Shown: in pieces, positions 1-64,000 of the stretch
How positions within the stretch are numbered: the first letter of the stretch is position 1
How the letters are laid out: every line of letters starts with the position of its first letter
Virus record (IMG/VR): IMGVR_UViG_3300035181_001618
Coordinates: 1 to 64,000 of that record
Length of the DNA: 64,000 nucleotides
Strand: one strand, 5' to 3'
Source of the DNA: a virus
Made by a program: the position numbers and the translations under genes
The notes under the pieces: generated by a model
What the model was told of the DNA's origin: nothing
Seen by the model: only the letters and a program-made list of their open reading frames with translations
The model's database searches: none

Positions 1-28
1 ACTTCTTGACTTCAGTTACTTTTGCCAT
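1..28 (-). CDS. 5' end of a leftward gene cut by the window edge
   Basis: Only nine codons are inside the window (M-A-K-V-T-E-V-K-K). The start is supported by a purine-rich TAGAGG a few bases upstream and by -10/late-promoter elements 50-65 bases further up. No function can be assigned. Confidence 0.5.
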
Positions 29-74
29 GAACCTCTACCGTTATGAAGTGCGCCCTGATTGAGCGTCACGAGCT

Positions 75-92
75 TATTTATAACGGATTATA
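75..92 (-). promoter_or_regulatory. Overlapping late (TATAAATA) and -10 (TATAAT) elements
   Basis: On the minus strand TATAAT (92-87) is followed by TATAAATA (82-75), an exact match to the T4 late promoter consensus. It lies about 50 bases upstream of the partial gene at 28 and partly inside the end of the preceding gene. Use of either element is inferred. Confidence 0.5.
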
Positions 93-423
93 CCGCAGCT
101 TCGGCGTGCTTTTGAACCAGTCCGAGCTCTTCCGCCTGCAACTTTGTCATCTTGTTCACCCAAGCGGCATCGCTGGTGTACATGTACTTGTCGGCCACTC
201 TGTCGGCGTTCTCATCAGCCTGGCGGTAGGCCTTAATCAGCGGCACTCCGCTGCCAGGCTCATGCGAGCCCTTACCGCGAGACTCTTGCTGAGTCCGATG
301 CTCAACCTCGATGACCTTGTAGTAGCCTTGCCAGTACAGCGTGACCAGATCGCCGACCTTGATTTTGTTGGGCACAGCCTTAGGCTTGATGCCAGGGGTC
401 ATCTTGAGGTGAAATGTTGCCAT
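88..423 (-). CDS. Hypothetical protein, 111 aa
   Basis: The N-terminal half is basic and contains a KVGDLVTLYWQGYYKVIEVE stretch resembling a small beta-barrel. I do not recognise the family. The start overlaps the end of the small membrane protein gene by 25 bases, which suggests translational coupling within the leftward early operon. Confidence 0.65.
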   Translation of the reverse strand: MATFHLKMTPGIKPKAVPNKIKVGDLVTLYWQGYYKVIEVEHRTQQESRGKGSHEPGSGVPLIKAYRQADENADRVADKYMYTSDAAWVNKMTKLQAEELGLVQKHAEAAV

Positions 424-500
424 AGCTTTTTGATCTTGTTGATGACCCAGGCGTAGAGGGCGCCCGTGACCGCGAATGTAACCAGCAGCATGAGCGGCAT
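399..500 (-). CDS. Small single-span membrane protein, 33 aa
   Basis: ATG at 500 is preceded by CTAGGACTCGCT, giving a good AGGA Shine-Dalgarno at 6 bases. The product is one hydrophobic segment (about residues 3-20) followed by a basic tail (NKIKKLW). It overlaps the next gene by 25 bases. The function is unknown. Confidence 0.55.
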   Translation of the reverse strand: MPLMLLVTFAVTGALYAWVINKIKKLWQHFTSR

Positions 501-529
501 AGCGAGTCCTAGCAGGGCGCCGTCTATGC

Positions 530-598
530 TTACTTAACTAGCACGTTGGCGTGCGTCTTGCCGCCGGTCGCATCGACAATGCAGATGTTGCCTGCCAC
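530..598 (-). CDS. Possible 22-aa peptide
   Basis: A GTG-started frame directly after the RNA ligase stop encodes V-A-G-N-I-C-I-V-D-A-T-G-G-K... It looks protein-like and ends just upstream of the membrane-peptide gene. No clear ribosome site was seen, and an out-of-frame ATGATG overlaps the start. Weakly supported. Confidence 0.25.
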   Translation of the reverse strand: MAGNICIVDATGGKTHANVLVK

Positions 599-601
599 TC
601 A

Positions 602-1876
602 TCATTCGGCCTCAGCGACCGACTGCGTCAGGTTGAGCTGACGCAGCGAGATGGACGGTAGCACGTGTTGGGTGTAGTGCTCCTTCAGGTTCGGCTCCTT
701 GCCGCGCAGCTTGGCCATCAGCAGAGCGAAGTACTCGAAGTCCTCGCCCTTCGGGCCGAAGGTCAGCGCCGCTTCCTTGAAGTCCATGCCTTGGGCCTTG
801 AGAACATAGGCGTCGAGCACGCGCTCGATGGCCAACAGCTCCTCAACGGTGTGCTGTTCGATGGCCGCGATCTCGGTCACGTCCACGCCCTCACCGACCA
901 GCATGGCCTTCAGGTCATCGATCTCCTCCAGCAGCACCATCTTGACGATGTCGCGCTCGCGCATGTTGGTCATGGCACGGTGACGCTCCATGTACCACTT
1001 GGTCTTGACCTTGACCATCTGACCGTCCTCGAACTGGAAGACCCAGCCCTCGATGTCCGTGATGGTTTCTTGCAGCTCGAGGACGCACCGCAGCACATGT
1101 GCAGGGTCACGTTTTTCGCCCAACATCTTGGCGAACATGGAGTCCGTGTAGTCACGCTGATGCGACTTCGAGCCTTCGCTTTCAACGATCGGGACACCGT
1201 ACATGTGAGCGTTCAGGTCCAAGCGGCCCATCGGCCAGTACTGGCCAGTCTGATTGTCGCGCACGTGCAGCAGCGTCAGCAGGTCCTCTTGGTACGGCAG
1301 CACGATGCGAGCCGTCGGCGATGTCCACTCGAAGATGGCCGTGCAATCCTGCTCGATGATCGCTTCGCAAAAGTCGATGTAGTTCTTGCGTGTCGTCATC
1401 CAGGCACGAGCTTGCACAGCAACGTCCGACTCGAAGCTCTTCTTGGACTTCAGCGTGAAGTTGCTGATACGCGCGCCACAGGACATGGTGTCTTGGTCGA
1501 TGGGCATGCCGTCCTTGATCTCCTGGCTGCTGAAAGGCGCCACTCGGCAGTCAACCTTGACCGTGTGGATCATCGAGCCGTCGCGCTTGTCCATGACACG
1601 AGCCAGTTTAGACCAGTTAAAGTCATGCGGGCGAGCGCCGTCCTTCTCGTTCAGGTTGAAGAACTTGTGCAACGGTCGGGCGACCAGTCGCTCTTGCTGG
1701 TCAAAGACCAAGCCACGGCATTCAATGGCGTGCGCGTTGTCCCAGGTGGATTCCATCGACACGACATAGGAGCTGACGGTCATGCCGTTGCTCTGTACCA
1801 TGTGCTTGATTTCAGGCTTGTCGCCGACGGCCTCCTTGAAGGGCGTCAGGTGGGTGATGATCGGAAACTTGCTCAT
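602..1876 (-). CDS. rnlA: RNA ligase 1 (T4 Rnl1 family)
   Basis: ATP-dependent RNA ligase that seals 5'-phosphate and 3'-OH RNA ends. T4 uses it with polynucleotide kinase to repair tRNA cut by host anticodon nucleases. The nucleotidyltransferase motifs are visible in order: motif I K97-R-D-G-S (lysine that takes AMP), motif III-like IFEWTSP, motif IV EGWVFQF and motif V KVKTKWY. The length of 424 aa is close to the 374-aa T4 enzyme with a longer C-terminal part. An AAGG Shine-Dalgarno precedes ATG 1876. The kinase partner is probably the gene at 10908-11468. Confidence 0.9.
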   Translation of the reverse strand: MSKFPIITHLTPFKEAVGDKPEIKHMVQSNGMTVSSYVVSMESTWDNAHAIECRGLVFDQQERLVARPLHKFFNLNEKDGARPHDFNWSKLARVMDKRDGSMIHTVKVDCRVAPFSSQEIKDGMPIDQDTMSCGARISNFTLKSKKSFESDVAVQARAWMTTRKNYIDFCEAIIEQDCTAIFEWTSPTARIVLPYQEDLLTLLHVRDNQTGQYWPMGRLDLNAHMYGVPIVESEGSKSHQRDYTDSMFAKMLGEKRDPAHVLRCVLELQETITDIEGWVFQFEDGQMVKVKTKWYMERHRAMTNMRERDIVKMVLLEEIDDLKAMLVGEGVDVTEIAAIEQHTVEELLAIERVLDAYVLKAQGMDFKEAALTFGPKGEDFEYFALLMAKLRGKEPNLKEHYTQHVLPSISLRQLNLTQSVAEAE

Positions 1877-1909
1877 AGCTGCCTTCTGCGTTAGCTAATT
1901 GGTGGAAGA

Positions 1910-2170
1910 TCAGACGGCCGAAGGCTCGGCTGCTGGGTTGAAGAGCGACGTCAGCGCTATGTTGACAATCAAAGCTGCATTGGCATCGCCGTTGCTTTCA
2001 TGCCAAACGGCACCCACTCGGAAGTTGAAGCCGTGCACCTTGTGGCCGATGCGGATCCGCATACGAAGGAGGTCATCGGTTTCGGGCTTTGCCGCGAAAG
2101 TCATTGTGAACTTCTTTGCCAGGCCGTACTCAACAGCGCCGATCACGTGAACCGTTGCGTCAACTGCCAT
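1910..2170 (-). CDS. Hypothetical protein, 86 aa
   Basis: A small protein rich in beta-branched residues. The start is well supported: AGGAGAACGGC lies directly before ATG 2170, with a TTTATA-17-TACAAT promoter 35-65 bases upstream. I do not recognise a family. Confidence 0.65.
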   Translation of the reverse strand: MAVDATVHVIGAVEYGLAKKFTMTFAAKPETDDLLRMRIRIGHKVHGFNFRVGAVWHESNGDANAALIVNIALTSLFNPAAEPSAV

Positions 2171-2206
2171 GCCGTTCTCCTAAGTATCACTGTTGCCGAT
2201 AGAATG

Positions 2207-2235
2207 ATTGTACACCTATTCGGCTTCAGTATAAA
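2207..2235 (-). promoter_or_regulatory. Sigma70-like promoter TTTATA-17-TACAAT
   Basis: Minus-strand -35 TTTATA (2235-2230), a 17-base spacer and -10 TACAAT (2212-2207) in a short intergenic gap. It leaves a leader of about 30 bases with a good Shine-Dalgarno before ATG 2170. TNTACAAT/TATAAT elements recur upstream of leftward genes in this window. Confidence 0.6.
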
Positions 2236-2245
2236 ACCAGCAAGA

Positions 2246-2578
2246 CTACTTGGAATCAAACTTCCAGAAGGCTTCGTAGGACTCGTTGTAGCCAGGCTTG
2301 TCGTACACGACCCTCCAGCCAGCGGAGCTGAAGAGCGCTTCGAAATCAAGGTAGTGCTCGTCGAACAGATACTGTGCGGTGACATCGAGGCCGCCTTCAG
2401 CGGCCTTTGCGATGATGGCCTCAACCACCGTATCTTGCTTCAACACGACATGCTGCACGTTAGCGGTCGGGTGGACCTTCTTAACGAGCAGCTCGTTGAC
2501 AGCCGCAATCACGTACTCGGGGATCGAGAACGCTTTGGCCTCCTGGGCCTTCTGCGGCGAGATGGGCTTGACTGACAT
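2246..2578 (-). CDS. Hypothetical protein, 110 aa
   Basis: Start chosen at 2578 (M-S-V-K-P-I-S) because GGAGG sits 6-7 bases upstream; an in-frame ATG at 2596 has no ribosome site. A Lys/Gln-rich N-terminus precedes a mixed alpha/beta protein. The stop is TAG, which is rare here and shows that amber can act as a terminator. The family is unknown. Confidence 0.65.
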   Translation of the reverse strand: MSVKPISPQKAQEAKAFSIPEYVIAAVNELLVKKVHPTANVQHVVLKQDTVVEAIIAKAAEGGLDVTAQYLFDEHYLDFEALFSSAGWRVVYDKPGYNESYEAFWKFDSK

Positions 2579-2632
2579 AGGACCTCCGTTTTGCATCGGG
2601 ATTCTATCTTAAAGCCAAACCATTGTAAAACA

Positions 2633-3202
2633 TCAGATCCCTTGCGGCAACAACTTTTGCAGGATCTCGTGGATGCTTGCGTAGAGCGGGTCGAAGCCTT
2701 TGCTCTTGTCATTGACCAGATTGATGTCGGTCGCCGCATGCGTGATGCCTACTTCGGAGGCGTGCGCGTAGCGCTCACCATCCTTGACCAGGTTGGGCAC
2801 CTCGATGTAGATTAGCACAGCGTCATCGCGCGAGCGGATCCACTCAGCCTCGTTCTCAAACCGCACGTCGGTGATGATCGTGTCAAAGCCGGCGGCTTGG
2901 TTCTTGGTGATCTCGAGCTGTGCGCGTTTAATCCAGATGTCCTTGCACATCATGTCTCGCCCGTACTCGGTGCCGAGGAGCTGCAAAGCCTTGCGCGGCG
3001 TGAAGCCCCAGAACGGGTCAACGGCCTCTTTGAGGACACGGTCTTCGAGCTGCTGATCGGTGAAGCCGAAGAGCTCCTTGGACGCCCGCTTCAGCGGACT
3101 TGCAAAGGCGTAGCGCTTGTACTTGTTGGGCCGTAGCTCTTGGATAATGTCAGCTACAGTGTCTTTGCCGGCGTTAAGCGGGCCGTGGATCCCGATGATC
3201 AT
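2633..3202 (-). CDS. Deoxynucleoside monophosphate kinase (T4 gp1 family)
   Basis: Phosphorylates dNMPs (in T4 dGMP, dTMP and hydroxymethyl-dCMP) for phage DNA synthesis. The P-loop GPLNAGKDT (residues 7-15) is followed by the family's nucleotide-binding segments (DPFWGFTPRKALQLLGTEYGR, cited in part) and a TDVRFENEAE element. The length of 189 aa fits a compact P-loop kinase. It lies in the early block near topoisomerase, as expected for a replication gene. Confidence 0.85.
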   Translation of the reverse strand: MIIGIHGPLNAGKDTVADIIQELRPNKYKRYAFASPLKRASKELFGFTDQQLEDRVLKEAVDPFWGFTPRKALQLLGTEYGRDMMCKDIWIKRAQLEITKNQAAGFDTIITDVRFENEAEWIRSRDDAVLIYIEVPNLVKDGERYAHASEVGITHAATDINLVNDKSKGFDPLYASIHEILQKLLPQGI

Positions 3203-3208
3203 GAAGTG

Positions 3209-3448
3209 TTAGAGGTGAGTGAACAGCGCCTTAACGGCGCTGACAGAGAGCCTGAAGCCCTCCAGCAAAGCGGAGCCTGCTGTCGTGATCCCTAACGCGA
3301 TGACATAGAATGAGAAGACGCTGCCTGAGATGACCGCAATGAACGCGCTGATGGCGTGCTCCTGCTTATCATCCCAGTACCTCCACCCGTGGAATAGGGC
3401 GAGGACTAGGCAGCCGACCATGAGGGCGTTAAAGATGATGAACAGCAT
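3209..3448 (-). CDS. Small membrane protein, 79 aa
   Basis: Start placed at 3448 (M-L-F-I-I-F-N). TATAAT ends exactly 6 bases upstream, so the predicted transcription start coincides with the ATG. Two or three hydrophobic segments (about residues 1-20, 38-60) indicate an inner-membrane protein. An upstream in-frame ATG at 3484 would lie inside the promoter. The function is unknown. Confidence 0.6.
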   Translation of the reverse strand: MLFIIFNALMVGCLVLALFHGWRYWDDKQEHAISAFIAVISGSVFSFYVIALGITTAGSALLEGFRLSVSAVKALFTHL

Positions 3449-3454
3449 GCCGTG

Positions 3455-3484
3455 ATTATACGGCCTTGCTGCGCACTCAAGCAA
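3455..3484 (-). promoter_or_regulatory. TTGCTT-18-TATAAT promoter abutting a start codon
   Basis: Minus-strand -35 TTGCTT (3484-3479), 18-base spacer and perfect -10 TATAAT (3460-3455), with 6 bases to the ATG at 3448. No Shine-Dalgarno is possible in that space. One of several predicted leaderless starts. Confidence 0.55.
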
Positions 3485-3616
3485 TTAACGGAAGGTCAGG
3501 ATCCACCACTTGAGCTTGAGCCAAAGCGTGTCTGGCCGGGCGGCACACGGCCCTGGATGGCCAGGCAGCCGGCCGCACGTCTGGCCCTTAGGCGGGAGGT
3601 CACAGCGCTGCTTCAT
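3485..3616 (-). CDS. Small Cys/Pro-rich protein, 43 aa
   Basis: The ATG overlaps the topoisomerase medium-subunit stop (TGATG), so translation is probably coupled. The product has three cysteines in a C-x7-C-x9-C arrangement around a GRLPGHPGPC motif, typical of tiny metal-binding phage proteins, then a Trp-rich basic tail. Zinc binding is inferred. Confidence 0.6.
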   Translation of the reverse strand: MKQRCDLPPKGQTCGRLPGHPGPCAARPDTLWLKLKWWILTFR

Positions 3617-5007
3617 CACTTGCCCTTCTTCTTGTCCTTGAGGACCTTCAGCCTAGGCTTGAGGTCATCCTTCAGGTCCAAGTCTTGAAGGTCCTTCAAG
3701 TAGAGGGACTCCTTGGTGCTCTTCTTGAAGAAGTCAATCAGCTGGAGCTGGAGCTGCACTTCGGCCAACAGCTTGTCGATGTTGTCCTGGGTCAGGTTGT
3801 AGATCTTGATGTCGAGCAGGTCCGTGACATGCTTGAAACCTTCGGCCGTCAGGAACTGCTCGAGGTCAACCTTCTTCATCTTCGAGAAGGCGCCTGCCAT
3901 GCCGTCAGTCAGGTACATCTCGATGAAGCGCACCTTCTCGTTCATCAGCTCGAGCCTAGCCTGCAGCTCAGCGATGCGAGCCTGGCGCCGGTCTTCGTAG
4001 CGCTCGAGACGGTACTCGAGGAAGGCGTCTACCAGAGCCTCCGGCGTCTTGAAGCACTTGAGCTTGCCGCTCGGCAGCCAAACGGTCAGGTTCTCGGTGT
4101 TCTTCGAGATCAGCTTCAGCTTGAGCAGCAGCTCAGCGTCCGTCATGTAGCCAGTGGTACGGGGCACGTCCAGGACAAAGCGGAAGCCGTTGACCGTGGA
4201 TTCGCTCTCGAAGCCCTTAATCAGCTCCAGATCCTGCAGGCCAAACAGCACCTCCTTGTAGGCGTCATGCTGAACGCCGATCGGCAGCTCGGTGACCACG
4301 ATCTTGGTCGAAGCCTCCTTCTCGAACCTGCCGGTGCATTGCACTTGGCCCGTCGCGAGGCGCTCAACTTTGCCTGTGTAGCCGCGGAACCAGGGAACCA
4401 GCTTGACGCTGGTCTTGCCGGTCTTCAGCTTGTCCGTGATGTACTTGCGGAGGTCCTCCGGGTTGTACGGGAAGATGTTGGTCGCGAAGCCTGTGCCCAT
4501 GCCGTTGGCGCCGTTAACCAGCACGTTAGGCAGGATCGGCAGGTAGCGCTCAGGCTCGATCTCCTCCTCATCTTCAGTCAGGTACTTGAGGATCAGGTCA
4601 TCGTCACGCTTGAAGAGCTTGCGGAAGCAGGGCTCGAGGTTGGTGAAGATGTAGCGTGTTGCGGCGTTGGCGTCGGACAGCCGTGACCCGAACTGCCCGA
4701 TGGGCATCAGGTAGTTGAGGTTGTTGGCGCCTGGGTAGTCCTGAGCCAGCTTGACGATGGTCGACTCGAGCGAGGCCTCGCCGTGGTGGTATGCAGAGAC
4801 GAGCGCGATAGCGGCCGCGAGCTGGGAGACCTTGATGCCGGTCTCGGGGATGGTGCTCGCCTTCTTCAGCGTGCCGAAGATGACCTTGCGCTGTGAGGGC
4901 TTGAAGCCGTCAATCAGGTCGGGGATGGCGCGGACGTTGGCGTGGACCGAGTACTCACGGACGTCGGTGCCAAAGAATTGTTCGATGTTGATGTGCTTAG
5001 TTGCCAT
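3616..5007 (-). CDS. DNA topoisomerase II medium subunit (T4 gp52-like)
   Basis: DNA breakage-reunion subunit of the phage type IIA topoisomerase. The winged-helix/tower region shows SAYHHGEASL and the AATRY motif, whose tyrosine (Y119) is the expected DNA-linking residue. GANGMGTGFATNIFPYNP is the usual GyrA/ParC-like motif. The C-terminal coiled-coil arm is present and ends in a Lys-rich tail. At 463 aa it matches T4 gp52 (442 aa). An AAGGAGA Shine-Dalgarno lies 6 bases before ATG 5007, 10 bases after the large-subunit stop. Confidence 0.93.
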   Translation of the reverse strand: MATKHINIEQFFGTDVREYSVHANVRAIPDLIDGFKPSQRKVIFGTLKKASTIPETGIKVSQLAAAIALVSAYHHGEASLESTIVKLAQDYPGANNLNYLMPIGQFGSRLSDANAATRYIFTNLEPCFRKLFKRDDDLILKYLTEDEEEIEPERYLPILPNVLVNGANGMGTGFATNIFPYNPEDLRKYITDKLKTGKTSVKLVPWFRGYTGKVERLATGQVQCTGRFEKEASTKIVVTELPIGVQHDAYKEVLFGLQDLELIKGFESESTVNGFRFVLDVPRTTGYMTDAELLLKLKLISKNTENLTVWLPSGKLKCFKTPEALVDAFLEYRLERYEDRRQARIAELQARLELMNEKVRFIEMYLTDGMAGAFSKMKKVDLEQFLTAEGFKHVTDLLDIKIYNLTQDNIDKLLAEVQLQLQLIDFFKKSTKESLYLKDLQDLDLKDDLKPRLKVLKDKKKGK

Positions 5008-5017
5008 GGCTGTCTCC

Positions 5018-6982
5018 TTAGATCACGATTGCGTCTACGCTCAAGTCGAGCCAGACTTTTCGACGATCTGAAGAGCCGTCCTCCTTGCCAAACACCAAGT
5101 TGATGATGTCGCCGTCCGCCTTGCTGTTAACCTCGAGCCTGACCAAGTGCTTGGGCAGGTCGGACAAGTACTCTTCGAACTCCTCAGGCGATGAGGTGCC
5201 CAGGCCTTTGTAGTACTTGAAGTTTTTGACCTTGTCAGCGTTGCCAGGCTTCTTGACCCACTGATCATACTCGTCCTGGTTGTCAAAGGAGACCGGTTCC
5301 TTGTTGTTGCCCTTCAGCCAGATCTTGATCATCGGGGTGTAGAACCGATGGATGACGCCGAGGGTGAACAGCTCAGGCCAGAACTTGTGGAGGTTGCTGC
5401 ACATGATGCCCGCGATGTGCGAGCCGTCGACGTCGGCGTCAGTGGTGATGACCAGGTGGCCGTAGCGCAGGTCCTTGACGGACTTGACAGGTACTCCAAC
5501 CTGGAGGCCCATAGCCGCACAGATGTTGACGAACTCGGTCTCCTCCTTGCGCTTGGCCTCCTTGTCCTTCTCCTCGATGCCCAGCAGCTTCTTCAACGTG
5601 ACCGAGTTGGCGTTCTGAGGCTTGCCTCGAAGAGCGAGCGCGCCCATGGTCTTGGCGTCGCGGCCCGACACGATGGCGCTCTTGGCAGAGTCACCTTCGG
5701 CGATGAACAAGTAGCACAGCTCAGGCTTCTTGCCAGCCAAGTTGGCGTCCTCGAGCTTGAGGATCCGCTTCGGGTTGGTCTTGTCCAGGTTCTTGTTCTT
5801 GTCTCGGACATCCTGCATCTCGCGAGCGAGCGCCTTGGCTTCGACCCAGTCCAACACGCGCTGGATGATCTCAGACTTGAGCAAGCGTTGGATCAGCTTC
5901 TCGGAGGCCTTGTAGACCGTCTTGTACTCCTTCGGCTCGGTGATCAAGTTCTCCTTGGTCTGCGAGTCGTAGCGAGGCTTGATGATGCGGGCGTTGACAA
6001 ACAGCTTCATGTGCTGCTTGATCTCAGCCGGCTTGACATCGACCTTGTGCTTGGTCTTGAAGTAGGCCCGCAGCTTGTCGATGACCTGGTCAATGACGTA
6101 GTCGATGTGCGTGCCGCCGATCACCGTCTCTGTGGCGTTGACAAAGCTGATCTGCTTGAAGCCTTCATCGGAGGCCGCGATGGCGACCTGCCAGTCAGGC
6201 GACTCGTCATACTCGAACAGGTCGGTGTAGAGCTTGACGTAGTCCTTGAAGGAGTCGATGCGGCAGCGACGGCCGTTGAAGTACACCTTCAGATGCGGGT
6301 TGCAGCCTGCCACGTCATAGACCCGCTTCATCAGCTTGGCGTAGTTGCCTTCGTCCAGGCTGGTGTCCAAGTGGGCGTAGTCGGGCGCGTAAGTGATGCG
6401 GGTGTAGCCTGGGCCTTCCAGCTCGATGATGGAGGGCTTGGTCTTCTCCATCATGTTCTTCGAGAAGATCTGCTTGAAGACCTTCTTGCCGTCGCACGTC
6501 TCAATAACGAACTTTGTACTGAAGATGTTGGTAAGCGAGGCGCCTTCACCGTTTTGGCCGGTGACATCGGTGTCTTCAGTGTCATCGAAGTTGGAGCCGG
6601 ACCGCAGGTAGCCGAGCACCAAGGTCGGGATGTACTCGTCATACTCGCTGTGCTTGATGACCGGCATGCCGCCGTTGTCCCAGACCGAGATGACGCCCGT
6701 TGTTTGGTCGATGTCGACCTTGATCGTGTCGAGATGCTTGCCCTCAGGTCGTTTGCTGTGGTCGACTGAGTTGGAGATGACCTCGTCGAAGAGCTTGAGG
6801 AGGCCTGGGTTCCAGGTCACCTCCTTGAGAAGCATCTTCGGATTGTCGTAACCGAGCGCGATGTCGGCGAGGTAAGTGTTGGCAGTGTGGGGCTTGACCG
6901 AGCCGATGTATCGCCCGGGGCGGAGCAGCACGTGCTCAACGTCGGTTAACCGCTTAAACTTTTGTTCGATTGACTTGCTCAT
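5018..6982 (-). CDS. DNA topoisomerase II large subunit (T4 gp39/gp60-like, single ORF)
   Basis: ATPase plus Toprim subunit. The GHKL ATPase fold shows DEVISNSVDH (residues 66-75), DNGGMPV (102-108) and GQNGEGA (142-148). The Toprim domain shows EGDSA (429-433) and DADVDG (515-520), then YKGLGTSSPEE. In T4 this subunit is split between genes 39 and 60; here it is one intact 654-aa frame. TATAAT ends 5 bases before the ATG with no ribosome site, so a leaderless message is predicted. Confidence 0.93.
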   Translation of the reverse strand: MSKSIEQKFKRLTDVEHVLLRPGRYIGSVKPHTANTYLADIALGYDNPKMLLKEVTWNPGLLKLFDEVISNSVDHSKRPEGKHLDTIKVDIDQTTGVISVWDNGGMPVIKHSEYDEYIPTLVLGYLRSGSNFDDTEDTDVTGQNGEGASLTNIFSTKFVIETCDGKKVFKQIFSKNMMEKTKPSIIELEGPGYTRITYAPDYAHLDTSLDEGNYAKLMKRVYDVAGCNPHLKVYFNGRRCRIDSFKDYVKLYTDLFEYDESPDWQVAIAASDEGFKQISFVNATETVIGGTHIDYVIDQVIDKLRAYFKTKHKVDVKPAEIKQHMKLFVNARIIKPRYDSQTKENLITEPKEYKTVYKASEKLIQRLLKSEIIQRVLDWVEAKALAREMQDVRDKNKNLDKTNPKRILKLEDANLAGKKPELCYLFIAEGDSAKSAIVSGRDAKTMGALALRGKPQNANSVTLKKLLGIEEKDKEAKRKEETEFVNICAAMGLQVGVPVKSVKDLRYGHLVITTDADVDGSHIAGIMCSNLHKFWPELFTLGVIHRFYTPMIKIWLKGNNKEPVSFDNQDEYDQWVKKPGNADKVKNFKYYKGLGTSSPEEFEEYLSDLPKHLVRLEVNSKADGDIINLVFGKEDGSSDRRKVWLDLSVDAIVI

Positions 6983-6987
6983 AAACC

Positions 6988-7053
6988 ATTATAAAAGGTA
7001 ATTAAGCGTGTATTTATAGCCAACCTGAGCCAGCCGCTTGACGGCACATTATA
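6988..7053 (-). promoter_or_regulatory. Triple promoter region for topoisomerase
   Basis: On the minus strand: TATAAT at 7053-7048, an exact T4 late element TATAAATA at 7018-7011, and TATAAT at 6993-6988, which is 5 bases from the topoisomerase ATG. No good -35 is seen for the outer -10. The stack suggests both early and late transcription of the topoisomerase operon; this is inferred. Confidence 0.6.
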
Positions 7054-7260
7054 TCACATCTTCTCAATCCTCATGGTATCCCAGGGCTCGTCGGTCCACA
7101 CTTCGGGCCGTTGCCAGGTTGGCAGCTTGTAGCCCGTGACTCGCCGACCGGTCCAGCCTTGGCCGTCAAGCACTGGGCTATAGAGGCGTCGAGTGGCCTC
7201 CATCAAGCCAAGCATGGTGTTGCTGACGGAGCCGTAGAAGCACCGTTGATGAACTCTCAC
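7054..7260 (-). CDS. Hypothetical protein, 68 aa
   Basis: GTG start at 7260 overlaps the upstream stop (ATGTGA), giving a coupled start. The protein is Trp/Arg-rich (WTGRRVTGYKLPTWQRPEVW) and of unknown family. Its stop adjoins the topoisomerase promoter region. Confidence 0.5.
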   Translation of the reverse strand: MRVHQRCFYGSVSNTMLGLMEATRRLYSPVLDGQGWTGRRVTGYKLPTWQRPEVWTDEPWDTMRIEKM

Positions 7261-7688
7261 ATGGCATCCTCTTCGATGTACCGTTGTGACCGCTCAACCG
7301 TGCTGCGCAGCTGAACTCGTGAAAACTTGCTGTCCGGCAACCGGCGCTTGACCGTCCGGCCAGTAGGCGCAGCCGCAGGTGCGTTGAACTGCCGGCTGTA
7401 GCTGTGGATGTCCGTGTCCAACACCGTCACGCACGAGGTATCCACGATCACAAATAGCGCGTTCTCGTAGACCCGAAAGGTGTAGTTGTGCTCGTAGCCG
7501 TACTGCTCCCGTAGGTGCAGCATCAACGCCGTGTCATTGAGGTGCCGATTGGTCTCCGTAGCACGTCCGTTGAACAGCTCGAGGCAGCTGTACAGGAAGG
7601 AAGCCTCATCGTTGTACGGCAGGAGGTGACGATCATGCCTTTCCCGCAGACGTTGTTGAGCATGCTTGGTCAGGTAAGCGTTCTTCAT
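7257..7688 (-). CDS. Hypothetical protein, 143 aa
   Basis: The N-terminus (KHAQQRLRERHDRHLLPYND) and the following beta-rich stretch loosely resemble small ribonuclease-fold phage proteins, but no catalytic signature is clear. It overlaps both neighbours by 4 bases and is part of the leftward operon. Confidence 0.6.
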   Translation of the reverse strand: MKNAYLTKHAQQRLRERHDRHLLPYNDEASFLYSCLELFNGRATETNRHLNDTALMLHLREQYGYEHNYTFRVYENALFVIVDTSCVTVLDTDIHSYSRQFNAPAAAPTGRTVKRRLPDSKFSRVQLRSTVERSQRYIEEDAM

Positions 7689-7954
7689 ACGTGGCGCTTC
7701 TTCCAGTCATAGCCCGGCAGTACCTCAGCGACGCCAGGCTTGCCCACCGATTCGGCGAGCTCAGTTGAGATGGTCACGTGCCGACGGCCCGCCTTGCGAA
7801 GAGTCTCAGCGTAGGTCAGCGCGAGCAACAGCTTAGTCGGACCCAGAAGATGCACGTGCGGCGTGTCGGTCTCGTCCAAGGAGAAGACCGCGATGCCAGG
7901 TCCAGCGACCGGAACGGCATCAGGTTCGATTGGCGCGTCAGGGTGCAGGTGCAT
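7685..7954 (-). CDS. Hypothetical protein, 89 aa
   Basis: Start at 7954 (M-H-L-H-P-D) is preferred over 7969 because AGGTGG lies just upstream. It ends by a 4-base overlap with the next gene and begins inside the small membrane protein gene. No family recognised. Confidence 0.55.
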   Translation of the reverse strand: MHLHPDAPIEPDAVPVAGPGIAVFSLDETDTPHVHLLGPTKLLLALTYAETLRKAGRRHVTISTELAESVGKPGVAEVLPGYDWKKRHV

Positions 7955-8036
7955 ACACCACCTGAGCAACAGCGAACAGGATGATCAGGCCAGCGATGCC
8001 AACCCATGTCCACGGTGAGTTCCAGAATTCTTTCAT
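7938..8036 (-). CDS. Small single-span membrane protein, 32 aa
   Basis: A GAGGGA Shine-Dalgarno lies 5 bases before ATG 8036. A short Trp-rich head (M-K-E-F-W-N-S-P-W) precedes one transmembrane helix (about residues 10-27). It overlaps the next gene by 17 bases. One of several micro-proteins in the early block. Confidence 0.6.
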   Translation of the reverse strand: MKEFWNSPWTWVGIAGLIILFAVAQVVYAPAP

Positions 8037-8056
8037 GTGTTCCCTCTTTCTAGTTG

Positions 8057-8302
8057 TTAGTCACAATCAAATGTTGACGAAGCGAGCTGCTTACCTTGCT
8101 CGGCCTCCCACTTGACCCATGGTGATTGCCGGCTGTCACCGGTTATCCGGTTCCACTGGCCGATGTAGCGGTCAACCTTAGCCATCAGCTCGTGGTTAAG
8201 CGTGCACTCGGCTGCTTCTTGCATGTGGTCGAGCATGTCCTTGAAGGACTGCAACACCTCCATGTGCATGGAGCGCTTGATCTTGTTGAGCTCGAGAGTC
8301 AT
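8057..8302 (-). CDS. Hypothetical helical protein, 81 aa
   Basis: Mostly alpha-helical composition (M-T-L-E-L-N-K-I-K-R...). It sits 3 bases after the preceding stop in the leftward operon. Unknown function. Confidence 0.55.
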   Translation of the reverse strand: MTLELNKIKRSMHMEVLQSFKDMLDHMQEAAECTLNHELMAKVDRYIGQWNRITGDSRQSPWVKWEAEQGKQLASSTFDCD

Positions 8303-8305
8303 TGC

Positions 8306-8509
8306 TCAGTCCTCGACTACGGGAAGATTGTTGAAGTCCGTTTCGTCGGCGTCACGAAGATTGATCCAGCCGAAGCCGATCCACTCCTTGACAACGCCGT
8401 CGAGGATGACCAACGGGTAGCGCTTCTCGTTGCCTGCTGTCATGCGAAGCGTGGACAGCTCAGCTCGCTTAACTGTTACCGTGTTCACTTCAGCTTCAAG
8501 CGTTGACAT
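8306..8509 (-). CDS. Hypothetical protein, 67 aa
   Basis: Start at 8509 (M-S-T-L-E-A-E-V-N) chosen, overlapping the upstream gene by 14 bases; the longer frame from 8539 would lie further inside that gene. The C-terminal VVKEWIGFGWINLRDAD segment looks like a small beta-sheet protein. Unknown. Confidence 0.5.
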   Translation of the reverse strand: MSTLEAEVNTVTVKRAELSTLRMTAGNEKRYPLVILDGVVKEWIGFGWINLRDADETDFNNLPVVED

Positions 8510-8696
8510 AAGCCTGAGCTGCTGCAGCTGCAGCGTCATATTGCTCGGTAACGTAGGACAAGAGCGTCGGCTGATTGTCCTCGTAGTAGGTGGCTTGCGC
8601 TTCTTCGAAAACGATGGTGAAGACGCGCTTCAGGTCACGCTCGAAGACCGCGTCCTTCAAGATCCAACGCAACAGGTACAGCTTCAGCTTGCTCAT
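8496..8696 (-). CDS. Hypothetical protein, 66 aa
   Basis: An AGGTGAAAC ribosome site lies directly before ATG 8696. The basic amphipathic N-terminus (M-S-K-L-K-L-Y-L-L-R) is followed by an Ala-rich tail. First gene of a leftward operon behind a TACAAT promoter. Unknown. Confidence 0.6.
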   Translation of the reverse strand: MSKLKLYLLRWILKDAVFERDLKRVFTIVFEEAQATYYEDNQPTLLSYVTEQYDAAAAAAQAYVNA

Positions 8697-8724
8697 GTTT
8701 CACCTCAGTCGGTTCGGATGATGG

Positions 8725-8755
8725 ATTGTACATCCAAGACTAGGCTCTTTGTAAA
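8725..8755 (-). promoter_or_regulatory. Leftward promoter TTTACA-19-TACAAT
   Basis: -35 TTTACA (8755-8750) and -10 TACAAT (8730-8725) on the minus strand. The 19-base spacer is longer than ideal. It would serve the operon starting at 8696, which has its own Shine-Dalgarno. Confidence 0.4.
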
Positions 8756-8759
8756 CAGC

Positions 8760-8765
8760 TAAATA
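8760..8765 (+). promoter_or_regulatory. TAAATA late element 5 bases before an ATG
   Basis: TAAATAGTCAT precedes ATG 8771 on the plus strand. With T4 late-promoter geometry (+1 is 6 bases after the element) the transcript starts on the A of the ATG. No Shine-Dalgarno. Confidence 0.5.
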
Positions 8766-8770
8766 GTCAT

Positions 8771-9239
8771 ATGGACTATCAAAGATGCTACGATGCGCTG
8801 GTTCAACGGGCGTTGGATCGAACCCTTCCATCTGGAACGTACCTAGAACGGCATCACATTGTTCCTAAATGTGTAGGTGGTACGGATCAGCGAGATAACC
8901 TTGTTGACCTCCTTCCAGATGAGCATCTGTTCGCCCATCGCCTGCTGCGTCGCATCTACCCAAAGCACAATGCTCTCGCTTACCCCGTGGTGCTCATTGA
9001 GCAAGGGTAGGAAAGGAAGCATGAGCCGTCGGATCTATGCCATGGATCGTAAGAGAGTTGCTGAGGCGAATTCGATCCGTCCGCGTGGTCCCATCTCAGA
9101 TGCCCATCGAGCAGCTATTTCAAAGCCTAGAACCAAGCCTATCATAGGCACACCTTGCACCGATGAGCCGAAGAGCAAACACAGTTTACACGCTGAGTCA
9201 GGCCCTTGTCTTCACCATATGCTTAGCGAGAGCAGATGA
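8771..9239 (+). pseudogene. Frameshifted HNH homing endonuclease
   Basis: The first frame (8771-9010) encodes an HNH nuclease: ERHHIVPKCVGGTDQRDNLV with a following EHLFAHRLLRRIYP helix. It stops at TAG 9008 right after a GGG run (9005-9007). The +1 frame continues the family pattern: GRKGSMSRRIYAMDRKRVAEA then a NUMOD3-like GPISDAHRAAIS segment, to 9239. Losing one G joins the two. It lies opposite in direction to all neighbours, as an inserted mobile gene would. A +1 recoding event at GGG-TAG is an alternative. Confidence 0.7.
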
Positions 9240-9240
9240 A

Positions 9241-9560
9241 GAGCGCCTGTCCTGTTGTATAAGTGCCAGCTCATGAGCACGGACAAGCCTATGGGAGGAG
9301 CCTTGATGAGGTCCCATAGTAGGTGCAACGCTTACGCACGGACACCACTCACGTGCTGCGCTACGAGTTATCAGCTGCGGACTACCGCAATTTGCAAGAT
9401 GGCTCTGACATAGCTGTTTATCGGCGGCGCCTACACGCCTGCCGTCCCCGGGCCTGACACAGGGAAAAGAGCATTCAGTCCTTGCGGACTAAAGGGCCCC
9501 TCAGCCTTTAACGACTTTCTTGAAGTTCAACCACCGATGAGGTTACCACTTAACGGCGCT
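9241..9560 (+). other. Gene-free stretch with many hairpins
   Basis: No convincing protein frame was seen. Several inverted repeats are visible on the plus strand: CTATGGGA/TCCCATAG around 9290-9320, GCGG/CCGC near 9380, GGCG/CGCC near 9425-9440, AGTCC-TTGC-GGACT at 9476-9489 and a CGGC...CTTCGG...GCCG stem near 9554-9569. The phrase GCACGGACA occurs twice. It could be a structured RNA downstream of the HNH gene. I could not match it to a group I or II intron core or to a tRNA. Confidence 0.35.
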
Positions 9561-9577
9561 TCGGGCCGACGTCGCTT

Positions 9578-9847
9578 ATGAGCATTATGAAAGTTATGAA
9601 GTCAGTCCCTGATTGGGAACCTGAGCAGGAGGCAGCGCGTCATCGCGCGACCCAAGAGCTTGAGCCTAGCTTTGCAGGTGGACGCCTCAGCTAGCTTCAC
9701 TCGCTCATTGAGCGCGAGCAGCTGGGGCGGCTGAGTAGCCGCCTGCAGAAAGTCATTGGGGGTACATGTTATACATGTCGTCGACCGGGAACCCTTGAGC
9801 TGGTCATGCATTGTAATTTACACAATGGCCTTCTTGAGGAATTTTAA
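9578..9847 (+). pseudogene. Small zinc-binding-like ORF interrupted by an amber codon
   Basis: From ATG 9578 the frame reads M-S-I-M-K-V-M-K... for 38 codons to TAG (9692-9694), then stays open in the same frame for 50 more codons to TAA 9847. The second part is protein-like, with CYTC and HCNLHNG pairs suggesting a zinc site. It may be one 89-codon gene with an in-frame amber. Unknown family. Confidence 0.4.
9764..9827. repeat. Two short inverted repeats
   Basis: ACATGT-TAT-ACATGT (9764-9778) and CATTGT-N7-ACAATG (9809-9827) lie close together in the region between the rightward remnant and the leftward gene at 9867. The second contains a minus-strand TACAAT. They may be operators or hairpins. 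Confidence 0.35.
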
Positions 9848-9866
9848 GTCAGCGTCCGTGTACATG

Positions 9867-10319
9867 TCAGTCCCATCCCATAACGGTGCAGAAGTCCATA
9901 GGAGGTGCTTCGTCAAACTCCTCAGCGACTTGGCGCATGAGGGAGGTAGGCGAGGCAAACCTGAACCGCTTTTCGAGAGCGCCGGGCGTGTCCTCGGGCC
10001 TAGGCGGCATGTAGTAGACGCCGGTGTAGAGGTCATTGGGGCGTTGTCGGTCGATGAACAGCTTGAGCTTGACCGTGCGCTTGCCTGGCTTTGCGATCCT
10101 GGCGAGCAGCATGACGTTGCCATGCTGACCGCGCCGCAGCATCGTGTTGACCTGCAAGCCTTCATCCTCGGCGCGGTCCACGATCACCTGCTGAGCATTC
10201 AGGTACAAGCGGTTCTTCTCGGGCCAAGGTTCGGTCATCTGACAGTAGTCATTGACCTGATCATCAAAGGCGCGCCAGTCCCACTTGTCAGAGGTGTAGA
10301 GGCGGAGCTCGTTTTTCAT
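9867..10319 (-). CDS. Hypothetical protein, 150 aa
   Basis: Acidic/aromatic N-terminus (YTSDKWDWRAFDDQ) and a basic middle (RRGQHGNVMLLARIAKPGKR). The start overlaps the upstream stop as ATGA. No family recognised; complete and codon-coherent with the operon. Confidence 0.6.
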   Translation of the reverse strand: MKNELRLYTSDKWDWRAFDDQVNDYCQMTEPWPEKNRLYLNAQQVIVDRAEDEGLQVNTMLRRGQHGNVMLLARIAKPGKRTVKLKLFIDRQRPNDLYTGVYYMPPRPEDTPGALEKRFRFASPTSLMRQVAEEFDEAPPMDFCTVMGWD

Positions 10320-10543
10320 TTGCGATCTTCGAAGTGTGATGTGATAGTATATTCTTTTTGGCTACGGCAGCCGTTATGATAGCAGATTTCGCCGCCTTGT
10401 CCTATGTATGACCCACAGCAACAGGTGTCGTCATCGTACTCGCGGTACCGCCATTGCAGGCTCAGGTGCCGCCAGAAGGGGTGGTAGCCACGCGCCTGCC
10501 AAGCTTCCTTGACACAGCGCTTAAGGTCACGGATGAAGCTCAT
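10316..10543 (-). CDS. Cys-rich hypothetical protein, 75 aa
   Basis: Start at 10543 (M-S-F-I-R-D-L-K-R-C) chosen, just inside the preceding gene. The C-terminal half carries TCCCGSYIGQGGEICYHNGC, five cysteines plus a histidine that could bind zinc. Unknown function. Confidence 0.55.
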   Translation of the reverse strand: MSFIRDLKRCVKEAWQARGYHPFWRHLSLQWRYREYDDDTCCCGSYIGQGGEICYHNGCRSQKEYTITSHFEDRK

Positions 10544-10904
10544 AGTACTTGAAGATAGCCGCTGTACAAGCGAAGACGGCGCAGAGGAACCAGCGTGTGT
10601 TGCGTGACAGGTCAAGGAGGGCCGAGAGGCCAAAAGCGATAGCCGCGCCTCCGTACATCAGGAAGCGTACGTTGAGCGCCAAGGCCAGGAGGTCGGCTTC
10701 AGAGAGAGTAGCCGCAACGCAGTAGTGCGTGCGCCGCTCCGTGTACTCGCGAACCTTGACAACTACCAGCTGGTTGTACTCGATCCTGAAGAGCTCGGTC
10801 TTGACGATGCCTGTCTCCTCAATGCGGGACCCAAATTTGTAGGCGATCTCGCCGGCAAACTCGGTCCGCTGTATAGCGGCTGCTACGTCGGCGATGTCAG
10901 CCAT
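10527..10904 (-). CDS. Membrane protein, 125 aa
   Basis: A soluble N-terminal domain (about 1-75) precedes two transmembrane helices near residues 78-96 and 104-120, with the short C-terminus FKYYELHP. It begins immediately after the kinase stop. Unknown function. Confidence 0.6.
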   Translation of the reverse strand: MADIADVAAAIQRTEFAGEIAYKFGSRIEETGIVKTELFRIEYNQLVVVKVREYTERRTHYCVAATLSEADLLALALNVRFLMYGGAAIAFGLSALLDLSRNTRWFLCAVFACTAAIFKYYELHP

Positions 10905-10907
10905 TGC

Positions 10908-11468
10908 TCAGACCACGCAGTCAACCGCAAATAAGCGGTTCAAAGTGAAGACGTAGTCAAAGCCTTCGTCACGAGTCGGAGCCTGGTGGCCCTTCAGCAT
11001 TGAGAAGACGATGCTGCGCGGGATGCTCTTGCCCGTGGCCTTTGCCCGAGCGTCCAAGCGTTCCAGCAGGACCTTGTCGTCGACTTCGAAGTCAACGGCG
11101 ACCGTGACGTGGCCGTCACCCTGCTTAGCCCACTTAAGCTTGTCAGACCGCGATTTGCGGGTCATGTTGGTCTGGTCGATGATGACGTTGCGCCCATCCT
11201 TGACGGCGCTCAAGACGGTCTCCTCCATGCAACGCTTCAGCGTCTTGAAGTTAATCTTGTCGAACGCCTGGCTGTAGGTCAGGTTGTTCAGCTGGGCATA
11301 GGCGTCGATCTGGTCATCTGTGCTGCCGATGGTGATATGAAACAGCTCCTGCAGCACCTTGATCAGTGACGACTTACCTGAAGCAGGCGCCCCCACCAGC
11401 ACGATGAACAGGGGCTTGTCGCCCAGGTGTTTAAGCTCGCCGACGAGCTGTTGAAAGTTGACTTTCAT
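10908..11468 (-). CDS. Polynucleotide kinase-like P-loop kinase
   Basis: Resembles the 5'-kinase half of T4 Pnkp: Walker A GAPASGKSS (residues 26-34), STDDQIDAYA, and NVIIDQTNMTRKSR, the usual acceptor/lid motifs of this kinase group. At 186 aa there is no room for the C-terminal phosphatase domain found in T4. With RNA ligase at 602-1876 it could restore cut RNA ends, but the 3'-phosphatase step would need another enzyme. A different small-substrate kinase remains possible. Confidence 0.75.
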   Translation of the reverse strand: MKVNFQQLVGELKHLGDKPLFIVLVGAPASGKSSLIKVLQELFHITIGSTDDQIDAYAQLNNLTYSQAFDKINFKTLKRCMEETVLSAVKDGRNVIIDQTNMTRKSRSDKLKWAKQGDGHVTVAVDFEVDDKVLLERLDARAKATGKSIPRSIVFSMLKGHQAPTRDEGFDYVFTLNRLFAVDCVV

Positions 11469-11493
11469 GGAGACGGATTCCTGGTGGGAGAGC

Positions 11494-11653
11494 TTAGAAA
11501 CCAGCGGCGAGCTGGAACTTTGTCAAAACATCCTCATATGTCTCAAAGACACATGCGCCGACATGGGCTGAACGCCGGCACGACCTTCTTGATCATGGGC
11601 ATCATGATCTTCTTCAAAGCCGCGGGGAGGGTTGGAGCGTTCGGGTCAGCCAT
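11494..11653 (-). pseudogene. Short gene with one-base frameshift (about 52 aa if restored)
   Basis: ATG 11653 opens M-A-D-P-N-A-P-T-L-P and a basic helix ALKKIMMPMIKKVVPA, then a GGG run (11565-11567, CCC on the coding strand) puts it out of frame with stop at 11543. Removing one C restores a sensible end, FETYEDVLTKFQLAAGF, with stop TAA at 11494. TATAAT ends 7 bases before the ATG and there is no Shine-Dalgarno. The opening resembles a segment of T4-type capsid proteins only superficially. Confidence 0.5.
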
Positions 11654-11660
11654 GGCCGAG

Positions 11661-11666
11661 ATTATA
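11661..11666 (-). promoter_or_regulatory. TATAAT -10 abutting a start codon
   Basis: Perfect minus-strand -10 TATAAT, 7 bases before ATG 11653. The -35 region is poor (TGTAAA at 17 bases). Predicted leaderless start. Confidence 0.45.
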
Positions 11667-11690
11667 TCCTTGGTTCGCTCGACTTTACAT

Positions 11691-12227
11691 TTATAGGACG
11701 GTAGGATCTAGCGCGGCTTGCAGCTCAGCGAGCGTGACCTTGGCCAAGAAGCGCTCATTCGGCTGTCCCTTCAGCGTTAGCATGAAGGCCGACACTTGGA
11801 CATTGAGCTCCTCGTCGACAAACGGGACCTCTTCAGCGAAGTAGAGGTAGTTCAAGTTGACAACCTGCGGGTCGGTGACCACGACGGTATTGTTCTTGAC
11901 TCGCAGCAGCTTGACTGATGGGTAGGTCGCTGAAACGGTGACGATGTCAAGCACGCCTGGCATCGAGCATGACGAGCCTGAGCCGATCCCTCCGGTGAAG
12001 TCAATAGCCCTGAGCTGGGCCTCGAACGCAGCCATCGGTGTCCGTGTGTAGAAGGTGTAGGACGGGTAGCCTACCAGCACGACACGTGAGACGACTTCGA
12101 CCAGCTGAGTGACCTTGTTCTGCATCCCTACCGTATCAACAATCAGGATGTCCTCTTGGTTGATCAGCAGGGTCGACGTGCTTGCCAGGTCGGTGGAGAG
12201 CTTTTGAAGCTGAAGGTACTTAGCCAT
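11691..12227 (-). CDS. Hypothetical protein, 178 aa
   Basis: Beta-rich protein with long Val/Thr/Leu stretches (SRVVLVGYPSYTFYTRTP, VKNNTVVVTDPQVVNLNYLY). It overlaps the preceding gene by 8 bases. No family recognised; could be structural or enzymatic. Confidence 0.6.
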   Translation of the reverse strand: MAKYLQLQKLSTDLASTSTLLINQEDILIVDTVGMQNKVTQLVEVVSRVVLVGYPSYTFYTRTPMAAFEAQLRAIDFTGGIGSGSSCSMPGVLDIVTVSATYPSVKLLRVKNNTVVVTDPQVVNLNYLYFAEEVPFVDEELNVQVSAFMLTLKGQPNERFLAKVTLAELQAALDPTVL

Positions 12228-12858
12228 ATTTCACCATCTCAAAGAATATGGGTGTCGCTGACTCAGGCCATTTCCACGGCCCGCCTTCATACAACCTGAT
12301 CCACTTAGCCGGCGTCTTCCAACGCGCGCCCTCTTTAACAGCGGCAGCTTCATAGCGCACCGGCGTAAAAGTGTACGATATGTGAATCTGAATCTGATTT
12401 TGAATACCGACAAAGTACTCGCTGCCTACTTTGAGGTCACCGTGCTTGACTCTGGCTCCAAAGCTGTACCAGCGGTCATTAAAGCCAAGAGCCCAGTCAC
12501 CTGTCTTTAGCAGCTTGAGCATACTGCTGCCGAAGCTTTTGCACTCTTCAAGTCGCCACCCGAGCGTATAACGTAAAATTTGACGTGTTAGTCTTAAGAC
12601 ATAGCGCTCATCAGTTGTACGCCAGCTATTGCCTCTGCTGTTAATGAGCACCGTGTCAGGGTCGCTATCATAGCTATGCACCCACGCTTCAACATGAGCC
12701 GTCCTGTTTTTAGGATTTCGTGCAATGATAAGAATGCCTCCGTCATACGGCGCAAGCTTGATATCGAGCAAGCCGTCGGATGCGTCGATGAACGCTTGCT
12801 GAAGCTTCAGAGCCTCGGCCCTTAGTTTGTTTGATTCGAGAAGGGTGACGAGTTTCAT
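12220..12858 (-). CDS. Hypothetical protein with ALKLQQ-type N-terminal helix, 212 aa
   Basis: The N-terminal helix (residues 13-28, RAEALKLQQAFIDASD) recurs in degenerate genes at 52626 and 54146 and at the end of the gene at 12883. The remainder is Trp/aromatic-rich. A minus-strand TAAATA (12871-12866) ends 7 bases before the ATG, giving a late, nearly leaderless start. Unknown function. Confidence 0.6.
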   Translation of the reverse strand: MKLVTLLESNKLRAEALKLQQAFIDASDGLLDIKLAPYDGGILIIARNPKNRTAHVEAWVHSYDSDPDTVLINSRGNSWRTTDERYVLRLTRQILRYTLGWRLEECKSFGSSMLKLLKTGDWALGFNDRWYSFGARVKHGDLKVGSEYFVGIQNQIQIHISYTFTPVRYEAAAVKEGARWKTPAKWIRLYEGGPWKWPESATPIFFEMVKYG

Positions 12859-12865
12859 GCTGGCT

Positions 12866-12878
12866 TATTTAATAAATA
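12866..12878. promoter_or_regulatory. Bidirectional TAAATA late promoter
   Basis: TATTTAATAAATA holds a leftward TAAATA (12871-12866, 7 bases from ATG 12858) and a rightward TAAATA (12873-12878, 4 bases from ATG 12883). The whole divergent intergenic region is 24 bases, leaving no room for a Shine-Dalgarno on either side. Confidence 0.6.
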
Positions 12879-12882
12879 GCCA

Positions 12883-13701
12883 ATGCTGCTTTCAACACTA
12901 TGCGAAACTGTCACAAACAAAGTCGCCGTGCGTGCGGTAATGTCAGCCGCTTTTACGAACATTGACGAAGGTGATGACTTTGTCATTGAAGCTGATGGCT
13001 CGATCAGCCCGATAAAGGACATCGGAGATCGAGCGATCACGCTACCTCAGCACTGGGAGGAGGCCAAGGTCAAGTTCAATGCCTGGCCAGGCCTAACTAT
13101 TACCGTAACCAAAGGCAGCAAGCTCAAGTCATTAGCCAATCTACCTCCGCAGCTAAGAAACATTAAGCTATACGGTTGTGCAGGCTTAGCTAACATGGCT
13201 CATGGGCCACTCGAAGTTGAAAATTTAAAGCTTGTCGACTGTGGCATGACATCATTAACAGGCGCTCCGCTTGTCAATGATGAGCTGCAGCTGATCAACA
13301 TGCACATGCTGACAACGCTGAAAGGTCTCGAAGACCACAAGCCTGCCGAGTTGCACATCAACAATTGCAATGGCTTGATTAGCCTCGAAAGCATGCCCAA
13401 AGAGCTGCATATGCTAGTAGTTGACGGGTGTGAGAAGCTCGAAGTAATTCGATTCCCGCGTACAACTGTAATGCAGGGTTCGGGACTACTCTTTGTCGGC
13501 GCGAATGAGGCTCACAAGCTCTCGCCTAGGCTGGTGCTCGTGCCAGGCTTGAGGCAAATTGTCTTTCAAGGCATCGGCTACCGCGACGACATCCTCAAGC
13601 TCTTTAACGAGCACCTACAGATAGAGAACAAGCGGCAGGCGTTCTTGAAGCTTCAGCACGCGCTGATCGACGCCAACATGAATCACATGGCTGATCAGTA
13701 A
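12883..13701 (+). CDS. Leucine-rich-repeat-like protein, 272 aa
   Basis: Residues about 75-200 show repeated L-x-x-L/I-x-L-x-x-C/N units (LRNIKLYGCAGLANM, ENLKLVDCGMTSLTG, AELHINNCNGLISLES, HMLVVDGCEKLEVI), as in solenoid proteins of about 20-22-residue repeats. The C-terminus carries a FLKLQHALIDAN helix like the gene on its left. It is the only intact rightward gene in the first 29 kb and has a late element 4 bases from its ATG. Binding role inferred only from the repeats. Confidence 0.65.
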   Translation: MLLSTLCETVTNKVAVRAVMSAAFTNIDEGDDFVIEADGSISPIKDIGDRAITLPQHWEEAKVKFNAWPGLTITVTKGSKLKSLANLPPQLRNIKLYGCAGLANMAHGPLEVENLKLVDCGMTSLTGAPLVNDELQLINMHMLTTLKGLEDHKPAELHINNCNGLISLESMPKELHMLVVDGCEKLEVIRFPRTTVMQGSGLLFVGANEAHKLSPRLVLVPGLRQIVFQGIGYRDDILKLFNEHLQIENKRQAFLKLQHALIDANMNHMADQ

Positions 13702-13705
13702 CCGG

Positions 13706-14545
13706 CTAACGAACTTTCCCTGAGAGCTCAGGGATGCCAGCGAAGCGAGCGCGCAGCTCAGCTAGCGATGGAATTCGATTCAGCCTGGGCAGCAGCTGCG
13801 ACCCCTCGTCAACCTTGAGCTTCCCTGCGGCGATCTGCTTCAGGGCAACCTCGCGCACCAGTTCGGGGTCATACACGTGTAGGAGCTCCTGGAGCCTGCG
13901 CATGGTGATCGGCTCGTAGAGCCTGCCGAAAGCGGCATTGATCGCGTCCGCTACTCGCTCGGCCTTATCCTTCAGGAGCTCGACATCGTCACGGCTGATC
14001 AAGCCATGGCTTGTGTCGAGCAGGACGTGGGTGACCTCATTTTCAAGACCTCCAGGCTCGTAGTTATATTCGCCGTCATAGCCAGAGGTGCCGCTCCACG
14101 GTGCAAACCTGATGCCCGTCTTGGCGACCTTCTTGCCGATGACGGTCATGATCTCGCCCGTCATGTCCAGCCTTTGATCTTCATTCAGGTTGCCCAAGCC
14201 CATGCCTGTCCGGTCAACGGTCATGTAGTAGTGCAGCGTGCGCTCGTTACCGCCGAAGCGCATCTGCTCGACACGCTTCATCGCCACGGCGCGGACAAAC
14301 CGACGATAGTGCGGGTCATTCGCGTACATGTCATCATCGGCGTCGAGGTGCAGCTTTGTCGTGACCTTGCTGACGGTGAGCGTTTCATCGAGCAGCCTGT
14401 AAGCTGCAAGCGTACGCTTGTCTTTGGCTACGTCCTGAGCGATGTCTGTCCAGATGACCGGGTAGCCGACCCGCTTAATGAAGCGCGAGTTGACGATGCG
14501 GATTCGGTCACCCACGCGGATGACGGGTCGCTTGCTCTTGGTCAT
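13706..14545 (-). CDS. Hypothetical protein, 279 aa
   Basis: Basic N-terminus (M-T-K-S-K-R-P-V-I-R-V-G-D), a central region with YYMTVDRTGMG and APWSGTSGYDGEYN, and a helical C-terminus. Convergent with the LRR-like gene (4-base gap). No family recognised. Confidence 0.6.
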   Translation of the reverse strand: MTKSKRPVIRVGDRIRIVNSRFIKRVGYPVIWTDIAQDVAKDKRTLAAYRLLDETLTVSKVTTKLHLDADDDMYANDPHYRRFVRAVAMKRVEQMRFGGNERTLHYYMTVDRTGMGLGNLNEDQRLDMTGEIMTVIGKKVAKTGIRFAPWSGTSGYDGEYNYEPGGLENEVTHVLLDTSHGLISRDDVELLKDKAERVADAINAAFGRLYEPITMRRLQELLHVYDPELVREVALKQIAAGKLKVDEGSQLLPRLNRIPSLAELRARFAGIPELSGKVR

Positions 14546-14664
14546 GGTGGGGCTATCTTGCCTTCGTAGTCACATTCGTCGATGAGCCAAGTTTGCAGCT
14601 TGAGGAAGTCGGTCTTGGGCATCTCAGCTTCGATCAGCCAGCGCAGCGCGCCCTACTTCGTCAT
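14542..14664 (-). CDS. Small ORF with near-start amber; 26 aa from the internal ATG
   Basis: From ATG 14664 the frame is M-T-K-TAG (14655-14653) then open to TGA 14542, including RWLIEAEMPKTDFLKLQTWL. The safe start is ATG 14622 (26 aa), and the stop overlaps the next start as ATGA. The stretch between the amber and 14622 is also protein-like, so the gene may be amber-interrupted or the downstream part of a frameshifted gene. Confidence 0.35.
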
Positions 14665-14845
14665 TGGAGAGGTTGTCAGCGCCATCATGACCAACACATT
14701 GTTCGATAGCCTCTTCAACTTCATCGATGGTCTCTTCCCGGGTGCAATTGTTGCAAGGTGGGTAGGCGCCCGGGTCCTGACAACGACAGCCGCCGCGAGC
14801 CGAGCGAATGTAGTCGTAGATAATATCAGACAGCTCGCCGCTCAT
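14624..14845 (-). CDS. Cys-rich hypothetical protein, 73 aa
   Basis: Contains CRCQDPGAYPPCNNC, a four-Cys cluster fit for a zinc knuckle, followed by an acidic helix (EETIDEVEEAIEQC). The start overlaps the HNH gene end by 4 bases. The C-terminus may be frameshifted into the small ORF downstream. Confidence 0.5.
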   Translation of the reverse strand: MSGELSDIIYDYIRSARGGCRCQDPGAYPPCNNCTREETIDEVEEAIEQCVGHDGADNLSNDEVGRAALADRS

Positions 14846-15135
14846 CGCCGCTTTCCCTTGCGCTCAACGGTCTCGCGAGTGCTCAGGTAGAACGCCGGGT
14901 CCTTGTCCTTGACCCACTCGATGAAGACCTGAATCGGCTCTTGGGCGCGCAGCTCATCCCATGTGTAAAACCGCTTCTCCAGCTCCTTTTCGGTGTAGGT
15001 GGCGTGGATCTTGCGGTGGCAGATCTTGTGGATGGGCTCCTGCACCTTGCCCTTACGAGACTTCGGCACCAGATGATGCCGGTCGATGTTCTCGAGGCCG
15101 AGCGTACGGTGGCAGAGCGGGCAGAGGTCAGTCAC
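14842..15135 (-). CDS. HNH endonuclease family protein, 97 aa
   Basis: Compact HNH protein: CPLCHRTL (zinc cysteines, residues 5-12), IDRHHLVPKSRKG (catalytic His) and ICHRKIH further on. GTG 15135 is preferred over the frame from 15228 because the HNH family starts with such a Cys knuckle and because a TTTACA-17-TATAAT promoter ends exactly 6 bases before this GTG. Could be a free-standing nuclease rather than a homing enzyme. Confidence 0.75.
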   Translation of the reverse strand: MTDLCPLCHRTLGLENIDRHHLVPKSRKGKVQEPIHKICHRKIHATYTEKELEKRFYTWDELRAQEPIQVFIEWVKDKDPAFYLSTRETVERKGKRR

Positions 15136-15141
15136 AGTTGG

Positions 15142-15170
15142 ATTATATTCAGCGCCGAGACTAATGTAAA
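15142..15170 (-). promoter_or_regulatory. Strong promoter TTTACA-17-TATAAT abutting GTG start
   Basis: -35 TTTACA (15170-15165), 17-base spacer, -10 TATAAT (15147-15142), then 6 bases to GTG 15135. The predicted +1 is the G of the start codon. The best-formed sigma70-type promoter seen in the window. Confidence 0.65.
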
Positions 15171-15202
15171 CCGTGACACCAGCTTCGGAGGCACATCGCT
15201 CG

Positions 15203-15358
15203 TCAGGAACGCGTGCTCCCATTGCCACTTTGGTCGGGATGCTTGATGGTCGGCGTGGCTTTCACCACGCGGCCGTCTTCGATGTGGTTTCGCTCATATT
15301 TGCCCTTCACCGACCGACGATACCAGACGGTGGCGAGCCTCGGGTCATTGGAAGTCAT
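15203..15358 (-). CDS. Small basic protein, 51 aa
   Basis: ATG 15358 overlaps the corrected stop of the upstream gene (TGA 15347-15345). Sequence is basic (VWYRRSVKGKYERNHIEDGR) and ends with a polar tail. Unknown. Confidence 0.45.
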   Translation of the reverse strand: MTSNDPRLATVWYRRSVKGKYERNHIEDGRVVKATPTIKHPDQSGNGSTRS

Positions 15359-15658
15359 CAGGATCCTTCCCGTAGGTTTCAAGGATGTAGCGCCAGACTG
15401 GATCGCTGGTGTAAGCCTTAAGCATGAGCTCCCAACCCTTGAGGTGACCGGGTCAAACGAGCCGGCGACAACGCCCACTTTGGCTGTAGGTAAGCGCCGC
15501 TTGTAGCTCTCACCCTTTAGCCAGTTGGCGATGAAGCGAATGTTGGCTGGGAGCCGATCATGCGGTGCAGATACATCGCTCTTGCCGGTGTTGACTCTGA
15601 AAACCTTAAGGCCGTTCTTGATGACGCTGATGAAGTCATGCCGAGCGCTGTCAGTCAT
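15345..15658 (-). pseudogene. Frameshifted hypothetical gene (about 104 aa if restored)
   Basis: ATG 15658 overlaps the kinase stop as ATGA. The first part ends ...KVGVVAGSFDPVT, then the natural continuation WELMLKAYTSDPVWRYIL is in the -1 frame, ending in TGA 15345. One extra C near 15443-15446 would restore it. Left uncorrected the frame runs into the next small gene. Family unknown; the GSFDPVT phrase recalls nucleotidyltransferases but the rest does not. Confidence 0.5.
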
Positions 15659-16121
15659 CTGTGACTTGAACACACCCTTGATCGTGGCTGCCAGCCACGA
15701 GCCTTGAGTCGCTGCTTCCGCTCGTTGTTGTTATCATAGCCTGCTTCGACCACGACGACCGCGTCAAACCGATCATAGAGCTCGCGGTCGAAGCGCTCAT
15801 ACAAGAGCGGGACTCGAGCACCAAGTCCAGGTGCTCCATGGCCTCTTCGATCTGGTACCGAACGGCGCCCTTGAAGACCTCCTCGAGCTTGAACTTGAAG
15901 CGCTCGTCGGTGAACACCTGCTCACGCACCTGCTCCATGGTCTTGCCGTTGACCATGCCTCGGAAGGTCTCAAGCTCGCTCGGCTGTAAGAGGATCTGCG
16001 GGTTCGCCCAAACAGCGTCGTCTACGTTGGCGTAAGCAAAGGTCGAACCTAGCGCCTCTCGGAGGCTCTTGATGAGCGTGGATTTATCTGACCCGGCGCC
16101 GCCGGTGACAACGATCTTCAT
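15655..16121 (-). pseudogene. Degenerate P-loop kinase (frameshift and altered Walker A)
   Basis: The N-terminus has a P-loop-like GGAGSDKST where the canonical Gly before Lys is Asp (GAT for GGT). At a three-C run (15809-15811) the frame is lost; adding one C restores LLYERFDRELYDRF-DAVVVVEAGYD and a stop that overlaps the next ATG (ATGA, 15655), proving the intended frame. With both lesions the enzyme is probably inactive. Originally perhaps a nucleotide kinase; substrate unknown. Confidence 0.65.
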
Positions 16122-16281
16122 GGCAAGTCCCTTTCAGCTGGCGTCTCGTAGTAGAGGGTGCAGCGCTTCTTGTGGTTCTTGGGAAATAACACGACCTCGT
16201 GGATCGGCCGCGGCAGTGGTCAAGGTAGAGCAGGTAGCATGCGACAACGCATAGCCCGAGGGAGGCAAGGCCCTTATTCAC
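16118..16281 (-). pseudogene. Frameshifted small membrane protein gene
   Basis: GTG 16281 opens M-N-K-G-L-A-S-L-G-L-C-V-V-A-C-Y-L-L-Y-L, a transmembrane helix. After about 25 codons the coherent continuation (IHEVVLFPKNHKKRC, LYYETPAERDLP) is in the -1 frame and ends TGA 16118, overlapping the kinase start. One extra G near 16203-16208 would join them. Confidence 0.45.
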
Positions 16282-16894
16282 GGTTACGCTCCAGAGCTCG
16301 GTTGAGGATCGTCATGACGCTGGCTTCTGACCAGCCATCCACCCGGATTCGATCGGTGTGTCGGTTGCAGGGTGCGCCGAAGACCACGTGCTCCCACATG
16401 GGCTCTAGCGAGCCGGTCACCTTGGGCTTGTCATCGAGCAGCACCAAGCCGCGGACGACGGTCTTGTCGTGCGACATGATCATCTGCTTGGCCCAGGTGT
16501 CTCCCAAGTGCTTGGCCGCCCAGGCCGCTTTGTCGGAGTGGCACGTCTTGTGCTCGACGTGCGGCGCTGTGCAGATGCGGACGCCGATGTTATGCTTGGC
16601 TGCTAGGTCCTGCAACAGTTGGACGTGCTCAACAGCGCCGGGAATCGGTGGGATGTCACGGAACATGCCCTCCCAAGTATCCACGACATGGATGACCTGG
16701 TTCTTCAGCCAGATGTCATACTTAGGATCACCGCTGTTGATGCAGTCCTCAACGTAGAAGGTCTCTGCCGTGTTCATGTCAGGCATGTGAGCGAAGTCAG
16801 CTGGTGCGAGGCGACGCTCGAGCTCCTGGTAGAGCCCTAGCACGAAGTCTGCGAGCACGCCGTCTTGGTCAATGAGGATGGGATTGGGTTGCAT
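16274..16894 (-). CDS. 5'(3')-deoxyribonucleotidase-like HAD phosphatase
   Basis: HAD-superfamily protein of the NT5C type: IDQDGVLADF (residues 8-17; nucleophile D9 and general acid D11), a central ICTAPHVEHK region, and VLLDDKPKV with the acidic motif near the C-terminus. Dephosphorylates (deoxy)nucleoside monophosphates in characterised relatives. At 206 aa it is the normal length. It may adjust dNMP pools, or possibly provide a phosphatase step the truncated polynucleotide kinase lacks; the latter is speculative. Confidence 0.75.
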   Translation of the reverse strand: MQPNPILIDQDGVLADFVLGLYQELERRLAPADFAHMPDMNTAETFYVEDCINSGDPKYDIWLKNQVIHVVDTWEGMFRDIPPIPGAVEHVQLLQDLAAKHNIGVRICTAPHVEHKTCHSDKAAWAAKHLGDTWAKQMIMSHDKTVVRGLVLLDDKPKVTGSLEPMWEHVVFGAPCNRHTDRIRVDGWSEASVMTILNRALERNRE

Positions 16895-16912
16895 TATTTG
16901 ATTGAATCATCC

Positions 16913-17029
16913 TTATGACCGCTCATCGAAGATTTCCTTGACTATCGTGCGCAGGATGTTCTGGACCTCAGCAGTGTCGCCGGGCTTGATGGCTCGCCGT
17001 TCTGCCCTCGGCTTGATAGGGCTACGGCG
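16913..17029 (-). pseudogene. Gene fragment lacking a start codon
   Basis: A 38-codon frame ending TAA 16913 encodes IKPGDTAEVQNILRTIVKEI, clearly protein-like. Upstream it meets TAG, TAG and TGA with no usable start. Either the 3' end of a decayed gene or frameshifted from another frame (ATG 17066 region). Confidence 0.35.
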
Positions 17030-17080
17030 CTAGGCTATGCGCTATCACGGGACCCACATGGGTCATGTGAGCTCCCTAGC

Positions 17081-18532
17081 TCATACAGCGCAGCGAGCGC
17101 GGACTTCGTCCAGTGTGGTTTGATTGCTCAGCACGCCGTACTCGTAGACCGTCACCATCACGTCCTCGAACTCGTCGCTCAGCGGGCCTTGATCGATGCG
17201 TACCGTCGAGTACTCACCGGTCATCTTCGATCGAGCCAGCGTCAAGACGCCTTCCTTGGACTTCTTGCCCGGGTCCGTGATCGGGTCCTTGACGATGCCG
17301 ACCCAGAGGTCCTTCGGAAAATCAATCGGGTTGTTCGTATTCGTGTCCTTGACAAGGATCGCCGAAGCCTTCATCGCGAACTTGAAGGTATCACGGTTGA
17401 CCTTCTGCAGCAGGCCGCCGCCAGAGCCGAAGACGATGTTGTCGGGCGAGAAGTTCATCGCCATCAGGTTGCCCAGCAGGGTCTTCAGGGTCATGCGGTC
17501 AACACCGTCGCCCTGCAGGATGCCGATGCCTGGATACATCTTGACGTAGCCCTTGCTGGTCTTCGTGGTCGGGAAGGCCGAGCAGAAGAGGCGCATCACA
17601 CGCGGGATCACCTCGAGGGCGTCGCCGCTGTCGGGGCGGCAGACCAGCTTCATGCCCAGGCGGGTGTGCAGGTCGATGATGCGGTCCTTGAAGACGGTGC
17701 ACAGCTGTTCAGCGAAGCGGTAGATGTCCTTCGTGTCGCCGACCAGGGAAATGATGTTGCCTTGGCCTTCAAACTTGGTCAGGGCGTGGTCGATGTAGGC
17801 GATCTCATCTTCGACAGACAGGCCGAAAGAGCAGGCAACGCTGTGCTCCGTGGCGCGCACCGAGAAGCCAGCCATCGAGTGGTCGTAGTAGAAGTTCGCG
17901 GTCCGAACGCCATCGATGGTGTCGGAGCCCATGAAGTTGACCAAGTGGGCGGCGCCGCCGATGCAGGCTTGGCCGCGGCTGGTGACGCCGCGTGCGCCGA
18001 AGTCGTGCAGCGAGAAGGGCAGGAAGCCGAGGTCGGCGCCAGCGACCTCGTAGAAGCGCTTGATCTCGAGCTTGGTGTCGTAGTCCAAGGAGGCGATGGT
18101 GGTCGGGTACCAGACGGCCCGGAGCAGCGAGGTCTCGATGTAGGAGGTCAGCCAGTAGAGGTCAGGGTCGACGCACTTGACCGTGACCAAGGCGTTGCCG
18201 CTGCGGACCGGCGTGCCCTCAGGGACGGCGCGGATCGTCAGGGGCAGGTAGCCGTTGTACTTGTTAACCACCTTGAGCCAACCGTCACGGCTGAAAGGCT
18301 CACCGTGGGCGGCGGCGAAGGCTTCAGCCTCGTCGATCATCTCGAGCGTGATCTGCACCGACAGGTACTCGCGCAGCCAGACTTGCAGGCCGAACGGGAC
18401 CATGATGTCGCGACCGCCGGTGCGGGCTTCGATGTAGGAGAACATGCCCCTCACATACTCAGGGTAGGCGAAGGCGTGGCACAGCTTGTAGCTGTCGGTG
18501 TCCAGGATGGGGTTGAATTGCAGGGTTGTCAT
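17081..18532 (-). CDS. nadV: Nicotinamide phosphoribosyltransferase (NAMPT)
   Basis: Makes NMN from nicotinamide and PRPP, the first step of the NAD+ salvage route. Recognised from NPILDTDSYKLCHAFAYPE, FGLQVWL, the HDFGARGVTS motif of the active site, GGAAHLVNFMGSDT, and the RPDSGD and GDGVD segments typical of the family. ATG 18532 (M-T-T-L-Q-F-N-P) is chosen because GGAGC lies 6 bases before it, giving 483 aa, the family's usual length. Its partner NMN adenylyltransferase is the next gene upstream. Confidence 0.92.
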   Translation of the reverse strand: MTTLQFNPILDTDSYKLCHAFAYPEYVRGMFSYIEARTGGRDIMVPFGLQVWLREYLSVQITLEMIDEAEAFAAAHGEPFSRDGWLKVVNKYNGYLPLTIRAVPEGTPVRSGNALVTVKCVDPDLYWLTSYIETSLLRAVWYPTTIASLDYDTKLEIKRFYEVAGADLGFLPFSLHDFGARGVTSRGQACIGGAAHLVNFMGSDTIDGVRTANFYYDHSMAGFSVRATEHSVACSFGLSVEDEIAYIDHALTKFEGQGNIISLVGDTKDIYRFAEQLCTVFKDRIIDLHTRLGMKLVCRPDSGDALEVIPRVMRLFCSAFPTTKTSKGYVKMYPGIGILQGDGVDRMTLKTLLGNLMAMNFSPDNIVFGSGGGLLQKVNRDTFKFAMKASAILVKDTNTNNPIDFPKDLWVGIVKDPITDPGKKSKEGVLTLARSKMTGEYSTVRIDQGPLSDEFEDVMVTVYEYGVLSNQTTLDEVRARCAV

Positions 18533-18708
18533 GATTGCTCCAATCAGGAAGAACGGTGCTGCCGCTTGGGTGGCACGATACTTTTGAATCAGCTCGTGAA
18601 TCTTGCCAATGAGCAGCATTGGGATGTCCACGGCAAAGAAGAGGATGATGAGGATGCCGAAGAAACATAGTCGTCAGAGCTACAGCCGATGAACTGGACA
18701 GTAGTAGA
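18533..18708 (-). other. Gap upstream of NAMPT with a hydrophobic open frame
   Basis: The NAMPT frame stays open upstream to about 18672, encoding a hydrophobic run (CFFGILIILFFAVDIPMLLI). Only a GTG (18631) is available as a start and it lacks a ribosome site; an out-of-frame ATG sits at 18668. It may be a separate membrane micro-protein or a fossil extension. No promoter seen. Confidence 0.3.
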
Positions 18709-19896
18709 TCACGTCAACGTCTCGCGGTCGATGTGGCCCATGGCCCATTCAACAATTGCGTGGTGGTCCTCGAACCACATGTCCATGCGCTCGAGCGCCT
18801 CGCTGATCGGCAGCCAGAAGCATTCGATCACGTCGCACTCAGGATCGGTGTTGCCCTGCTTCATGCCCTTGACTTGGGGCAACGGCTTCATGTCATCGAG
18901 CCGGAAGAAGTAGGCGTGCGTGATCGTGCGGCCACGGTCCGAACGGTCCGGCTTGTCGAAGACCTGCTCCGCACGGATCGAGCCGCGCAGGATGTCAGTC
19001 GTGATCTTCTTGACCTTGACTGGGTCCTTGCCTTCGGTCAGCTTGATCTTGGTCTCTTCGATCACTTCGCGAATGCATGCGCTACGGAGGCGCTCATTGG
19101 CGTTCACAAAGCCGCCAGGAAGCGCCCAAAGACCCTTGCCAGGCTCGTGGCCACGCACCACCGTGAGGATGTGACCGGATTGCACGATGACGCCGTCCAC
19201 CGTCTGGTAGATCGGCGGATACGGGTAGGCTTTGGCGCGCTCCTTGTAGGCGCAGACGTGTTTGTAGGTCTCGACCAGCGATGCAAACTCGGGCGTGCTC
19301 TTGAAGCGCTCCATGTTGAGAAGTGTTGTGTCAGGCACGACATCCGGGATGTGAGTCCCCTCGCCGCCGAACAGCCACGAACGCACGTCGGTGGCGCTCA
19401 CATTGAGCACGCCGTTCTGCCGGTAGGGCTCGACAAAGATCGTCTTCCACTGCGGGAAGGCGTGCAGGTACCAGGTGCTCTCGTCACGATCAGAGCCGAT
19501 CAGGTTGATGTTAGGAGCTGCTTGCTCCTTCCACATCCGGCTTTCGATTGCGGTCTTGACGATGCTTTGGACGCTGCGCTGCCACAGCATGTCGTTGTAC
19601 GGGTAGTCGCGCGACGGCCGAACGGAGAGCGTGCCCCAGCTGTCATCCAGCGGCATGTTGCGTTCATACCACTGGACGATCATCTGCTTCCGCTCGGCGA
19701 ACGTGAAGGGGTTCTTCAGCGAGCGGGATAGGCCACTTGAACCGACAAGCACGATGACCAACCTGCCGCGCCTGAGCGCTTCTTGCAGGACATGGGCGTG
19801 CCCGAGGTGGAAGGGATTGAAGCGACCGTTGTAGACGATGACGTCCCTAAACACGGCGCTAACCTCATGCTTCTTGGTGGGGATTACTGATGCCAT
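18709..19896 (-). CDS. Bifunctional NMN adenylyltransferase / Nudix hydrolase
   Basis: N-terminal adenylyltransferase: NGRFNPFHLGH (residues 23-33, HxGH-type motif) and NVSATDVRS (164-172, ISTxxR-like). It turns NMN plus ATP into NAD+. The C-terminal Nudix domain has G-x5-E-x7-R-E-x2-E-E (residues about 261-280); relatives cut ADP-ribose or NAD+. The length of 395 aa fits known phage/bacterial fusions. GGAGAG precedes ATG 19896. With NAMPT it forms a complete two-step nicotinamide-to-NAD+ route. Confidence 0.9.
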   Translation of the reverse strand: MASVIPTKKHEVSAVFRDVIVYNGRFNPFHLGHAHVLQEALRRGRLVIVLVGSSGLSRSLKNPFTFAERKQMIVQWYERNMPLDDSWGTLSVRPSRDYPYNDMLWQRSVQSIVKTAIESRMWKEQAAPNINLIGSDRDESTWYLHAFPQWKTIFVEPYRQNGVLNVSATDVRSWLFGGEGTHIPDVVPDTTLLNMERFKSTPEFASLVETYKHVCAYKERAKAYPYPPIYQTVDGVIVQSGHILTVVRGHEPGKGLWALPGGFVNANERLRSACIREVIEETKIKLTEGKDPVKVKKITTDILRGSIRAEQVFDKPDRSDRGRTITHAYFFRLDDMKPLPQVKGMKQGNTDPECDVIECFWLPISEALERMDMWFEDHHAIVEWAMGHIDRETLT

Positions 19897-19942
19897 TGGA
19901 ACTCTCCGTTGGTGGGTTGACGCGCTCTTTGTGCGTCAGACA

Positions 19943-19976
19943 TATTTATTGTACCCCAACCTTCGTTGGTTGTACA
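19943..19976 (-). promoter_or_regulatory. Overlapping early/late promoter for the NAD+ operon
   Basis: Minus strand: -35-like TGTACA (19976-19971), 17-base spacer containing the palindrome CCAAC-GAAG-GTTGG, -10 TACAAT (19953-19948) merging into TAAATA (19948-19943). The leader is about 40 bases with a Shine-Dalgarno before ATG 19896. Confidence 0.5.
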
Positions 19977-20152
19977 CTGATTTTTGGAACTTTGTGTATG
20001 ACGGCTTGGTTCTTCATGCGCTTGAGCACAAGCACCTCAGCTTCAAGCTTTTCTAGCCGAGCGATGTTGATGACATTGACGCTGAGCTGAGCTTTACTGT
20101 TGTCAAAATCGGTACAGCATCGGAAAGCGGGCGGCAGATCAATGAGGTTCAC
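19946..20152 (-). CDS. Hypothetical protein, 68 aa
   Basis: GTG 20152 overlaps an upstream TGA (ATGTGA), the same arrangement as at 7260. The middle is coiled-coil-like (IARLEKLEAEVLVLKRM). Its stop overlaps the NAD+ operon promoter. Unknown. Confidence 0.5.
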   Translation of the reverse strand: MNLIDLPPAFRCCTDFDNSKAQLSVNVINIARLEKLEAEVLVLKRMKNQAVIHKVPKISVQPTKVGVQ

Positions 20153-20258
20153 ATCTCAACGACAGCCACTGAAGAGCAATGCGACACCTCGGTGACATCT
20201 CGGTGATCTTCAGCAGCAGCTGGGCCGTCACCTCGGCATCGGCCATCGTCGGCGTCAC
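20139..20258 (-). CDS. Small helical protein, 39 aa
   Basis: GTG 20258 overlaps the preceding stop (GAGTGA), and the frame MADAEVTAQLLLKITEM continues to TGA 20139, overlapping the next start by 14 bases. It is more protein-like than the longer alternative frame in the same DNA. Unknown. Confidence 0.4.
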   Translation of the reverse strand: MTPTMADAEVTAQLLLKITEMSPRCRIALQWLSLRCEPH

Positions 20259-20593
20259 TCTGGGCTCTTGCACTTAGGCACGGTGACCTCATGGACCCAC
20301 ATCGCTTGCTTGTATAGCTTGCAGAATGCGAGCAGCTGCATGACCGGGTGGCCGAGCAGGTTATGCAAGGCCCATGCGTGGCGAGCGAAGCGAAGGTGTT
20401 GGCCTTCAACCACCGACGGGTGCAGGATGTAGGCGGCTTCCAGGGCGTGGGACCCTGAGAGCGGCAGCACCTCGCCGGTTGTTAGCGTCACCCTGGCCTT
20501 GAGCTCGGCGATGCGGCTGAAGTCAGCTACCGCTACGAGCGAGTAGCGGAAGACGCCGACGTCGCTCTTGCCGAAGTCAGTCAATCTCGGCAT
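20255..20593 (-). CDS. Hypothetical protein, 112 aa
   Basis: Start at ATG 20593 (M-P-R-L-T-D-F-G-K-S), overlapping the previous gene by 17 bases; no ribosome site seen. Contains TTGEVLPLSGSHALEAAYIL and a His-rich middle. Unknown family. Confidence 0.55.
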   Translation of the reverse strand: MPRLTDFGKSDVGVFRYSLVAVADFSRIAELKARVTLTTGEVLPLSGSHALEAAYILHPSVVEGQHLRFARHAWALHNLLGHPVMQLLAFCKLYKQAMWVHEVTVPKCKSPE

Positions 20594-20846
20594 GGTCAAG
20601 GTTGAAGCTGTTGACATTGAGCGCTACGAGCAGCAAGTCCTTGGACAGGAAGCCCTTGTGGGTGTCACGGGCGACGACGATGTACCAGTCAGCCGACTCT
20701 GTGAAGAACGGCTCCGGGTCAACCTGGTCGTAGCGGTACACGTTCCAAAGGGTGTCACCGTCATCCAGCGTCAGGGTGTTGATGATGTAAGGCGCGTCAT
20801 CCTTCTCGAGGATGAGGCCAGGGCGAAGTTGGGCAAGCTTGAGCAT
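20577..20846 (-). CDS. Hypothetical protein, 89 aa
   Basis: ATG 20846 overlaps the preceding stop (TGATG). Beta-rich, with DWYIVVARDTHKGFLSKDLL. Unknown; an ordinary operon member. Confidence 0.55.
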   Translation of the reverse strand: MLKLAQLRPGLILEKDDAPYIINTLTLDDGDTLWNVYRYDQVDPEPFFTESADWYIVVARDTHKGFLSKDLLLVALNVNSFNLDHAEID

Positions 20847-21731
20847 CACTGCACGCTTTCAGGAATCAAGCCACCGGTCTTGCTGGCGAGCTCGAAGTTG
20901 TCGGTGATGAACTGCTTGACCTTCCAAGCAGGCGTATGGCGGTCGAAGACGATGTTGGGGGCCGTGGTCCTCGAGGTAGACGACCTTCAGCCGGTCACCG
21001 TCGCCGAGGTCAACGACCTGCAGCCCGTCGGCGGTGTTCTGGCCGCATTGATGCGAGCCGCACTCGTTTTGCCACTGGGACCGAGTGGCAATGTCGTAGG
21101 TCCGCTTAGCGGGGCAGTGGAAGTGGACGATGCAGTCCACGTCTTGGTGCTTGCTGAAGACGATGCGCTGCGACTGGCCACCGACTGAGGGCTTGAAGCC
21201 ATGTGCCACGACGGAGTCATGGCCAGAGCTCACGATCTTGACCATGCCGACCTTGGCCAGCTCGTTAAAGTTGGACTTGCGGATGCTAGTCAGCACCTCG
21301 GTGTCGCTGAGCTTGACGGCGAAGTGGCCGGCGGTCTTGCCGAGCACGGTCTTGCAGAAGTCCACGACCTCGCGGAGGTTGACAGGCACCAGCTCAGAGT
21401 TCCAGGGTACCGCATCGCCAGGCACGACCGTGCTGCGGGTGAAGGTGTTGGTCATGCGAGACAGCATGATCTCGACCAGCGTATTGAGAGCGTAGGTGCG
21501 GTCGGTGGTCGGTGTGTATTGGGTCTCTTCAGGCGCGATGATGACGTTGCGCCTCGTGATCGTATCGTTGGCCAGGACCAGGTTGAGCGAGTTGGTCTTC
21601 AGCAGCCTGAGGTCTGCCGCATACTGCTCACCTGGATTGGCGTCCGTCGTGGTCTTGAAGCCGACGACGAAGATGTCCTTGCGCGTCTTGCGGATCTTGC
21701 CGATGAGCTTAGGCGCCGGCCGAAGCGTCAT
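20846..21731 (-). pseudogene. CoaB C-terminal-like domain fused to class II aldolase-like domain (frameshifted)
   Basis: The first 100 residues match the C-terminal half of phosphopantothenate-cysteine ligase (DIFVVGFKTTTDANPGE, LNLVLANDT, NVIIAPE). Residues about 130-215 resemble a class II aldolase/adducin fold (LKTAGHFAVKL-type start, IVHFHCP end). A five-G run at 20957-20961 then throws the frame; removing one base restores NIVFDRHTPAWKVKQF and a stop TGA 20846 that overlaps the next start. ATG 21731 overlaps the N-terminal-half gene, so the two act as one unit. Confidence 0.55.
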
Positions 21732-22092
21732 CACTTGCTCCCCGGCATCCGTGCGAAGCCGTTCTGCTTGCCTGAGGCGACACGGCGTTCATCGACATGG
21801 CCGTCAAAGTCCACGAGCGCTGGGTTGAAGATGATGGCGCGGACATCAGGGTGGCGATGAGCTTGTCAAGCAGCTTGTCGACATCCTCATTGGTGACCAG
21901 CTTCGAGGTCGGGTCCGCCATCTTGGTCAGGTAAAGGTCAACGCCGTAGAAGCGTTGGCCCCTCTTCCTGACCTCGGCCCTGAGGGTTTCGGCTAGCGTA
22001 CGCGCCGTCTCCCCGAAAGCAGAGGCGCAGAGGCTCAGGTGGTTTCGTACGTGGGAGAATGTCCCACCGCCAATCACGATGATCTTTGGCAT
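21731..22092 (-). pseudogene. CoaB N-terminal-like domain (frameshifted)
   Basis: Starts M-P-K-I-I-V-I-G-G-G-T and continues SHVRNHLSLCASAFGETAR, like the dinucleotide-binding half of phosphopantothenate-cysteine ligase (GGT...VR...G). At a three-G run (21849-21851) the frame is lost; one extra C on the coding strand restores VRAIIFNPALVDFDGHVDER, equivalent to the CoaB central strand, ending TGA 21731. GAGG lies 7 bases before ATG 22092 but inside a hairpin. CoA-related function is inferred from fold similarity only. Confidence 0.55.
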
Positions 22093-22094
22093 CG

Positions 22095-22153
22095 CAATCC
22101 TCACAGTTAGTTAAGCTATGAGGATTGTAACCGCTAAAGCGGCTTGGTGTAAA
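22095..22153 (-). promoter_or_regulatory. Promoter with spacer palindrome and hairpin covering the ribosome site
   Basis: Minus strand: TTTACA (22153-22148), 18-base spacer containing CCGCTTTAGCGG, and TACAAT (22129-22124). A perfect 9-bp inverted repeat CAATCCTCA (22127-22119 read leftward) / TGAGGATTG (22103-22095) overlaps the -10 and the GAGG ribosome site of ATG 22092. As RNA it would hide the ribosome site only if transcription began upstream. Confidence 0.55.
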
Positions 22154-22154
22154 C

Positions 22155-22358
22155 CTATCTCGGCCGCTTTCGGCTGACCTTGCGCAGCTTTGGCTTGGCA
22201 CTATTTTTCTCGGCAAGCTGTGTCAAGCCTGCTCGAATCTCAGCACGCAACTGTTCATTGATGCGCTTGTCATGCTCATAGCCGTCGCGGGCCTTGATGC
22301 TGATCGCCATCTCAAAACCTAGGATAGCGACCATGAAGATGAGGAATCCTATCTCCAT
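22155..22358 (-). CDS. Membrane protein, 67 aa
   Basis: One N-terminal transmembrane helix (EIGFLIFMVAILGFEMAI) followed by a basic tail rich in Lys/Arg (KPKLRKVSRKRPR). AAGGAG lies about 10 bases before ATG 22358. Looks like a small type-II-style membrane protein; unknown. Confidence 0.6.
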   Translation of the reverse strand: MEIGFLIFMVAILGFEMAISIKARDGYEHDKRINEQLRAEIRAGLTQLAEKNSAKPKLRKVSRKRPR

Positions 22359-22581
22359 GACAATCCGGCTCCTTGGACGAGCGGCAGCGTTGCGCCGAGC
22401 AGCTCTTGCAGGGTTGGGTGCAACGGGATGCCATGCCGTTGGCAGACGATTTCGACATTACCGTAGCGCCAGAACTCAGGCGCACAGCTGACATAGACCT
22501 TGTCGGAGGTAGCGAACAAGCCGAGCGCTACGCCGCCATGCTGGGCGACTTGGTCTTGGAGTCAAAGTGCATCAGCACCAT
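22349..22581 (-). pseudogene. Frameshifted hypothetical gene (about 77 aa if restored)
   Basis: ATG 22581 opens M-V-L-M-H-F-D-S-K-T-K and is lost at GGCGGCG (near 22528-22537). The -1 frame then reads VALGLFATSDKVYVSCAPEF and ends TAG 22349, overlapping the membrane protein start. One extra G would repair it. Unknown family. Confidence 0.5.
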
Positions 22582-22970
22582 GTTGGGTACTTGATGTGAG
22601 CTGTCAATGAGAGGCCTCGATGCGTCCTGCACGCAACCTTGCTCACCAAGAATGAGCCCAGCCTCGAGTCTATGTAGGCGGCCTCGATTGTATCATATGA
22701 GCTTAGCTCGTGAACCGTTAGCATCGGCGTTGAGCTTGAGCTTAGCGCGCATAAGCCGTCAAACAGCTCAACGTACGGCCCGCCGCTAAAGTTCAGTACG
22801 GTGCCGGTCAGGACGTTGCCGTCGGTGCTGCCAATCAGCGTCTGAGACATGCTCGCATCCGTGATGTGCACATTTGCCGAGGTGAGGGCGAGGAAACCCT
22901 TGATCGCCGTCGGTACGTGCCTAAACCTAAGAAGCAGCTTGTAAGCCGCTTCGTGGGAGAAGTCAAGCAT
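22572..22970 (-). CDS. Hypothetical protein, 132 aa
   Basis: ATG 22970 (M-L-D-F-S-H-E-A-A) overlaps the end of the kinase gene. Mixed alpha/beta with FLALTSANVHITDASMSQ. The stop overlaps the next gene by 10 bases. Unknown. Confidence 0.55.
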   Translation of the reverse strand: MLDFSHEAAYKLLLRFRHVPTAIKGFLALTSANVHITDASMSQTLIGSTDGNVLTGTVLNFSGGPYVELFDGLCALSSSSTPMLTVHELSSYDTIEAAYIDSRLGSFLVSKVACRTHRGLSLTAHIKYPTWC

Positions 22971-23544
22971 CGATGCTGGTGTACCAGGCGGCTTTGAGGT
23001 AGGCTTGGGAGACAGCATCGATGATCTCCGCTTGGTCGATGAAGTGGCCCTGTCGTCCTACATTGATGAGCGCCTTGTGGCTGATCTTGGAGCGGCGGAA
23101 GGCGGTGATGAAGTCCTCTTGCTCCTCCTTGCGCTTGCCCCAGTCAAAGCCGAGGCCGTCATCGACGAGCCTTGCTTCGAGGTCCACGTCATGATTGACG
23201 AGCAGGACGAGCAGGGTGTTGTCAACGCCCTTGCCTTGCTCGAGGTCGAGCACGTAGCTGCCGTCATAGCCGCGATAGCGATGGGCATAGACCATCTCGC
23301 CGAGGTGGCCGCGGTCCATGATGACCCGAGCGTCCGAAGCGAGAAGCTTGAACATGCCACCGAAGGAATCGCGCTGGTAGAACTCGTGCGCCTTGCCCCG
23401 CCCGACTCGTAGCTCGTAGTAGGACAGCAGCTCAGGCTTGCTGTAATGCAGGCTGGTGAAGTGGCCGAGCCGTTGCTTAAGGTTGTCAACAAGCGTGCTT
23501 TTACCAAGCCTGTCCAAACCTTCACAAATTATGTTTTGCAGCAT
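22963..23544 (-). CDS. Thymidylate kinase-like P-loop kinase
   Basis: CEGLDRLGKST (residues 7-17) is a P-loop with the EGxDxxGKST form typical of thymidylate/deoxynucleoside kinases, and VIMDRGHLGEMVYAHRY resembles the DR[YH] substrate motif. At 193 aa it suits a dTMP or deoxynucleoside kinase. ATG 23544 lies inside the end of the homing endonuclease gene, so that gene was probably inserted at its 5' edge. Confidence 0.75.
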   Translation of the reverse strand: MLQNIICEGLDRLGKSTLVDNLKQRLGHFTSLHYSKPELLSYYELRVGRGKAHEFYQRDSFGGMFKLLASDARVIMDRGHLGEMVYAHRYRGYDGSYVLDLEQGKGVDNTLLVLLVNHDVDLEARLVDDGLGFDWGKRKEEQEDFITAFRRSKISHKALINVGRQGHFIDQAEIIDAVSQAYLKAAWYTSIDA

Positions 23545-24427
23545 ATTTTTCAACTCTTTTTAACTTACTATTGTCAATGACAATTGTTTGATCAGCCATC
23601 AACTTTATCAACTTAGCATATGAGATTTTATTCACATTCTCATCCGAGAGCAATTTTATTCTCTTCCCAGTAGCTCGTACTGCATCAAGTTTAGCTAGGA
23701 CCTCTCTAGATCTGCTAAGCGATTTCGGTTTGATTTCGATGTACTCATCAGTTGCCGGTAGATAGAAATCAGGGAAGTATGATCGTTCTCTTCCGTCTAT
23801 CATATATTTGAAACGATGATTTTTAGACTCTGCTGATATCCAAACTATGCTATTTGCTTCTAACATGAGCATCATTGATAACTCAAGCAAGCTGCGAAAA
23901 TAGAAGTTTTTGTAGTGACCGCTAATACCACACCCGGCCTTCTTTGGTGTAGGTTGACCGTACATTGGATTGCCAGAACCGCTATTGCGAATTGACATGT
24001 TAAGTTTCATGTCAGCTGCTTTTTCTATTCCGAACAAATCCTCCCATTTTCCTCTGAGAGGTCTATCCGCGAATCCGCGTGATAATTTGCCACCAAAGTT
24101 TGGATTATTTTTCCCAGATCTTTTAGCTGTATACTCCGTTTTGATTCGTTTTGCCTTAGTCTCACCCACGATTTCTTCTAAGCGTTTATTTTTGGTTGCC
24201 AATCGCCCAGCCTCTCCAGCGATTGCATAATCCTCTTGTGTCTTGGTCTTGTTGGTTCTTCGTGTTGCACAAGGCTTACAAATATGGAATCCGTTCCATC
24301 GTTGTTCGCTGTTACGAATTTGATTGAATGTTCTAAGTTGTTCTATTGTGCAGTCATCACAAGCAACTTTCCATAGCCTAATAGCTCTGTCAAACTTTTG
24401 TGATGTATCAATAATCTCTAATAGCAT
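23522..24427 (-). CDS. Homing endonuclease with NUMOD3 and PD-(D/E)XK-like nuclease domain
   Basis: An N-terminal Cys pair (CDDC, CKPC) is followed by two NUMOD3-type motifs (GKNNPNFGGKLSRG and GSGNPMYGQPTPK) that bind DNA, then a nuclease-like end with YFPDFYLPATDEYIEIKPK, the D...E-x-K arrangement. The DNA is visibly AT-richer than its surroundings, as expected for a recent arrival. AGGAGGT precedes ATG 24427. It overlaps the kinase start by 23 bases. Role: intronless homing into kinase-less relatives. Confidence 0.8.
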   Translation of the reverse strand: MLLEIIDTSQKFDRAIRLWKVACDDCTIEQLRTFNQIRNSEQRWNGFHICKPCATRRTNKTKTQEDYAIAGEAGRLATKNKRLEEIVGETKAKRIKTEYTAKRSGKNNPNFGGKLSRGFADRPLRGKWEDLFGIEKAADMKLNMSIRNSGSGNPMYGQPTPKKAGCGISGHYKNFYFRSLLELSMMLMLEANSIVWISAESKNHRFKYMIDGRERSYFPDFYLPATDEYIEIKPKSLSRSREVLAKLDAVRATGKRIKLLSDENVNKISYAKLIKLMADQTIVIDNSKLKRVEKYAAKHNL

Positions 24428-24478
24428 AATACCTCCTACAAATATGTATCTGTAGAAGGCATTGACCGATTAGATATT

Positions 24479-24967
24479 TTATGCGTTGAACAACAGCCGA
24501 CAAATTTCAGCGGCGTCTTCGAGATTGTACACCTTCCACGAGATTGCCTCATTTAGCATAGCATGCTCATGAATGTCTCGCGGTGCGGTACCAGGAGCGT
24601 AGACGGCTGGGTCTGGCGTTCCTGGCTCGTCAAAGATGGCGATCACAGGCTTGTTGCGGTCCCAAGCCCAAGCGATCTCCATGACGGTGCCAATGCTAAC
24701 TCGTTGAGCACCCTGGAAGTTGACCACGACGGCGTCTGCGCTGCGCACATCAAAGGCGTCCCTGACCATGATCGCCTTGGCTGTGCTCATGCGATGCTGC
24801 ATGTAGCTGTCGGCGATCATGCGGTCACCCTTGAGGTACTCCTTGCCCCGAAGCGGACTGTAGCACTGGACATTGGGAATCTCGAAGGCTTTGAACTTGT
24901 CACGCCAATTTTCGGACTCTCCCCAAGAACAGCCCGTAATCGGGCCTGCAAGGTAGATCTTATGCAT
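24479..24967 (-). CDS. Nucleoside 2-deoxyribosyltransferase-like protein
   Basis: KIYLAGPITG at the N-terminus, SADAVVVNFQGAQ and SIGTVMEIAWAWD match the nucleoside 2-deoxyribosyltransferase fold; the Glu of the last motif is the expected catalytic residue. Such enzymes swap or hydrolyse bases on deoxynucleosides or hydrolyse dNMPs. At 162 aa it is a normal single domain. It sits beside the ThyA-family gene, suggesting a nucleotide-metabolism cluster. Confidence 0.75.
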   Translation of the reverse strand: MHKIYLAGPITGCSWGESENWRDKFKAFEIPNVQCYSPLRGKEYLKGDRMIADSYMQHRMSTAKAIMVRDAFDVRSADAVVVNFQGAQRVSIGTVMEIAWAWDRNKPVIAIFDEPGTPDPAVYAPGTAPRDIHEHAMLNEAISWKVYNLEDAAEICRLLFNA

Positions 24968-24971
24968 TATT

Positions 24972-25247
24972 TCAGCCCATCAGCTGAATGCGGGAGGTCT
25001 GTTGGAGGTAGGCCTTCTCGATGTCCGCACGCGGCTCAAATAGGGCTGCCACCTGGTTACGGTCAATCGTGACCGTGGCGTCAGGAGCGGACAAAAGCCA
25101 AGGCATGAATCCCAAGCCGACACCATTTTCATTCTCTTGAATGCCGATGGCTCGCGGCGACTCGATGGTGACCGTGGTATCGGTCTCGGAGGCCAGGCGG
25201 CCGATGATTTCGTCACCTTGCGGGAACTTGATTGCGATGATCTTCAT
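24972..25247 (-). CDS. Hypothetical protein, 91 aa
   Basis: Short beta-barrel-like protein (M-K-I-I-A-I-K-F-P-Q-G-D-E-I-I-G-R-L) with a pattern of paired strands reminiscent of Sm-like phage proteins. Unknown role; in line with the ThyA-family gene. Confidence 0.6.
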   Translation of the reverse strand: MKIIAIKFPQGDEIIGRLASETDTTVTIESPRAIGIQENENGVGLGFMPWLLSAPDATVTIDRNQVAALFEPRADIEKAYLQQTSRIQLMG

Positions 25248-25271
25248 GATGTTATTTCCGATACTGTTAGG

Positions 25272-26114
25272 TTAAGAGTTGAGCCAGGCGGTGAAGTCGC
25301 CCGGCTTGGAATCCTTGCTGATGTTACCTAGCAGGTAGATTACCTCGCTAGCGTCACGGATGCGGGGTACTTCGATGGGCGTGAAGGCCGAGCCTGCATT
25401 GATTTCCTTCACCATGTCGAAGTGCCTCTCGTAGTAGTGGAACGAGTCGGCGATGTGGTGGTAAGAGCCCATCTGCAGGTCAGGGTAAGCGAAGTCACGC
25501 AGACAGACGTAGACCATCTCTTGAATCAACGAGAAAGCCGGCGCGTCATTGCCCATGCCGAAGACAGCGTCCTGACTGCGCATGTGCACGCTCATCTTTA
25601 GCTCGTTGTCGCGGATGCGGAAGTTGAGGGCGTAGGTGCAAGGAAAGTCCTTGGTCGCTGGGTTGAGCAGGTGGCTGCGATTGAGGATGGTCGCCGAGGC
25701 ACGGCGAGAGTCCTTGTCGCGCTGCAGCTCAGCGATGATCGCCGAGAACTGGCTCTTGTGCGCCAACGGAACTCCGATGCTCAACGGCGTGCGCCACTGA
25801 TCATCACCACGACCGAAGACGTGAGCGCCGTAGTGCGAGTTGATGGTGCCGTCGGGGTTGGGCAGCTCTTGCCAGAGAGAGGCGGCGTCCACGATGCTGA
25901 GGTCAAACGGGTCGGCCTTCAGGTACCAGAGAAGCTCTTTCTTGACGTAGCCAAGCTTCAGCTTGCGAGCGTCAAAGTTGGCGAAGCGAGCATAAGGCGG
26001 CAGCTCGTAAGCATAGTTCTCGACCTCGATGACCTTCTGGCCACGGGGTGAGCACTCTTGGCCGGCAGCGACATCAGCGTAGATCTTGCGGAATGCTTGT
26101 TCAATTTCAGACAT
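25272..26114 (-). CDS. Thymidylate synthase / dCMP-hydroxymethylase family protein
   Basis: Family motifs: DFPCT with the catalytic Cys159, RSQD (179-182) and GSYHHIADSFHYY (216-228), equivalent to the dUMP-binding elements of ThyA. Where thymidylate synthases have Asn in LPFN, this protein has MGND with Asp190. In T4 dCMP hydroxymethylase Asp replaces that Asn and selects cytosine, so this may make a modified pyrimidine. That is inference from one residue. TACAAT ends 7 bases before ATG 26114 with no Shine-Dalgarno. Confidence 0.8.
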   Translation of the reverse strand: MSEIEQAFRKIYADVAAGQECSPRGQKVIEVENYAYELPPYARFANFDARKLKLGYVKKELLWYLKADPFDLSIVDAASLWQELPNPDGTINSHYGAHVFGRGDDQWRTPLSIGVPLAHKSQFSAIIAELQRDKDSRRASATILNRSHLLNPATKDFPCTYALNFRIRDNELKMSVHMRSQDAVFGMGNDAPAFSLIQEMVYVCLRDFAYPDLQMGSYHHIADSFHYYERHFDMVKEINAGSAFTPIEVPRIRDASEVIYLLGNISKDSKPGDFTAWLNS

Positions 26115-26121
26115 AGATTTG

Positions 26122-26127
26122 ATTGTA
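26122..26127 (-). promoter_or_regulatory. TACAAT -10 abutting the ThyA-family start
   Basis: Minus-strand -10 TACAAT, 7 bases before ATG 26114, with no convincing -35. The intervening CAAATCT cannot act as a ribosome site. Predicted leaderless or near-leaderless. Confidence 0.4.
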
Positions 26128-26128
26128 T

Positions 26129-27217
26129 TCAGCTGTTGTAGAATGTGATGTTTGTTTTGAGCCTTTCAATAACCTGCTCAGGCTCTTGCAGCTTCAACGC
26201 CCGCTCATAAGCCAGTCGGCCGTGCTCAAGCGCCTTGCTCTTGAAGCCGATGTTCCAAGCTCCGAGCGCCGCATAGTCATACGGCAAGTAGCCCCATGCC
26301 TCTGGATCGCTGATGTAGGTACGGCCTTGCTCGCCGGTCTTCAGGGTTGCTTCGGCTGAGCTGTATAGCAGGTTGAAGTCCTTCAGCAAGTAGGCGACCT
26401 TGGCTAGCTCGTACCACGGCTCGCGGTCATTAGGTGCTTCAGCGCACGCCTTCAGCGCCCAGACCTTGGCGGCCTCATAGTCACCTCTGAACATGTGGCA
26501 GCGACTGATGAACCGCATCGATGCCGCGCGCTCGGAGGCCCACGTAGCCGACGGCAAGCTCAGGTGACGTTGCAGCTCTGTGATAGCCTTGTCGTAGTGG
26601 CCATAGTACATATACTCACGGCCCAGATAATGGCAGCTGCGGTCATCATGCGGCTCCTCCTTGACAGCTAGCTCGAGCAGCGGCAGGTAGGATGACCTGC
26701 TCTTGGACACGTCTGGGTAGTGGTGAAGCATGAACTCCTCCGACCACGCTTGCACCTCGGGCTCGTTGTAGAGCTGAAGGATTTCGTGCACAGGCTTGAC
26801 CCAACGGTAGTTCTTGCGCTGGTGGATCTTGTCGTAGTAGAATGTGGTAGCCGGCGTATCGTCGGCGTTGTGGCTCCATGCGTACTTGTAACGTAGGCGT
26901 GTCGTGCCAGGCACCCAAGCCCTCTCCACGGCCGCCCGCCAGCCGGGTGTCAGGACCTCGTCAAGGTCGATACAGACGCAGATGTCGGTGCTTGCAGGCA
27001 CCATAGCGAGCGAAGCGTTGCGCGGCGTGTCAAAGCGCCACGGAGAGAAGACGCCCGTCTTGACTATAGCGCCGCGTGCTCGGAGCTTTTTTACCGTGTC
27101 GTCTGTGGAGCCCGTGTCAAGCACGTAGACATCATCAGCCTCATTGACCAGGCAGTCCATGAAGCGGTTCACATGCTTGGACTCATTGAGGGCAATTGTA
27201 TAAACAGAAACTTTCAT
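26129..27217 (-). CDS. Family 2 glycosyltransferase with TPR repeats
   Basis: N-terminal GT-A domain: YTIALNESKHVNRFM start, DTGSTDDT (34-41) for nucleotide-sugar binding and DLDE (84-87) as the DxD metal site. After residue about 185 come TPR-like helices (HYLGREYMYYGHYDKAITEL, repeated pattern). GT2-TPR proteins such as SunS-type enzymes glycosylate proteins or peptides. It overlaps the GIY-YIG gene as TAATG. Likely target, by position, is virion fibres. Confidence 0.8.
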   Translation of the reverse strand: MKVSVYTIALNESKHVNRFMDCLVNEADDVYVLDTGSTDDTVKKLRARGAIVKTGVFSPWRFDTPRNASLAMVPASTDICVCIDLDEVLTPGWRAAVERAWVPGTTRLRYKYAWSHNADDTPATTFYYDKIHQRKNYRWVKPVHEILQLYNEPEVQAWSEEFMLHHYPDVSKSRSSYLPLLELAVKEEPHDDRSCHYLGREYMYYGHYDKAITELQRHLSLPSATWASERAASMRFISRCHMFRGDYEAAKVWALKACAEAPNDREPWYELAKVAYLLKDFNLLYSSAEATLKTGEQGRTYISDPEAWGYLPYDYAALGAWNIGFKSKALEHGRLAYERALKLQEPEQVIERLKTNITFYNS

Positions 27218-27771
27218 TATTCGGTCCTTGGAAATTTACGTCCTAGATTATGCTTGTCTCGACCTTCATCGCGGCGGTTTTGGCGTGCTTCTGTTAGTTT
27301 TGCAATGTGCTCAGCACTGAAGGGCAATTTCTTCCCTATCCGAGATGTTGACATTTTGGCACGGGTTTCTGCGGATGCGGTTGTGCCTATTTTAGCTTGC
27401 CACATTTTCTCAGCATGCTCGGGGCTTTTAGGAATGCCTTTCATTGAAGCCGACATTCGTGCCCGCGTTTCAGCTGATCGTTTAACGCCGCGCTCACCGC
27501 CACCTTCACCACCGATTTTCAAATTCATGCATAGGTCATCGGCAATTAACGCATGTGTGACGATTTCGCGTTCACGTCGCTTTACTTCATCTAAGCTCTG
27601 GCAATACTCGAGGATGATCTTGGCATGTTGATCCGATCTATATTTTTCAATAGACCTACGGATCAACTTCCCAGAGCCCAAATAGCCATCTTCGAGCTTC
27701 TTGGTAGTATGCATGCCGATGTAATATCGACCTGTAACTAAACAAGTAGTTTTGTAGATGTAATGAAACAC
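27217..27771 (-). CDS. GIY-YIG homing endonuclease (SegA-like) with NUMOD3 motifs
   Basis: YIYKTTCLVTGRYYIGMHTT is the GIY-YIG nuclease start (Y-I-Y...Y-I-G) with a downstream Glu/Arg-rich catalytic helix. Repeated NUMOD3-like units follow (KRSAETRARMSASMKG, TTASAETRAKMSTSRIG, FSAEHIAKLTEARQ) and bind DNA. It lies between two glycosyltransferase genes with a TAATG overlap to the second, a typical intronless homing site. Confidence 0.85.
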   Translation of the reverse strand: MFHYIYKTTCLVTGRYYIGMHTTKKLEDGYLGSGKLIRRSIEKYRSDQHAKIILEYCQSLDEVKRREREIVTHALIADDLCMNLKIGGEGGGERGVKRSAETRARMSASMKGIPKSPEHAEKMWQAKIGTTASAETRAKMSTSRIGKKLPFSAEHIAKLTEARQNRRDEGRDKHNLGRKFPRTE

Positions 27772-27774
27772 TAC

Positions 27775-29541
27775 TTAGGTCTTCCGTTCTGCCTCTGAGG
27801 CTTTGAATGTTGCTGGATCGATGGCGGCGCCGAGCGCGTTCATCACCGACAAGTACTCATCGGCGCCGATCGAGCCCGCGTTATAGAGCTTGAGCAGCTC
27901 GCCGCCTGCATTGTAGACAAAGTTAGGTGGCTCCCAGTCCACCTTCTCTTCGAGCATCGCCTTGAACTCAGGCGTCCACACGTCCTCGCGCCGCATGTAG
28001 CCTTGGGTGGGTTGTTCACAGCGAAGAGCTGCATGCCAGGCGTTCTGTGCTGGCCTGGCATGCCGTTCAAGCATCTCAGCCCACAGCACGAAGCTTTCAC
28101 GGATTCGCTTCAGCTTGGTTGAGCTTTCGAGCTCAACCAAGGCCTTGTCGATGTCGCCCTTGTGCTCATAGAGGCCTGCTTTACGCCAGCAGATGAACGC
28201 CTTGTCAGCCTCAGGCTGTTGGCCGCAAGTTTCAAGGGCTGCCAGAGCCTCATCAATTCGTCCGGCTGCAGCGAGGTCGCTCGATAAGAAGGACCACAGC
28301 TTCCAGTCGGTCGGGTCCTCTTTGACAGCCTGTTCGAGCAGCGGCAAGTAGGATGACCTGCTCTTGCTATTGTCAGGCTGTTGCTTCATCAGCAGGCCAG
28401 TGCGCCAGATCGCGCAAGCTTCATTGCTCGCTACCAGCTTCTCATGCACTGGGTGGAACCAGCGGTAGCCGAACCGGCTATGGATCCGCTCATGGAAGTG
28501 GTTCGAGACGTTCGGGGCTTCGTCAGGCTTGTCCCAGTTCCAGTGGGTCGAAAACGAGTGGTAGACCCGGTCGATGATTTTACCTTGCCAGAAGGTGTCC
28601 CACCACGCTTTGCGCAGGTCAGGCACGAATGAGCCTTCGAGAGTCTCATCGGCATCGATTGAGATGCACAAGTCGATGTCGCTCGGCATGAAGCTGAGCG
28701 CGGCGTTGCGCGCGTCATCAAAGCGCCAAGGAGAGACGCAAAGCTCGTGCACTTGCATCTCTGGGCCGAAGTCAGGCGACTCGGCATACGTATTGAGCCT
28801 GGCAAGCGTGTCATCGGTCGAGCCGGTGTCGCAAGCGATAACGACATTGCAGTCATCCAGGCTGTCTAAGCAACGATTGATGAACTCACCCTCGTTCTTG
28901 CAAATCAGGTAAGCGCCAATGCTAGGTCGAAGCGTGCCGTAGATATGCGATGCGTAGTAGAAGCCCACGCCGATCTCATTATCTTGCACAGCCCGTGATG
29001 ACCACGGCCCAATGTGACCGCTCTTGACAGACTCGGGCATTAACGCCAGCTCTAGCTCCTTAAGGGTCAACCAGGTGTCAACGTGCGCTTCGTGCGGGTT
29101 GCCCAAGTACTCGCCTTGGGGGTAGTCGCCGATAGGCACCGACACAATCAGCATGCCACGTTCGCTGAGCAGCTGCTTCGCCATGTTGAGCACGTACAGC
29201 GCAACAGGTCGTGTCATGTGCTCAAGCACGTCACCGATGAAGATCAGGTCGAAGCGCTGAAGATGCTGCTGTTCGGTGAGCAGCCAAGCCATGGCTGACT
29301 GCGCGTCCTGGATTAGCAGCTGGTCATATAGCTCGTTGAGGCCAAACTGTTCGACATACGGCTCCCAGATTTCAACCCCTGTCCAAGCGATCTTTGGAAA
29401 GAGCTGGTTGACGAGCTTCGGGTAGGTCCCACTACCCGCACCAATGTCGAGAGCTTTGAGCTCTTCATTCTTGCGACGGCTTGCGAGCCGTTGGAGGACG
29501 GCTTTGATGATCGGCTTACCCGATTCTGAGCTATACGGCAT
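27775..29541 (-). CDS. Methyltransferase - glycosyltransferase 2 - TPR fusion, 588 aa
   Basis: Three parts in order: a SAM-dependent methyltransferase (motif I ALDIGAGSGTY at 30-40, FIGDVLEHM at 101-109), a GT-A glycosyltransferase from about residue 205 (YLICKNEGEF, DTGSTDDT at 238-245, DADE at 296-299) and TPR-like helices from about 400. The GT part is paralogous to the gene at 26129. The fusion suggests a sugar that is both attached and methylated. A TAGGA ribosome site precedes ATG 29541. Confidence 0.8.
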   Translation of the reverse strand: MPYSSESGKPIIKAVLQRLASRRKNEELKALDIGAGSGTYPKLVNQLFPKIAWTGVEIWEPYVEQFGLNELYDQLLIQDAQSAMAWLLTEQQHLQRFDLIFIGDVLEHMTRPVALYVLNMAKQLLSERGMLIVSVPIGDYPQGEYLGNPHEAHVDTWLTLKELELALMPESVKSGHIGPWSSRAVQDNEIGVGFYYASHIYGTLRPSIGAYLICKNEGEFINRCLDSLDDCNVVIACDTGSTDDTLARLNTYAESPDFGPEMQVHELCVSPWRFDDARNAALSFMPSDIDLCISIDADETLEGSFVPDLRKAWWDTFWQGKIIDRVYHSFSTHWNWDKPDEAPNVSNHFHERIHSRFGYRWFHPVHEKLVASNEACAIWRTGLLMKQQPDNSKSRSSYLPLLEQAVKEDPTDWKLWSFLSSDLAAAGRIDEALAALETCGQQPEADKAFICWRKAGLYEHKGDIDKALVELESSTKLKRIRESFVLWAEMLERHARPAQNAWHAALRCEQPTQGYMRREDVWTPEFKAMLEEKVDWEPPNFVYNAGGELLKLYNAGSIGADEYLSVMNALGAAIDPATFKASEAERKT

Positions 29542-29566
29542 GTGTATCCTATTCTATAGCTGTCAG

Positions 29567-29608
29567 CCCTCTATGCATAAATAGAGGGATTGACCGACAG
29601 ACATTATA
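29567..29608. promoter_or_regulatory. Divergent early/late switch region
   Basis: Rightward TAAATA (29578-29583) lies in the 3' arm of an inverted repeat CCCTCTAT-GCATAA-ATAGAGGG (29567-29588). Leftward TATAAT (29608-29603) faces the GT fusion gene. The rightward leader to ATG 29648 is about 59 bases and has an AGAGGG ribosome site. This is where the leftward early block meets the rightward virion block. Confidence 0.55.
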
Positions 29609-29647
29609 TCTATGGCTGTCACATAGAAGCATTTTAAGAGGGTCTTC

Positions 29648-31011
29648 ATGCAGGTACCGTACATTCAAGGCATTCTTAAGGGACAGACCGCCCTGCCTGG
29701 CAATGCGCGCCTGTTTCTTCAGATGGACGGAGCTTACGTTGACATCTACGTCACGGATCAAAAGCTCCTCGCTACGACCGCTCACAAGACTCGAAACTAC
29801 CTGCTTGACGAGCCATATAACGTCTCGCACGCTTGGGGCCCGCTGCCGACAACAGGCAACGCATGGCTCTATTGGGACATCAACACCGCAACAGCCGCTG
29901 TCTCACGCGGCTTCACAACTACGGCGCCGCAGTATGGCCCGTTGATGCCGTTGACTGTTACGAACGGCCTCCACTACTTCAACACGACAGAAAAGGTCAT
30001 GTACTACGGCTACGACGGCGCCTGGGTCCCTAAGATCCGAGTGTTTGCTGGCCACGTGCTGAACCTCGCCGTAGAGCCTTGGCCGTTTGCGTCACAGGTA
30101 GGTCTTGCCACTCCTTCTAGCGCCGGCTACATCGTGTACGGCCTGAGCGGCCGCGGCGTGCAAGACCCGCTTGACGGCACCTTCATCAACTCGGCCAACG
30201 GCTTCAAGGTCATAGTCGGCGGCTTCGACAACGTGGTCTCGCTCGATGCCGAGCAGGAGTACACGCTGGCCGCTGAGCCGATCCCAGCCGGCTCATTTGT
30301 CGCCATTCAAGCGCCAGGTGCACTCGTAGTCGCTGACCCTGACCTTGATCGGTGGGCGTCTGGCTATGTTCGGCAGGCAACAGGCACAGGTCTGCCTGCA
30401 CATGTCGTGTCGAGCGGCGTGGTCATCAATGACCAGTTTGACTTCGATGATGAAGACATCGGCAAGCTGCTTTGGCTCGACTCAGGCGGCGCCGTTACGA
30501 CCTCCCGGCCGTTCAATAGCATCGCGCAAGCCGTCGGCGTGGTACGAGGCCACAAGTCGCTGTTGCTCAGCTTCATGCTGGACAACATGTCTTCGGTTGT
30601 CGGTCCTACTGGCCCTGGTGGCGGCGATGCAGGCCCGACGGGCCCGCGCGGCCTTACCGGCCCGACCGGAGCCTTAGGGGGTGTAGGTTCTACCGGCCCA
30701 GCTGGAGCCGCTGGCCCGACAGGGGCAGACGGTTCTGCTGGGCCAACGGGTCCCGAAGGTCCGACTGGCCCAGCGCCGCAAACTACGACAACCGTCGGCA
30801 TCACTACGCTTGTCAACGGTACGGCTACAGTCACAGCTACGATGGGCGACTCTGACCTTGTGTTTGTCAACCGGCTGTCAGACGGCGGCACCATCGGTTG
30901 CAGCTACTCAATCGTGAAGCTTGAAAACAGCTTCACGATTACCTCTCGAGACTATCTCGGTGCTGTTCAGGCGGCTGATACATCGCTGATCTCTTGGATG
31001 ATCGTTCCACA

Positions 31012-31015
<4 letters not shown>
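29648..31015 (+). CDS. Virion fibre protein with short collagen-like region, 455 aa
   Basis: Residues 1-315 are a globular domain shared with the gene at 33005 ([34 protein letters not shown]). About residues 318-377 are collagen-like Gly-X-Y triplets ([15 protein letters not shown]...), then a C-terminal beta domain of about 75 residues that could nucleate a trimer. AGAGGG precedes the ATG. Likely a head or tail appendage; exact location unknown. Confidence 0.7.
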
Positions 31016-32991
<1,976 letters not shown>

Positions 32992-33004
32992 ATAGCGGCT
33001 AGTT

Positions 33005-34918
33005 ATGCAACTCAACTTTCGTCAAGGCATCGTTCGCGCTCGGTCTATCCTGTCCAAGCCCGACTTCCTCACCTACAACAACACCCATAGCACCGTAAAC
33101 GTGAACATCACGTCGCCGTGGTTGATCGTGGCTGCCGCGTATCGTGACAAGGATTACCTCATCGAGGAGCGCGTGAACCAGTCCCAGTCATGGGGCCCGT
33201 TCAACTGGCTGCCTATTTGGGGCGCGCCTCCTTCGCTGATCACCTATCAGCTGTATTGGGACATCAACCTGGCTACAGGTCATGTGACCAAGGGCTACAC
33301 GCCGTGGTCGGTCACCTACGGCCCGACAGCGCCTACAGGCCAACGTGTTGACCAGTGCTGGTTCAACACGAACGAGCACATCATGTACTACTGGGACTCG
33401 ACGACCTGGAAGCAGTGCTGCCGCGTCTTCGCCGCTTCGTTTGGCCCGAGCACACAAGTCATCACGCACCGGAGCTTCGGCTCGCAGGTGGGCTTAAACG
33501 TCAACGTCACTGCGGGTTACATCACCTACGGCGAGGACCTGAAAGCGATCAGGCTTGACGACGGCACCCTGCTGACTTCGGCGACGAACATCGTCATCAA
33601 CACTGGCCGCTACAGCTCGCCGGTCAACCTCGAGGCTGGCTCGACAGCGATGATCGCCCAAGAGCCGATTCCGGCCTTCGTGTGCGTCACCAACATCAAC
33701 CTGTCAACCGCCGCACTCGCAAGCCCCGTTGACGCCATGAAGTGGCCGATCGGCATCTCTACGCATGAAGCCGCCGTCGGAGACGTGGTCGAGTACCTGC
33801 AGGACGGCATCCTTTACAATGACCAGTGGAACTGGGACTTCTCGCTCGGCAAGGACATCTTCTGCGGCGTGAACGGCGTGCTGTACCAGGGTCCGCCGTC
33901 CAACGCAACGCAGCTAGGCGAGCTAAAGGTCGGCACGATCCTCTCTGAGGTCTCGATTCAGCTTGACATTGACCGCTTCGGCGCCGCAGGCATGGGCGGT
34001 CAAGGCATGGGCCCGCTTGACCAAGACGTTGAGGTCATCGGCACTTCCGTCGGCGCGGTCGATGAGGGCTTTACCTTCACTCAAGGCTTGACATTCTCGC
34101 AGTTTGTGCTGCTAGTCTCGCAGCGTACCCTGCCTCCTGGCTATGTTGCGCCGTCAATGGGCATCACAGGCAACAGCATCCCTGACCCGGACCCGTCATC
34201 TCAGATTCCGCTGCTGAACAGCTATCAAATCGGTTCAATTACTGTGTCTGAGATCGGCACGTTCTTGGACATCGAGGTCAACCGAAGCTACAACCCAGGG
34301 GACGGTGGCCCTGAAAACGGCACTACGCTGTCAAAGAACTCGGTGCTGCTTGCAACTAGCTACCCGAACACCGACAATTTTATACAACAGACGCTCTCGC
34401 CTGTTGTCTATTCGGGTACGACGAGCTATAACGAGGGCGACTGCAAGCTCAACAACATGGGCGTTGAGGATTGCACTGGCCATATTCTTGCAGGTACAGC
34501 GCCCTCAAATTCCATCTCTTATGTAGGTAAATGGCTGGCATACTATGGCTCGCCATCTGAAGGCGCGCCGATGACCGGCGCCGACGTGCGAAACAACCTG
34601 ACACCGACGTTTAGCTCAGACGTAAATGCTACGGTGGATTCAGCCGGTGTAGCCATCGGTGGGTCGATTCTTCCGAACTTTGTCATTACGATCCCGCCTG
34701 GCTCACCTAGCGTAACTTTTGCATACCCAGCGGACCGGCGAGCGGTTGCCTCCGTGCGTTATCAAGAGCTCGCTGACTCTGAAGTTAAGGGCAACTTTGT
34801 AGAAAGCTCGATGCAAGTGTACGGCAATAATGGGTACGGCCCCATAACCTACCGAGTCTACACCTATACCCCGGTTGAGCCCTTCTCGATCACGAACCAC
34901 TACAGGGTCTTCATCTAA
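33005..34918 (+). CDS. Virion protein paralogous to 29648, 637 aa
   Basis: Residues 1-340 share the globular domain of the gene at 29648 ([42 protein letters not shown]), but the collagen stretch is absent. The C-terminal half has Thr/Gly-rich beta sequence ([18 protein letters not shown]). It ends in a TAATG overlap with the next gene. Probably a baseplate, neck or fibre component; unproven. Confidence 0.65.
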
Positions 34919-36153
34919 TGGCTGCGCTTACTCTCTTTCCGCTCCAGTATAAGCGGCAGGACTCAGTTCCGATTGACATCGATAGCTCGTTTGCGACAAC
35001 GGCTGAGCGGCTCGACTACCTGACTTCACCTCGCCGTTACGGTGGCCAGATCGTTGCAGACCTGGAGGAGGATGTAGCCTACATCATGAACGCCGCCCGG
35101 GACACGTGGATCCCTATCGGCTCGAGCCCTGTACGTTACAACGCCACCCGAGACACCATCGAATACCCGTCCGTAGTTGACAGCGGTACCTACTTTGACT
35201 TGTCGTCGCCCCGTATCCGCACGAAGGCCGTTAACTACGAGCTTGTCATCACGGATGTCTCTTACTTGTTCCGCTTTAACAGCACAGGTGGAGTCAATGC
35301 ATCGCTGGTCATTCCTGATGACGCAACGGTTAACTTCCCCATCGGCACGACCGTGGTGGCGTCGCAAGTAGGCACTGACCCTACATTTATCACCCCAAAG
35401 AACGGCTCGGTTACCCTCAACTCGCCTGGCGGCACCCTCCAGATCGGCCAACGCTACGGCAAGGTCTCAGTCACGAAGGTAGGTGCCAACGAGTGGGATA
35501 TCGAGGGCAACCTGTTCGGCTTCGGTGTTTCGGTCACTGGCTCGATCCTGGCTACAGGCCCGGCTGGTCCTGCCGGCGCCCGCGGCCCAACAGGACCGTC
35601 TTTGACAGGCCCAACTGGCGCTAAGGGCGCAACCGGGAATGCAGGTCCAACCGGCCTTAACGGCCTAAGCATCACCGGCCCAACCGGCGACTCAGTCACC
35701 GGCCCAACCGGCGCTGCTTCAAATGTCACCGGCCCAACAGGCCCGCTTGGCCCAACAGGAGCGTTCGGTGGTCCGACGGGTCCGACCGGCGCTAACGGCA
35801 TGGGAGGTCCTGGCCCAACCGGTCCAGCAGGCGGGGCAACAGCCATCGCCTTTCGGAACTCTACATCGACAACTGAGAGCTTCTTGCTTGCTGACGCCGG
35901 TGGCTTAATCCGCATCAATGTGTCAGGTGCAGGTATCGTGTCGGTGCCACTCAACTCGACCGTGCCGTTCACGCTCGGGCAGTTTATCAGCGTTCGACAA
36001 GTCGGCACAGGTCAGATTACGCTTTCACCAGCAGGCGGTGTGACGCTCAACATCCCCGTTGGGTATGCGGGCGCGACGGGTCGCCGCGGCGCTGTCATCC
36101 TAGCGATGTACGTGGGTTCAGATACCTGGGACGTGACAGGAGACGTAGCGTGA
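34918..36153 (+). CDS. Collagen-like virion protein, 411 aa
   Basis: About 210 residues of N-terminal domain ([20 protein letters not shown] and an OB/beta-like region), then collagen triplets (about residues 212-305, [15 protein letters not shown]...) and a C-terminal domain with [18 protein letters not shown]. The C-terminal domain shares phrases with the pre-collagen part ([14 protein letters not shown]), suggesting an internal duplication. Likely a trimeric fibre. Confidence 0.7.
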
Positions 36154-36314
36154 ACAATGGCTTTTCAAATGCTGTAGTTTCAGCCGAACTTCGGCTGTCT
36201 ACCATGCCGCTCAACTTGGTGCTTAAGCAGACCAGCCTGACATATACGCCTCAAGCCGGTGACAGCTTGATCCTGCAGTTTTCCAACTCAAACTACACAC
36301 CACCTACTGTATGA
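36150..36314 (+). CDS. Small virion-operon protein, 54 aa
   Basis: GTG 36150 overlaps the preceding stop (GTGA) and the TGA at 36312-36314 overlaps the next ATG. The frame encodes [16 protein letters not shown] and is fully open. It fills an otherwise empty 160-base gap between two large genes. Unknown. Confidence 0.6.
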
Positions 36315-37330
36315 CAGTTCGCCTTTATAAGTCAACAGATACTGGAGCGCCGGTCTTGAGCGGCACCGCCGGCGCGCTTGTCGCGCTGCTCGATGCTGTG
36401 CTTGTGAACGGTTACGGCTCGCAGCCTGGCGCTGGCTGGTCAAAAGCATTTGCAGGTACCAACACCGCTTCATATCGTGCAGCAACCGGCACCCGCTATT
36501 ACTTGATGGTTGATGATTCAGCTACTTTTGTGACAGCCGCCTTTGCCGAGCTGCGCGGCTATGAGACAATGACTGACGCAACGGATGATGGCACGAATCC
36601 GTTTCCAAGCGTCGCTCAAGCAACAAACGGGCAGACCGTTAATAAAAGCTCAACAGTTAGCGCAACCGCGCGCCCGTGGATGGCCATCGTTCATGACCGC
36701 GCGTTTTACTTCATGTGCGGCAGCGCTAGCTCGTCGGCTGTCTATACACAAATCACCGGTTCTGGCTTGAACCAAGCGTTTGATATGTGGTTCTTTGGCG
36801 AGATCAAGAGTCACAAGCAGACTACGGACACGTACAATTGCTTCCTGCTGACCAACCTGACAAATACACTGTATCAAGGCTTAGGCTCTGAATCAACCTG
36901 GGGGACAACGATGTCCAATCACTGGATGGCGCGCAACTACAACGGTGCTAAGATCTCTCACCCTTGTGCATGCCAAGTCACCGGCATGGTCAACGGCATG
37001 ACTATCATGGCACCTGACTCTACGGGCTTCTTGGGTTTCCCTGAGCAGGGTACGGGCGAAGTAGGTATTGTGGGCATTGAGCTTGCTGAGCAGTCTGAAA
37101 ATTCTACCAATTTGGTGCAATGGCTGATTCGTGGCCGTTTGCCAGGAGGTTATGGTGGCCTGACATATGCTGCGTCGGTTATCAACGGTGGTCTTGAAAA
37201 TTCAGGCTATATTTGGAACGGTACAGGCGCGTATGCAGGTCGCCAGTTTATAGGCCTTACGTTCTACTATACCAGCAGCAACGGTGTTGCCCCTTTCATC
37301 ATCGAACTAACGGATAACTGGTACGCATAA
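36311..37330 (+). CDS. Tandem virion paralog 1, 339 aa
   Basis: First of three adjacent homologues. Shared N-terminal signature: APVLSGTAGALVALLDAVL and NGYGS (residues 13-36), a GWSKAFAGTN-type motif, and a FFGEIKSH-like central motif. Beta-rich, Ser/Thr/Gly-rich, ends in a coherent WYA terminus with TAATG overlap. Probably a tail or fibre surface protein; unknown. Confidence 0.7.
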   Translation: MTVRLYKSTDTGAPVLSGTAGALVALLDAVLVNGYGSQPGAGWSKAFAGTNTASYRAATGTRYYLMVDDSATFVTAAFAELRGYETMTDATDDGTNPFPSVAQATNGQTVNKSSTVSATARPWMAIVHDRAFYFMCGSASSSAVYTQITGSGLNQAFDMWFFGEIKSHKQTTDTYNCFLLTNLTNTLYQGLGSESTWGTTMSNHWMARNYNGAKISHPCACQVTGMVNGMTIMAPDSTGFLGFPEQGTGEVGIVGIELAEQSENSTNLVQWLIRGRLPGGYGGLTYAASVINGGLENSGYIWNGTGAYAGRQFIGLTFYYTSSNGVAPFIIELTDNWYA

Positions 37331-38310
37331 TGGCAACAACTTTCTATGACAGCGATGCCTCCGCGCCGACTCTGACAAGCAGCGCAGGTTCGTTCATCGC
37401 GCTGCTTGACGCATGCTTGGTCACAGGGTACGGTTCAAAAACAGGCCTTGGTTGGACCAAGGACTATTCAGGTACCAATGTTGCTGTTTACCGGGCACCA
37501 GGCGGTAACAGGCACTACATCCGAGTTGACGATACTGACACGCAAGTTGTACGCGTGGTAGGTTTTGAGTCAATGACCGGATTGAGCACAGGCTTTAACC
37601 AGTTCCCAACTGATGCGCAGGTATCGGGTGGCTTGTACTTGCGAAAGACCAGCGGCGGCACGTCGGGTTGGATCCTAGCGGGTAATGACCGTTGCTTCTA
37701 CTTCTTCCCTGAGGTTGGAAATGCGTGGGCTGCAGGTTCTACAACCGGTTCATCATGCGGACAGTTCTTCTTTGGTGACTTTATTAGCTATCGTTCTGGT
37801 GACCAGTTCAACACAATGATCATCGGCTCAACTTCGAGCACCGCTGGCATGGGTAACTTTGCACAGCTAAACTCAAGCGGCTCACCGGCTGCAGGTCATC
37901 TTGGCCACTACATCTGCCGCGGCATCCTGCAGCTAAAGAGGTCAATCGGTTGCTATAAGTCAGCCATGCGGTACCTTGCCAGCAATAACTACTCGGACTT
38001 TGCCCTGGGCGTGTGGAACGGCTTTGTGACATCGTATCCTGATCCTGTCTCTGGAATGATCACGATGCAACGGATTCAAATTTCTGAACGTGGGTTGCAA
38101 CAAAATCCTAACCTAGCCACGGACATAATTGTGGCGCGCGGCTACCTGCCTGGCTTGTGGGCTCCGCAACAGACTGGCTTCAACCACGGTGATACGTTCA
38201 ATGGCACCGCTTCACAGACCTATCTCGTTGTCACCGCTTACACGCGCAACAACGCGCTAACTACAACTGTCACCGGGAAAGCCTTTCTCGAGACTAGCAA
38301 TACCTGGTAA
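37330..38310 (+). CDS. Tandem virion paralog 2, 326 aa
   Basis: Second copy: APTLTSSAGSFIALLDACLV, TGYGS, GLGWTKDYSGTN, CGQFFFGDFISYRSGDQFN and GHYICRG. The last two motifs are shared exactly in style with copy 3. Same length class and orientation, so a tandem duplication. Unknown function. Confidence 0.7.
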   Translation: MATTFYDSDASAPTLTSSAGSFIALLDACLVTGYGSKTGLGWTKDYSGTNVAVYRAPGGNRHYIRVDDTDTQVVRVVGFESMTGLSTGFNQFPTDAQVSGGLYLRKTSGGTSGWILAGNDRCFYFFPEVGNAWAAGSTTGSSCGQFFFGDFISYRSGDQFNTMIIGSTSSTAGMGNFAQLNSSGSPAAGHLGHYICRGILQLKRSIGCYKSAMRYLASNNYSDFALGVWNGFVTSYPDPVSGMITMQRIQISERGLQQNPNLATDIIVARGYLPGLWAPQQTGFNHGDTFNGTASQTYLVVTAYTRNNALTTTVTGKAFLETSNTW

Positions 38311-38313
38311 ATA
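38308..38313 (+). promoter_or_regulatory. TAAATA late element overlapping a stop codon
   Basis: The stop TAA of paralog 2 begins TAAATA. An AGGAGA ribosome site follows (38318-38323) before ATG 38328, so this message has a very short leader carrying the Shine-Dalgarno at its 5' end. Confidence 0.55.
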
Positions 38314-38327
38314 GCTTAGGAGATCAT

Positions 38328-39302
38328 ATGACTGTTCGCGTTTATCGCTCGTCCGACGCAGGTGCGCCGACCCTTTCCGGCACAACCGGTAGCCTTCTAG
38401 CCTTGCTAGATTCGGTCCTCATTAGCGGCTATGGCTCGTCTACTGGTTCTGGTTGGACCAAGCCGTATAGCGCTACCAATATCGCTGTTTACCGTACTGC
38501 AGGCGGCAATCAACGATACCTGCGCCTGGATGACTCAAACGCTACGCCAGCGCGTTTCCACGGCTATGAAACGATGTCAAGCGACTCAGTGGGAGTCAAT
38601 AATTTTTCACAAGACCTAGGCACGTCATTCTCGCAAGCGGCTGGCTACCCGATCATGAAGAGCAGCACCGCTGATGCTACCGCTCGTGCGTGGGTAATCA
38701 TTACATCGGCTACCGCGATGTACATGTTCATCGAGCCAACCTCGACCCCGACTACGTGGGAGGCTTCGACCAACACCACAAACTCGAGCAACGGGCAGTT
38801 CTTCTTCGGTGACTTCATTAGCTACCGTCCGGGCGACACATACAACACGGCTATCTTCGGGCCTGTGAACACAACGGCCGGTACCGGACAGTTCGGCTCT
38901 TGCTCAAACAGCATCTCCTCATCGGCAGCCAGCGGGCACTACATCTGCCGTGGCTACTTGGGCCAAGGTCAGGGCGGCGTTAAGTTCCACAAGGGGCTTC
39001 CAGGCCAGTATGCCAGCGTAACTACGATGGGCGCGTCTAGCTCGTCAAACACGTATCCCGACCCACTGACAGGCGGCATCTTACTAACGTCGGTTGAGCT
39101 TGCTGAGATTGTGGCAAGCAGCTACCATGTCGTGCGCGGGCGGATGCCAGGCATGTGGGCTCCGATCTCGTCTCTCGCCGGCTCGCACGGCGACATCATC
39201 ACCGGCACCGGCGTAGTAGCTGGCAAGACCCTGCTTTGCGTTGTTGTGTACACAGGCAGCACAGCAGGTCGGTGCTTCATTGAAATCAGCGATACCTGGT
39301 AA
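38328..39302 (+). CDS. Tandem virion paralog 3, 324 aa
   Basis: Third copy: APTLSGTTGSLLALLDSVLI, SGYGS, GWTKPYSATN, GQFFFGDFISYRPGDTYN and GHYICRGYLGQ. Closest to copies 1 and 2 in the first 60 residues and in the central motifs. Has its own late promoter and Shine-Dalgarno. Confidence 0.7.
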   Translation: MTVRVYRSSDAGAPTLSGTTGSLLALLDSVLISGYGSSTGSGWTKPYSATNIAVYRTAGGNQRYLRLDDSNATPARFHGYETMSSDSVGVNNFSQDLGTSFSQAAGYPIMKSSTADATARAWVIITSATAMYMFIEPTSTPTTWEASTNTTNSSNGQFFFGDFISYRPGDTYNTAIFGPVNTTAGTGQFGSCSNSISSSAASGHYICRGYLGQGQGGVKFHKGLPGQYASVTTMGASSSSNTYPDPLTGGILLTSVELAEIVASSYHVVRGRMPGMWAPISSLAGSHGDIITGTGVVAGKTLLCVVVYTGSTAGRCFIEISDTW

Positions 39303-39305
39303 GCC

Positions 39306-39770
39306 ATGGCAGCTCTTTCATATGTCGGCACAACGTTTGACCAGCGAATCGCCGCGCAGGTCACGCAAGCTGGCGCTGTTCAAACAATCGGACGCGCCTT
39401 CACAAAGGGCTACACTGACCGAATCCCTGGCGCTTTTGGCGGTAGCTTGTGGACAGCTACAGGTTGGCCAGAGTTTGTTCTAGGCAATAACGCCAATCGG
39501 TCATCCTTTGACCTGTACCCAAATACTAAAGAGCTCCGCGGCTTCGTACAAAACGGGGCGGGTACCGGCATTGCACGCACGGTCATTGCAATCAGCCAAA
39601 CAAATAACGCTGTCGTTGGCTCATCAGTTAGTGACCCGTCAACCGGTGCATTTACGTTGCAGCTTGTCTGTGCAAATGAAGCCAAGGTGACTGTCATCGC
39701 TATCCCAGCTGCCGGCGACATGCGTAACGTTGTAGCATATCGAGACATCGTTCCCGTCGTTCACGTATGA
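39306..39770 (+). CDS. Small virion protein with Ig-like C-terminus, 154 aa
   Basis: The C-terminal half (GIARTVIAISQTNNAVVGSS, DPSTGAFTLQL) resembles a carboxypeptidase-regulatory/Ig-like beta-sandwich common in phage fibres. N-terminus has TKGYTDRIPGAFGG. Overlaps the next start by 4 bases. Unknown. Confidence 0.6.
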   Translation: MAALSYVGTTFDQRIAAQVTQAGAVQTIGRAFTKGYTDRIPGAFGGSLWTATGWPEFVLGNNANRSSFDLYPNTKELRGFVQNGAGTGIARTVIAISQTNNAVVGSSVSDPSTGAFTLQLVCANEAKVTVIAIPAAGDMRNVVAYRDIVPVVHV

Positions 39771-40696
39771 CAACTCCGGAGAAGCTAGGCCCCTACTGGG
39801 TCAAGAAGCTAACCGGCGACATTCCGCCGATCCCATACCGCTTGCTCATCTTCAATGATGTCGGGCAGGTTAATGCTGAACGACCGGTTGCAGGCACATC
39901 ATCTGATGCAACCGGCAACCTAAACCAGATCCAAGAGTTCTATAACGGCGGCACTGAGATCGGCGGCGTCTTTGGCCCGTCATGGGGCATCAGCTTCCCA
40001 TACGGCTGGTACAAGTGCGTGTCAACCTCATGCTCGATCTCAACAGTGGGTCCAGCAGCACTGCTTTATGACCAGTTCAACTCGGTTGACGGCACGGATC
40101 CGACAACCAGCACCCTGACTACCTTCCCTGTGGTAACTGGGCTGTCACAGTGGGTAACAACCACAGGTGACGCCAAGAACGCTGGGAAAGTCATGTACAA
40201 GGCGCTCTTTGGCCCAGCGACGATAGATAACCTGCCTGTGCTGCTGGAATGTCATGCAACGCCTTCTAGAACGCCCTTCGTCACGTCATTCCCTTACTTC
40301 GTTACAATGACCGCGACAAACAGCGAGACCGCAGGTAACCCAGCCACCAGCTACGTGCGGTTCGGCTTGTACGGTTCATCATTGTCTGAGACAAAGCTAA
40401 CGGTAGCTTCCGACGGGCTCGTTGAGATCAAGCAGGTCGGTGAGACGGGCAACAACAACCTGCCTCGCTTCCCGCTCACGCCAGGCACTAACAAGATCGG
40501 AATCTATGTCACGGCGTCAACCACTATCTCGATGGCGAACGGCGCTCAAGTAGGCCAGTCCGCTAATATCGGCAGCTCTGCCAACATGCACACAGCTTAT
40601 GTCGAGATCTTGAACCCGAATGACGCAAAGTGCATCGACTCCATCGGCGTGTACTCGGGCGTCACCATTCAGCAAGCTCTCATGCTGACTCTCTGA
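39767..40696 (+). CDS. Virion protein, 309 aa
   Basis: Beta-rich Ser/Thr-rich protein with no recognised family. Start overlaps the previous stop (ATGA). Contains FGPSWGISFPYGWYKCV and ends LMLTL. A rightward structural gene by context. Confidence 0.6.
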   Translation: MTTPEKLGPYWVKKLTGDIPPIPYRLLIFNDVGQVNAERPVAGTSSDATGNLNQIQEFYNGGTEIGGVFGPSWGISFPYGWYKCVSTSCSISTVGPAALLYDQFNSVDGTDPTTSTLTTFPVVTGLSQWVTTTGDAKNAGKVMYKALFGPATIDNLPVLLECHATPSRTPFVTSFPYFVTMTATNSETAGNPATSYVRFGLYGSSLSETKLTVASDGLVEIKQVGETGNNNLPRFPLTPGTNKIGIYVTASTTISMANGAQVGQSANIGSSANMHTAYVEILNPNDAKCIDSIGVYSGVTIQQALMLTL

Positions 40697-40714
40697 GCAG
40701 GCCATCGGCTGTAG

Positions 40715-40720
40715 TAAATA
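40715..40720 (+). promoter_or_regulatory. TAAATA late element 4 bases before an ATG
   Basis: GTAGTAAATAGTCG precedes ATG 40725; the predicted +1 is within one base of the ATG. There is no Shine-Dalgarno. This drives the largest gene in the window. Confidence 0.55.
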
Positions 40721-40724
40721 GTCG

Positions 40725-43700
40725 ATGACCGCGACTACCTACTACGCCGTAGATACAAACTCGGGCGGAACGTTCCCCGTTACCAGCCTTGCAGCCGCTA
40801 AGCGAGCCGAGTTCATGACGGCTCTCGCCACCTCCAAGGTGGAGACCTTTGAGTTCTCAATTGCGGGTAGCAGGCCGTCTGATGACTTCACGCTTTACCT
40901 CTTCGGCAGCACGTGCCAGCTGACACAAGCCGCGCCGATTGACGGCAACGTGCAAGGCATTAAGACCGTTGGGCAAGACTTCCCAGGTCGGTTCAACACG
41001 ACCATTGACTCAGGTAGCGGTCTGCTTGAAGACGGTAAGTGGTGGCAGTCATCGGGTGAGTTCACGCTAAAGTTTACTAGCCACACCCAAGCCTTTGGCT
41101 TCTACGGAACTGACTTCGGCGACCTAGGAGCGGCCGGCGGCACGGTCAAGCTCAGCTTCTACAGCAACGGCTTCCCAGTTGACCTCAACGTTGAAGTAGG
41201 CCCTGATACCAGCGGGATCAACGCAACCCTGCTGTTCTTCGGCTACACGAACGATGTCCACCCGTTCAACGAGATTCGATTCACGGTTACACAAGGGCCT
41301 GGTACCACAGCTGGCAACGAGCAGCTCGTTGGCTTCGATGACATGGTATACGGCACGCTTGACAGCATCAAGCTGCCCTATAACGGCGTAGGCTCCTTTG
41401 TTAACGCTCCGACGCAGTGCATCACATCCTCACCGCCTGAGGACCAGAACGTAGCTTACATCAACGTGCCTGCAGGTTTCAAGGATCGTTGGTCGGTGTG
41501 GACCTGCCTTTCAGTAAGCAACGCAACGCCGATCATTAGCATCTACTCGGGTGTTAACGGCACTGGCACGTTGCTCGCCGGACCTAGCGGCGTAGCGGCA
41601 GGTCTCTTGAATGCGTTCTACCAAACTGTGTTTTACTTCTCGGGGGTTGCTCGCTCGATTAAGGTTACAACAGGCAAAGCCAGCTTCAACAATGAGGTCT
41701 TCTTTGACCACATGGAATTCGGCACACCGCCTGACTTGCCTGACGCTCCTATTCTCACGTTTAACTGGGAGCTAGGCGGCTTGTTGACAACAAGCAGTCA
41801 GTCTCAATGGGACGGTGTTAAGTACGGCATGGACTTTGAGGGCCTCATTCCAGGAGCTAATGCCTCTGCCGGCACCTATGCACCTGTCAGCGTGGGCTCG
41901 TTCTACGATAGCTTGTACCCCGGCACCGTCTTTACTAATGCGGTAGCTGTGCGCTCCAAGGCTACCGGCGGCACGGCCCAGTTCAACGTTCGCACGCTCG
42001 ACTCACCGTCAGGCGCGGTGCTCAACTTAGGCAAAACGGCGCTGAAAGTTGCGACCGGTCAGGCGAGCATGACTATTGCGTTGCCGAGCACAAGCACCAA
42101 AGGTGCTATCTCGTTCTACTATGCATCAGCCTCTCCGGTTACTTTGATCGCTGGCGTCGGCACTAAAACATTGCCTGCTACAGGCACTTGCAGCTTGCCT
42201 GACGTTGACAATGTCTACTGCCAGTGGAAGCTTTGCAGGCTTGAGAGCGAAAACGCTACGATCAACTCGCTGACTATCTCAAGCGCTGATCCGAACATGA
42301 TGGTCGATAACCTGACCAATGGCTACCCGATCCCGCTGTCAGGTGCGCTGCCGACAGTTGATAACCTGGTTGACGACTACTTCAACAATGGCACAGATTC
42401 GCGTGGCATTTCAGGCCCGCTAGTACCGTCTGGACCACCGTACCCGCACATTTACGGCGTGCAGGCTCCTAGCTGGGTTCGTGCATGCTATTCTGACGGC
42501 CCTGAGATTGCGCCTGACTTTTACTACAAGTCAGGCGAGGGCATCTACCCAGGCATCTACAGCTGGACCGCGCTGCAGAACCTTAGCAATGACCCAAAGT
42601 ACATCAATGTAGTTGACGGCTTCATCAATGAATGCTCGCTGTTTGTGCTCATGGGTACAATTGTAGGCGTCTACTCAGGCTTGAACGGTACAGGTACATT
42701 ACTGCAAAGTACACCCGACGTGCAGCACAGCTATACAGATGGAGGCTACACTAAGTTTACATTTGGGGGTTGGGCCCGTTCGATTGCCTTTGACACCGAT
42801 CCCGCTATTGTTGATGGCTTGCGCTTTGGCTATTCATCAACAAACTCGATTATTCCCACTGTACCTTCGCCTGAAATTTTTGACTCAGATTCCACAAACA
42901 TTGTAGAAGGTGTAAACCAACTAACCAATGACAGTGAAACACCGATCATTTTCCTACCCGACGGTTTAATCTATCGAGACACCCAATTCTCCCCATCGGC
43001 TAGCCATTGGATGCGCGAGCCAACGCCGTATTCAAACGTAGGTACGTTAGTACAGTTCTCATTTGACGGGCTAACAGACGGCGCAACCGCGTTCCCGAAC
43101 AGCGGCACTTTAGGCGGTACCTGGAGCTCAACAGGTTCAAACTGTTCAGCGAGCACTAATGCTTCAAAGTGGGGCACGTCATCGCTCCACGTGACTCCGA
43201 ACAACAGTGAGCATGCCATCAAGCTGATTTGGCCGACAATGTTCTACTTGCGATCGCAAGTAGGCACGCTTGAAGCTTGGGTGCGTCCTGAAGTAGGTGC
43301 TTCCGAGCCGTACGGTAAAACTGCCATCATGTATTGGATCTACGGCTATGGTAACACCAGCACGCCGTGGAACCAGGGTGCCAGCAGCACAGGCTCGGCT
43401 TACACACCAGGCATGGGCATCATCTACGCTCATGCTAGTACGACACCAGGTCAAACAGTGCTCGAAGCCTGGCTCAATCAACGCTTCATCGGCAGCATAT
43501 CCGTTGCTAATAGCCAGTTCCACCATGTAGCATTTACATTGAATGCCGGGTCTGGTGGTCAGTTCATGACCTTCTTTGTTAACGGTGCGCAGGTTGCAAC
43601 CGGCTCGGTTACCGGCGTTAACTACTCGAACCCTGACTTCTCGCTCGTTGTCGTTGGTCAGTCTGACCGAACAGGCACCTTCAGCTACTACCTGTCTGAC

Positions 43701-45299
43701 GTGCGTTTGACTCGAGGCACGCAGCGTTACACCGGCGCTTACACCCTACCGACAGCAGCCTTCACCGCTCAGACCCCATATGAATTTGAGGGTCAAACCC
43801 GGTGGATCCGTGCTTACCCTGTTTCGTCAGCGGCCGGCGAGCAAGATCCCGCCAGCGGCTTTAATATCCCTGATGCATATGCAGGCGAGGAGCTTTACAC
43901 CTGGCATAAGATGGACGTGCCTCGTTCATTTGGCATCAATCACCGATACAATAATCTCCTGACATTACGCTTTCAAATTGCAACAGACAGCGCCGGCGCA
44001 AACATCGTGGCCGAGTCGCTGGGTAACGGTGCGGCTAACTTGAAGGGTGTGGGTCACGCCATTGTCGGCGGCGCTCAGTTAATCTATCGCCAGACAACAT
44101 TGTTGACTCAAGGTAAGTTCGAAGTCTTTACTGATCAGAGCACGTTTAGCGATGCGCGCAACGCACTGCGTAACAGGCATTTCAAGTTCCGTGAAGAGAC
44201 TTTTGAAAGCTTCACATCGGGGTCGGCGACCCCGTTGGTTCTCAACTTTGTCGATGAGGCCGACGGTTCGCTGATCACCTGCACGGTTACAGGTTCAGCT
44301 GTCATCGCTAGCTCGTCGGCTACAGGCCAACGTAACACTACCGTTGCAGGCCAACGTTGGCTCTCGCTTAGCGGTCCAACGACCTTCACCTTTGACTCGC
44401 CAATTACAGCATTTGGCTGCTACACAACAGACATCGGTGACGGCGGCTATGTCAAGCTCTTGTTGACAGACACGACGGGCACGGTTAAGGAGGTCGTGCT
44501 GAAGCATAGCTTGGCTCAAGCTAGCGGGTTGCAGAACTACATCGGCTTCCACCACCCAGGCAACGAGTATGTTAGCGTAACGATCAGCAACACGACTACC
44601 TTCGGCGACATGGGCATCGATGACCTGTTTGTCGGCACTCGGAGCCAGCTGAATCAGCTGGTACAAACGCTTACTAGCCCATTCACCGCCTCAGCACTGT
44701 CACCAATTGGCAGCTCTCGTGCTAGCAACGGCGGTGCTTGGGTTGACCTGTACGGCAACAACAGCCACACAGCTCTTGTTGAAACAGGCGCTGGTACAGT
44801 TCAAGTTGACACCTCAAAGGTGGGCAACACGCGCTACGGCGTCTACCTTGATAAGGGCACATCAACGCCCGATGTCACGCTGTTTGTTAACTTCAACATC
44901 ACGCCGCTGTTCTTTGTTCAACCTGATCTTGAGCTCGGAGTCATCGCTCGTAAGAACGGCAATGACTACTACCACTTGACCTATACGTACTATGCGGCGG
45001 GCGCGCCTGCCTTTGAACGCACGTATGATAACGGCGACTGGACTACTATGGTTACGTTGACCCACTACCCGTCGGGCGAGGTGCTCTTTGGGCCGTACTA
45101 CTACAGCGACCCATCATTCGGTACCATCAGGTGGGACATTCAAGGTAACACTCATACGTTATACGTCGAGTCATTTTACGGCAACAACCCAGCGCTGCCT
45201 GGCGGCGTTAACTATGACGGCATCCTCTGCCAAATTGTCGACGACCGTAATTTGACAGGCACTCAGCATGGCTTCACCATCAAGCAACCTTCGCTATAA
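40725..45299 (+). CDS. Giant multidomain virion adhesin, 1,524 aa
   Basis: Contains two copies of a lectin-like module with AFGFYGTDFGD (N-terminal, about residues 40-215) and AFGCYTTDIGD (about residues 1140-1310), and a LamG/concanavalin-like domain near residues 770-1020 (GTLEAWVRPEV, FHHVAFTLNAGSGG, YYLSDVRLTRGTQRYTG). Other beta-rich Ser/Thr/Gly segments lie between. Carbohydrate binding at the cell surface is inferred from the domains. Likely a receptor-binding or decoration protein. Confidence 0.7.
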   Translation: MTATTYYAVDTNSGGTFPVTSLAAAKRAEFMTALATSKVETFEFSIAGSRPSDDFTLYLFGSTCQLTQAAPIDGNVQGIKTVGQDFPGRFNTTIDSGSGLLEDGKWWQSSGEFTLKFTSHTQAFGFYGTDFGDLGAAGGTVKLSFYSNGFPVDLNVEVGPDTSGINATLLFFGYTNDVHPFNEIRFTVTQGPGTTAGNEQLVGFDDMVYGTLDSIKLPYNGVGSFVNAPTQCITSSPPEDQNVAYINVPAGFKDRWSVWTCLSVSNATPIISIYSGVNGTGTLLAGPSGVAAGLLNAFYQTVFYFSGVARSIKVTTGKASFNNEVFFDHMEFGTPPDLPDAPILTFNWELGGLLTTSSQSQWDGVKYGMDFEGLIPGANASAGTYAPVSVGSFYDSLYPGTVFTNAVAVRSKATGGTAQFNVRTLDSPSGAVLNLGKTALKVATGQASMTIALPSTSTKGAISFYYASASPVTLIAGVGTKTLPATGTCSLPDVDNVYCQWKLCRLESENATINSLTISSADPNMMVDNLTNGYPIPLSGALPTVDNLVDDYFNNGTDSRGISGPLVPSGPPYPHIYGVQAPSWVRACYSDGPEIAPDFYYKSGEGIYPGIYSWTALQNLSNDPKYINVVDGFINECSLFVLMGTIVGVYSGLNGTGTLLQSTPDVQHSYTDGGYTKFTFGGWARSIAFDTDPAIVDGLRFGYSSTNSIIPTVPSPEIFDSDSTNIVEGVNQLTNDSETPIIFLPDGLIYRDTQFSPSASHWMREPTPYSNVGTLVQFSFDGLTDGATAFPNSGTLGGTWSSTGSNCSASTNASKWGTSSLHVTPNNSEHAIKLIWPTMFYLRSQVGTLEAWVRPEVGASEPYGKTAIMYWIYGYGNTSTPWNQGASSTGSAYTPGMGIIYAHASTTPGQTVLEAWLNQRFIGSISVANSQFHHVAFTLNAGSGGQFMTFFVNGAQVATGSVTGVNYSNPDFSLVVVGQSDRTGTFSYYLSDVRLTRGTQRYTGAYTLPTAAFTAQTPYEFEGQTRWIRAYPVSSAAGEQDPASGFNIPDAYAGEELYTWHKMDVPRSFGINHRYNNLLTLRFQIATDSAGANIVAESLGNGAANLKGVGHAIVGGAQLIYRQTTLLTQGKFEVFTDQSTFSDARNALRNRHFKFREETFESFTSGSATPLVLNFVDEADGSLITCTVTGSAVIASSSATGQRNTTVAGQRWLSLSGPTTFTFDSPITAFGCYTTDIGDGGYVKLLLTDTTGTVKEVVLKHSLAQASGLQNYIGFHHPGNEYVSVTISNTTTFGDMGIDDLFVGTRSQLNQLVQTLTSPFTASALSPIGSSRASNGGAWVDLYGNNSHTALVETGAGTVQVDTSKVGNTRYGVYLDKGTSTPDVTLFVNFNITPLFFVQPDLELGVIARKNGNDYYHLTYTYYAAGAPAFERTYDNGDWTTMVTLTHYPSGEVLFGPYYYSDPSFGTIRWDIQGNTHTLYVESFYGNNPALPGGVNYDGILCQIVDDRNLTGTQHGFTIKQPSL

Positions 45300-45304
45300 C
45301 AGAT

Positions 45305-46528
45305 ATGACACTTACTACAATTAGCCAGTTTGACGTGTATGAGCGGCACGCCCCTCGTCCAGCCCTCATCGAGCCAGTGACAACCTGCTTTGCTGAAGGT
45401 GCAACACCCTCGCAAGCGCTGTTTGCTAACTTAAAGAGAACTATGCAGGCGGCCGCCGTCGCGGACTTTACCGCTGAGAACGGCCAGGTCGCGCCGCTGA
45501 CAGCGAGCGCATCGGGCGCCGGCGGGGTGACGTTTGCCATTGCAGGAGCCGGCGCTGTAGCGGCTAACGGCTTTGTGAGCACAAGCGCTAGCACGACGTT
45601 CACGCCCGCTTACTCGACGGCGCTGGTCACTTACTTCGGTGAGACCGCAAGCCCAACACCAGGCGTGCCTGACGTGCTAGGGGGCCCGTACTTGGCAAAG
45701 CAGCGTTACCTTGCGGCTATCGGCTCGTCGATGAACTCGGCACCGCCCACAGTGGTCAACTTTGAAGGTCAAACTACGGGCGCCACCTCGCTGACGATTG
45801 ACGTTGCAAACTACTACTCGACCCAATCTGGCACGGGTTTCACCCCAACCATCTATAGCCCAACAACATGCACGGTCACAGGCGCTACCGTTGCCGCAAC
45901 TCAGACCCTTGGCAGGTTCAACGTGGACGGCGGCCTGGGCACCAACGGCAAGTACCTAGCATGTACATCGGGCACAGACGTCGTCTTCACCTTCGACTAT
46001 GGTATTTCGGCTTTTGGCTTCTATGCTACGGACCTTGGCGACGTTGAAGGAGCCCTAATGCTTTACATGCTGCCTGATGATGGCGGCGCTGAAGAGTCTG
46101 TGGTGGCAAAGGCAACGGCAGGTACTAACGGCAACCTAGTCTTTTTTGGCTTCACCAACCCCACCAAGCGGTATACCCGAGTGCGTCTAGTCTGTGCCAC
46201 ACCCGTGGACATCTACGGCATTGATCAGGTGATCACTGCGTGCGGCATGATGGTGCTCAACCCGAACCCGATGAAGGCCTTCGGCTTGACACTGCTTGAC
46301 TACGGCAAGACCGTAGGCACAACCTACTCGGCCCAAGTCGTGACGACCCAAGCCACTTACAACTTCACGCTGCCTGTCACCACGACTGGGGCTACAGGCA
46401 GCCGTGCGTTCTGGGGCTTCAAGTGCAACGGCGGCCACAAGATCACGTCGGTGACGGTCACGTCATCAACTTCTAGCGATGCGCCTACCTTTGATGACGT
46501 AATGATCGGCTTTCCCTACTACTCATAA
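45305..46528 (+). CDS. Virion protein with third AFGFY module, 407 aa
   Basis: Residues about 150-320 repeat the lectin-like module of the giant gene (VVNFEGQTTGATS, AFGFYATDLGDVEGAL, LVFFGFTNPTKRYTRVR, GIDQVITACG). The N-terminal 90 residues are Ala-rich. Placed 5 bases after the giant gene, as its likely partner. Confidence 0.65.
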   Translation: MTLTTISQFDVYERHAPRPALIEPVTTCFAEGATPSQALFANLKRTMQAAAVADFTAENGQVAPLTASASGAGGVTFAIAGAGAVAANGFVSTSASTTFTPAYSTALVTYFGETASPTPGVPDVLGGPYLAKQRYLAAIGSSMNSAPPTVVNFEGQTTGATSLTIDVANYYSTQSGTGFTPTIYSPTTCTVTGATVAATQTLGRFNVDGGLGTNGKYLACTSGTDVVFTFDYGISAFGFYATDLGDVEGALMLYMLPDDGGAEESVVAKATAGTNGNLVFFGFTNPTKRYTRVRLVCATPVDIYGIDQVITACGMMVLNPNPMKAFGLTLLDYGKTVGTTYSAQVVTTQATYNFTLPVTTTGATGSRAFWGFKCNGGHKITSVTVTSSTSSDAPTFDDVMIGFPYYS

Positions 46529-46530
46529 AT

Positions 46531-46558
46531 GCCGCTTTAGCGGCCTTCATATTAGAAT
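46531..46558 (+). promoter_or_regulatory. Hairpin followed by TAGAAT element
   Basis: GCCGC-TTTA-GCGGC (46531-46544) directly after the stop at 46528 could end transcription, though no U-run follows. TAGAAT (46553-46558) lies 8 bases before ATG 46567, without a Shine-Dalgarno. Confidence 0.4.
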
Positions 46559-46566
46559 AGCATATC

Positions 46567-47058
46567 ATGACAAATATCGTCAAGCGAGACGCATTCAGCG
46601 TCACCTTTACCGGCGCGCCGGAGCTAGCCGCTCTCGAGTCGCACGTGCTCGCCGTTGACCTCGGCACCGAGCTCTTCAACGAAGCGGGCGGCACTGATCA
46701 CCGGACCCACACGCTCATCGTCTGGCTCGAGGATGATGAGGCAAACCAGGTCATGGGAGCCATTCGCGCCTGGGTCAAAAAGGGCAACGCGCAGTTCACC
46801 TTGAGCATGAAGGTGCTGAAAGAAGGCGGCGGCGTCAAGGACCTCTACGTGTTTGAGCACGCAATGCTTAATGCCGTGCAGCACTCAATCTTTACTCGCG
46901 AGAGCCAAGACGAGCGTTTTGAGGTTCAACTGGGCAGCCATAAGTACATTAGCCACATCGGGAAGCTTAAGCAGCCAGAGGCTCGGGAGCTGTCAGCTAA
47001 GCTCCTACAGATCGCGTTCGTTAGCGTTGATCATCACATCACAGACAATATGCAATGA
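46567..47058 (+). CDS. Hypothetical protein, 163 aa, possibly virion
   Basis: Mixed alpha/beta sequence (FSVTFTGAPELAALESHV, THTLIVWLEDDEANQVMG). Recalls phage tail-tube proteins in composition only. No clear family. Last gene of the first virion block. Confidence 0.5.
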   Translation: MTNIVKRDAFSVTFTGAPELAALESHVLAVDLGTELFNEAGGTDHRTHTLIVWLEDDEANQVMGAIRAWVKKGNAQFTLSMKVLKEGGGVKDLYVFEHAMLNAVQHSIFTRESQDERFEVQLGSHKYISHIGKLKQPEARELSAKLLQIAFVSVDHHITDNMQ

Positions 47059-47069
47059 TCACTGTTTTC

Positions 47070-47451
47070 TTAACAGCGCATGGCCAAGTGAGACTCGCGC
47101 ATCTTTTGACGAGTTTCAGCTGAAACAGGCGGTCGCTTCTTTGCCATCATCGAAAGATGAGCACGATGTTCCGGCGTCATTGTCAACTTCACGGTTACTT
47201 CCATGAGTTCGGCTCTTTGTGTTAAGCATCATGTGAACTGCCAACAACATCTTGTTTTTGGCTTTACCTTGAGTCATCTTGATAAGCATCCTATGGCAAA
47301 GAAAATGTTCACAGGCTGTTAATTGAACCTTATTAGAGTCATCATCTAATCCTCCCAACGACAGTGGGATTACATGATGGTTTTCAACATATCCACTGTT
47401 TGATCGAGTCTTAGCACGATCAACAATTTTGTATACCAGATGGTATATTTG
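47070..47451 (-). pseudogene. Degenerate HNH homing endonuclease, leftward
   Basis: Minus-strand frame contains a typical HNH core, ENHHVIPLSLGGLDDDSNKV, then CEHFLCHRMLIKM. It has no start codon within its open frame (stop at 47452-47454) and shifts frame near 47205, after which NUMOD3-like PPVSAETRQKMRESHLAM leads to TAA 47070. Inserted between the virion block and the methyltransferase, opposite to both. Probably a dead mobile gene. Confidence 0.65.
47432..47449 (+). promoter_or_regulatory. Palindrome and -10-like element upstream of DNA methyltransferase
   Basis: TATACCA-GA-TGGTATA is a perfect 7-bp inverted repeat; it ends in TATATT (47444-47449), which could be the -10 for the gene at 47466. 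No Shine-Dalgarno before the ATG. May be an operator for the methyltransferase. Confidence 0.45.
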
Positions 47452-47465
47452 TTAAGCAGAAATAT

Positions 47466-48701
47466 ATGACTATATACCGATACGGCAGTATTGTCCCTCT
47501 TATCGGTGGGAACACGATTGCCGCGAGGAACGTGCTAGGTTATGATCCTGAAGCATTGCTGACCTACAAGGCCTTCGCCGACAATGAGAAGAACCTCCGC
47601 GCTTACATGCCGCAGGTTCCTTATGAGGTGCTGGATGACGGCGGCGACCAAGCTGCTCTCGCCGGTGCTGACTTCATCACGGCTCTCTGCCCGTGTGCCG
47701 GCCTGTCCACGCTGGGCACCGGCGATGCGACGATGCGTGAGAACGCCAACAGCTGGATGTTTGCCTCAGCGAAGCACGTGCTCGGCACGCTAAAGCCGAA
47801 GGTCTTTTGGGGCGAGAACGCTCCTGCGATGTATGAGAGCAAGCTCGGCGAGTCTGTCCGTGAGCGCCTCAAGCAGATCGCCGACGACAACGGCTACACG
47901 ATGTCGTTCTACTTCACCAGCACCCACCTGCATGGAGTGCCGCAACGGCGTCACCGCACGTTCTACTTCTTCTGGCGCGAGCAAGGCCGCGTGCCGGTCA
48001 TGCCGTACTACCACAAGCAGGCTCCAACCTGGGGCGAGTATATGGCTCAGATCCCGGCCGGCGCTACCCAGCATGATGACGACAAGGAACGCGCCTACAA
48101 GCAGCTGCGCTCCACTCGCTTCGCCAAGTTTGCCCACGCACGCTTCGGCGAAGGCTTCCCTGACGTGATCCGTGAGCGGATGCGTGAGCAGGGCAAGACG
48201 ATGGTGACCGTTCAAGACTTTGTGTTGAAGGACCCGAAGGCTCCCGAGCGGCCAAAAGAGATGCGTGACTGGTATTCCGAGCCTGCGCAAGCTGCGGCTG
48301 ACCCGCGCGCCGCGGCCTACTTTGACCGCATCCATCACAAGATGTTTGTTGAGGACAAGGGCATCTGGGACGACTCGCCGTCCATCTTCCTACCTGAGGT
48401 CAACTTCAACGCCCTGATCGGTCGGACCACCGATGCGGCTCACCCGTATGAGCACCGCTCGCTGACCATCCGTGAGTGCCTGCACATGATGGCCCTGCCA
48501 AACGACTTCAACCTCGTGACGAAGACCATCAACCACATCTGCCAGAATGTCCCAGTCTGCACGGCTTCGGACATGACTCGCGGTGTGGTTGACTACCTCG
48601 AAGGTCGGCTACCGTTTACCGACGGCGACGTGGTCTGGCAGAACAACTTCAAGCATACCGTTGATAAGATCAACGGCGAGAGCAAGCTGATTAGCTTCTG
48701 A
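47466..48701 (+). CDS. DNA (cytosine-5)-methyltransferase
   Basis: C5-methyltransferase motifs: motif IV LCPCAGLS with catalytic Cys77, motif VI ENAP (117-120) and motif VIII QRRHR (160-164). Motif X-like NVPVCTASDM is near the C-terminus. At 411 aa it is a complete enzyme. Methylation of phage DNA would block host restriction; the recognition sequence cannot be read from this. Ends in a TGATG overlap. Confidence 0.85.
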   Translation: MTIYRYGSIVPLIGGNTIAARNVLGYDPEALLTYKAFADNEKNLRAYMPQVPYEVLDDGGDQAALAGADFITALCPCAGLSTLGTGDATMRENANSWMFASAKHVLGTLKPKVFWGENAPAMYESKLGESVRERLKQIADDNGYTMSFYFTSTHLHGVPQRRHRTFYFFWREQGRVPVMPYYHKQAPTWGEYMAQIPAGATQHDDDKERAYKQLRSTRFAKFAHARFGEGFPDVIRERMREQGKTMVTVQDFVLKDPKAPERPKEMRDWYSEPAQAAADPRAAAYFDRIHHKMFVEDKGIWDDSPSIFLPEVNFNALIGRTTDAAHPYEHRSLTIRECLHMMALPNDFNLVTKTINHICQNVPVCTASDMTRGVVDYLEGRLPFTDGDVVWQNNFKHTVDKINGESKLISF

Positions 48702-49164
48702 TGTCAACCTTCAGCATAAGCTCCTGGTCAATCGAAGTGGCTCCGCGTAAGCTTAAGGCTAATTGGACGAGCAGGTGCAAGATCTAAAGCAAGAGCAGCA
48801 AGAGCATGGCCTGGATCTCGAGGACGAAATTGCTAGGATCTTGAGCGAGGAAATTGCTCGAGCGGCAGCTGAAGCAATCGAGGAAGCTCTTGAAGAGATA
48901 GTAGCATTAGGGTACAAGGCAAAAGATGGCCCGATAGCCGACGGCTATTTCTATTGCCCTTATGTACCCTTGCTTGATATCAAGCCTAAGCACCACCCGT
49001 ATACACCGCATGAGCCGCTCGCTAGTAAACTTGAAGGATGGGCCCGCGCCCCTCAACTCGGTCTATATCGGGCGGCCCGGGAAGTGGGGCAACCCGTTCA
49101 TCCTTGGCCAGGACGGCACGAGGACGGTAGTCATCGAAAAGTACCGCACCTACCTGTTGAATAA
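48701..49164 (+). pseudogene. Frameshifted coiled-coil protein gene
   Basis: ATG 48701 overlaps the methyltransferase stop and encodes M-S-T-F-S-I-S-S-W-S-I-E-V-A-P-R-K-L-K-A-N, then the frame is lost near 48760. The coherent continuation is a TTG-started frame from 48763 with an acidic helix (EIARILSEEIARAAAEAI). One extra T joins them. The last 150 bases overlap the DUF4326 gene out of frame, so the true end is uncertain. Confidence 0.45.
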
Positions 49165-49297
49165 CCCAGAGCTCCTAGGACAGCTTGAAGAGCTTCGCGG
49201 CAAGTGGCTTGTTTGCCACTGTGCGCCTAAGGCATGCCACGGCGACGTGCTTCTAGAACTGCTTAACCCACCAAAACAGCTGCTAAACTATGAATAA
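49010..49297 (+). CDS. DUF4326 family protein, 95 aa
   Basis: Strong match by eye to this small family: LKDGPAPLNSVYIGRPGKWG, then NPFILGQDGTR, VIEKYRTYLL, and WLVCHCAPKACHGDVLLELL with its paired cysteines. Start at ATG 49010 (M-S-R-S-L-V-N-L-K-D-G) rather than 48962, which is inside the previous gene. Biochemical role unknown; sometimes found in phages. Confidence 0.75.
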   Translation: MSRSLVNLKDGPAPLNSVYIGRPGKWGNPFILGQDGTRTVVIEKYRTYLLNNPELLGQLEELRGKWLVCHCAPKACHGDVLLELLNPPKQLLNYE

Positions 49298-49553
49298 CGA
49301 AACCCTCGCTGAAGCCCTCGCCCTCAAGGAAGAGATTAACTGTCAATCGGTCAATATCCGCCGCCTTGATGAAGCTCTAGAATGCGCCAAGCGCCAACCT
49401 GAAGTCTTCGATCCGCAAATGTCAATCGACGTCAACTTCAACCTCGAGCTTGGCAAGGTGGGCAAGGAGTTCTTCATCGCTGCGCTCGAGAAGGTACGTA
49501 CGCTGTATGAGCTGAAGCTCGGCCGTGCCAAGGAAGGCTTCAGGGACTTGTGA
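49290..49553 (+). CDS. Hypothetical coiled-coil protein, 87 aa
   Basis: Helical N-terminus (EALALKEEINCQ, RRLDEALECAK) and FFIAALEKVRTLYELKLGRA. Overlaps both neighbours by a few bases. Looks paralogous to the next gene in layout. Unknown. Confidence 0.5.
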   Translation: MNNETLAEALALKEEINCQSVNIRRLDEALECAKRQPEVFDPQMSIDVNFNLELGKVGKEFFIAALEKVRTLYELKLGRAKEGFRDL

Positions 49554-49783
49554 TGAACGCTGAGCTGTTGAAGAAAGCCGTCGGCCTCCAAGGCCTCATC
49601 GATGACCTCGAGACCGAGATCAATAGCATGCGGAACATTCGGGACCGGAACAGTTACATGTACCCGCAGCAAGTCAAGATCGCCTACCTCGGCGATGAGG
49701 GGTACAACCGGGTCGTTGACCTGATGATCGAGATCATGACCGGTCGGCGCGAGCAAGCTCAAGCGGAATTTGACGTCCTTTGA
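49553..49783 (+). CDS. Hypothetical coiled-coil protein, 76 aa
   Basis: ATG 49553 (M-N-A-E-L-L-K-K-A-V-G-L) overlaps the preceding stop. Similar helix-strand-helix layout to the previous gene (LIDDLETEINSMRN ... VVDLMIEIMTGRREQAQ), suggesting a small duplicated pair. Unknown. Confidence 0.5.
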   Translation: MNAELLKKAVGLQGLIDDLETEINSMRNIRDRNSYMYPQQVKIAYLGDEGYNRVVDLMIEIMTGRREQAQAEFDVL

Positions 49784-49794
49784 AAGCTGACTAG

Positions 49795-49800
49795 TAAATA
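49795..49800 (+). promoter_or_regulatory. TAAATA late element before a structured non-coding region
   Basis: TAGTAAATACAAG: the predicted +1 (about 49806) falls at the start of the long inverted repeat, not at a gene. Confidence 0.45.
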
Positions 49801-49803
49801 CAA

Positions 49804-49887
49804 GTGTAGCTGCAAGCATTCTTGAGAAAAGCTGCTCACGCTAAGTGCAATGCAGACCGAAATGATTTACCCTCGCTGCAGCTACAC
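49804..49887 (+). ncRNA. Candidate 84-base structured small RNA
   Basis: Ends pair perfectly over 11 bp: GTGTAGCTGCA (49804-49814) with TGCAGCTACAC (49877-49887). Inner pairings such as GCATT/AATGC and CAC/GTG are possible. It lacks a tRNA T-loop and has no open frame. It lies between a late promoter and a terminator-like hairpin. Function unknown. Confidence 0.45.
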
Positions 49888-49898
49888 CTAATTCTACC

Positions 49899-49912
49899 AG
49901 GCTAATTAGCCT
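49899..49912. promoter_or_regulatory. Perfect 14-base palindrome upstream of nrdA
   Basis: AGGCTAATTAGCCT is its own reverse complement. It sits 61 bases before the nrdA start and just before a terminator-like hairpin. Could be an operator or part of the terminator stem system. It does not match the NrdR box as I remember it. Confidence 0.4.
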
Positions 49913-49915
49913 CGC

Positions 49916-49951
49916 AAATGCCGCCGTGATTACAATATCATAGCGGCATTT
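49916..49951 (+). terminator. Terminator-like hairpin upstream of nrdA
   Basis: AAATGCCGC (49916-49924) pairs with GCGGCATTT (49943-49951) across an 18-base loop, followed by TTTACTCTTCT. The loop holds TACAAT, a possible -10. It could end the upstream transcript or act as an attenuator for nrdA. Confidence 0.5.
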
Positions 49952-49972
49952 TACTCTTCTAGCTACAGACAA

Positions 49973-52297
49973 ATGACAAAGATAACGGTGATCAAACGCA
50001 CTGGGGTGCGGGTACCGCTTCAGATTGAGAAGATCCAAAAGCAAGTAGCGATGGCCTGCGCAGGCATCGCGGACGTGTCCCAATCCTTGGTTGAGATGCG
50101 GGCCAACATTGAGCTCTTTGATGGCATTGAGACCACGACCATTGACGAGCTGCTGATCCGTTCAGCGGTCAACTTGATTACCGACCCGGTTGGGCATGTC
50201 AACTATCAGTACGTAGCAGGTCGGCTTCGGGTCTCGACCCTGCGCAAGGAGGTCTACGGCAGGTACACGCCGCCTAGCCTCTACGACATTGTGGTCACCA
50301 ATGTTGCGGCCGGCGTCTACACCAAGGACCTCCTCGAGTGGTACACGAAGGAGGAGTGGGACCAGATCGGCTCCTTCATTGACCATGAGAAGGATGAGGA
50401 CTACTCGTACGCGGCCATCGAGCAGCTTATCGACAAGTACTTGGTGCGCAACAGGGTGACCGGCAAGATGTACGAGACCCCGCAGGTCCGCTATGCAGTT
50501 GCGGGCGCTACGGCCTTCCACGCTGAAGCCAAGAACGTGCGGATGCGCTGGGTCAAGGACTACTACAACTGCGGCTCCGACGGCCTGTTCACGCTGGCCA
50601 CGCCGGTGCTCGCCGGCCTCGGCACCCCGACCAAGCAGTTCAGCTCCTGCGTTCTCATCAAGTCCGACGACACTCTGAAGAGCATCTTTGCGGCGGGTGA
50701 AATGATGGCCGACTACGCCTCAAAGCGGGCAGGAATCGGCCTCGAAGTTGGTAGGATCCGCCCGTTGGGAGCCGCAATCCGAGGCGGTGAGATCAAGCAC
50801 ACTGGTCTGGTTCCGTTTCTCAAGAAGTGGTTCGCTGACCTCCGTTCATGCTCGCAAGGCGGCATCCGCAACGCTTCGGCTACGGTCACCTTCCCGATCT
50901 GGCACGCGCAGTTTGAAGACCTGATCGTCCTGAAGAACAACCAAGGCACCGACGAGACTCGTGTCCGCCACATGGACTACAGCGTTGCGCTGTCAGGCTT
51001 ATTCTGGAAGCGCCTGTTGAGCCAAGGCACGATTACGCTGTTTGACCCGAGCCAAGTCCCCGAGCTGTATGAGGCCTTCTACTCGGACATCGACCTCTTC
51101 GACAAGCTGTACGTAGAGGCTGAACGTCGTACCGACATTACCAAGAAGGTGCTGACGGCTGACCAGGTTGTCCGCGCGCTCTTCATCAAGGAGCGCACCG
51201 ACACCGGTCGCATCTACATGATGTTCGTCGACAACGTGCAGAAGCAAGGCCCGTTTGACACCACGCTCGACCCGATCTACCAGTCCAACCTCTGTCAAGA
51301 GATCCTGCTGCCGACTCGCGCCTTCCAACGCGTTGATGACCCGAACGGTCGGATCGCGCTGTGCACCTTGGGCTCGATCAACTGGGGTGCCTTCCGCAAC
51401 CCGGAGGACATGAAGCGCGCTTGCCGCGTGCTGGTCCGCTCGCTTGACAACCTGCTCTCCTACCAGGACTTCCTGTCCGTCCAGTCTGAACTGTCCAACC
51501 TTGAGTTCAGGCCGTTAGGCGTCGGCATCACCAACTTGGCTTACTGGCACGCTAAGCGCAACTTCAAGTACGGTGATGATGAAGCCCTAGGCGAGGTCAA
51601 GCGTTGGATGGAGCAGCAGGTCTACTTCCTGACAGAAGCTTCCGTTGACCTGGCTGAAGAGCGCGGCGCATGCACTCGCTCACAGCATACCTACTACGGC
51701 CACGGCGTCTTCCCTTGGGAGCGTCGAGCTTTCGGCGTCAACGAGCTGACCGACTTCTCGCCTGAGATTGATTGGGAGCCGTTGCGCGACCGCATGCTAC
51801 AGCACGGCGTGCGCTGTGCTACTAACAGCGCGGTGGCGCCGGTTGAGAGCTCCTCCGTGGTCATCAACTCAACCAACGGCGTTGAGATGCCGATGGCCCT
51901 CATCTCGATCAAGGAGTCCAAGGGCTCGCTGCTGATCCAGGTGGTGCCTGAGTACTCGAAGCTGAAGAACCGCTATCAGCTGATGTGGGAACAGACCGAC
52001 TGCATCCAGTACCTCAAAACGGTGGCGGTCATTGCGGCTTACACCGATCAATCCATCAGCACCAACACGTTCTACAACCCGAAATTCTTCCGAAGCGATG
52101 ACCCGAAGAAGGACCGCAAGGTCCCTGTTAACCTGGTCATCGGCAACCTGATGAAGGGCTACAAGTGGGGCTTGAAGACCTTCTACTACAGCCTGATTGA
52201 CAAGCAAGGTGCCAAGGCTGACGCTGAGGTCGCCCCATCCATGACACCCACTCCCGAGCTAGAGCTCGAAGATGATTGCGAGACGTGCAAACTATGA
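49973..52297 (+). CDS. nrdA: Ribonucleotide reductase large subunit (class Ia)
   Basis: Reduces ribonucleoside diphosphates for DNA synthesis. N-terminal ATP-cone (TVIKRTGVRVPLQIEKI), active-site Cys226 in FSSCVL, the N-x-C-x-E motif NLCQE with Cys441, and the C-terminal redox pair CETC (769-772) are all present. At 774 aa it is full length. It overlaps the next small gene (ATGA). Partners are nrdB (52992) and glutaredoxin (54480). No Shine-Dalgarno is seen before ATG 49973. Confidence 0.93.
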   Translation: MTKITVIKRTGVRVPLQIEKIQKQVAMACAGIADVSQSLVEMRANIELFDGIETTTIDELLIRSAVNLITDPVGHVNYQYVAGRLRVSTLRKEVYGRYTPPSLYDIVVTNVAAGVYTKDLLEWYTKEEWDQIGSFIDHEKDEDYSYAAIEQLIDKYLVRNRVTGKMYETPQVRYAVAGATAFHAEAKNVRMRWVKDYYNCGSDGLFTLATPVLAGLGTPTKQFSSCVLIKSDDTLKSIFAAGEMMADYASKRAGIGLEVGRIRPLGAAIRGGEIKHTGLVPFLKKWFADLRSCSQGGIRNASATVTFPIWHAQFEDLIVLKNNQGTDETRVRHMDYSVALSGLFWKRLLSQGTITLFDPSQVPELYEAFYSDIDLFDKLYVEAERRTDITKKVLTADQVVRALFIKERTDTGRIYMMFVDNVQKQGPFDTTLDPIYQSNLCQEILLPTRAFQRVDDPNGRIALCTLGSINWGAFRNPEDMKRACRVLVRSLDNLLSYQDFLSVQSELSNLEFRPLGVGITNLAYWHAKRNFKYGDDEALGEVKRWMEQQVYFLTEASVDLAEERGACTRSQHTYYGHGVFPWERRAFGVNELTDFSPEIDWEPLRDRMLQHGVRCATNSAVAPVESSSVVINSTNGVEMPMALISIKESKGSLLIQVVPEYSKLKNRYQLMWEQTDCIQYLKTVAVIAAYTDQSISTNTFYNPKFFRSDDPKKDRKVPVNLVIGNLMKGYKWGLKTFYYSLIDKQGAKADAEVAPSMTPTPELELEDDCETCKL

Positions 52298-52629
52298 CAT
52301 CCCTTCCTAAGCTAAAAGCGACTGTTACTTACATGTCGCGTCCGTCCATGGAATATGACGAGCAAGAGGTCATGATTCCTCCGACCGAGGCATCGCCTGA
52401 TGGGCGTGTTATGAACCTGACCAATCCGCGATGGGCATTGGCGATTGCCGGCTTCGAAGACACCAATGAGGCCATCGCTGAGGCTTACGAGCATGACAAC
52501 GTCTTTGACATGGAGGTTGACCTGGGTACGGGCGAGTGCTGGTACCTCCACTGCTGTTCGTTTGAGTCGCTTGACCTGCGGACGAAGTCCGACATCGCGA
52601 TCTCGTTTGCTCACGCACGGCTACTGTGA
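52294..52629 (+). CDS. Hypothetical protein, 111 aa
   Basis: ATG 52294 overlaps the nrdA stop. Contains EVMIPPTEASPDGRVMNL and a Cys/Trp/His cluster (GECWYLHCCSFESLDL). Lies between the two reductase genes; unknown. Confidence 0.55.
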   Translation: MTSLPKLKATVTYMSRPSMEYDEQEVMIPPTEASPDGRVMNLTNPRWALAIAGFEDTNEAIAEAYEHDNVFDMEVDLGTGECWYLHCCSFESLDLRTKSDIAISFAHARLL

Positions 52630-52995
52630 TCAGCTACTTCAAGAGCCTGCTTGAGGGCTGGAACACCAGGCAAGAGGCTCTCAGGCTCCAGCAGCTGCTC
52701 ATTGATGCAGGCTACGAGGTCTCGAGCAAGCTGACTTGGTAGATCGCAAAGACCAACATCGGTGACATCACAAATGTTTGCGTGTTCGTGCTCATCAACG
52801 GCCCGATAAAGCCGTATGTGCAAACTCGCTACATGGTGCATGTCCCCTGACAACCATGAAAATGAGATTTGTATCAGTGTCGAGCCAGCGATCCTGACTC
52901 CCTTGACCCCCACCGACTACCTCTACACCGACACGCCTTCATTTGCTGACGCTAGCGATGTAGCCCGATTCTTCACCGACAATATCTTCGTATGA
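52626..52995 (+). pseudogene. Degenerate ALRLQQ-family gene with amber and frameshift
   Basis: GTG 52626 opens V-I-S-Y-F-K-S-L-L-E-G-W and RQEALRLQQLLIDAGYEV. An in-frame TAG (52740-52742) follows, yet the frame stays sensible (IAKTNIGDITNVCVFVLING) to a CCCC run at 52844-52847, where TGA ends it. Removing one C gives NHENEICISVEPAILTPLTP and a stop TGA 52993-52995 that overlaps the nrdB start. The helix matches the N-terminus of 12220. Recoding is an alternative to decay. Confidence 0.6.
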
Positions 52996-54080
52996 GCACT
53001 TACGACTTTTCTAAGCCAACAAACTACCTGAGCCGCCGGATGTTCCTTGACGGTCGCGTGACCGTTCAGCGCTTCGAGGAGGTTCGCTACCCAAAGATCG
53101 AGAAGTTCAATGACACGGCGGAGGGGTTTTTCTGGCGCCCGCAGGAAATCACCTTAATGAAGGACAAGACCGACTTTAAGGAGGCATCTGATGCCGTTCG
53201 GCACATCTTCACGAGTAACCTCCTTCGGCAAACAGCGCTCGATTCGATCCAGGGCCGAGGCCCAACTCAGGTCTTTACACCGATCGCTTCGATCCCTGAG
53301 CTTGAGCTGTTGTTCAACAACTGGGGTTTCTTCGAGGCGAACATCCACTCGAAGGCCTACAGCTGGATCATCCGTAACATCTACGGCCAGCCCAAGGATG
53401 AGTTCAACAAGATCCATGACACGGTCGAGATCGTGCAGATGGCTGCCAGGATCGGCGAGCACTATGATGAGCTTCATCGGCTTAATTCGCTGATCGCTAC
53501 CGGCCAACATGTGCATGAAGAGCTGCATGTCGACGCCATCTGGATGGCCCTTAACGCCAGCTACGCGCTCGAGGCGATCCGTTTCATGGTTTCATTCGCA
53601 ACCAGCCTCGGCATGGTTGAGAACAAGATCTTCATCGGCAACGGCAACATCATCAGCCTGATCCTGCAGGATGAGCTGCTGCACAAGGACTGGACCGCCT
53701 ACATCATCAACCAATGCGTTAAGGATGATGACCGGTTCAAAGCCGCCAAGGAGCGCTGCAAGGACAAGGCCTACCAACTTTACCTCGACGTGATCGCTGA
53801 GGAGAAGGCTTGGGCTGACTACCTGTTCAAGAAGGGCGTGGTCATAGGCTTGAATGCACAGATCATGAAGGACTTCGTGGATTGGACAGCCATTGACGTG
53901 CTGAAGGCCATCGGCGTCAAGTACACCGCGGTGGTGCCGAAGAGCAACCCGCTGCCCTGGTTCAACAAGCACTCGAACACCTCGATGAAGCAGACCGCGC
54001 TGCAGGAGAACGAGTCCACCGCTTACGTCATCGGAGCCCTCGACGATGAGCTTGACCTCAGCACACTCCCGACTCTCTGA
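52992..54080 (+). CDS. nrdB: Ribonucleotide reductase small subunit
   Basis: Carries the diiron/tyrosyl-radical cofactor. Recognised from LRQTALDSIQGRG (Asp ligand), FEANIHSKAYSWII (His119 and Tyr123, the presumed radical Tyr), ALEAIRFMVSF (Glu ligand) and QDELLHKDW (Glu and His ligands). The usual E-x-x-H of the first helix is here E-x-x-x-H, so the Glu ligand seems shifted by one residue. The length (362 aa) is normal. Start overlaps the degenerate gene. Confidence 0.92.
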   Translation: MSTYDFSKPTNYLSRRMFLDGRVTVQRFEEVRYPKIEKFNDTAEGFFWRPQEITLMKDKTDFKEASDAVRHIFTSNLLRQTALDSIQGRGPTQVFTPIASIPELELLFNNWGFFEANIHSKAYSWIIRNIYGQPKDEFNKIHDTVEIVQMAARIGEHYDELHRLNSLIATGQHVHEELHVDAIWMALNASYALEAIRFMVSFATSLGMVENKIFIGNGNIISLILQDELLHKDWTAYIINQCVKDDDRFKAAKERCKDKAYQLYLDVIAEEKAWADYLFKKGVVIGLNAQIMKDFVDWTAIDVLKAIGVKYTAVVPKSNPLPWFNKHSNTSMKQTALQENESTAYVIGALDDELDLSTLPTL

Positions 54081-54571
54081 CTACGAGCTTGAACTGCAGC
54101 GCGAGTACATGTCCGGGATAGTCCCGGTCAAGAGCCAGAAGCGCTGTGGCCCTCAAGCTGCAGCAGCTGCTAGTCGACTCAGGGATAGATACTTCCCTTA
54201 AGCAAATCGGCGCGTCAACACGAGCTCCGCTAAGCAGCAGGGCAACCTCATGCGTGTCAGTGTTAAGCTGCACACGAGTCGGCGACTACATCATCTCGGC
54301 GGCTGTGGTTTCAGACATCGCGGTTAACGCGCTAAACCTTCGCGAAGTTGAGCGGATAGCCGTAAAGGTCACCAGCTCAGGCTTTTTCAGGGTCGATCAG
54401 CCGATTCAAAACATCCTTGCTACCGTTGACCTAGCCCATACCTATATCATAGGCCACCTCCCTAAAACCCTAACCAACCATGTACACAGTCTACACCAAA
54501 GACGGCTGCCCCCAGTGCGACCGCGCAAAAGCCATGCTAACCTCCAAGAGCGAGCCGTTTCAAGCAGTTAA
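54046..54571 (+). pseudogene. Degenerate ALKLQQ-family gene between nrdB and glutaredoxin
   Basis: ATG 54046, inside the end of nrdB, opens M-S-L-T-S-A-H-S-R-L-S-D-Y-E-L-E-L-Q. The frame is lost near 54140; the +1 frame from GTG 54146 continues ALKLQQLLVDSGIDTSLK and a beta-rich domain (VSVLSCTRVGDYIISAAVV, FRVDQPIQNILATV). Its last 90 bases overlap glutaredoxin out of frame. Same family as 12220 and 52626. Confidence 0.5.
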
Positions 54572-54704
54572 GATCGGAGCTGACATCACACTCGAAGCCT
54601 TCCGTCAGCTTTACCCAGCCGTTAAAGCCGTGCCGTTCATCGTCGCTGAAGACCGGTCGGTCGGCGGCTTTAATGAACTTAGCAGGTTGCTGGCCGATAA
54701 ATAA
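54480..54704 (+). CDS. Glutaredoxin
   Basis: A 74-aa thioredoxin-fold protein with CPQC (residues 10-13), a VPFIV cis-Pro strand and a GGFNEL C-terminal motif. It supplies electrons to ribonucleotide reductase; the NrdA C-terminal Cys pair is its expected partner. The TAA stop overlaps a late-promoter element. Confidence 0.88.
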   Translation: MYTVYTKDGCPQCDRAKAMLTSKSEPFQAVKIGADITLEAFRQLYPAVKAVPFIVAEDRSVGGFNELSRLLADK

Positions 54705-54751
54705 GGGTACAACAATGCACGCATAGGCGTGCGAACCCTCACGCCTAGGAG
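54698..54751 (+). promoter_or_regulatory. Late promoter and leader with alternative hairpins
   Basis: TAAATA (54698-54703) overlaps the glutaredoxin stop. The leader contains two mutually exclusive hairpins: GCACGC-ATAG-GCGTGC (54717-54732) and TAGGCGTG-N8-CACGCCTA (54724-54747). The longer one ends at the first base of the AGGAG ribosome site (54747-54751). A four-codon ORF M-H-A-stop (54715-54726) spans the first hairpin. Confidence 0.5.
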
Positions 54752-54756
54752 CTCAC

Positions 54757-55050
54757 ATGTCCCTCACCGGAAAAGTTCACACCATCACGATCAACCGCAC
54801 CGGCCCGTCTGGTTCACCAGTCATCACCCTGGTTTCGTTCTCCGCAGTCGACTTCATCCATGAGTCGGGCGCCGCTACCGCAACTTCGGTCACGAAGGAC
54901 GACATCGCGATGACGATCAATGACACGTACACCGTCAAGATCGCTTACCCGAACGGCTCGGTGCCTGCAACCAGCACAACGCTGGCTAACCTGGTCACGG
55001 CCGCTTCAAGCGCTGTCACGACCAAGTACGGCGCTGGCGAACTCGCGTAA
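54757..55050 (+). CDS. Small structural-type protein, 97 aa
   Basis: Thr/Ser/Val-rich beta protein (M-S-L-T-G-K-V-H-T-I-T-I-N-R-T) with a strong AGGAG ribosome site, its own late promoter and an adjacent terminator, i.e. an isolated highly expressed cistron. Could be a decoration or tail protein. No family recognised. Confidence 0.6.
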   Translation: MSLTGKVHTITINRTGPSGSPVITLVSFSAVDFIHESGAATATSVTKDDIAMTINDTYTVKIAYPNGSVPATSTTLANLVTAASSAVTTKYGAGELA

Positions 55051-55095
55051 GCTGGTTCGGGTGATGCGCTACCCTTAAGTGCGAACTTAAAACCT

Positions 55096-55123
55096 AAAGG
55101 CCTGGTCAGTTGACCAGGCCTTT
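55096..55123 (+). terminator. Strong intrinsic terminator
   Basis: 12-bp perfect stem AAAGGCCTGGTC / GACCAGGCCTTT with loop AGTT, followed by TACTTTGC. It isolates the 97-aa gene from the fibre block. Confidence 0.75.
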
Positions 55124-55138
55124 TACTTTGCTCGATAA

Positions 55139-55144
55139 TAAATA
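55139..55144 (+). promoter_or_regulatory. TAAATA late element 5 bases before an ATG
   Basis: TAAATAGCAGC precedes ATG 55150; the predicted +1 is the A of the ATG. No Shine-Dalgarno. Starts the second virion block. Confidence 0.55.
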
Positions 55145-55149
55145 GCAGC

Positions 55150-56862
55150 ATGTCCCTCAATACCAACCTCGTAGAATACTGGCCGCTAACGACTAACAAT
55201 CTGGTCGGTTCATTCGGAGGCAACACCTTCTCACAAGGTGGCGGCTTGACATGGGACTCGACAAATTCATGCTGGACCGTAACTTCAGCTACGAATCCGT
55301 ACTTGCTGTGCACCACGATCACATTGGGCACGCCGTTTACTATAGCTGTACAGGCTTACGTTAACGGTGGTGCAAGCGGTGACTACACGTTCATCGGTTA
55401 CACGACAAGCGCAGGTAACTATTGGCAGCTTTATCAAACCGGTAGCACAAACACAGCAAGCGCTAAGACGCGTAACGGTGGCACCGCGGATGAAGCGCTA
55501 AGCGCCGCTCTTTCTGGAGCTGTTTATAACAACACGGCGTGTGTATACGGCGGTGCTACAAGTCGTCAGGTATACCTGGGTGGCACGCTGTCATCCGCTA
55601 ATACAACATCGGTTACACCTACGGGTAGCTCGAAGTACCTAACTATCGGCTCGATCTTTGACGGTACTACAGCGTCGGGCAATGTTAACACCGGCTGGCG
55701 TTTTAAGAATGTCGCTGTTTGGTCGCGTACGCTCACGCAAGCTGAGCTCGACGCATACTTTGCTGCGCCTGCTACAGTTCTCGGACCGACGATCAACAAC
55801 CAGCCATCAAGCGTAACTGTAACAGCAGGCGTTACGGCTACATTTACTGTTACCGCGACCGCAAATGCAGGCTCGCTGACTTATCAATGGCAGTGCAGCG
55901 TCAATAGCGGTTCGAGCTGGTCAAATGTCTCAACAGGTACTGGTGGCACGACAGCCTCTTATACAACCGCTGCAGCGACCGTTACAGGTGGCAGCGCAAA
56001 CAACGGCGACTGGTACCAGTGCGTAGTCACGGATAGCAACGGGTCGTCGACAACAACGGCTGCTACCTTGACAGTGGTTGTCGGCTTAAAGCCTGTTGTG
56101 CTTAAGAATGGTCGCTTGACCGTTATGCAAAGCGGAGACTTGATCGACCCGGCAGTCTTACCGTCTTCAAGCGGCGGTACAGGCATCAACGCTCGCGTGG
56201 CGTCAACAGCTAACCTGACCCTAACAGCTCCTGGCCCGACAATTGACGGTGTCATCATGGTGAGCGGTGACATGGTGCTGGTTAAGAATCAGACCACCGG
56301 CTCTCAAAACGGCGTCTACACTTACAACGGCTCAGCGTCAACGATGACGCGCATCTCAGGCCTGGATTCAAGCGCCGAAGCGATCACTGGCTTGCTGGTA
56401 ACCGTGGCTGAAGGCACCGCAAACGCCACAACGGTGTGGATGCTAAGCACCTACCAGCCGATCACCCTTAACACCACGTCCCTCGCCTTCACGCAGATCA
56501 GCCAGAACGGCACAGTCATAATCTCGACTGATGTGACCGTTGACTTCGGCACGATCCCAACTTATGCTAAGCAGTTCTCAATCTCCCTTGCAGGCCTACA
56601 GGTTGGTCAGCGTGTGCAGTGTGTCACCTCAGGCTACACACCAATCGGCGTCTACTTTGACGAGCATGAGTTCGGCGTGCTGCAATGGGTCGGCAAGGTC
56701 GTAACCGCTGACACGCTGCTGCTGCTAGGCACGTCTACAAGCCCGATCAAAGGCCAACGCATCTGCCAAGTGACGGCGAAGGTCGGCACATCGCAAATGT
56801 TCATCACGTCGGGTCAACCGACGGTTCCTGACTTCACGCTCCAAGCGGCTAACATCATCTAA
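55150..56862 (+). CDS. LamG/Ig-domain fibre protein, 570 aa
   Basis: Domains in order: LamG-like (about residues 1-205; VEYWPLTTNN, WRFKNVAVWSRTLTQAELDA), Ig-like (210-315; QPSSVTVTAGVTATFTVTA, WYQCVVTDSNG) and a phage-fibre region with VLVKNQTTGSQNGVYTYNG (from about 320). Typical of phage fibre or surface-binding proteins. Binds carbohydrate or host surface by inference. Confidence 0.75.
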   Translation: MSLNTNLVEYWPLTTNNLVGSFGGNTFSQGGGLTWDSTNSCWTVTSATNPYLLCTTITLGTPFTIAVQAYVNGGASGDYTFIGYTTSAGNYWQLYQTGSTNTASAKTRNGGTADEALSAALSGAVYNNTACVYGGATSRQVYLGGTLSSANTTSVTPTGSSKYLTIGSIFDGTTASGNVNTGWRFKNVAVWSRTLTQAELDAYFAAPATVLGPTINNQPSSVTVTAGVTATFTVTATANAGSLTYQWQCSVNSGSSWSNVSTGTGGTTASYTTAAATVTGGSANNGDWYQCVVTDSNGSSTTTAATLTVVVGLKPVVLKNGRLTVMQSGDLIDPAVLPSSSGGTGINARVASTANLTLTAPGPTIDGVIMVSGDMVLVKNQTTGSQNGVYTYNGSASTMTRISGLDSSAEAITGLLVTVAEGTANATTVWMLSTYQPITLNTTSLAFTQISQNGTVIISTDVTVDFGTIPTYAKQFSISLAGLQVGQRVQCVTSGYTPIGVYFDEHEFGVLQWVGKVVTADTLLLLGTSTSPIKGQRICQVTAKVGTSQMFITSGQPTVPDFTLQAANII

Positions 56863-56871
56863 GAGGTTCCC

Positions 56872-57255
56872 ATGTCCCAATATGCACAGTATGCGTCAAC
56901 CGTTGCGGCCGCAGCCGTTGTCATCAGCGCCGCTAACACAGCCCGTGACGGCACAGGCACGATCGTAGACGTGCTAACCGGTGGTTCAAGCGGTACTCGC
57001 ATTGATGACCTGACGGTCACGGCCCAAGGTACTACCACGGCCGGCGTAGTGCGCATCTTCGTTTCAGACGGCACGAACACGCGCTTGTGGAAGGAAATCC
57101 TGGTGCCGGCAAATACACCGTCAACGACCAACGCCACTTGGTCCTATAGCGTGTCTGACCTTGCGCTCATCATTAAGTCAGGCTGGAAGCTGCGCGCTAG
57201 CACTCACAACGCTGAGTCCTTCAACGTGCTTGTGACTCGGGCCGGTGACTTCTAA
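56872..57255 (+). CDS. Small virion protein, 127 aa
   Basis: Begins M-S-Q-Y-A-Q-Y-A-S-T-V-A and shows a beta-sandwich pattern (VRIFVSDGTNTRLWKEILVP, WSYSVSDLALIIKSGWKL). Common small protein type in phage tail regions. GAGGTTCCC precedes the ATG. TAATG overlap to the next gene. Confidence 0.6.
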   Translation: MSQYAQYASTVAAAAVVISAANTARDGTGTIVDVLTGGSSGTRIDDLTVTAQGTTTAGVVRIFVSDGTNTRLWKEILVPANTPSTTNATWSYSVSDLALIIKSGWKLRASTHNAESFNVLVTRAGDF

Positions 57256-58490
57256 TGAACAAGGGTGTGTTTGCGGGTGCAGGCGCAAGGCCTATTGTCG
57301 GCTTTGGCAAGCTGACTTACGGCATCGACTATCAGAACAAGGACTATGCACCCGTGATGGGTCAAAAGACCTATGTTACGAATGCACCTGCGGATCTTAA
57401 GAGGATCTATCCCAAGATCACGCTTAAACAGCACTTCACCCCGTTCTTGGTTGTCGACATCATTTGGACAGGGTCGTTGTGGGCGGCTATAAGCGCTACT
57501 CAATTTTCAACAACAACCGACTTTATCACGTGGTCATCGCCTGTTACACTGCCTGCAAATACAGGCTATGTTTGGCGTATGCTAGGCTATAACGGCTCGC
57601 AGTATGTCGTAATCGGCACAGCTATAGGAAAACGGTCACCCTTCGACACGCTTGGCGCCAGCGTCTATACAGCATATTCGACAGCCGGTACAACTTGGAC
57701 TGCAGGTTCGACGCTGACTGGCTTTTGCGCTTCAACAGGCGCGCTTATAAGCGCTCTCTTGTGGGACGGCACAGCTTGGATCGCTAGCATCATGCAGCAT
57801 GATTCATACCAAACTGATTATGGTGGCATGATTAGGTCGACTAACGGGTCAACTTGGACAACGGTGTTTAGCGGTCGTGACGTTAAGCATGTAAGCGGCA
57901 CAAGCTCATTGCTTTTAGCAACTACCGTACCAGGTACTACCGAAATCTATAAGTCAACAGACCATGGCGTGACTTGGACTCGTGCCGGATATGCTTCTAG
58001 CGCTCACCCGTTCTGCTATGTTAACAGCACGTGGGTAGTCTCTACTCGAAATGGTAGGCTGATGTCATCGGCTAACGGCACGTCCTGGACAGGCACCTTT
58101 AATCTAGCCGCGGGAGATGATGACAACATATTGGCGTGTGCAAATTCGCCGGTGATGAGCCTAGGCAGCTATTGGTTAAGAGCCTTTGTCAACATTAGTG
58201 CACGATCAGGCTATGACGATGTGCCATGCCAAGGCGAAAACTTGCTTTCAGTTAGCGCTGGGCTAGATCAAGTTCCGGTAGTATATGACTTTTACGAAGT
58301 TCCGATGATTTTGAATGGAGTGTATGCTGCTAATAGCAGGGCATTCATGTATACTAAATACTCAGCGGATGATGAATTCATGACGGCTCCATTTATCGGT
58401 GAAGTTATCATCGATCCATCTACTATGCAGGTACCGTTAATTACTTGGGACCTCTTAACAGCTAACAACCTTTACGTGAAGGTCAGATGA
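57255..58490 (+). CDS. Asp-box (BNR) beta-propeller-like protein 1, 411 aa
   Basis: Contains Asp-box-like S-x-D-x-G-x-x-W motifs (KSTDHGVTWTRAG, STNGSTWTTVF, SANGTSWTG) as in sialidase-type propellers. Starts M-N-K-G-V-F-A-G like the following gene. Probably binds host surface. Overlaps the next gene (ATGA). Confidence 0.65.
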   Translation: MNKGVFAGAGARPIVGFGKLTYGIDYQNKDYAPVMGQKTYVTNAPADLKRIYPKITLKQHFTPFLVVDIIWTGSLWAAISATQFSTTTDFITWSSPVTLPANTGYVWRMLGYNGSQYVVIGTAIGKRSPFDTLGASVYTAYSTAGTTWTAGSTLTGFCASTGALISALLWDGTAWIASIMQHDSYQTDYGGMIRSTNGSTWTTVFSGRDVKHVSGTSSLLLATTVPGTTEIYKSTDHGVTWTRAGYASSAHPFCYVNSTWVVSTRNGRLMSSANGTSWTGTFNLAAGDDDNILACANSPVMSLGSYWLRAFVNISARSGYDDVPCQGENLLSVSAGLDQVPVVYDFYEVPMILNGVYAANSRAFMYTKYSADDEFMTAPFIGEVIIDPSTMQVPLITWDLLTANNLYVKVR

Positions 58491-59692
58491 ATAAGGGTCA
58501 GCGAATCGGCTTTCGAGGCGACAAGAATCCAGCCGATGTAACCAACAGTGAAGTAGGTAAGCTTACCTACTCAATGCTAACGCATCCTGACGAGATCGAC
58601 CTTAACCAAGGTGGGCAACCCGTTGACACGTCTAAGATGACGTTGCTGCAACAGCAGCGCTTCGGTGTAGTTAACTCTACACCCATGCTGTTTGTTCCTG
58701 GCACTGATGTCTTGACCCTTGCGCCGGGCGCAATTGTATGCATAGGTGGCCCTGCATACCTCCTAGTCACTTATGACGCCAGCGGCGCGAATTTGCTAGT
58801 TTGGAAAACCGCTGACTTTGTTAATTGGGAGACATCATCAATTGCGTGGGCTAGCACCCAGTTTGCAGGTAGCATTTTATGGACAGGTAGCGAGTACCTA
58901 ATGTTCTGCTATGATTTTGTCAACACTCGCACATTTGGCTGCTATTCAGCGGACGGGTTGTCGGGTTGGACGCAATTCACAATTTCTATCACAGAAGCTT
59001 TGCTATCATATGGCAATGGCATCCAGTCAGCAGCTACTCAAACAAAGATCTTTACTACTTTGAAGAATGACAGCGGTGTAGTGGGAATACCGTTAGTAAT
59101 CAATAAGCCATTGTCAGCATCGCCGACGATGACCAGGAACCCCATTGTAGGTCCGGTGGGCTTTAAAATAACAGGTACCGGCCCAACTTCAAAGGGGGTC
59201 ATAGTTGACAATGCATATTACACAGAGGACATGTCAACCTTCACCAAGGTGCTCGAAAATGGATGGGTCGTAGAAGCTCTGCCTTACAATAAAAGCGGTC
59301 AGCTGTTCACGGCGTACAGGACATCAATGTCTTATACCCTCCAGATGCTAGTGTCAGCTGATGGGCTTAACTGGACTAAAGTGAGGCTGAATTCAATGAA
59401 TTCAACCGTAGGCTTTTTTGGGACTAACAAGCTGTTTAAGACAACAGACTCAACCGGACGGGCGATTTACGTTATTGGTCCATACATGTCATACGACCTT
59501 AAAACATGGACTAGCTACGATAATGCAAGAGTTTTGCTAGGCATCGGCTATAATGAAACGTTCATGCTTAATGATAACCTTTATTCAATCTCAAATTCGT
59601 CTCATTCGGTTGTTATTAAGCACGACTTTTCATTGATCAAAAAAGACATCATGCCCACTGAATACTCGGGCGCTAAGCTGAGAATCAAATGA
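58487..59692 (+). CDS. Asp-box-like protein 2, 401 aa
   Basis: M-N-K-G-Q-R-I-G-F-R-G start parallels protein 1. Degenerate Asp-box motifs (SADGLSGWTQF, SADGLNWTKV, DFVNWET) indicate the same propeller fold. ATGA overlaps at both ends. Receptor-binding role inferred from the family. Confidence 0.6.
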   Translation: MNKGQRIGFRGDKNPADVTNSEVGKLTYSMLTHPDEIDLNQGGQPVDTSKMTLLQQQRFGVVNSTPMLFVPGTDVLTLAPGAIVCIGGPAYLLVTYDASGANLLVWKTADFVNWETSSIAWASTQFAGSILWTGSEYLMFCYDFVNTRTFGCYSADGLSGWTQFTISITEALLSYGNGIQSAATQTKIFTTLKNDSGVVGIPLVINKPLSASPTMTRNPIVGPVGFKITGTGPTSKGVIVDNAYYTEDMSTFTKVLENGWVVEALPYNKSGQLFTAYRTSMSYTLQMLVSADGLNWTKVRLNSMNSTVGFFGTNKLFKTTDSTGRAIYVIGPYMSYDLKTWTSYDNARVLLGIGYNETFMLNDNLYSISNSSHSVVIKHDFSLIKKDIMPTEYSGAKLRIK

Positions 59693-62184
59693 CTCATAAG
59701 AGCCTTTACGGAGCAAATAAGAAGCGTAGCGTCAAGGGTGAAAGCAGTTATTTTGCTCTGCCTCCGCCGTCCAACAAGTTTAAGCGCACTGGCAGCTATG
59801 GCGACGGCATCTATAGCCTTACTGCATACAACGGCGGCATTCGCTTGCCAGGAGAACAGCTGCCATTTGACGCCCCTGGGATTTATAACAAAAAGGCCGA
59901 GGTTGTTACCTCCGTTGCCTTGCCGATAGCTGCGGGTGGCTATCAATGGAAGGTCGCTAACATAGACAGCTTAAAGATCTTAGCTGTGCCTTATAACCTC
60001 TATGGAAGCGATACGATCACTCAAGTTACATATTCGACGGACGGCGGTTCATCTTGGTCAATCGGTACTGTTTCTGATAAGCAGTATTCAGCTGTATGCG
60101 CTACAAGCGCCGCTTATTACATCCTCGCTACTACGGGTGAGATTTACACGTCTACAACAGGGGCTAGCTGGTCATATGTAGGTACAGTAACGGTACCTGA
60201 CTTGTCTCAGACAACGTCCGAATTCATCTTTAAGGCTGGTACCTTTTATGTATTTGCGGCTGCTTACAACACAAATGCTACAGCAGTAATTGCGTCATCA
60301 TCCGACTGCGTGTCTTGGTCATACGCATCTGATTCAACTATTAGCAAGGCATGGGCCTTTGCTGTCAATGACGCGGGAGTGCTTGCAGTAGCGGCAGTTC
60401 CCAGCTATAGCAGTTATCTCAACTATAACTACACGGCATTCTTCACAAATTCTACCGTTGGGGGTACATGGACTAGGCATAATTTGATTGGGTCAATCTA
60501 TTTCCAAGCATCTGACTTCACAGGACCGCTTAAGTCATATGGCAACTCATTTTACATGCTTGCCACAAACGGCGCTGTATACATCACTAATGATAACTTC
60601 ACAACGATCAAGAACTACGCAAATTTAGCGCAAGGCTTTGAAGCTAATGCATTGATGGCTTTGTCAAACAAATATGTGATCACAGGGTCTCTTAGCAATA
60701 GTACAGTTACAGGGATTTTGATTCGCGACTTAACGGAAAATCTTCAAGCTTCAGGCATTGAAGTTACACCGCTTAATGTCCAATATGAAGGCTTTATGTC
60801 CTTGTGCTTCAATGCTGTCACGCTCGATGACACGACGTTCGGTGTGTTCAATGCACCCTCTGTCGGCGTTGGCTTCTTTAAAAAGTTCACAATCGATAAG
60901 GCTAAGTCATATGCTGTGTTTCCATCACGCTTTGTGATGTTCCCTCAGCTTTCTGACTTTGCTGCCTCATACATCGCAATCGATGACAACGTAAACCCGG
61001 CAGACTATCCAGGGTATTCTACCATGGATTACAACCCAGGCTATGGCACTGCGCTTGAGGGCAAGTTTAAACAGTGCGACGGCTCATCGACATATAGCAA
61101 TGCATCAGCTAGCTTGAAGGCGCTATTTCCTAAAGTCAATGTAACTTTTTGCGGGGTGGTCGAGCGCTCCGCACTCGGCGCAGTTCACCTAGGCTCTTGC
61201 TATACAGGCTCGACAATCGTGTTGGTAAACGTAAACACGAATACAAACGACATCAGTATTATCACGTCGACTGATGAAGGCGCTACATGGACAGTCGCGC
61301 AAACAATTGCGGGTGCCGGCGTTGCCTATGCTGACTTGAATTTACCGTCACAAAGTTGCCTCGCATATGACGGCTCGACATATTACTTGGCCGCAACAAA
61401 CAGCATCAATCAAGGTGTCGTATACACGTTCACGTCTCCCTCCGGCGCCTTGACCGCGACATCACTCAACCCTACAAATTACCCTGGCGTGCAAAATTAC
61501 CGGGTTGTATCGGTGTCGTCGTCTAGCACTGTGGCGCTTGGTCATAACGGGAGTGTTTACCAAACTACTAACCATGGTGCTTCCTGGACGCTTATTACAA
61601 CCCTTACGGGTACGGTTAGCGCGGTCAATAACATCACGAAGATCGGCAGCGACTATTACGTGCTATGTTTGTATGGCATCTACAAGTCGTCAAACATGCT
61701 CTCGTTCACTGAGATTTCAGCGTCTACCGCTGCCGGATCAATCGCTTGCGAGTCACTTGTTTATCACATCCCTACAAACACGTGGATGACATATGACGTA
61801 AACCGATATACCGGCTACACCAGTACAGATAATATGACGACCTGGTCTGTGTCGCGGACGGGCTTGCGAGTGAACGCCCAATACACCATCGGCAACTACA
61901 TAATGGAACCTTACGGCCGGTATGCAGTTTCGCCGAACGGTCCGACATATGCGTTAAACATGCCCTTAGTGGACGTGTTTAGGCAACCTATCACAGGCGG
62001 ATACCCGCTTACCATCGGCTCTGGCAATCAGCTCATCCTTTGGAAGCAAAGTCTCTATCAGCCTATAGGCTTAACAACAACACCCTACATCCTGTCATTT
62101 GACACATCCGTAATGCAAATGCCCATGTCAGGCAACTCAACGGTTGATGAAGGCTTGGGATGCTGGATGCGCATCGTCGACTAG
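59689..62184 (+). CDS. Asp-box-like protein 3, 831 aa
   Basis: Largest of the three. Clear Asp boxes: YSTDGGSSWSIG, TSTDEGATWTV, TTNHGASWTLI, plus SSDCVSWSYA. The length suggests two propellers, with motifs in both halves. Ends with TAG, showing amber works as a stop. Likely a host-surface binding or glycan-recognising fibre tip. Confidence 0.65.
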   Translation: MTHKSLYGANKKRSVKGESSYFALPPPSNKFKRTGSYGDGIYSLTAYNGGIRLPGEQLPFDAPGIYNKKAEVVTSVALPIAAGGYQWKVANIDSLKILAVPYNLYGSDTITQVTYSTDGGSSWSIGTVSDKQYSAVCATSAAYYILATTGEIYTSTTGASWSYVGTVTVPDLSQTTSEFIFKAGTFYVFAAAYNTNATAVIASSSDCVSWSYASDSTISKAWAFAVNDAGVLAVAAVPSYSSYLNYNYTAFFTNSTVGGTWTRHNLIGSIYFQASDFTGPLKSYGNSFYMLATNGAVYITNDNFTTIKNYANLAQGFEANALMALSNKYVITGSLSNSTVTGILIRDLTENLQASGIEVTPLNVQYEGFMSLCFNAVTLDDTTFGVFNAPSVGVGFFKKFTIDKAKSYAVFPSRFVMFPQLSDFAASYIAIDDNVNPADYPGYSTMDYNPGYGTALEGKFKQCDGSSTYSNASASLKALFPKVNVTFCGVVERSALGAVHLGSCYTGSTIVLVNVNTNTNDISIITSTDEGATWTVAQTIAGAGVAYADLNLPSQSCLAYDGSTYYLAATNSINQGVVYTFTSPSGALTATSLNPTNYPGVQNYRVVSVSSSSTVALGHNGSVYQTTNHGASWTLITTLTGTVSAVNNITKIGSDYYVLCLYGIYKSSNMLSFTEISASTAAGSIACESLVYHIPTNTWMTYDVNRYTGYTSTDNMTTWSVSRTGLRVNAQYTIGNYIMEPYGRYAVSPNGPTYALNMPLVDVFRQPITGGYPLTIGSGNQLILWKQSLYQPIGLTTTPYILSFDTSVMQMPMSGNSTVDEGLGCWMRIVD

Positions 62185-62186
62185 CA

Positions 62187-62192
62187 TAAATA
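62187..62192 (+). promoter_or_regulatory. TAAATA late element before tail-fibre-like gene
   Basis: CATAAATAG just after the preceding TAG stop, then a leader with GAGGATC (ribosome site) to ATG 62213. Confidence 0.55.
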
Positions 62193-62212
62193 GCAACTAG
62201 AGGATCTCTTAC

Positions 62213-63670
62213 ATGGCAATCATCAACTCCCCATCCACTGGCCAAGGCGCCGAAGTTAGCAGCTCTGGCGAGCTGTCAGTAGCCCTGACCAACAACTCAA
62301 AGACTCGCATCTTCAGCGAGAACGATGACGGTACGATCCTGGGCACCGCGACGCTGCGTAGCCCTGAGACCTCGAATGACTATCGGCTGCGCATCGGCGT
62401 GGACACGATGCTGTTCACCGAGACGTTCAACGCAACCGCGCAAAATACGTCCAACTGGTCATACACCTTCAACACACTGACAGCGTCTTTGCCAGGCGCA
62501 GGCACGTTGAACTTCGGCACGGTTCAAGGCACGACCTCATCGCACGGCGCATACATGAAGACGTTCCAGTACTTCCCGGTGGTTGGCACCGCGCCGTTGT
62601 CGCTGGAATTTACCCAAGGGCTCTTCACCGCAACGCTCGTAGCCAATGAGAACGTCATGTTCGGCCTGGGTAACCCAACAGCTGCCACGACGGAACCGAC
62701 AGACGGTGCTTGGATTCGGATTACTACCGTGGGCATGGTCGGTGAAGTAAGGTTTAACGGCACGACGACGACGACGTCAGTTATGCGCTCCCTCGCACAG
62801 CTCACGGTCAGTACGATGTTCAAGACAACGATCGTTGTCTCAGAGCACAGCGTATACTTCTGGTTGGATGACGTGCTAATCGGCACGTTGAATGTTCCAG
62901 CGGGCAACGGACAGCCCTTCATCGCTGGCTCGCTACCTGTATTCATGATGAAGTACAACACCGGTACGGTCTCAAACACGAACACGTGGCGTGTCTCGGA
63001 CCTAACGGTGTCGCTGATGGACCTGGACACCAACCTGCCGTATGCTCATCAGCAAGCTCTTGCAGGCCTAATGGCCTACCAAGGTCAGAACGGTACGACT
63101 GTCGGTTCAACGCAAGCCACCGGCACGATTACTACCGGCTCGTCAACGAACCCAACAACGGCTGCCGGCTCGAACACCGCCGCCGCTTCGACGGGCTTGG
63201 GAGGCGTCACGGTCATCACGGCTGCTGCGGGCGCGAACACCGACTACATCGCAACAAGCTACCAGGTGCCAGCAGCGACGATCAACATTACGGGTCGTAA
63301 CTTGATCATCACCGGCGTTCGCATCTCGTCAATCAACACGGGCGCTGCTGTTGTAACCACGCCGACTACTCTTCAGTGGGCGATCGGCTATGGCCATACC
63401 GCCGTGTCGATGCAAACCGCTGAGACTGGTTCATTCGCCACAGGTACAACGAAGACGCCCCGCCGCATCTTCCTCGGTTTCCAGTCGGTACCTATCGCTG
63501 CTGTTATCGGCGCTGTCTATGCGCCGGACCTCGTCATGGACTTTCAGTCCGCGCCGATCGTTGTCCACCCGGGTGAATTCATCAACACCCACTTCAAGCA
63601 GCTTGTGGGTACGGCTACCGCATCCCAGTCGATCACGTCTATCGTGACATTCACCGGCTACTGGGTCTAA
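62213..63670 (+). CDS. Tail-fibre-like virion protein, 485 aa
   Basis: Beta-rich throughout, opening M-A-I-I-N-S-P-S-T-G-Q-G-A-E-V; ends GYWV. Middle region has WIRITTVGMVGEVRFNG and FWLDDVLIGTLNVPAG, lectin-like in texture. Convergent with the oxygenase gene (stops overlap by 2 bases). Structural by position; family unknown. Confidence 0.65.
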   Translation: MAIINSPSTGQGAEVSSSGELSVALTNNSKTRIFSENDDGTILGTATLRSPETSNDYRLRIGVDTMLFTETFNATAQNTSNWSYTFNTLTASLPGAGTLNFGTVQGTTSSHGAYMKTFQYFPVVGTAPLSLEFTQGLFTATLVANENVMFGLGNPTAATTEPTDGAWIRITTVGMVGEVRFNGTTTTTSVMRSLAQLTVSTMFKTTIVVSEHSVYFWLDDVLIGTLNVPAGNGQPFIAGSLPVFMMKYNTGTVSNTNTWRVSDLTVSLMDLDTNLPYAHQQALAGLMAYQGQNGTTVGSTQATGTITTGSSTNPTTAAGSNTAAASTGLGGVTVITAAAGANTDYIATSYQVPAATINITGRNLIITGVRISSINTGAAVVTTPTTLQWAIGYGHTAVSMQTAETGSFATGTTKTPRRIFLGFQSVPIAAVIGAVYAPDLVMDFQSAPIVVHPGEFINTHFKQLVGTATASQSITSIVTFTGYWV

Positions 63671-64000
63671 GCAAGCGAGCCGGCAAAGTCCGCCGGCACG
63701 TAGTGGAAAAAGGTTCCCAGTAGCCGGTGCATGTTTGCTGGGAGCTCGTTCCGCCAATGTGGGTCTCGGGTACCTGCATAGAACACAGCGTCGCCTACGT
63801 TGAGCTTGGCAGCATGCGGCACTCCGTTGACTTCGATGAAGAGCGGCCACTCCTTAGGGTCAGCGCTTGACGGGTCGACACCTAAGATGACGGACGCGTT
63901 GTAAACGCACTGCGGCCTGTCAGTGTGCCGCGGCAGCACGGTACCTGCCTCATATGCTGCTGTAAAGCTATAGCTGGTCTTGATGTCAGCGTCAAGCACG
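63667..64000 (-). CDS. 2-oxoglutarate/Fe(II) oxygenase, C-terminal part (gene runs off the window)
   Basis: About 110 residues are visible. Iron ligands H-T-D (VLPRHTDRPQ) and a distal His in DPHWRNELP, then Arg 11 residues later (MHRLLGTFF) that would bind 2-oxoglutarate, with LNVGDAVFYAG before it. This is the prolyl-hydroxylase-like arrangement. The frame is open to the window edge; a GTG at 63999 is probably internal. Stop is TAG. Possible substrate is the collagen-like fibres, but base or other hydroxylation is equally possible. Confidence 0.7.
   Translation of the reverse strand, partial: VLDADIKTSYSFTAAYEAGTVLPRHTDRPQCVYNASVILGVDPSSADPKEWPLFIEVNGVPHAAKLNVGDAVFYAGTRDPHWRNELPANMHRLLGTFFHYVPADFAGSLA

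Follow-up and report, generated by a model that had tools for sequence, protein, structure and literature searches.

Late promoter cores beside start codons point to leaderless initiation in a jumbo T4-related phage

When a promoter element ends only a few bases before a start codon, is the gene behind it transcribed without a leader? The question arises from a stretch of viral DNA, here called the window, which covers positions 1–64,000 of the 133.9-kb IMG/VR record IMGVR_UViG_3300035181_001618. A sequence-only reading had proposed that first genes in the window, at early and late promoters alike, are preceded by a −10 or late element so close that no room is left for a Shine-Dalgarno (SD) site. 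For 11 of the 11 sites listed, we confirmed both the position of the element and its gap, that is, the number of bases between the element and the start codon.

The listed late sites carry the hexamer TAAATA. On the plus strand, a core at 8760–8765 precedes ATG 8771 with a gap of 5 (8760–8773) and opens a 79-aa HNH-like protein (Pfam HNH, E 0.0015, under the Pfam cut-off). Two promoters stand back to back, with 1 bp separating their cores: TAAATA at 12866–12871 on the minus strand, gap 7 to ATG 12858 (12856–12871; 212 aa, N-terminus MKLVTLLE), and TAAATA at 12873–12878 on the plus strand, gap 4 to ATG 12883 (12873–12885; 272 aa). Also on the plus strand are a core at 40715–40720, gap 4 to ATG 40725 (40715–40727), which opens 1524 aa with a laminin-G/lectin-like domain, and a core at 55139–55144, gap 5 to ATG 55150 (55139–55152), which opens a 570-aa head-decoration or tail-fibre-like protein. 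In contrast, leadered late genes of the window, both on the plus strand, combine a more distant TAAATA with an SD site: gap 14 and AGGAG before ATG 38328 (38308–38330), and gap 20 and GAGG before ATG 62213 (62187–62215).

To measure this spacing, every ATG opening at least 50 codons was used irrespective of gene calls, and hexamers occurring at least eight times were ranked. Stretches of 20 kb were analysed separately, so sites at the joins were lost. Identical contexts were not collapsed in the counts for the 133.9-kb record, the 247-kb set, G013, G015, G016, T4, Syn9, X1, XacN1 with both repeated ends (17/132) and the early-class hexamers of this virus and G015; they were counted once for G001–G003, XacN1 (14/117), HTVC008M, the relatives without excess and the pooled set, from which loci of the same virus were excluded. 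In the 133.9-kb record, TAAATA ranked first of 4070 hexamers at gaps 4–7 (13/41 vs 0.82 expected). It also ranked first of 4090 in 247 kb of the virus (the record plus sister records, with the 103-bp L310/L221 overlap retained), where 28 of 87 sites had gaps of 4–7 vs 1.76 expected (p 5.5e-26), none had gaps of 0–3, and the distribution had a sharp mode at 5. The G013 part alone, a sequence obtained after the hypothesis was set, gave 9/30 vs 0.63 expected; its DNA was compared with that of the same virus only at the L310/L221 overlap (99.0%), and its gp23 and gp6 are 100% identical. The comparison with shuffled DNA that the sequence-only reading had suggested, run as 200 dinucleotide shuffles of the 40-mers upstream of first ATGs of ORFs of at least 50 codons, bore it out. 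In the window, TAAATA stood at gap 4–7 before 5 of 215 first ATGs vs a mean of 0.17 (max 2), and TANAAT stood at gap 5–8 in 4 cases vs 0.66 (max 3). In the whole record, with 451 ATGs, the counts were 13 vs 0.20 and 6 vs 1.17, respectively, and 0 of 200 shuffles reached any of the four. The late-class spacing signal is very strong and lies far beyond chance.

The T4 late core occupies −13 to −6, as described in PMC1524935, which places +1 at gap 5; the modal gap found here thus coincides with the T4 late transcription start. The exact +1 is uncertain, since only 10 of 24 leadered late promoters have a purine at the expected position, and gap-4 starts require a +1 one base earlier. The virus encodes the late sigma factor gp55 (L222:2855–3436 in sister record G008; phrog_234, E 4.6e-27), as do G013–G016; in the 133.9-kb record itself gp55 was sought and not found. 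A clamp-like gp45 candidate lies at 89200–89919 (weak match, E 6e-4), and no gp33 co-activator was identified. The TAAATA core of the T4-type late promoter is present, usually as TAAATAG, and the leading TA (−13, −12) of TATAAATA is absent, the bases before the core being mostly GC, TG, CC, GG or CA. Most of the T4-like phages examined in PMC1524935 likewise conserve the −13 T poorly, and Aeh1 has CTAAATA.

The sequence-only reading had spoken of a T4-like phage. The relation to T4 stands, and the description should be narrowed: the window is part of a jumbo T4-related phage, whose nearest isolate by capsid protein and gp55 is the Xanthomonas jumbo phage XacN1 (gp23 51%, gp55 44%). T4-type capsid, portal, protease, baseplate and replication genes are present, as in a jumbo myophage near XacN1, with gp55, gp23 and the portal supplied by sister records of the same virus. 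Judged by its topoisomerase, however, the virus comes nearest to Xanthomonas phage X1 (47%) among isolates. A gp23 match at 48895, covering 28 profile positions, was judged spurious, and a gp23 scan of bacterial genomes found no relative. An actinobacterial host, to which one weak match to phage DSL-LC01 had pointed, was dropped because that phage has no gap-5 site (raw count without ORF filter) and because the capsid protein and gp55 point to XacN1.

SD-like cores were found at 12 of the 24 leadered late genes, whose TAAATA lies 10–38 bases upstream of the start, vs 1 of 32 late genes with gaps of 4–8 (Fisher 5e-5); part of this contrast follows from the search itself, since the promoter core takes up much of the region scanned for SD sites. 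Starts at gap 8 and GTG starts are counted among the 32 genes, and the 24 include the topoisomerase gene at 6982, counted there because of a TAAATA 28 bases upstream. Predicted 5' structure is low in the gap 4–8 genes (−4.67), and likewise in the leadered late genes (−4.21). The accompanying claim that genes inside operons use SD sites or overlaps instead did not hold as a contrast, as SD-like cores precede 24/74 downstream genes vs 19/63 first or widely spaced genes.

Homologs matched the start codon in 14 of the 18 gap 4–8 late genes that have homologs, a match being an alignment that begins at residue 1–4 and has a start codon (ATG, GTG or TTG) no more than 9 bases away. We had expected the leaderless state to be highly conserved among orthologs, and it was not: only 5 of these 18 genes, among them the weak case 132581, have one or more relatives that share it. 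The gp6 gene is leaderless also in L304 and L306 (80–86% identity, gap 6) and in L302, L305 and G015 (gap 4). The presence of a leader toggles between orthologs while TAAATA is often retained nearby, and leaderless initiation therefore looks interchangeable with SD initiation in the clade. This virus and G015 look to use leaderless starts more than G016 does.

The TAAATA peak at gaps 4–7 recurs in the uncultured relatives G001 (22/117), G002 (31/145), G003 (21/100) and G015 (18/85) and in XacN1 (14/117 with the right-hand repeat left out, 17/132 with both repeated ends). The peaks of G001 and G003 are strong, and the records of these two showed neither gp55 nor gp23 at the sensitivity used. 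Pelagibacter phage HTVC008M has 15/185 sites at these gaps, 12 of them at gap 5. Counted raw, without the ORF filter, it has 14 gap-5 sites, of which 8 fall within the annotated stretch 5500–32500, and all 8 lie on annotated CDS starts; the genes include the tape measure, DNA end protector, head closure, tail tube cap and baseplate wedge. The peak is absent from the controls T4 (3/225), Syn9 (1/132) and X1 (1/48). No excess was seen in relatives with a 50–59% identical capsid protein (6/277 vs 5.07), in L215–L217 (0/60) or in L009–L010 (0/13), and G016 showed a weak one (8/155, p 0.008). Coverage was 320 of 389 kb for G015, 360.0 of 360.2 kb for G016 and 340 of 345 kb for G014.

The early class is weaker than the late class, and its signal is modest. 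We take the T4-type early promoter to consist of a GTTTAC-like −35 and a TANNAT −10. The GTTTAC-anchored pattern, like the capsid-targeting pattern, was picked after inspecting the data; it matched this virus 16 times, T4 38 times and XacN1 7 times. It gave near-start sites in this virus (4/16, 6–8 bases before a start) and G015 (6/19, gap 5–8), but not in XacN1 (0/7), and T4 has 1/38 (gap 4). Matching the −35 with TTGACA was uninformative. In the record plus about 35 kb of a sister record, gaps of 5–7 were found for TANAAT in 8/125 sites vs 1.86 expected (p 6e-4), for TATAAT in 2/15 vs 0.22 (4/15 vs 0.62 with GTG starts and 30-codon ORFs included), for TACAAT in 4/47 vs 0.70 and for TAGAAT in 0/27. 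Over 247 kb, TATAAT gave 3/27 (rank 43/4090), and in G015 5/22 vs 0.26.

Only one of the six listed early sites, the one at 15135, has a GTTTAC-like −35: on the minus strand, GTTTAC at 15166–15171, an 18-bp spacer, TATAAT at 15142–15147 and a gap of 6 to GTG 15135 (15133–15171; 97 aa). The topoisomerase II large subunit gene, with TATAAT at 6988–6993 and a gap of 5 to ATG 6982 (6980–6993, minus strand), has no clear −35; its G015 ortholog has TATAAT, gap 6 and ATG. Nor is there a clear −35 at TATAAT 3455–3460, gap 6 to ATG 3448 (3446–3460, minus strand; 79 aa). TATAAT at 11661–11666, gap 7 to ATG 11653 (11651–11666, minus strand), is weak, opening just 36 codons. At the thymidylate synthase-like gene, TACAAT at 26122–26127 has a gap of 7 to ATG 26114 (26112–26127, minus strand), and the G016 homolog carries AGGAG upstream instead. 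TAGAAT at 46553–46558, gap 8 to ATG 46567 (46553–46569, plus strand; 163 aa), falls outside the tested range, and the statistics lend no support to this site or to TAGAAT as a leaderless early element; the homolog in L021, at 46% identity, carries TAGGAT with a gap of 6. The extension of leaderless starts to early promoters was right in kind, as −35/−10 sites lie 6–8 bases from starts here and 5–8 in G015, though none of the seven in XacN1 lies near a start.

For the late class, by contrast, the sequence-only reading is strongly supported by the spacing at the T4 late +1, the starts of homologs, the SD contrast, gp55 and the recurrence in relatives. We consider it very probable that leaderless initiation is genuine and built into the T4-type promoters of this jumbo-phage clade. 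Late transcription would run from gp55-type promoters with the core TAAATA. At about a third of these sites (28/87 in the strict count) the core lies 4–7 bases, mostly 5, before the start codon, and transcription should then begin at or within about 2 bases of the AUG. Ribosomes, probably in a 70S-type mode, would bind the 5'-terminal AUG of such mRNAs directly, with no SD site, whereas the remaining late genes, with cores 10–38 bases upstream, would keep leaders, and one in two of these genes has an SD. Some T4-type early promoters (GTTTAC-like, 16–18 bp, TANNAT), fewer in number, lie similarly close to their starts.

Could the promoters be real and translation nevertheless proceed mainly from readthrough transcripts or upstream starts, the RNA from near-start TAAATA being minor or non-productive? 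Some sites do lie inside or just past a same-strand upstream gene (e.g., 107190), and the leadered promoters lack a purine bias at the expected +1. However, readthrough supplies no SD at these starts (1/32), leaves the fixed spacing and the empty gaps 0–3 unexplained, and has no same-strand upstream gene to draw on at divergent sites such as 12858/12883; we give it only a small chance. Alternatively, TAAATA near the AUG might serve translation instead of transcription, as the kind of A/T-rich initiation signal used by bacteria without SD sites. This would suit the weak reliance on SD sites in the record, where SD-like cores precede about 30% of called starts vs 12% of random positions. We rejected this reading as very improbable, because the enrichment is specific to a single hexamer, which is the T4 late core (rank 1/4090); the same hexamer also stands 10–38 bases upstream of leadered starts, 12/24 of them with an SD, and the virus encodes gp55. 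Least credible of all is chance in a compact genome, with promoters squeezed into short gaps and so landing near start codons. The genome is dense, and the TAA of some TAAATA sites is the stop codon of the previous gene (e.g., 32989), but 28/87 vs 1.76 expected with a mode at 5, the failure of all shuffles to reach the count, and the lack of a peak in the compact T4 and Syn9 genomes refute it statistically for the late class, a refutation that does not extend to individual early sites (e.g., 46567, 11653).

Genuine leaderless initiation, if so built in, would mean that a lytic phage group places leaderless starts in its late promoters, including that of a structural gene, baseplate gp6. It would offer a strong natural system for studying how ribosomes initiate on mRNA that lacks a leader and why a virus would adopt this mode gene by gene, one that is testable because cultured carriers, XacN1 and HTVC008M, exist. 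Annotation is affected as well: the quick gene caller used here takes no account of upstream signals, and of the 16 late candidates in the 133.9-kb record it overlooked 7 or called them too short. More tentatively, and with somewhat less than even confidence, we suggest that in this clade one late sigma factor serves both a leaderless and an SD-led regime, that the two regimes extend to early promoters, that the position of the core assigns each gene to one of them, and that leaders come and go over evolutionary time. TAAATA-N5-ATG, a unit of 14 bp, would then combine promoter and start in a minimal cassette with which homing endonucleases and injected head proteins bring along their own late expression, and through which late genes may evade control of SD-led initiation.

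We found no earlier report of such leaderless T4-type promoters in the one open-access library searched, which omits most subscription papers. The virus resembles T4 (gp55/gp33/gp45; TATAAATA) in its TAAATA core, its gp55 and an expected +1 five bases past the core; in T4, however, the core is not beside the AUG (3/225 at gap 4–7), and SD hexamers top the list. XacN1 shares the leaderless late peak and has a TATAAT peak at gap 6–7 (12/172), but its SD hexamers rank above TAAATA, unlike those of this virus, and it is described as having many tRNA genes, whereas none were found in the 133.9-kb record. HTVC008M, assigned to Kyanoviridae in its record, likewise carries TAAATA, in most cases as TAAATAG, five bases before the annotated starts of late genes, with the peak in the late class only (TATAAT 3/273).

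Most of what is known of leaderless translation comes from bacteria, from archaea and from individual phage genes such as cI of the temperate phage lambda. The lambda cI mRNA starts at its AUG (PMC3160421, PMC9031893). In bacteria, TA-led leaderless genes are described as having a −10-type signal about 10–12 bp upstream of the start and no SD, with the initiation mode changing between orthologs (Zheng et al. 2011, PMC3160421). The phage genes resemble them in all three respects, but the bacterial signal is the cellular TANNNT −10 box in cellular genomes, while here the gp55 late core of the phage chiefly plays that part. And whereas lambda offers one gene, here leaderless starts would be found at lytic late promoters across the genome.

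We examined the spacing between promoter elements and start codons, the gap being the number of bases from the end of the element to the start codon. All 11 elements that the sequence-only reading had placed next to start codons, as signs of recurrent leaderless starts, were found at the positions and gaps it gave. Each hexamer was then scored for an ATG opening at least 50 codons at a gap of 4–7, independently of gene calls. In the 133,943-base record, the late core TAAATA ranked first of 4070 hexamers, with 13/41 copies at such a gap against 0.82 expected (p = 8e-13); for 247 kb of the virus taken together, it ranked first of 4090 (28/87 against 1.76 expected, p = 5.5e-26), and its counts at gaps 0 to 8 were 0, 0, 0, 0, 7, 13, 6, 2 and 2. 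The part from sister record G013, obtained only once the hypothesis was fixed, gave 9/30 by itself against 0.63 expected. Comparison with shuffled DNA, a check proposed by the same reading, bore it out: the real count was reached in none of 200 dinucleotide shuffles. According to PMC1524935, the T4 late consensus TATAAATA occupies -13 to -6, and thus +1 lies five bases past the core. The modal TAAATA gap in the virus (5) coincides exactly with this position. Since the expected +1 base at leadered late promoters shows no purine bias (10/24 purines), transcription starts can be placed only to within a base or two.

The start codons themselves were assessed in the 16 candidate leaderless late genes of the record. 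An in-frame stop lies 3–93 bases upstream of the start codon, and 15/16 have no in-frame upstream start codon, the exception being the gene at 105704, with a TTG. The gene caller, which was blind to upstream signals, agreed on the start in 9/16 and missed or shortened the remaining seven. Among the relatives searched, homologs exist for 18 of the 32 gap 4–8 genes of the virus, and the start codon position matched in 14 of these 18. Several start-matched homologs carry a Shine-Dalgarno (SD) site at the shared codon; this speaks for a correctly placed codon, with a difference in the leader alone. At 73533–73536 of the record, a CATG palindrome contains both start codons of the divergent ORFs 73534+ and 72009–73535-, so that the starts overlap. 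The 72009–73535 protein resembles ribosomal protein S6 glutaminyl transferase (phrog_2599) and may modify the ribosome, in a phage whose translation starts are unusual.

Late genes of the virus number 32 at gap 4–8 and 24 at gap 9–39, the latter leadered. An SD-like core within -17 to -4 was present in 1/32 and 12/24, respectively (Fisher, p = 5e-5), a contrast that is partly built in because the promoter core occupies much of this stretch at gap 4–8. What stays firm is a use of SD sites by leadered late genes well over the random rate of 12%, while gap 4–8 genes are essentially without them. Over the first 42 bases, 5' structure was looser in gap 4–8 genes than in other called genes (-4.67 vs -6.60, p = 0.012); leadered late genes were equally loose (-4.21), so this measure fails to separate the two late classes.

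The TAAATA peak at gap 4–7 recurs in the uncultured relatives G001 (22/117), G002 (31/145) and G003 (21/100), and in the cultured phages XacN1 of Xanthomonas (14/117, right-hand repeat excluded) and HTVC008M of Pelagibacter (15/185). The gp55 and gp23 genes were not found in the G001 and G003 records, which may be fragments or diverged. Relatives with a 75–79% identical capsid protein also have the peak: G015 (18/85, first of 4083 hexamers), G014 (11/141, p = 2e-5) and G016 (8/155, p = 0.008). No peak was seen in the controls T4 (3/225), Syn9 (1/132) and X1 (1/48), in pooled relatives with 50–59% capsid identity (6/277 vs 5.07 expected), or in loci L215–L217 (0/60) and L009–L010 (0/13). For a further seven phages, raw gap-5 counts were compared with the reversed pattern; there was no excess in XaC1 (2 vs 11), CBB (4 vs 10), P-SSM2 (6 vs 6) and G005 (9 vs 9), and little in SCTP-2 (24 vs 19), Atu_ph07 (15 vs 9) and CM1 (8 vs 5). 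Eight of the 14 gap-5 sites of HTVC008M fall within the annotated stretch 5500–32500, and all eight hit annotated CDS starts; the genes include tail tape measure, DNA end protector, head closure, baseplate tail tube cap and a baseplate wedge gene. In XacN1, 3/4 gap-5 sites at 120000–165000 match annotated starts.

With the usual -10 box, +1 falls on the A of ATG at a gap of about 6. This is where early sites of the virus fall, as do the TATAAT peaks of XacN1 (p = 8e-6), G002 (p = 8e-4) and G001 (p = 0.04). A scan for a GTTTAC-like -35, 16–18 bases and then TANNAT found 16 sites in the virus: four at gap 6–8 (15135 and three in sister records), nine at gap 16–36, and three without a start within 60 bases. 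The same scan placed 6/19 sites of G015 at gap 5–8, plus one at gap 1, with 4/28 at gap 6–7 in G014 and 2/46 in G016; T4 had 1/38 (gap 4), its remaining measured gaps being at least 13, and none of seven XacN1 sites was followed by a start. Irrespective of a -35, TATAAT in G015 lay at gap 5–7 in 5/22 copies against 0.26 expected, and TATAAT precedes the gene for the topoisomerase large subunit at gap 5 in this virus and gap 6 in G015. The -35-anchored sites near starts, the G015 excess and the topoisomerase ortholog together indicate that an early leaderless class exists, as the sequence-only reading had predicted. Of the six early cases that it listed, however, only 15135 has a recognisable -35, and TAGAAT, one of its early elements, showed no enrichment. 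The listed start at 11653 opens 36 codons.

The gap 4–8 late genes include gp6 and the large virion-like proteins at 40725 and 55150; a further large protein, at 132581, is unassigned. HNH-like or NUMOD3 genes have their own late promoter directly upstream at gap 4–6 (8771+ in the window, 73534+ and 117220- in the record), as does a homing-endonuclease-like gene in sister record G008 (L221:17997-). A short N-terminal stretch ending in a hydrophobic pair and E (LLE, IIE, IFE or similar) begins 11/32 gap 4–8 proteins: 12858, 12883 and 55150 in the window, 84179, 105704 and 102477 in the record, and L221:721, L222:3560, L222:10273, L308:3799 and L309:11380 in sister records. The pattern, picked post hoc after inspection, occurs in 2/24 leadered late genes (p = 0.028) and 11/137 called genes (p = 4e-4). 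These N-termini resemble the T4 capsid-targeting sequence, which the head protease cuts; given this likeness, some of the proteins may be internal head proteins injected with the DNA. At 12866–12878, two late cores stand back to back on opposite strands with 1 bp between them and a leaderless gene behind each. HTVC008M (18914/18932), G002, G003, G005 and G007 have divergent gap-5 pairs too.

The window makes up bases 1–64,000 of the record, which comes from IMG/VR. The record has a GC content of 0.557, terminates within a baseplate gene and encodes T4-type proteins: RNA ligase/tail-fibre attachment, two topoisomerase II subunits, a DnaB-like helicase, DNA polymerase and ribonucleotide reductase. 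G008 overlaps it at 99.996–100% identity and extends about 35 kb beyond, and G013 adds about 78 kb beyond G008. These sister records encode gp55, major capsid protein, portal, head protease, gp46/47-type nuclease subunits and a gp6-type baseplate wedge protein. Among isolates, the capsid protein is nearest to that of XacN1 (51%), followed by Stenotrophomonas phage CM1 (48.5%); the nearest isolate is again XacN1 for gp55 (44%), but Xanthomonas phage X1 for topoisomerase (47%). Gene content, overlaps and closest isolates thus identify a T4-related jumbo-type phage, its genome split over several records. ARAGORN found no tRNA in the 133.9-kb record, despite genes for tRNA nucleotidyltransferase (65661–66716) and tRNA-His guanylyltransferase (67724–68551). 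Adjoining nicotinamide phosphoribosyltransferase (17081–18619) and nucleotidyltransferase/NUDIX (18709–19896) genes are likely an NAD salvage pair, and an HslV-type peptidase-like gene (89987–90526 of the record; phrog_1040) adjoins DNA polymerase.

Most likely, gp55-dependent late transcription would begin at the AUG, and the ribosome would bind this 5'-terminal AUG. The habit might provide promoter-start units that are compact and mobile, or free the phage from control based on SD sites. Leaderless genes as such are familiar, lambda cI being the classic phage case. For leaderless late promoters in T4-related phages, no report was found in the titles, abstract openings and passages from one open-access library; the XacN1 paper uses none of the words promoter, Shine-Dalgarno and leaderless in its main text.

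Of the 18 genes with homologs, five are leaderless in at least one relative, 132581 being a weak case. The clearest is gp6: its gap is 6 in L304 and L306 and 4 in L302, L305 and G015, but in XacN1 and G002 it has a leader. Other genes have a leader in relatives, often with an SD site. The head protease is leadered in this virus and leaderless in none of the aligned relatives. Such mixed states among orthologs indicate that leaders have been gained and lost gene by gene. Bacterial leaderless genes, as described in PMC3160421, are alike in this respect: there too, the initiation mode switches from ortholog to ortholog, as in this phage group.
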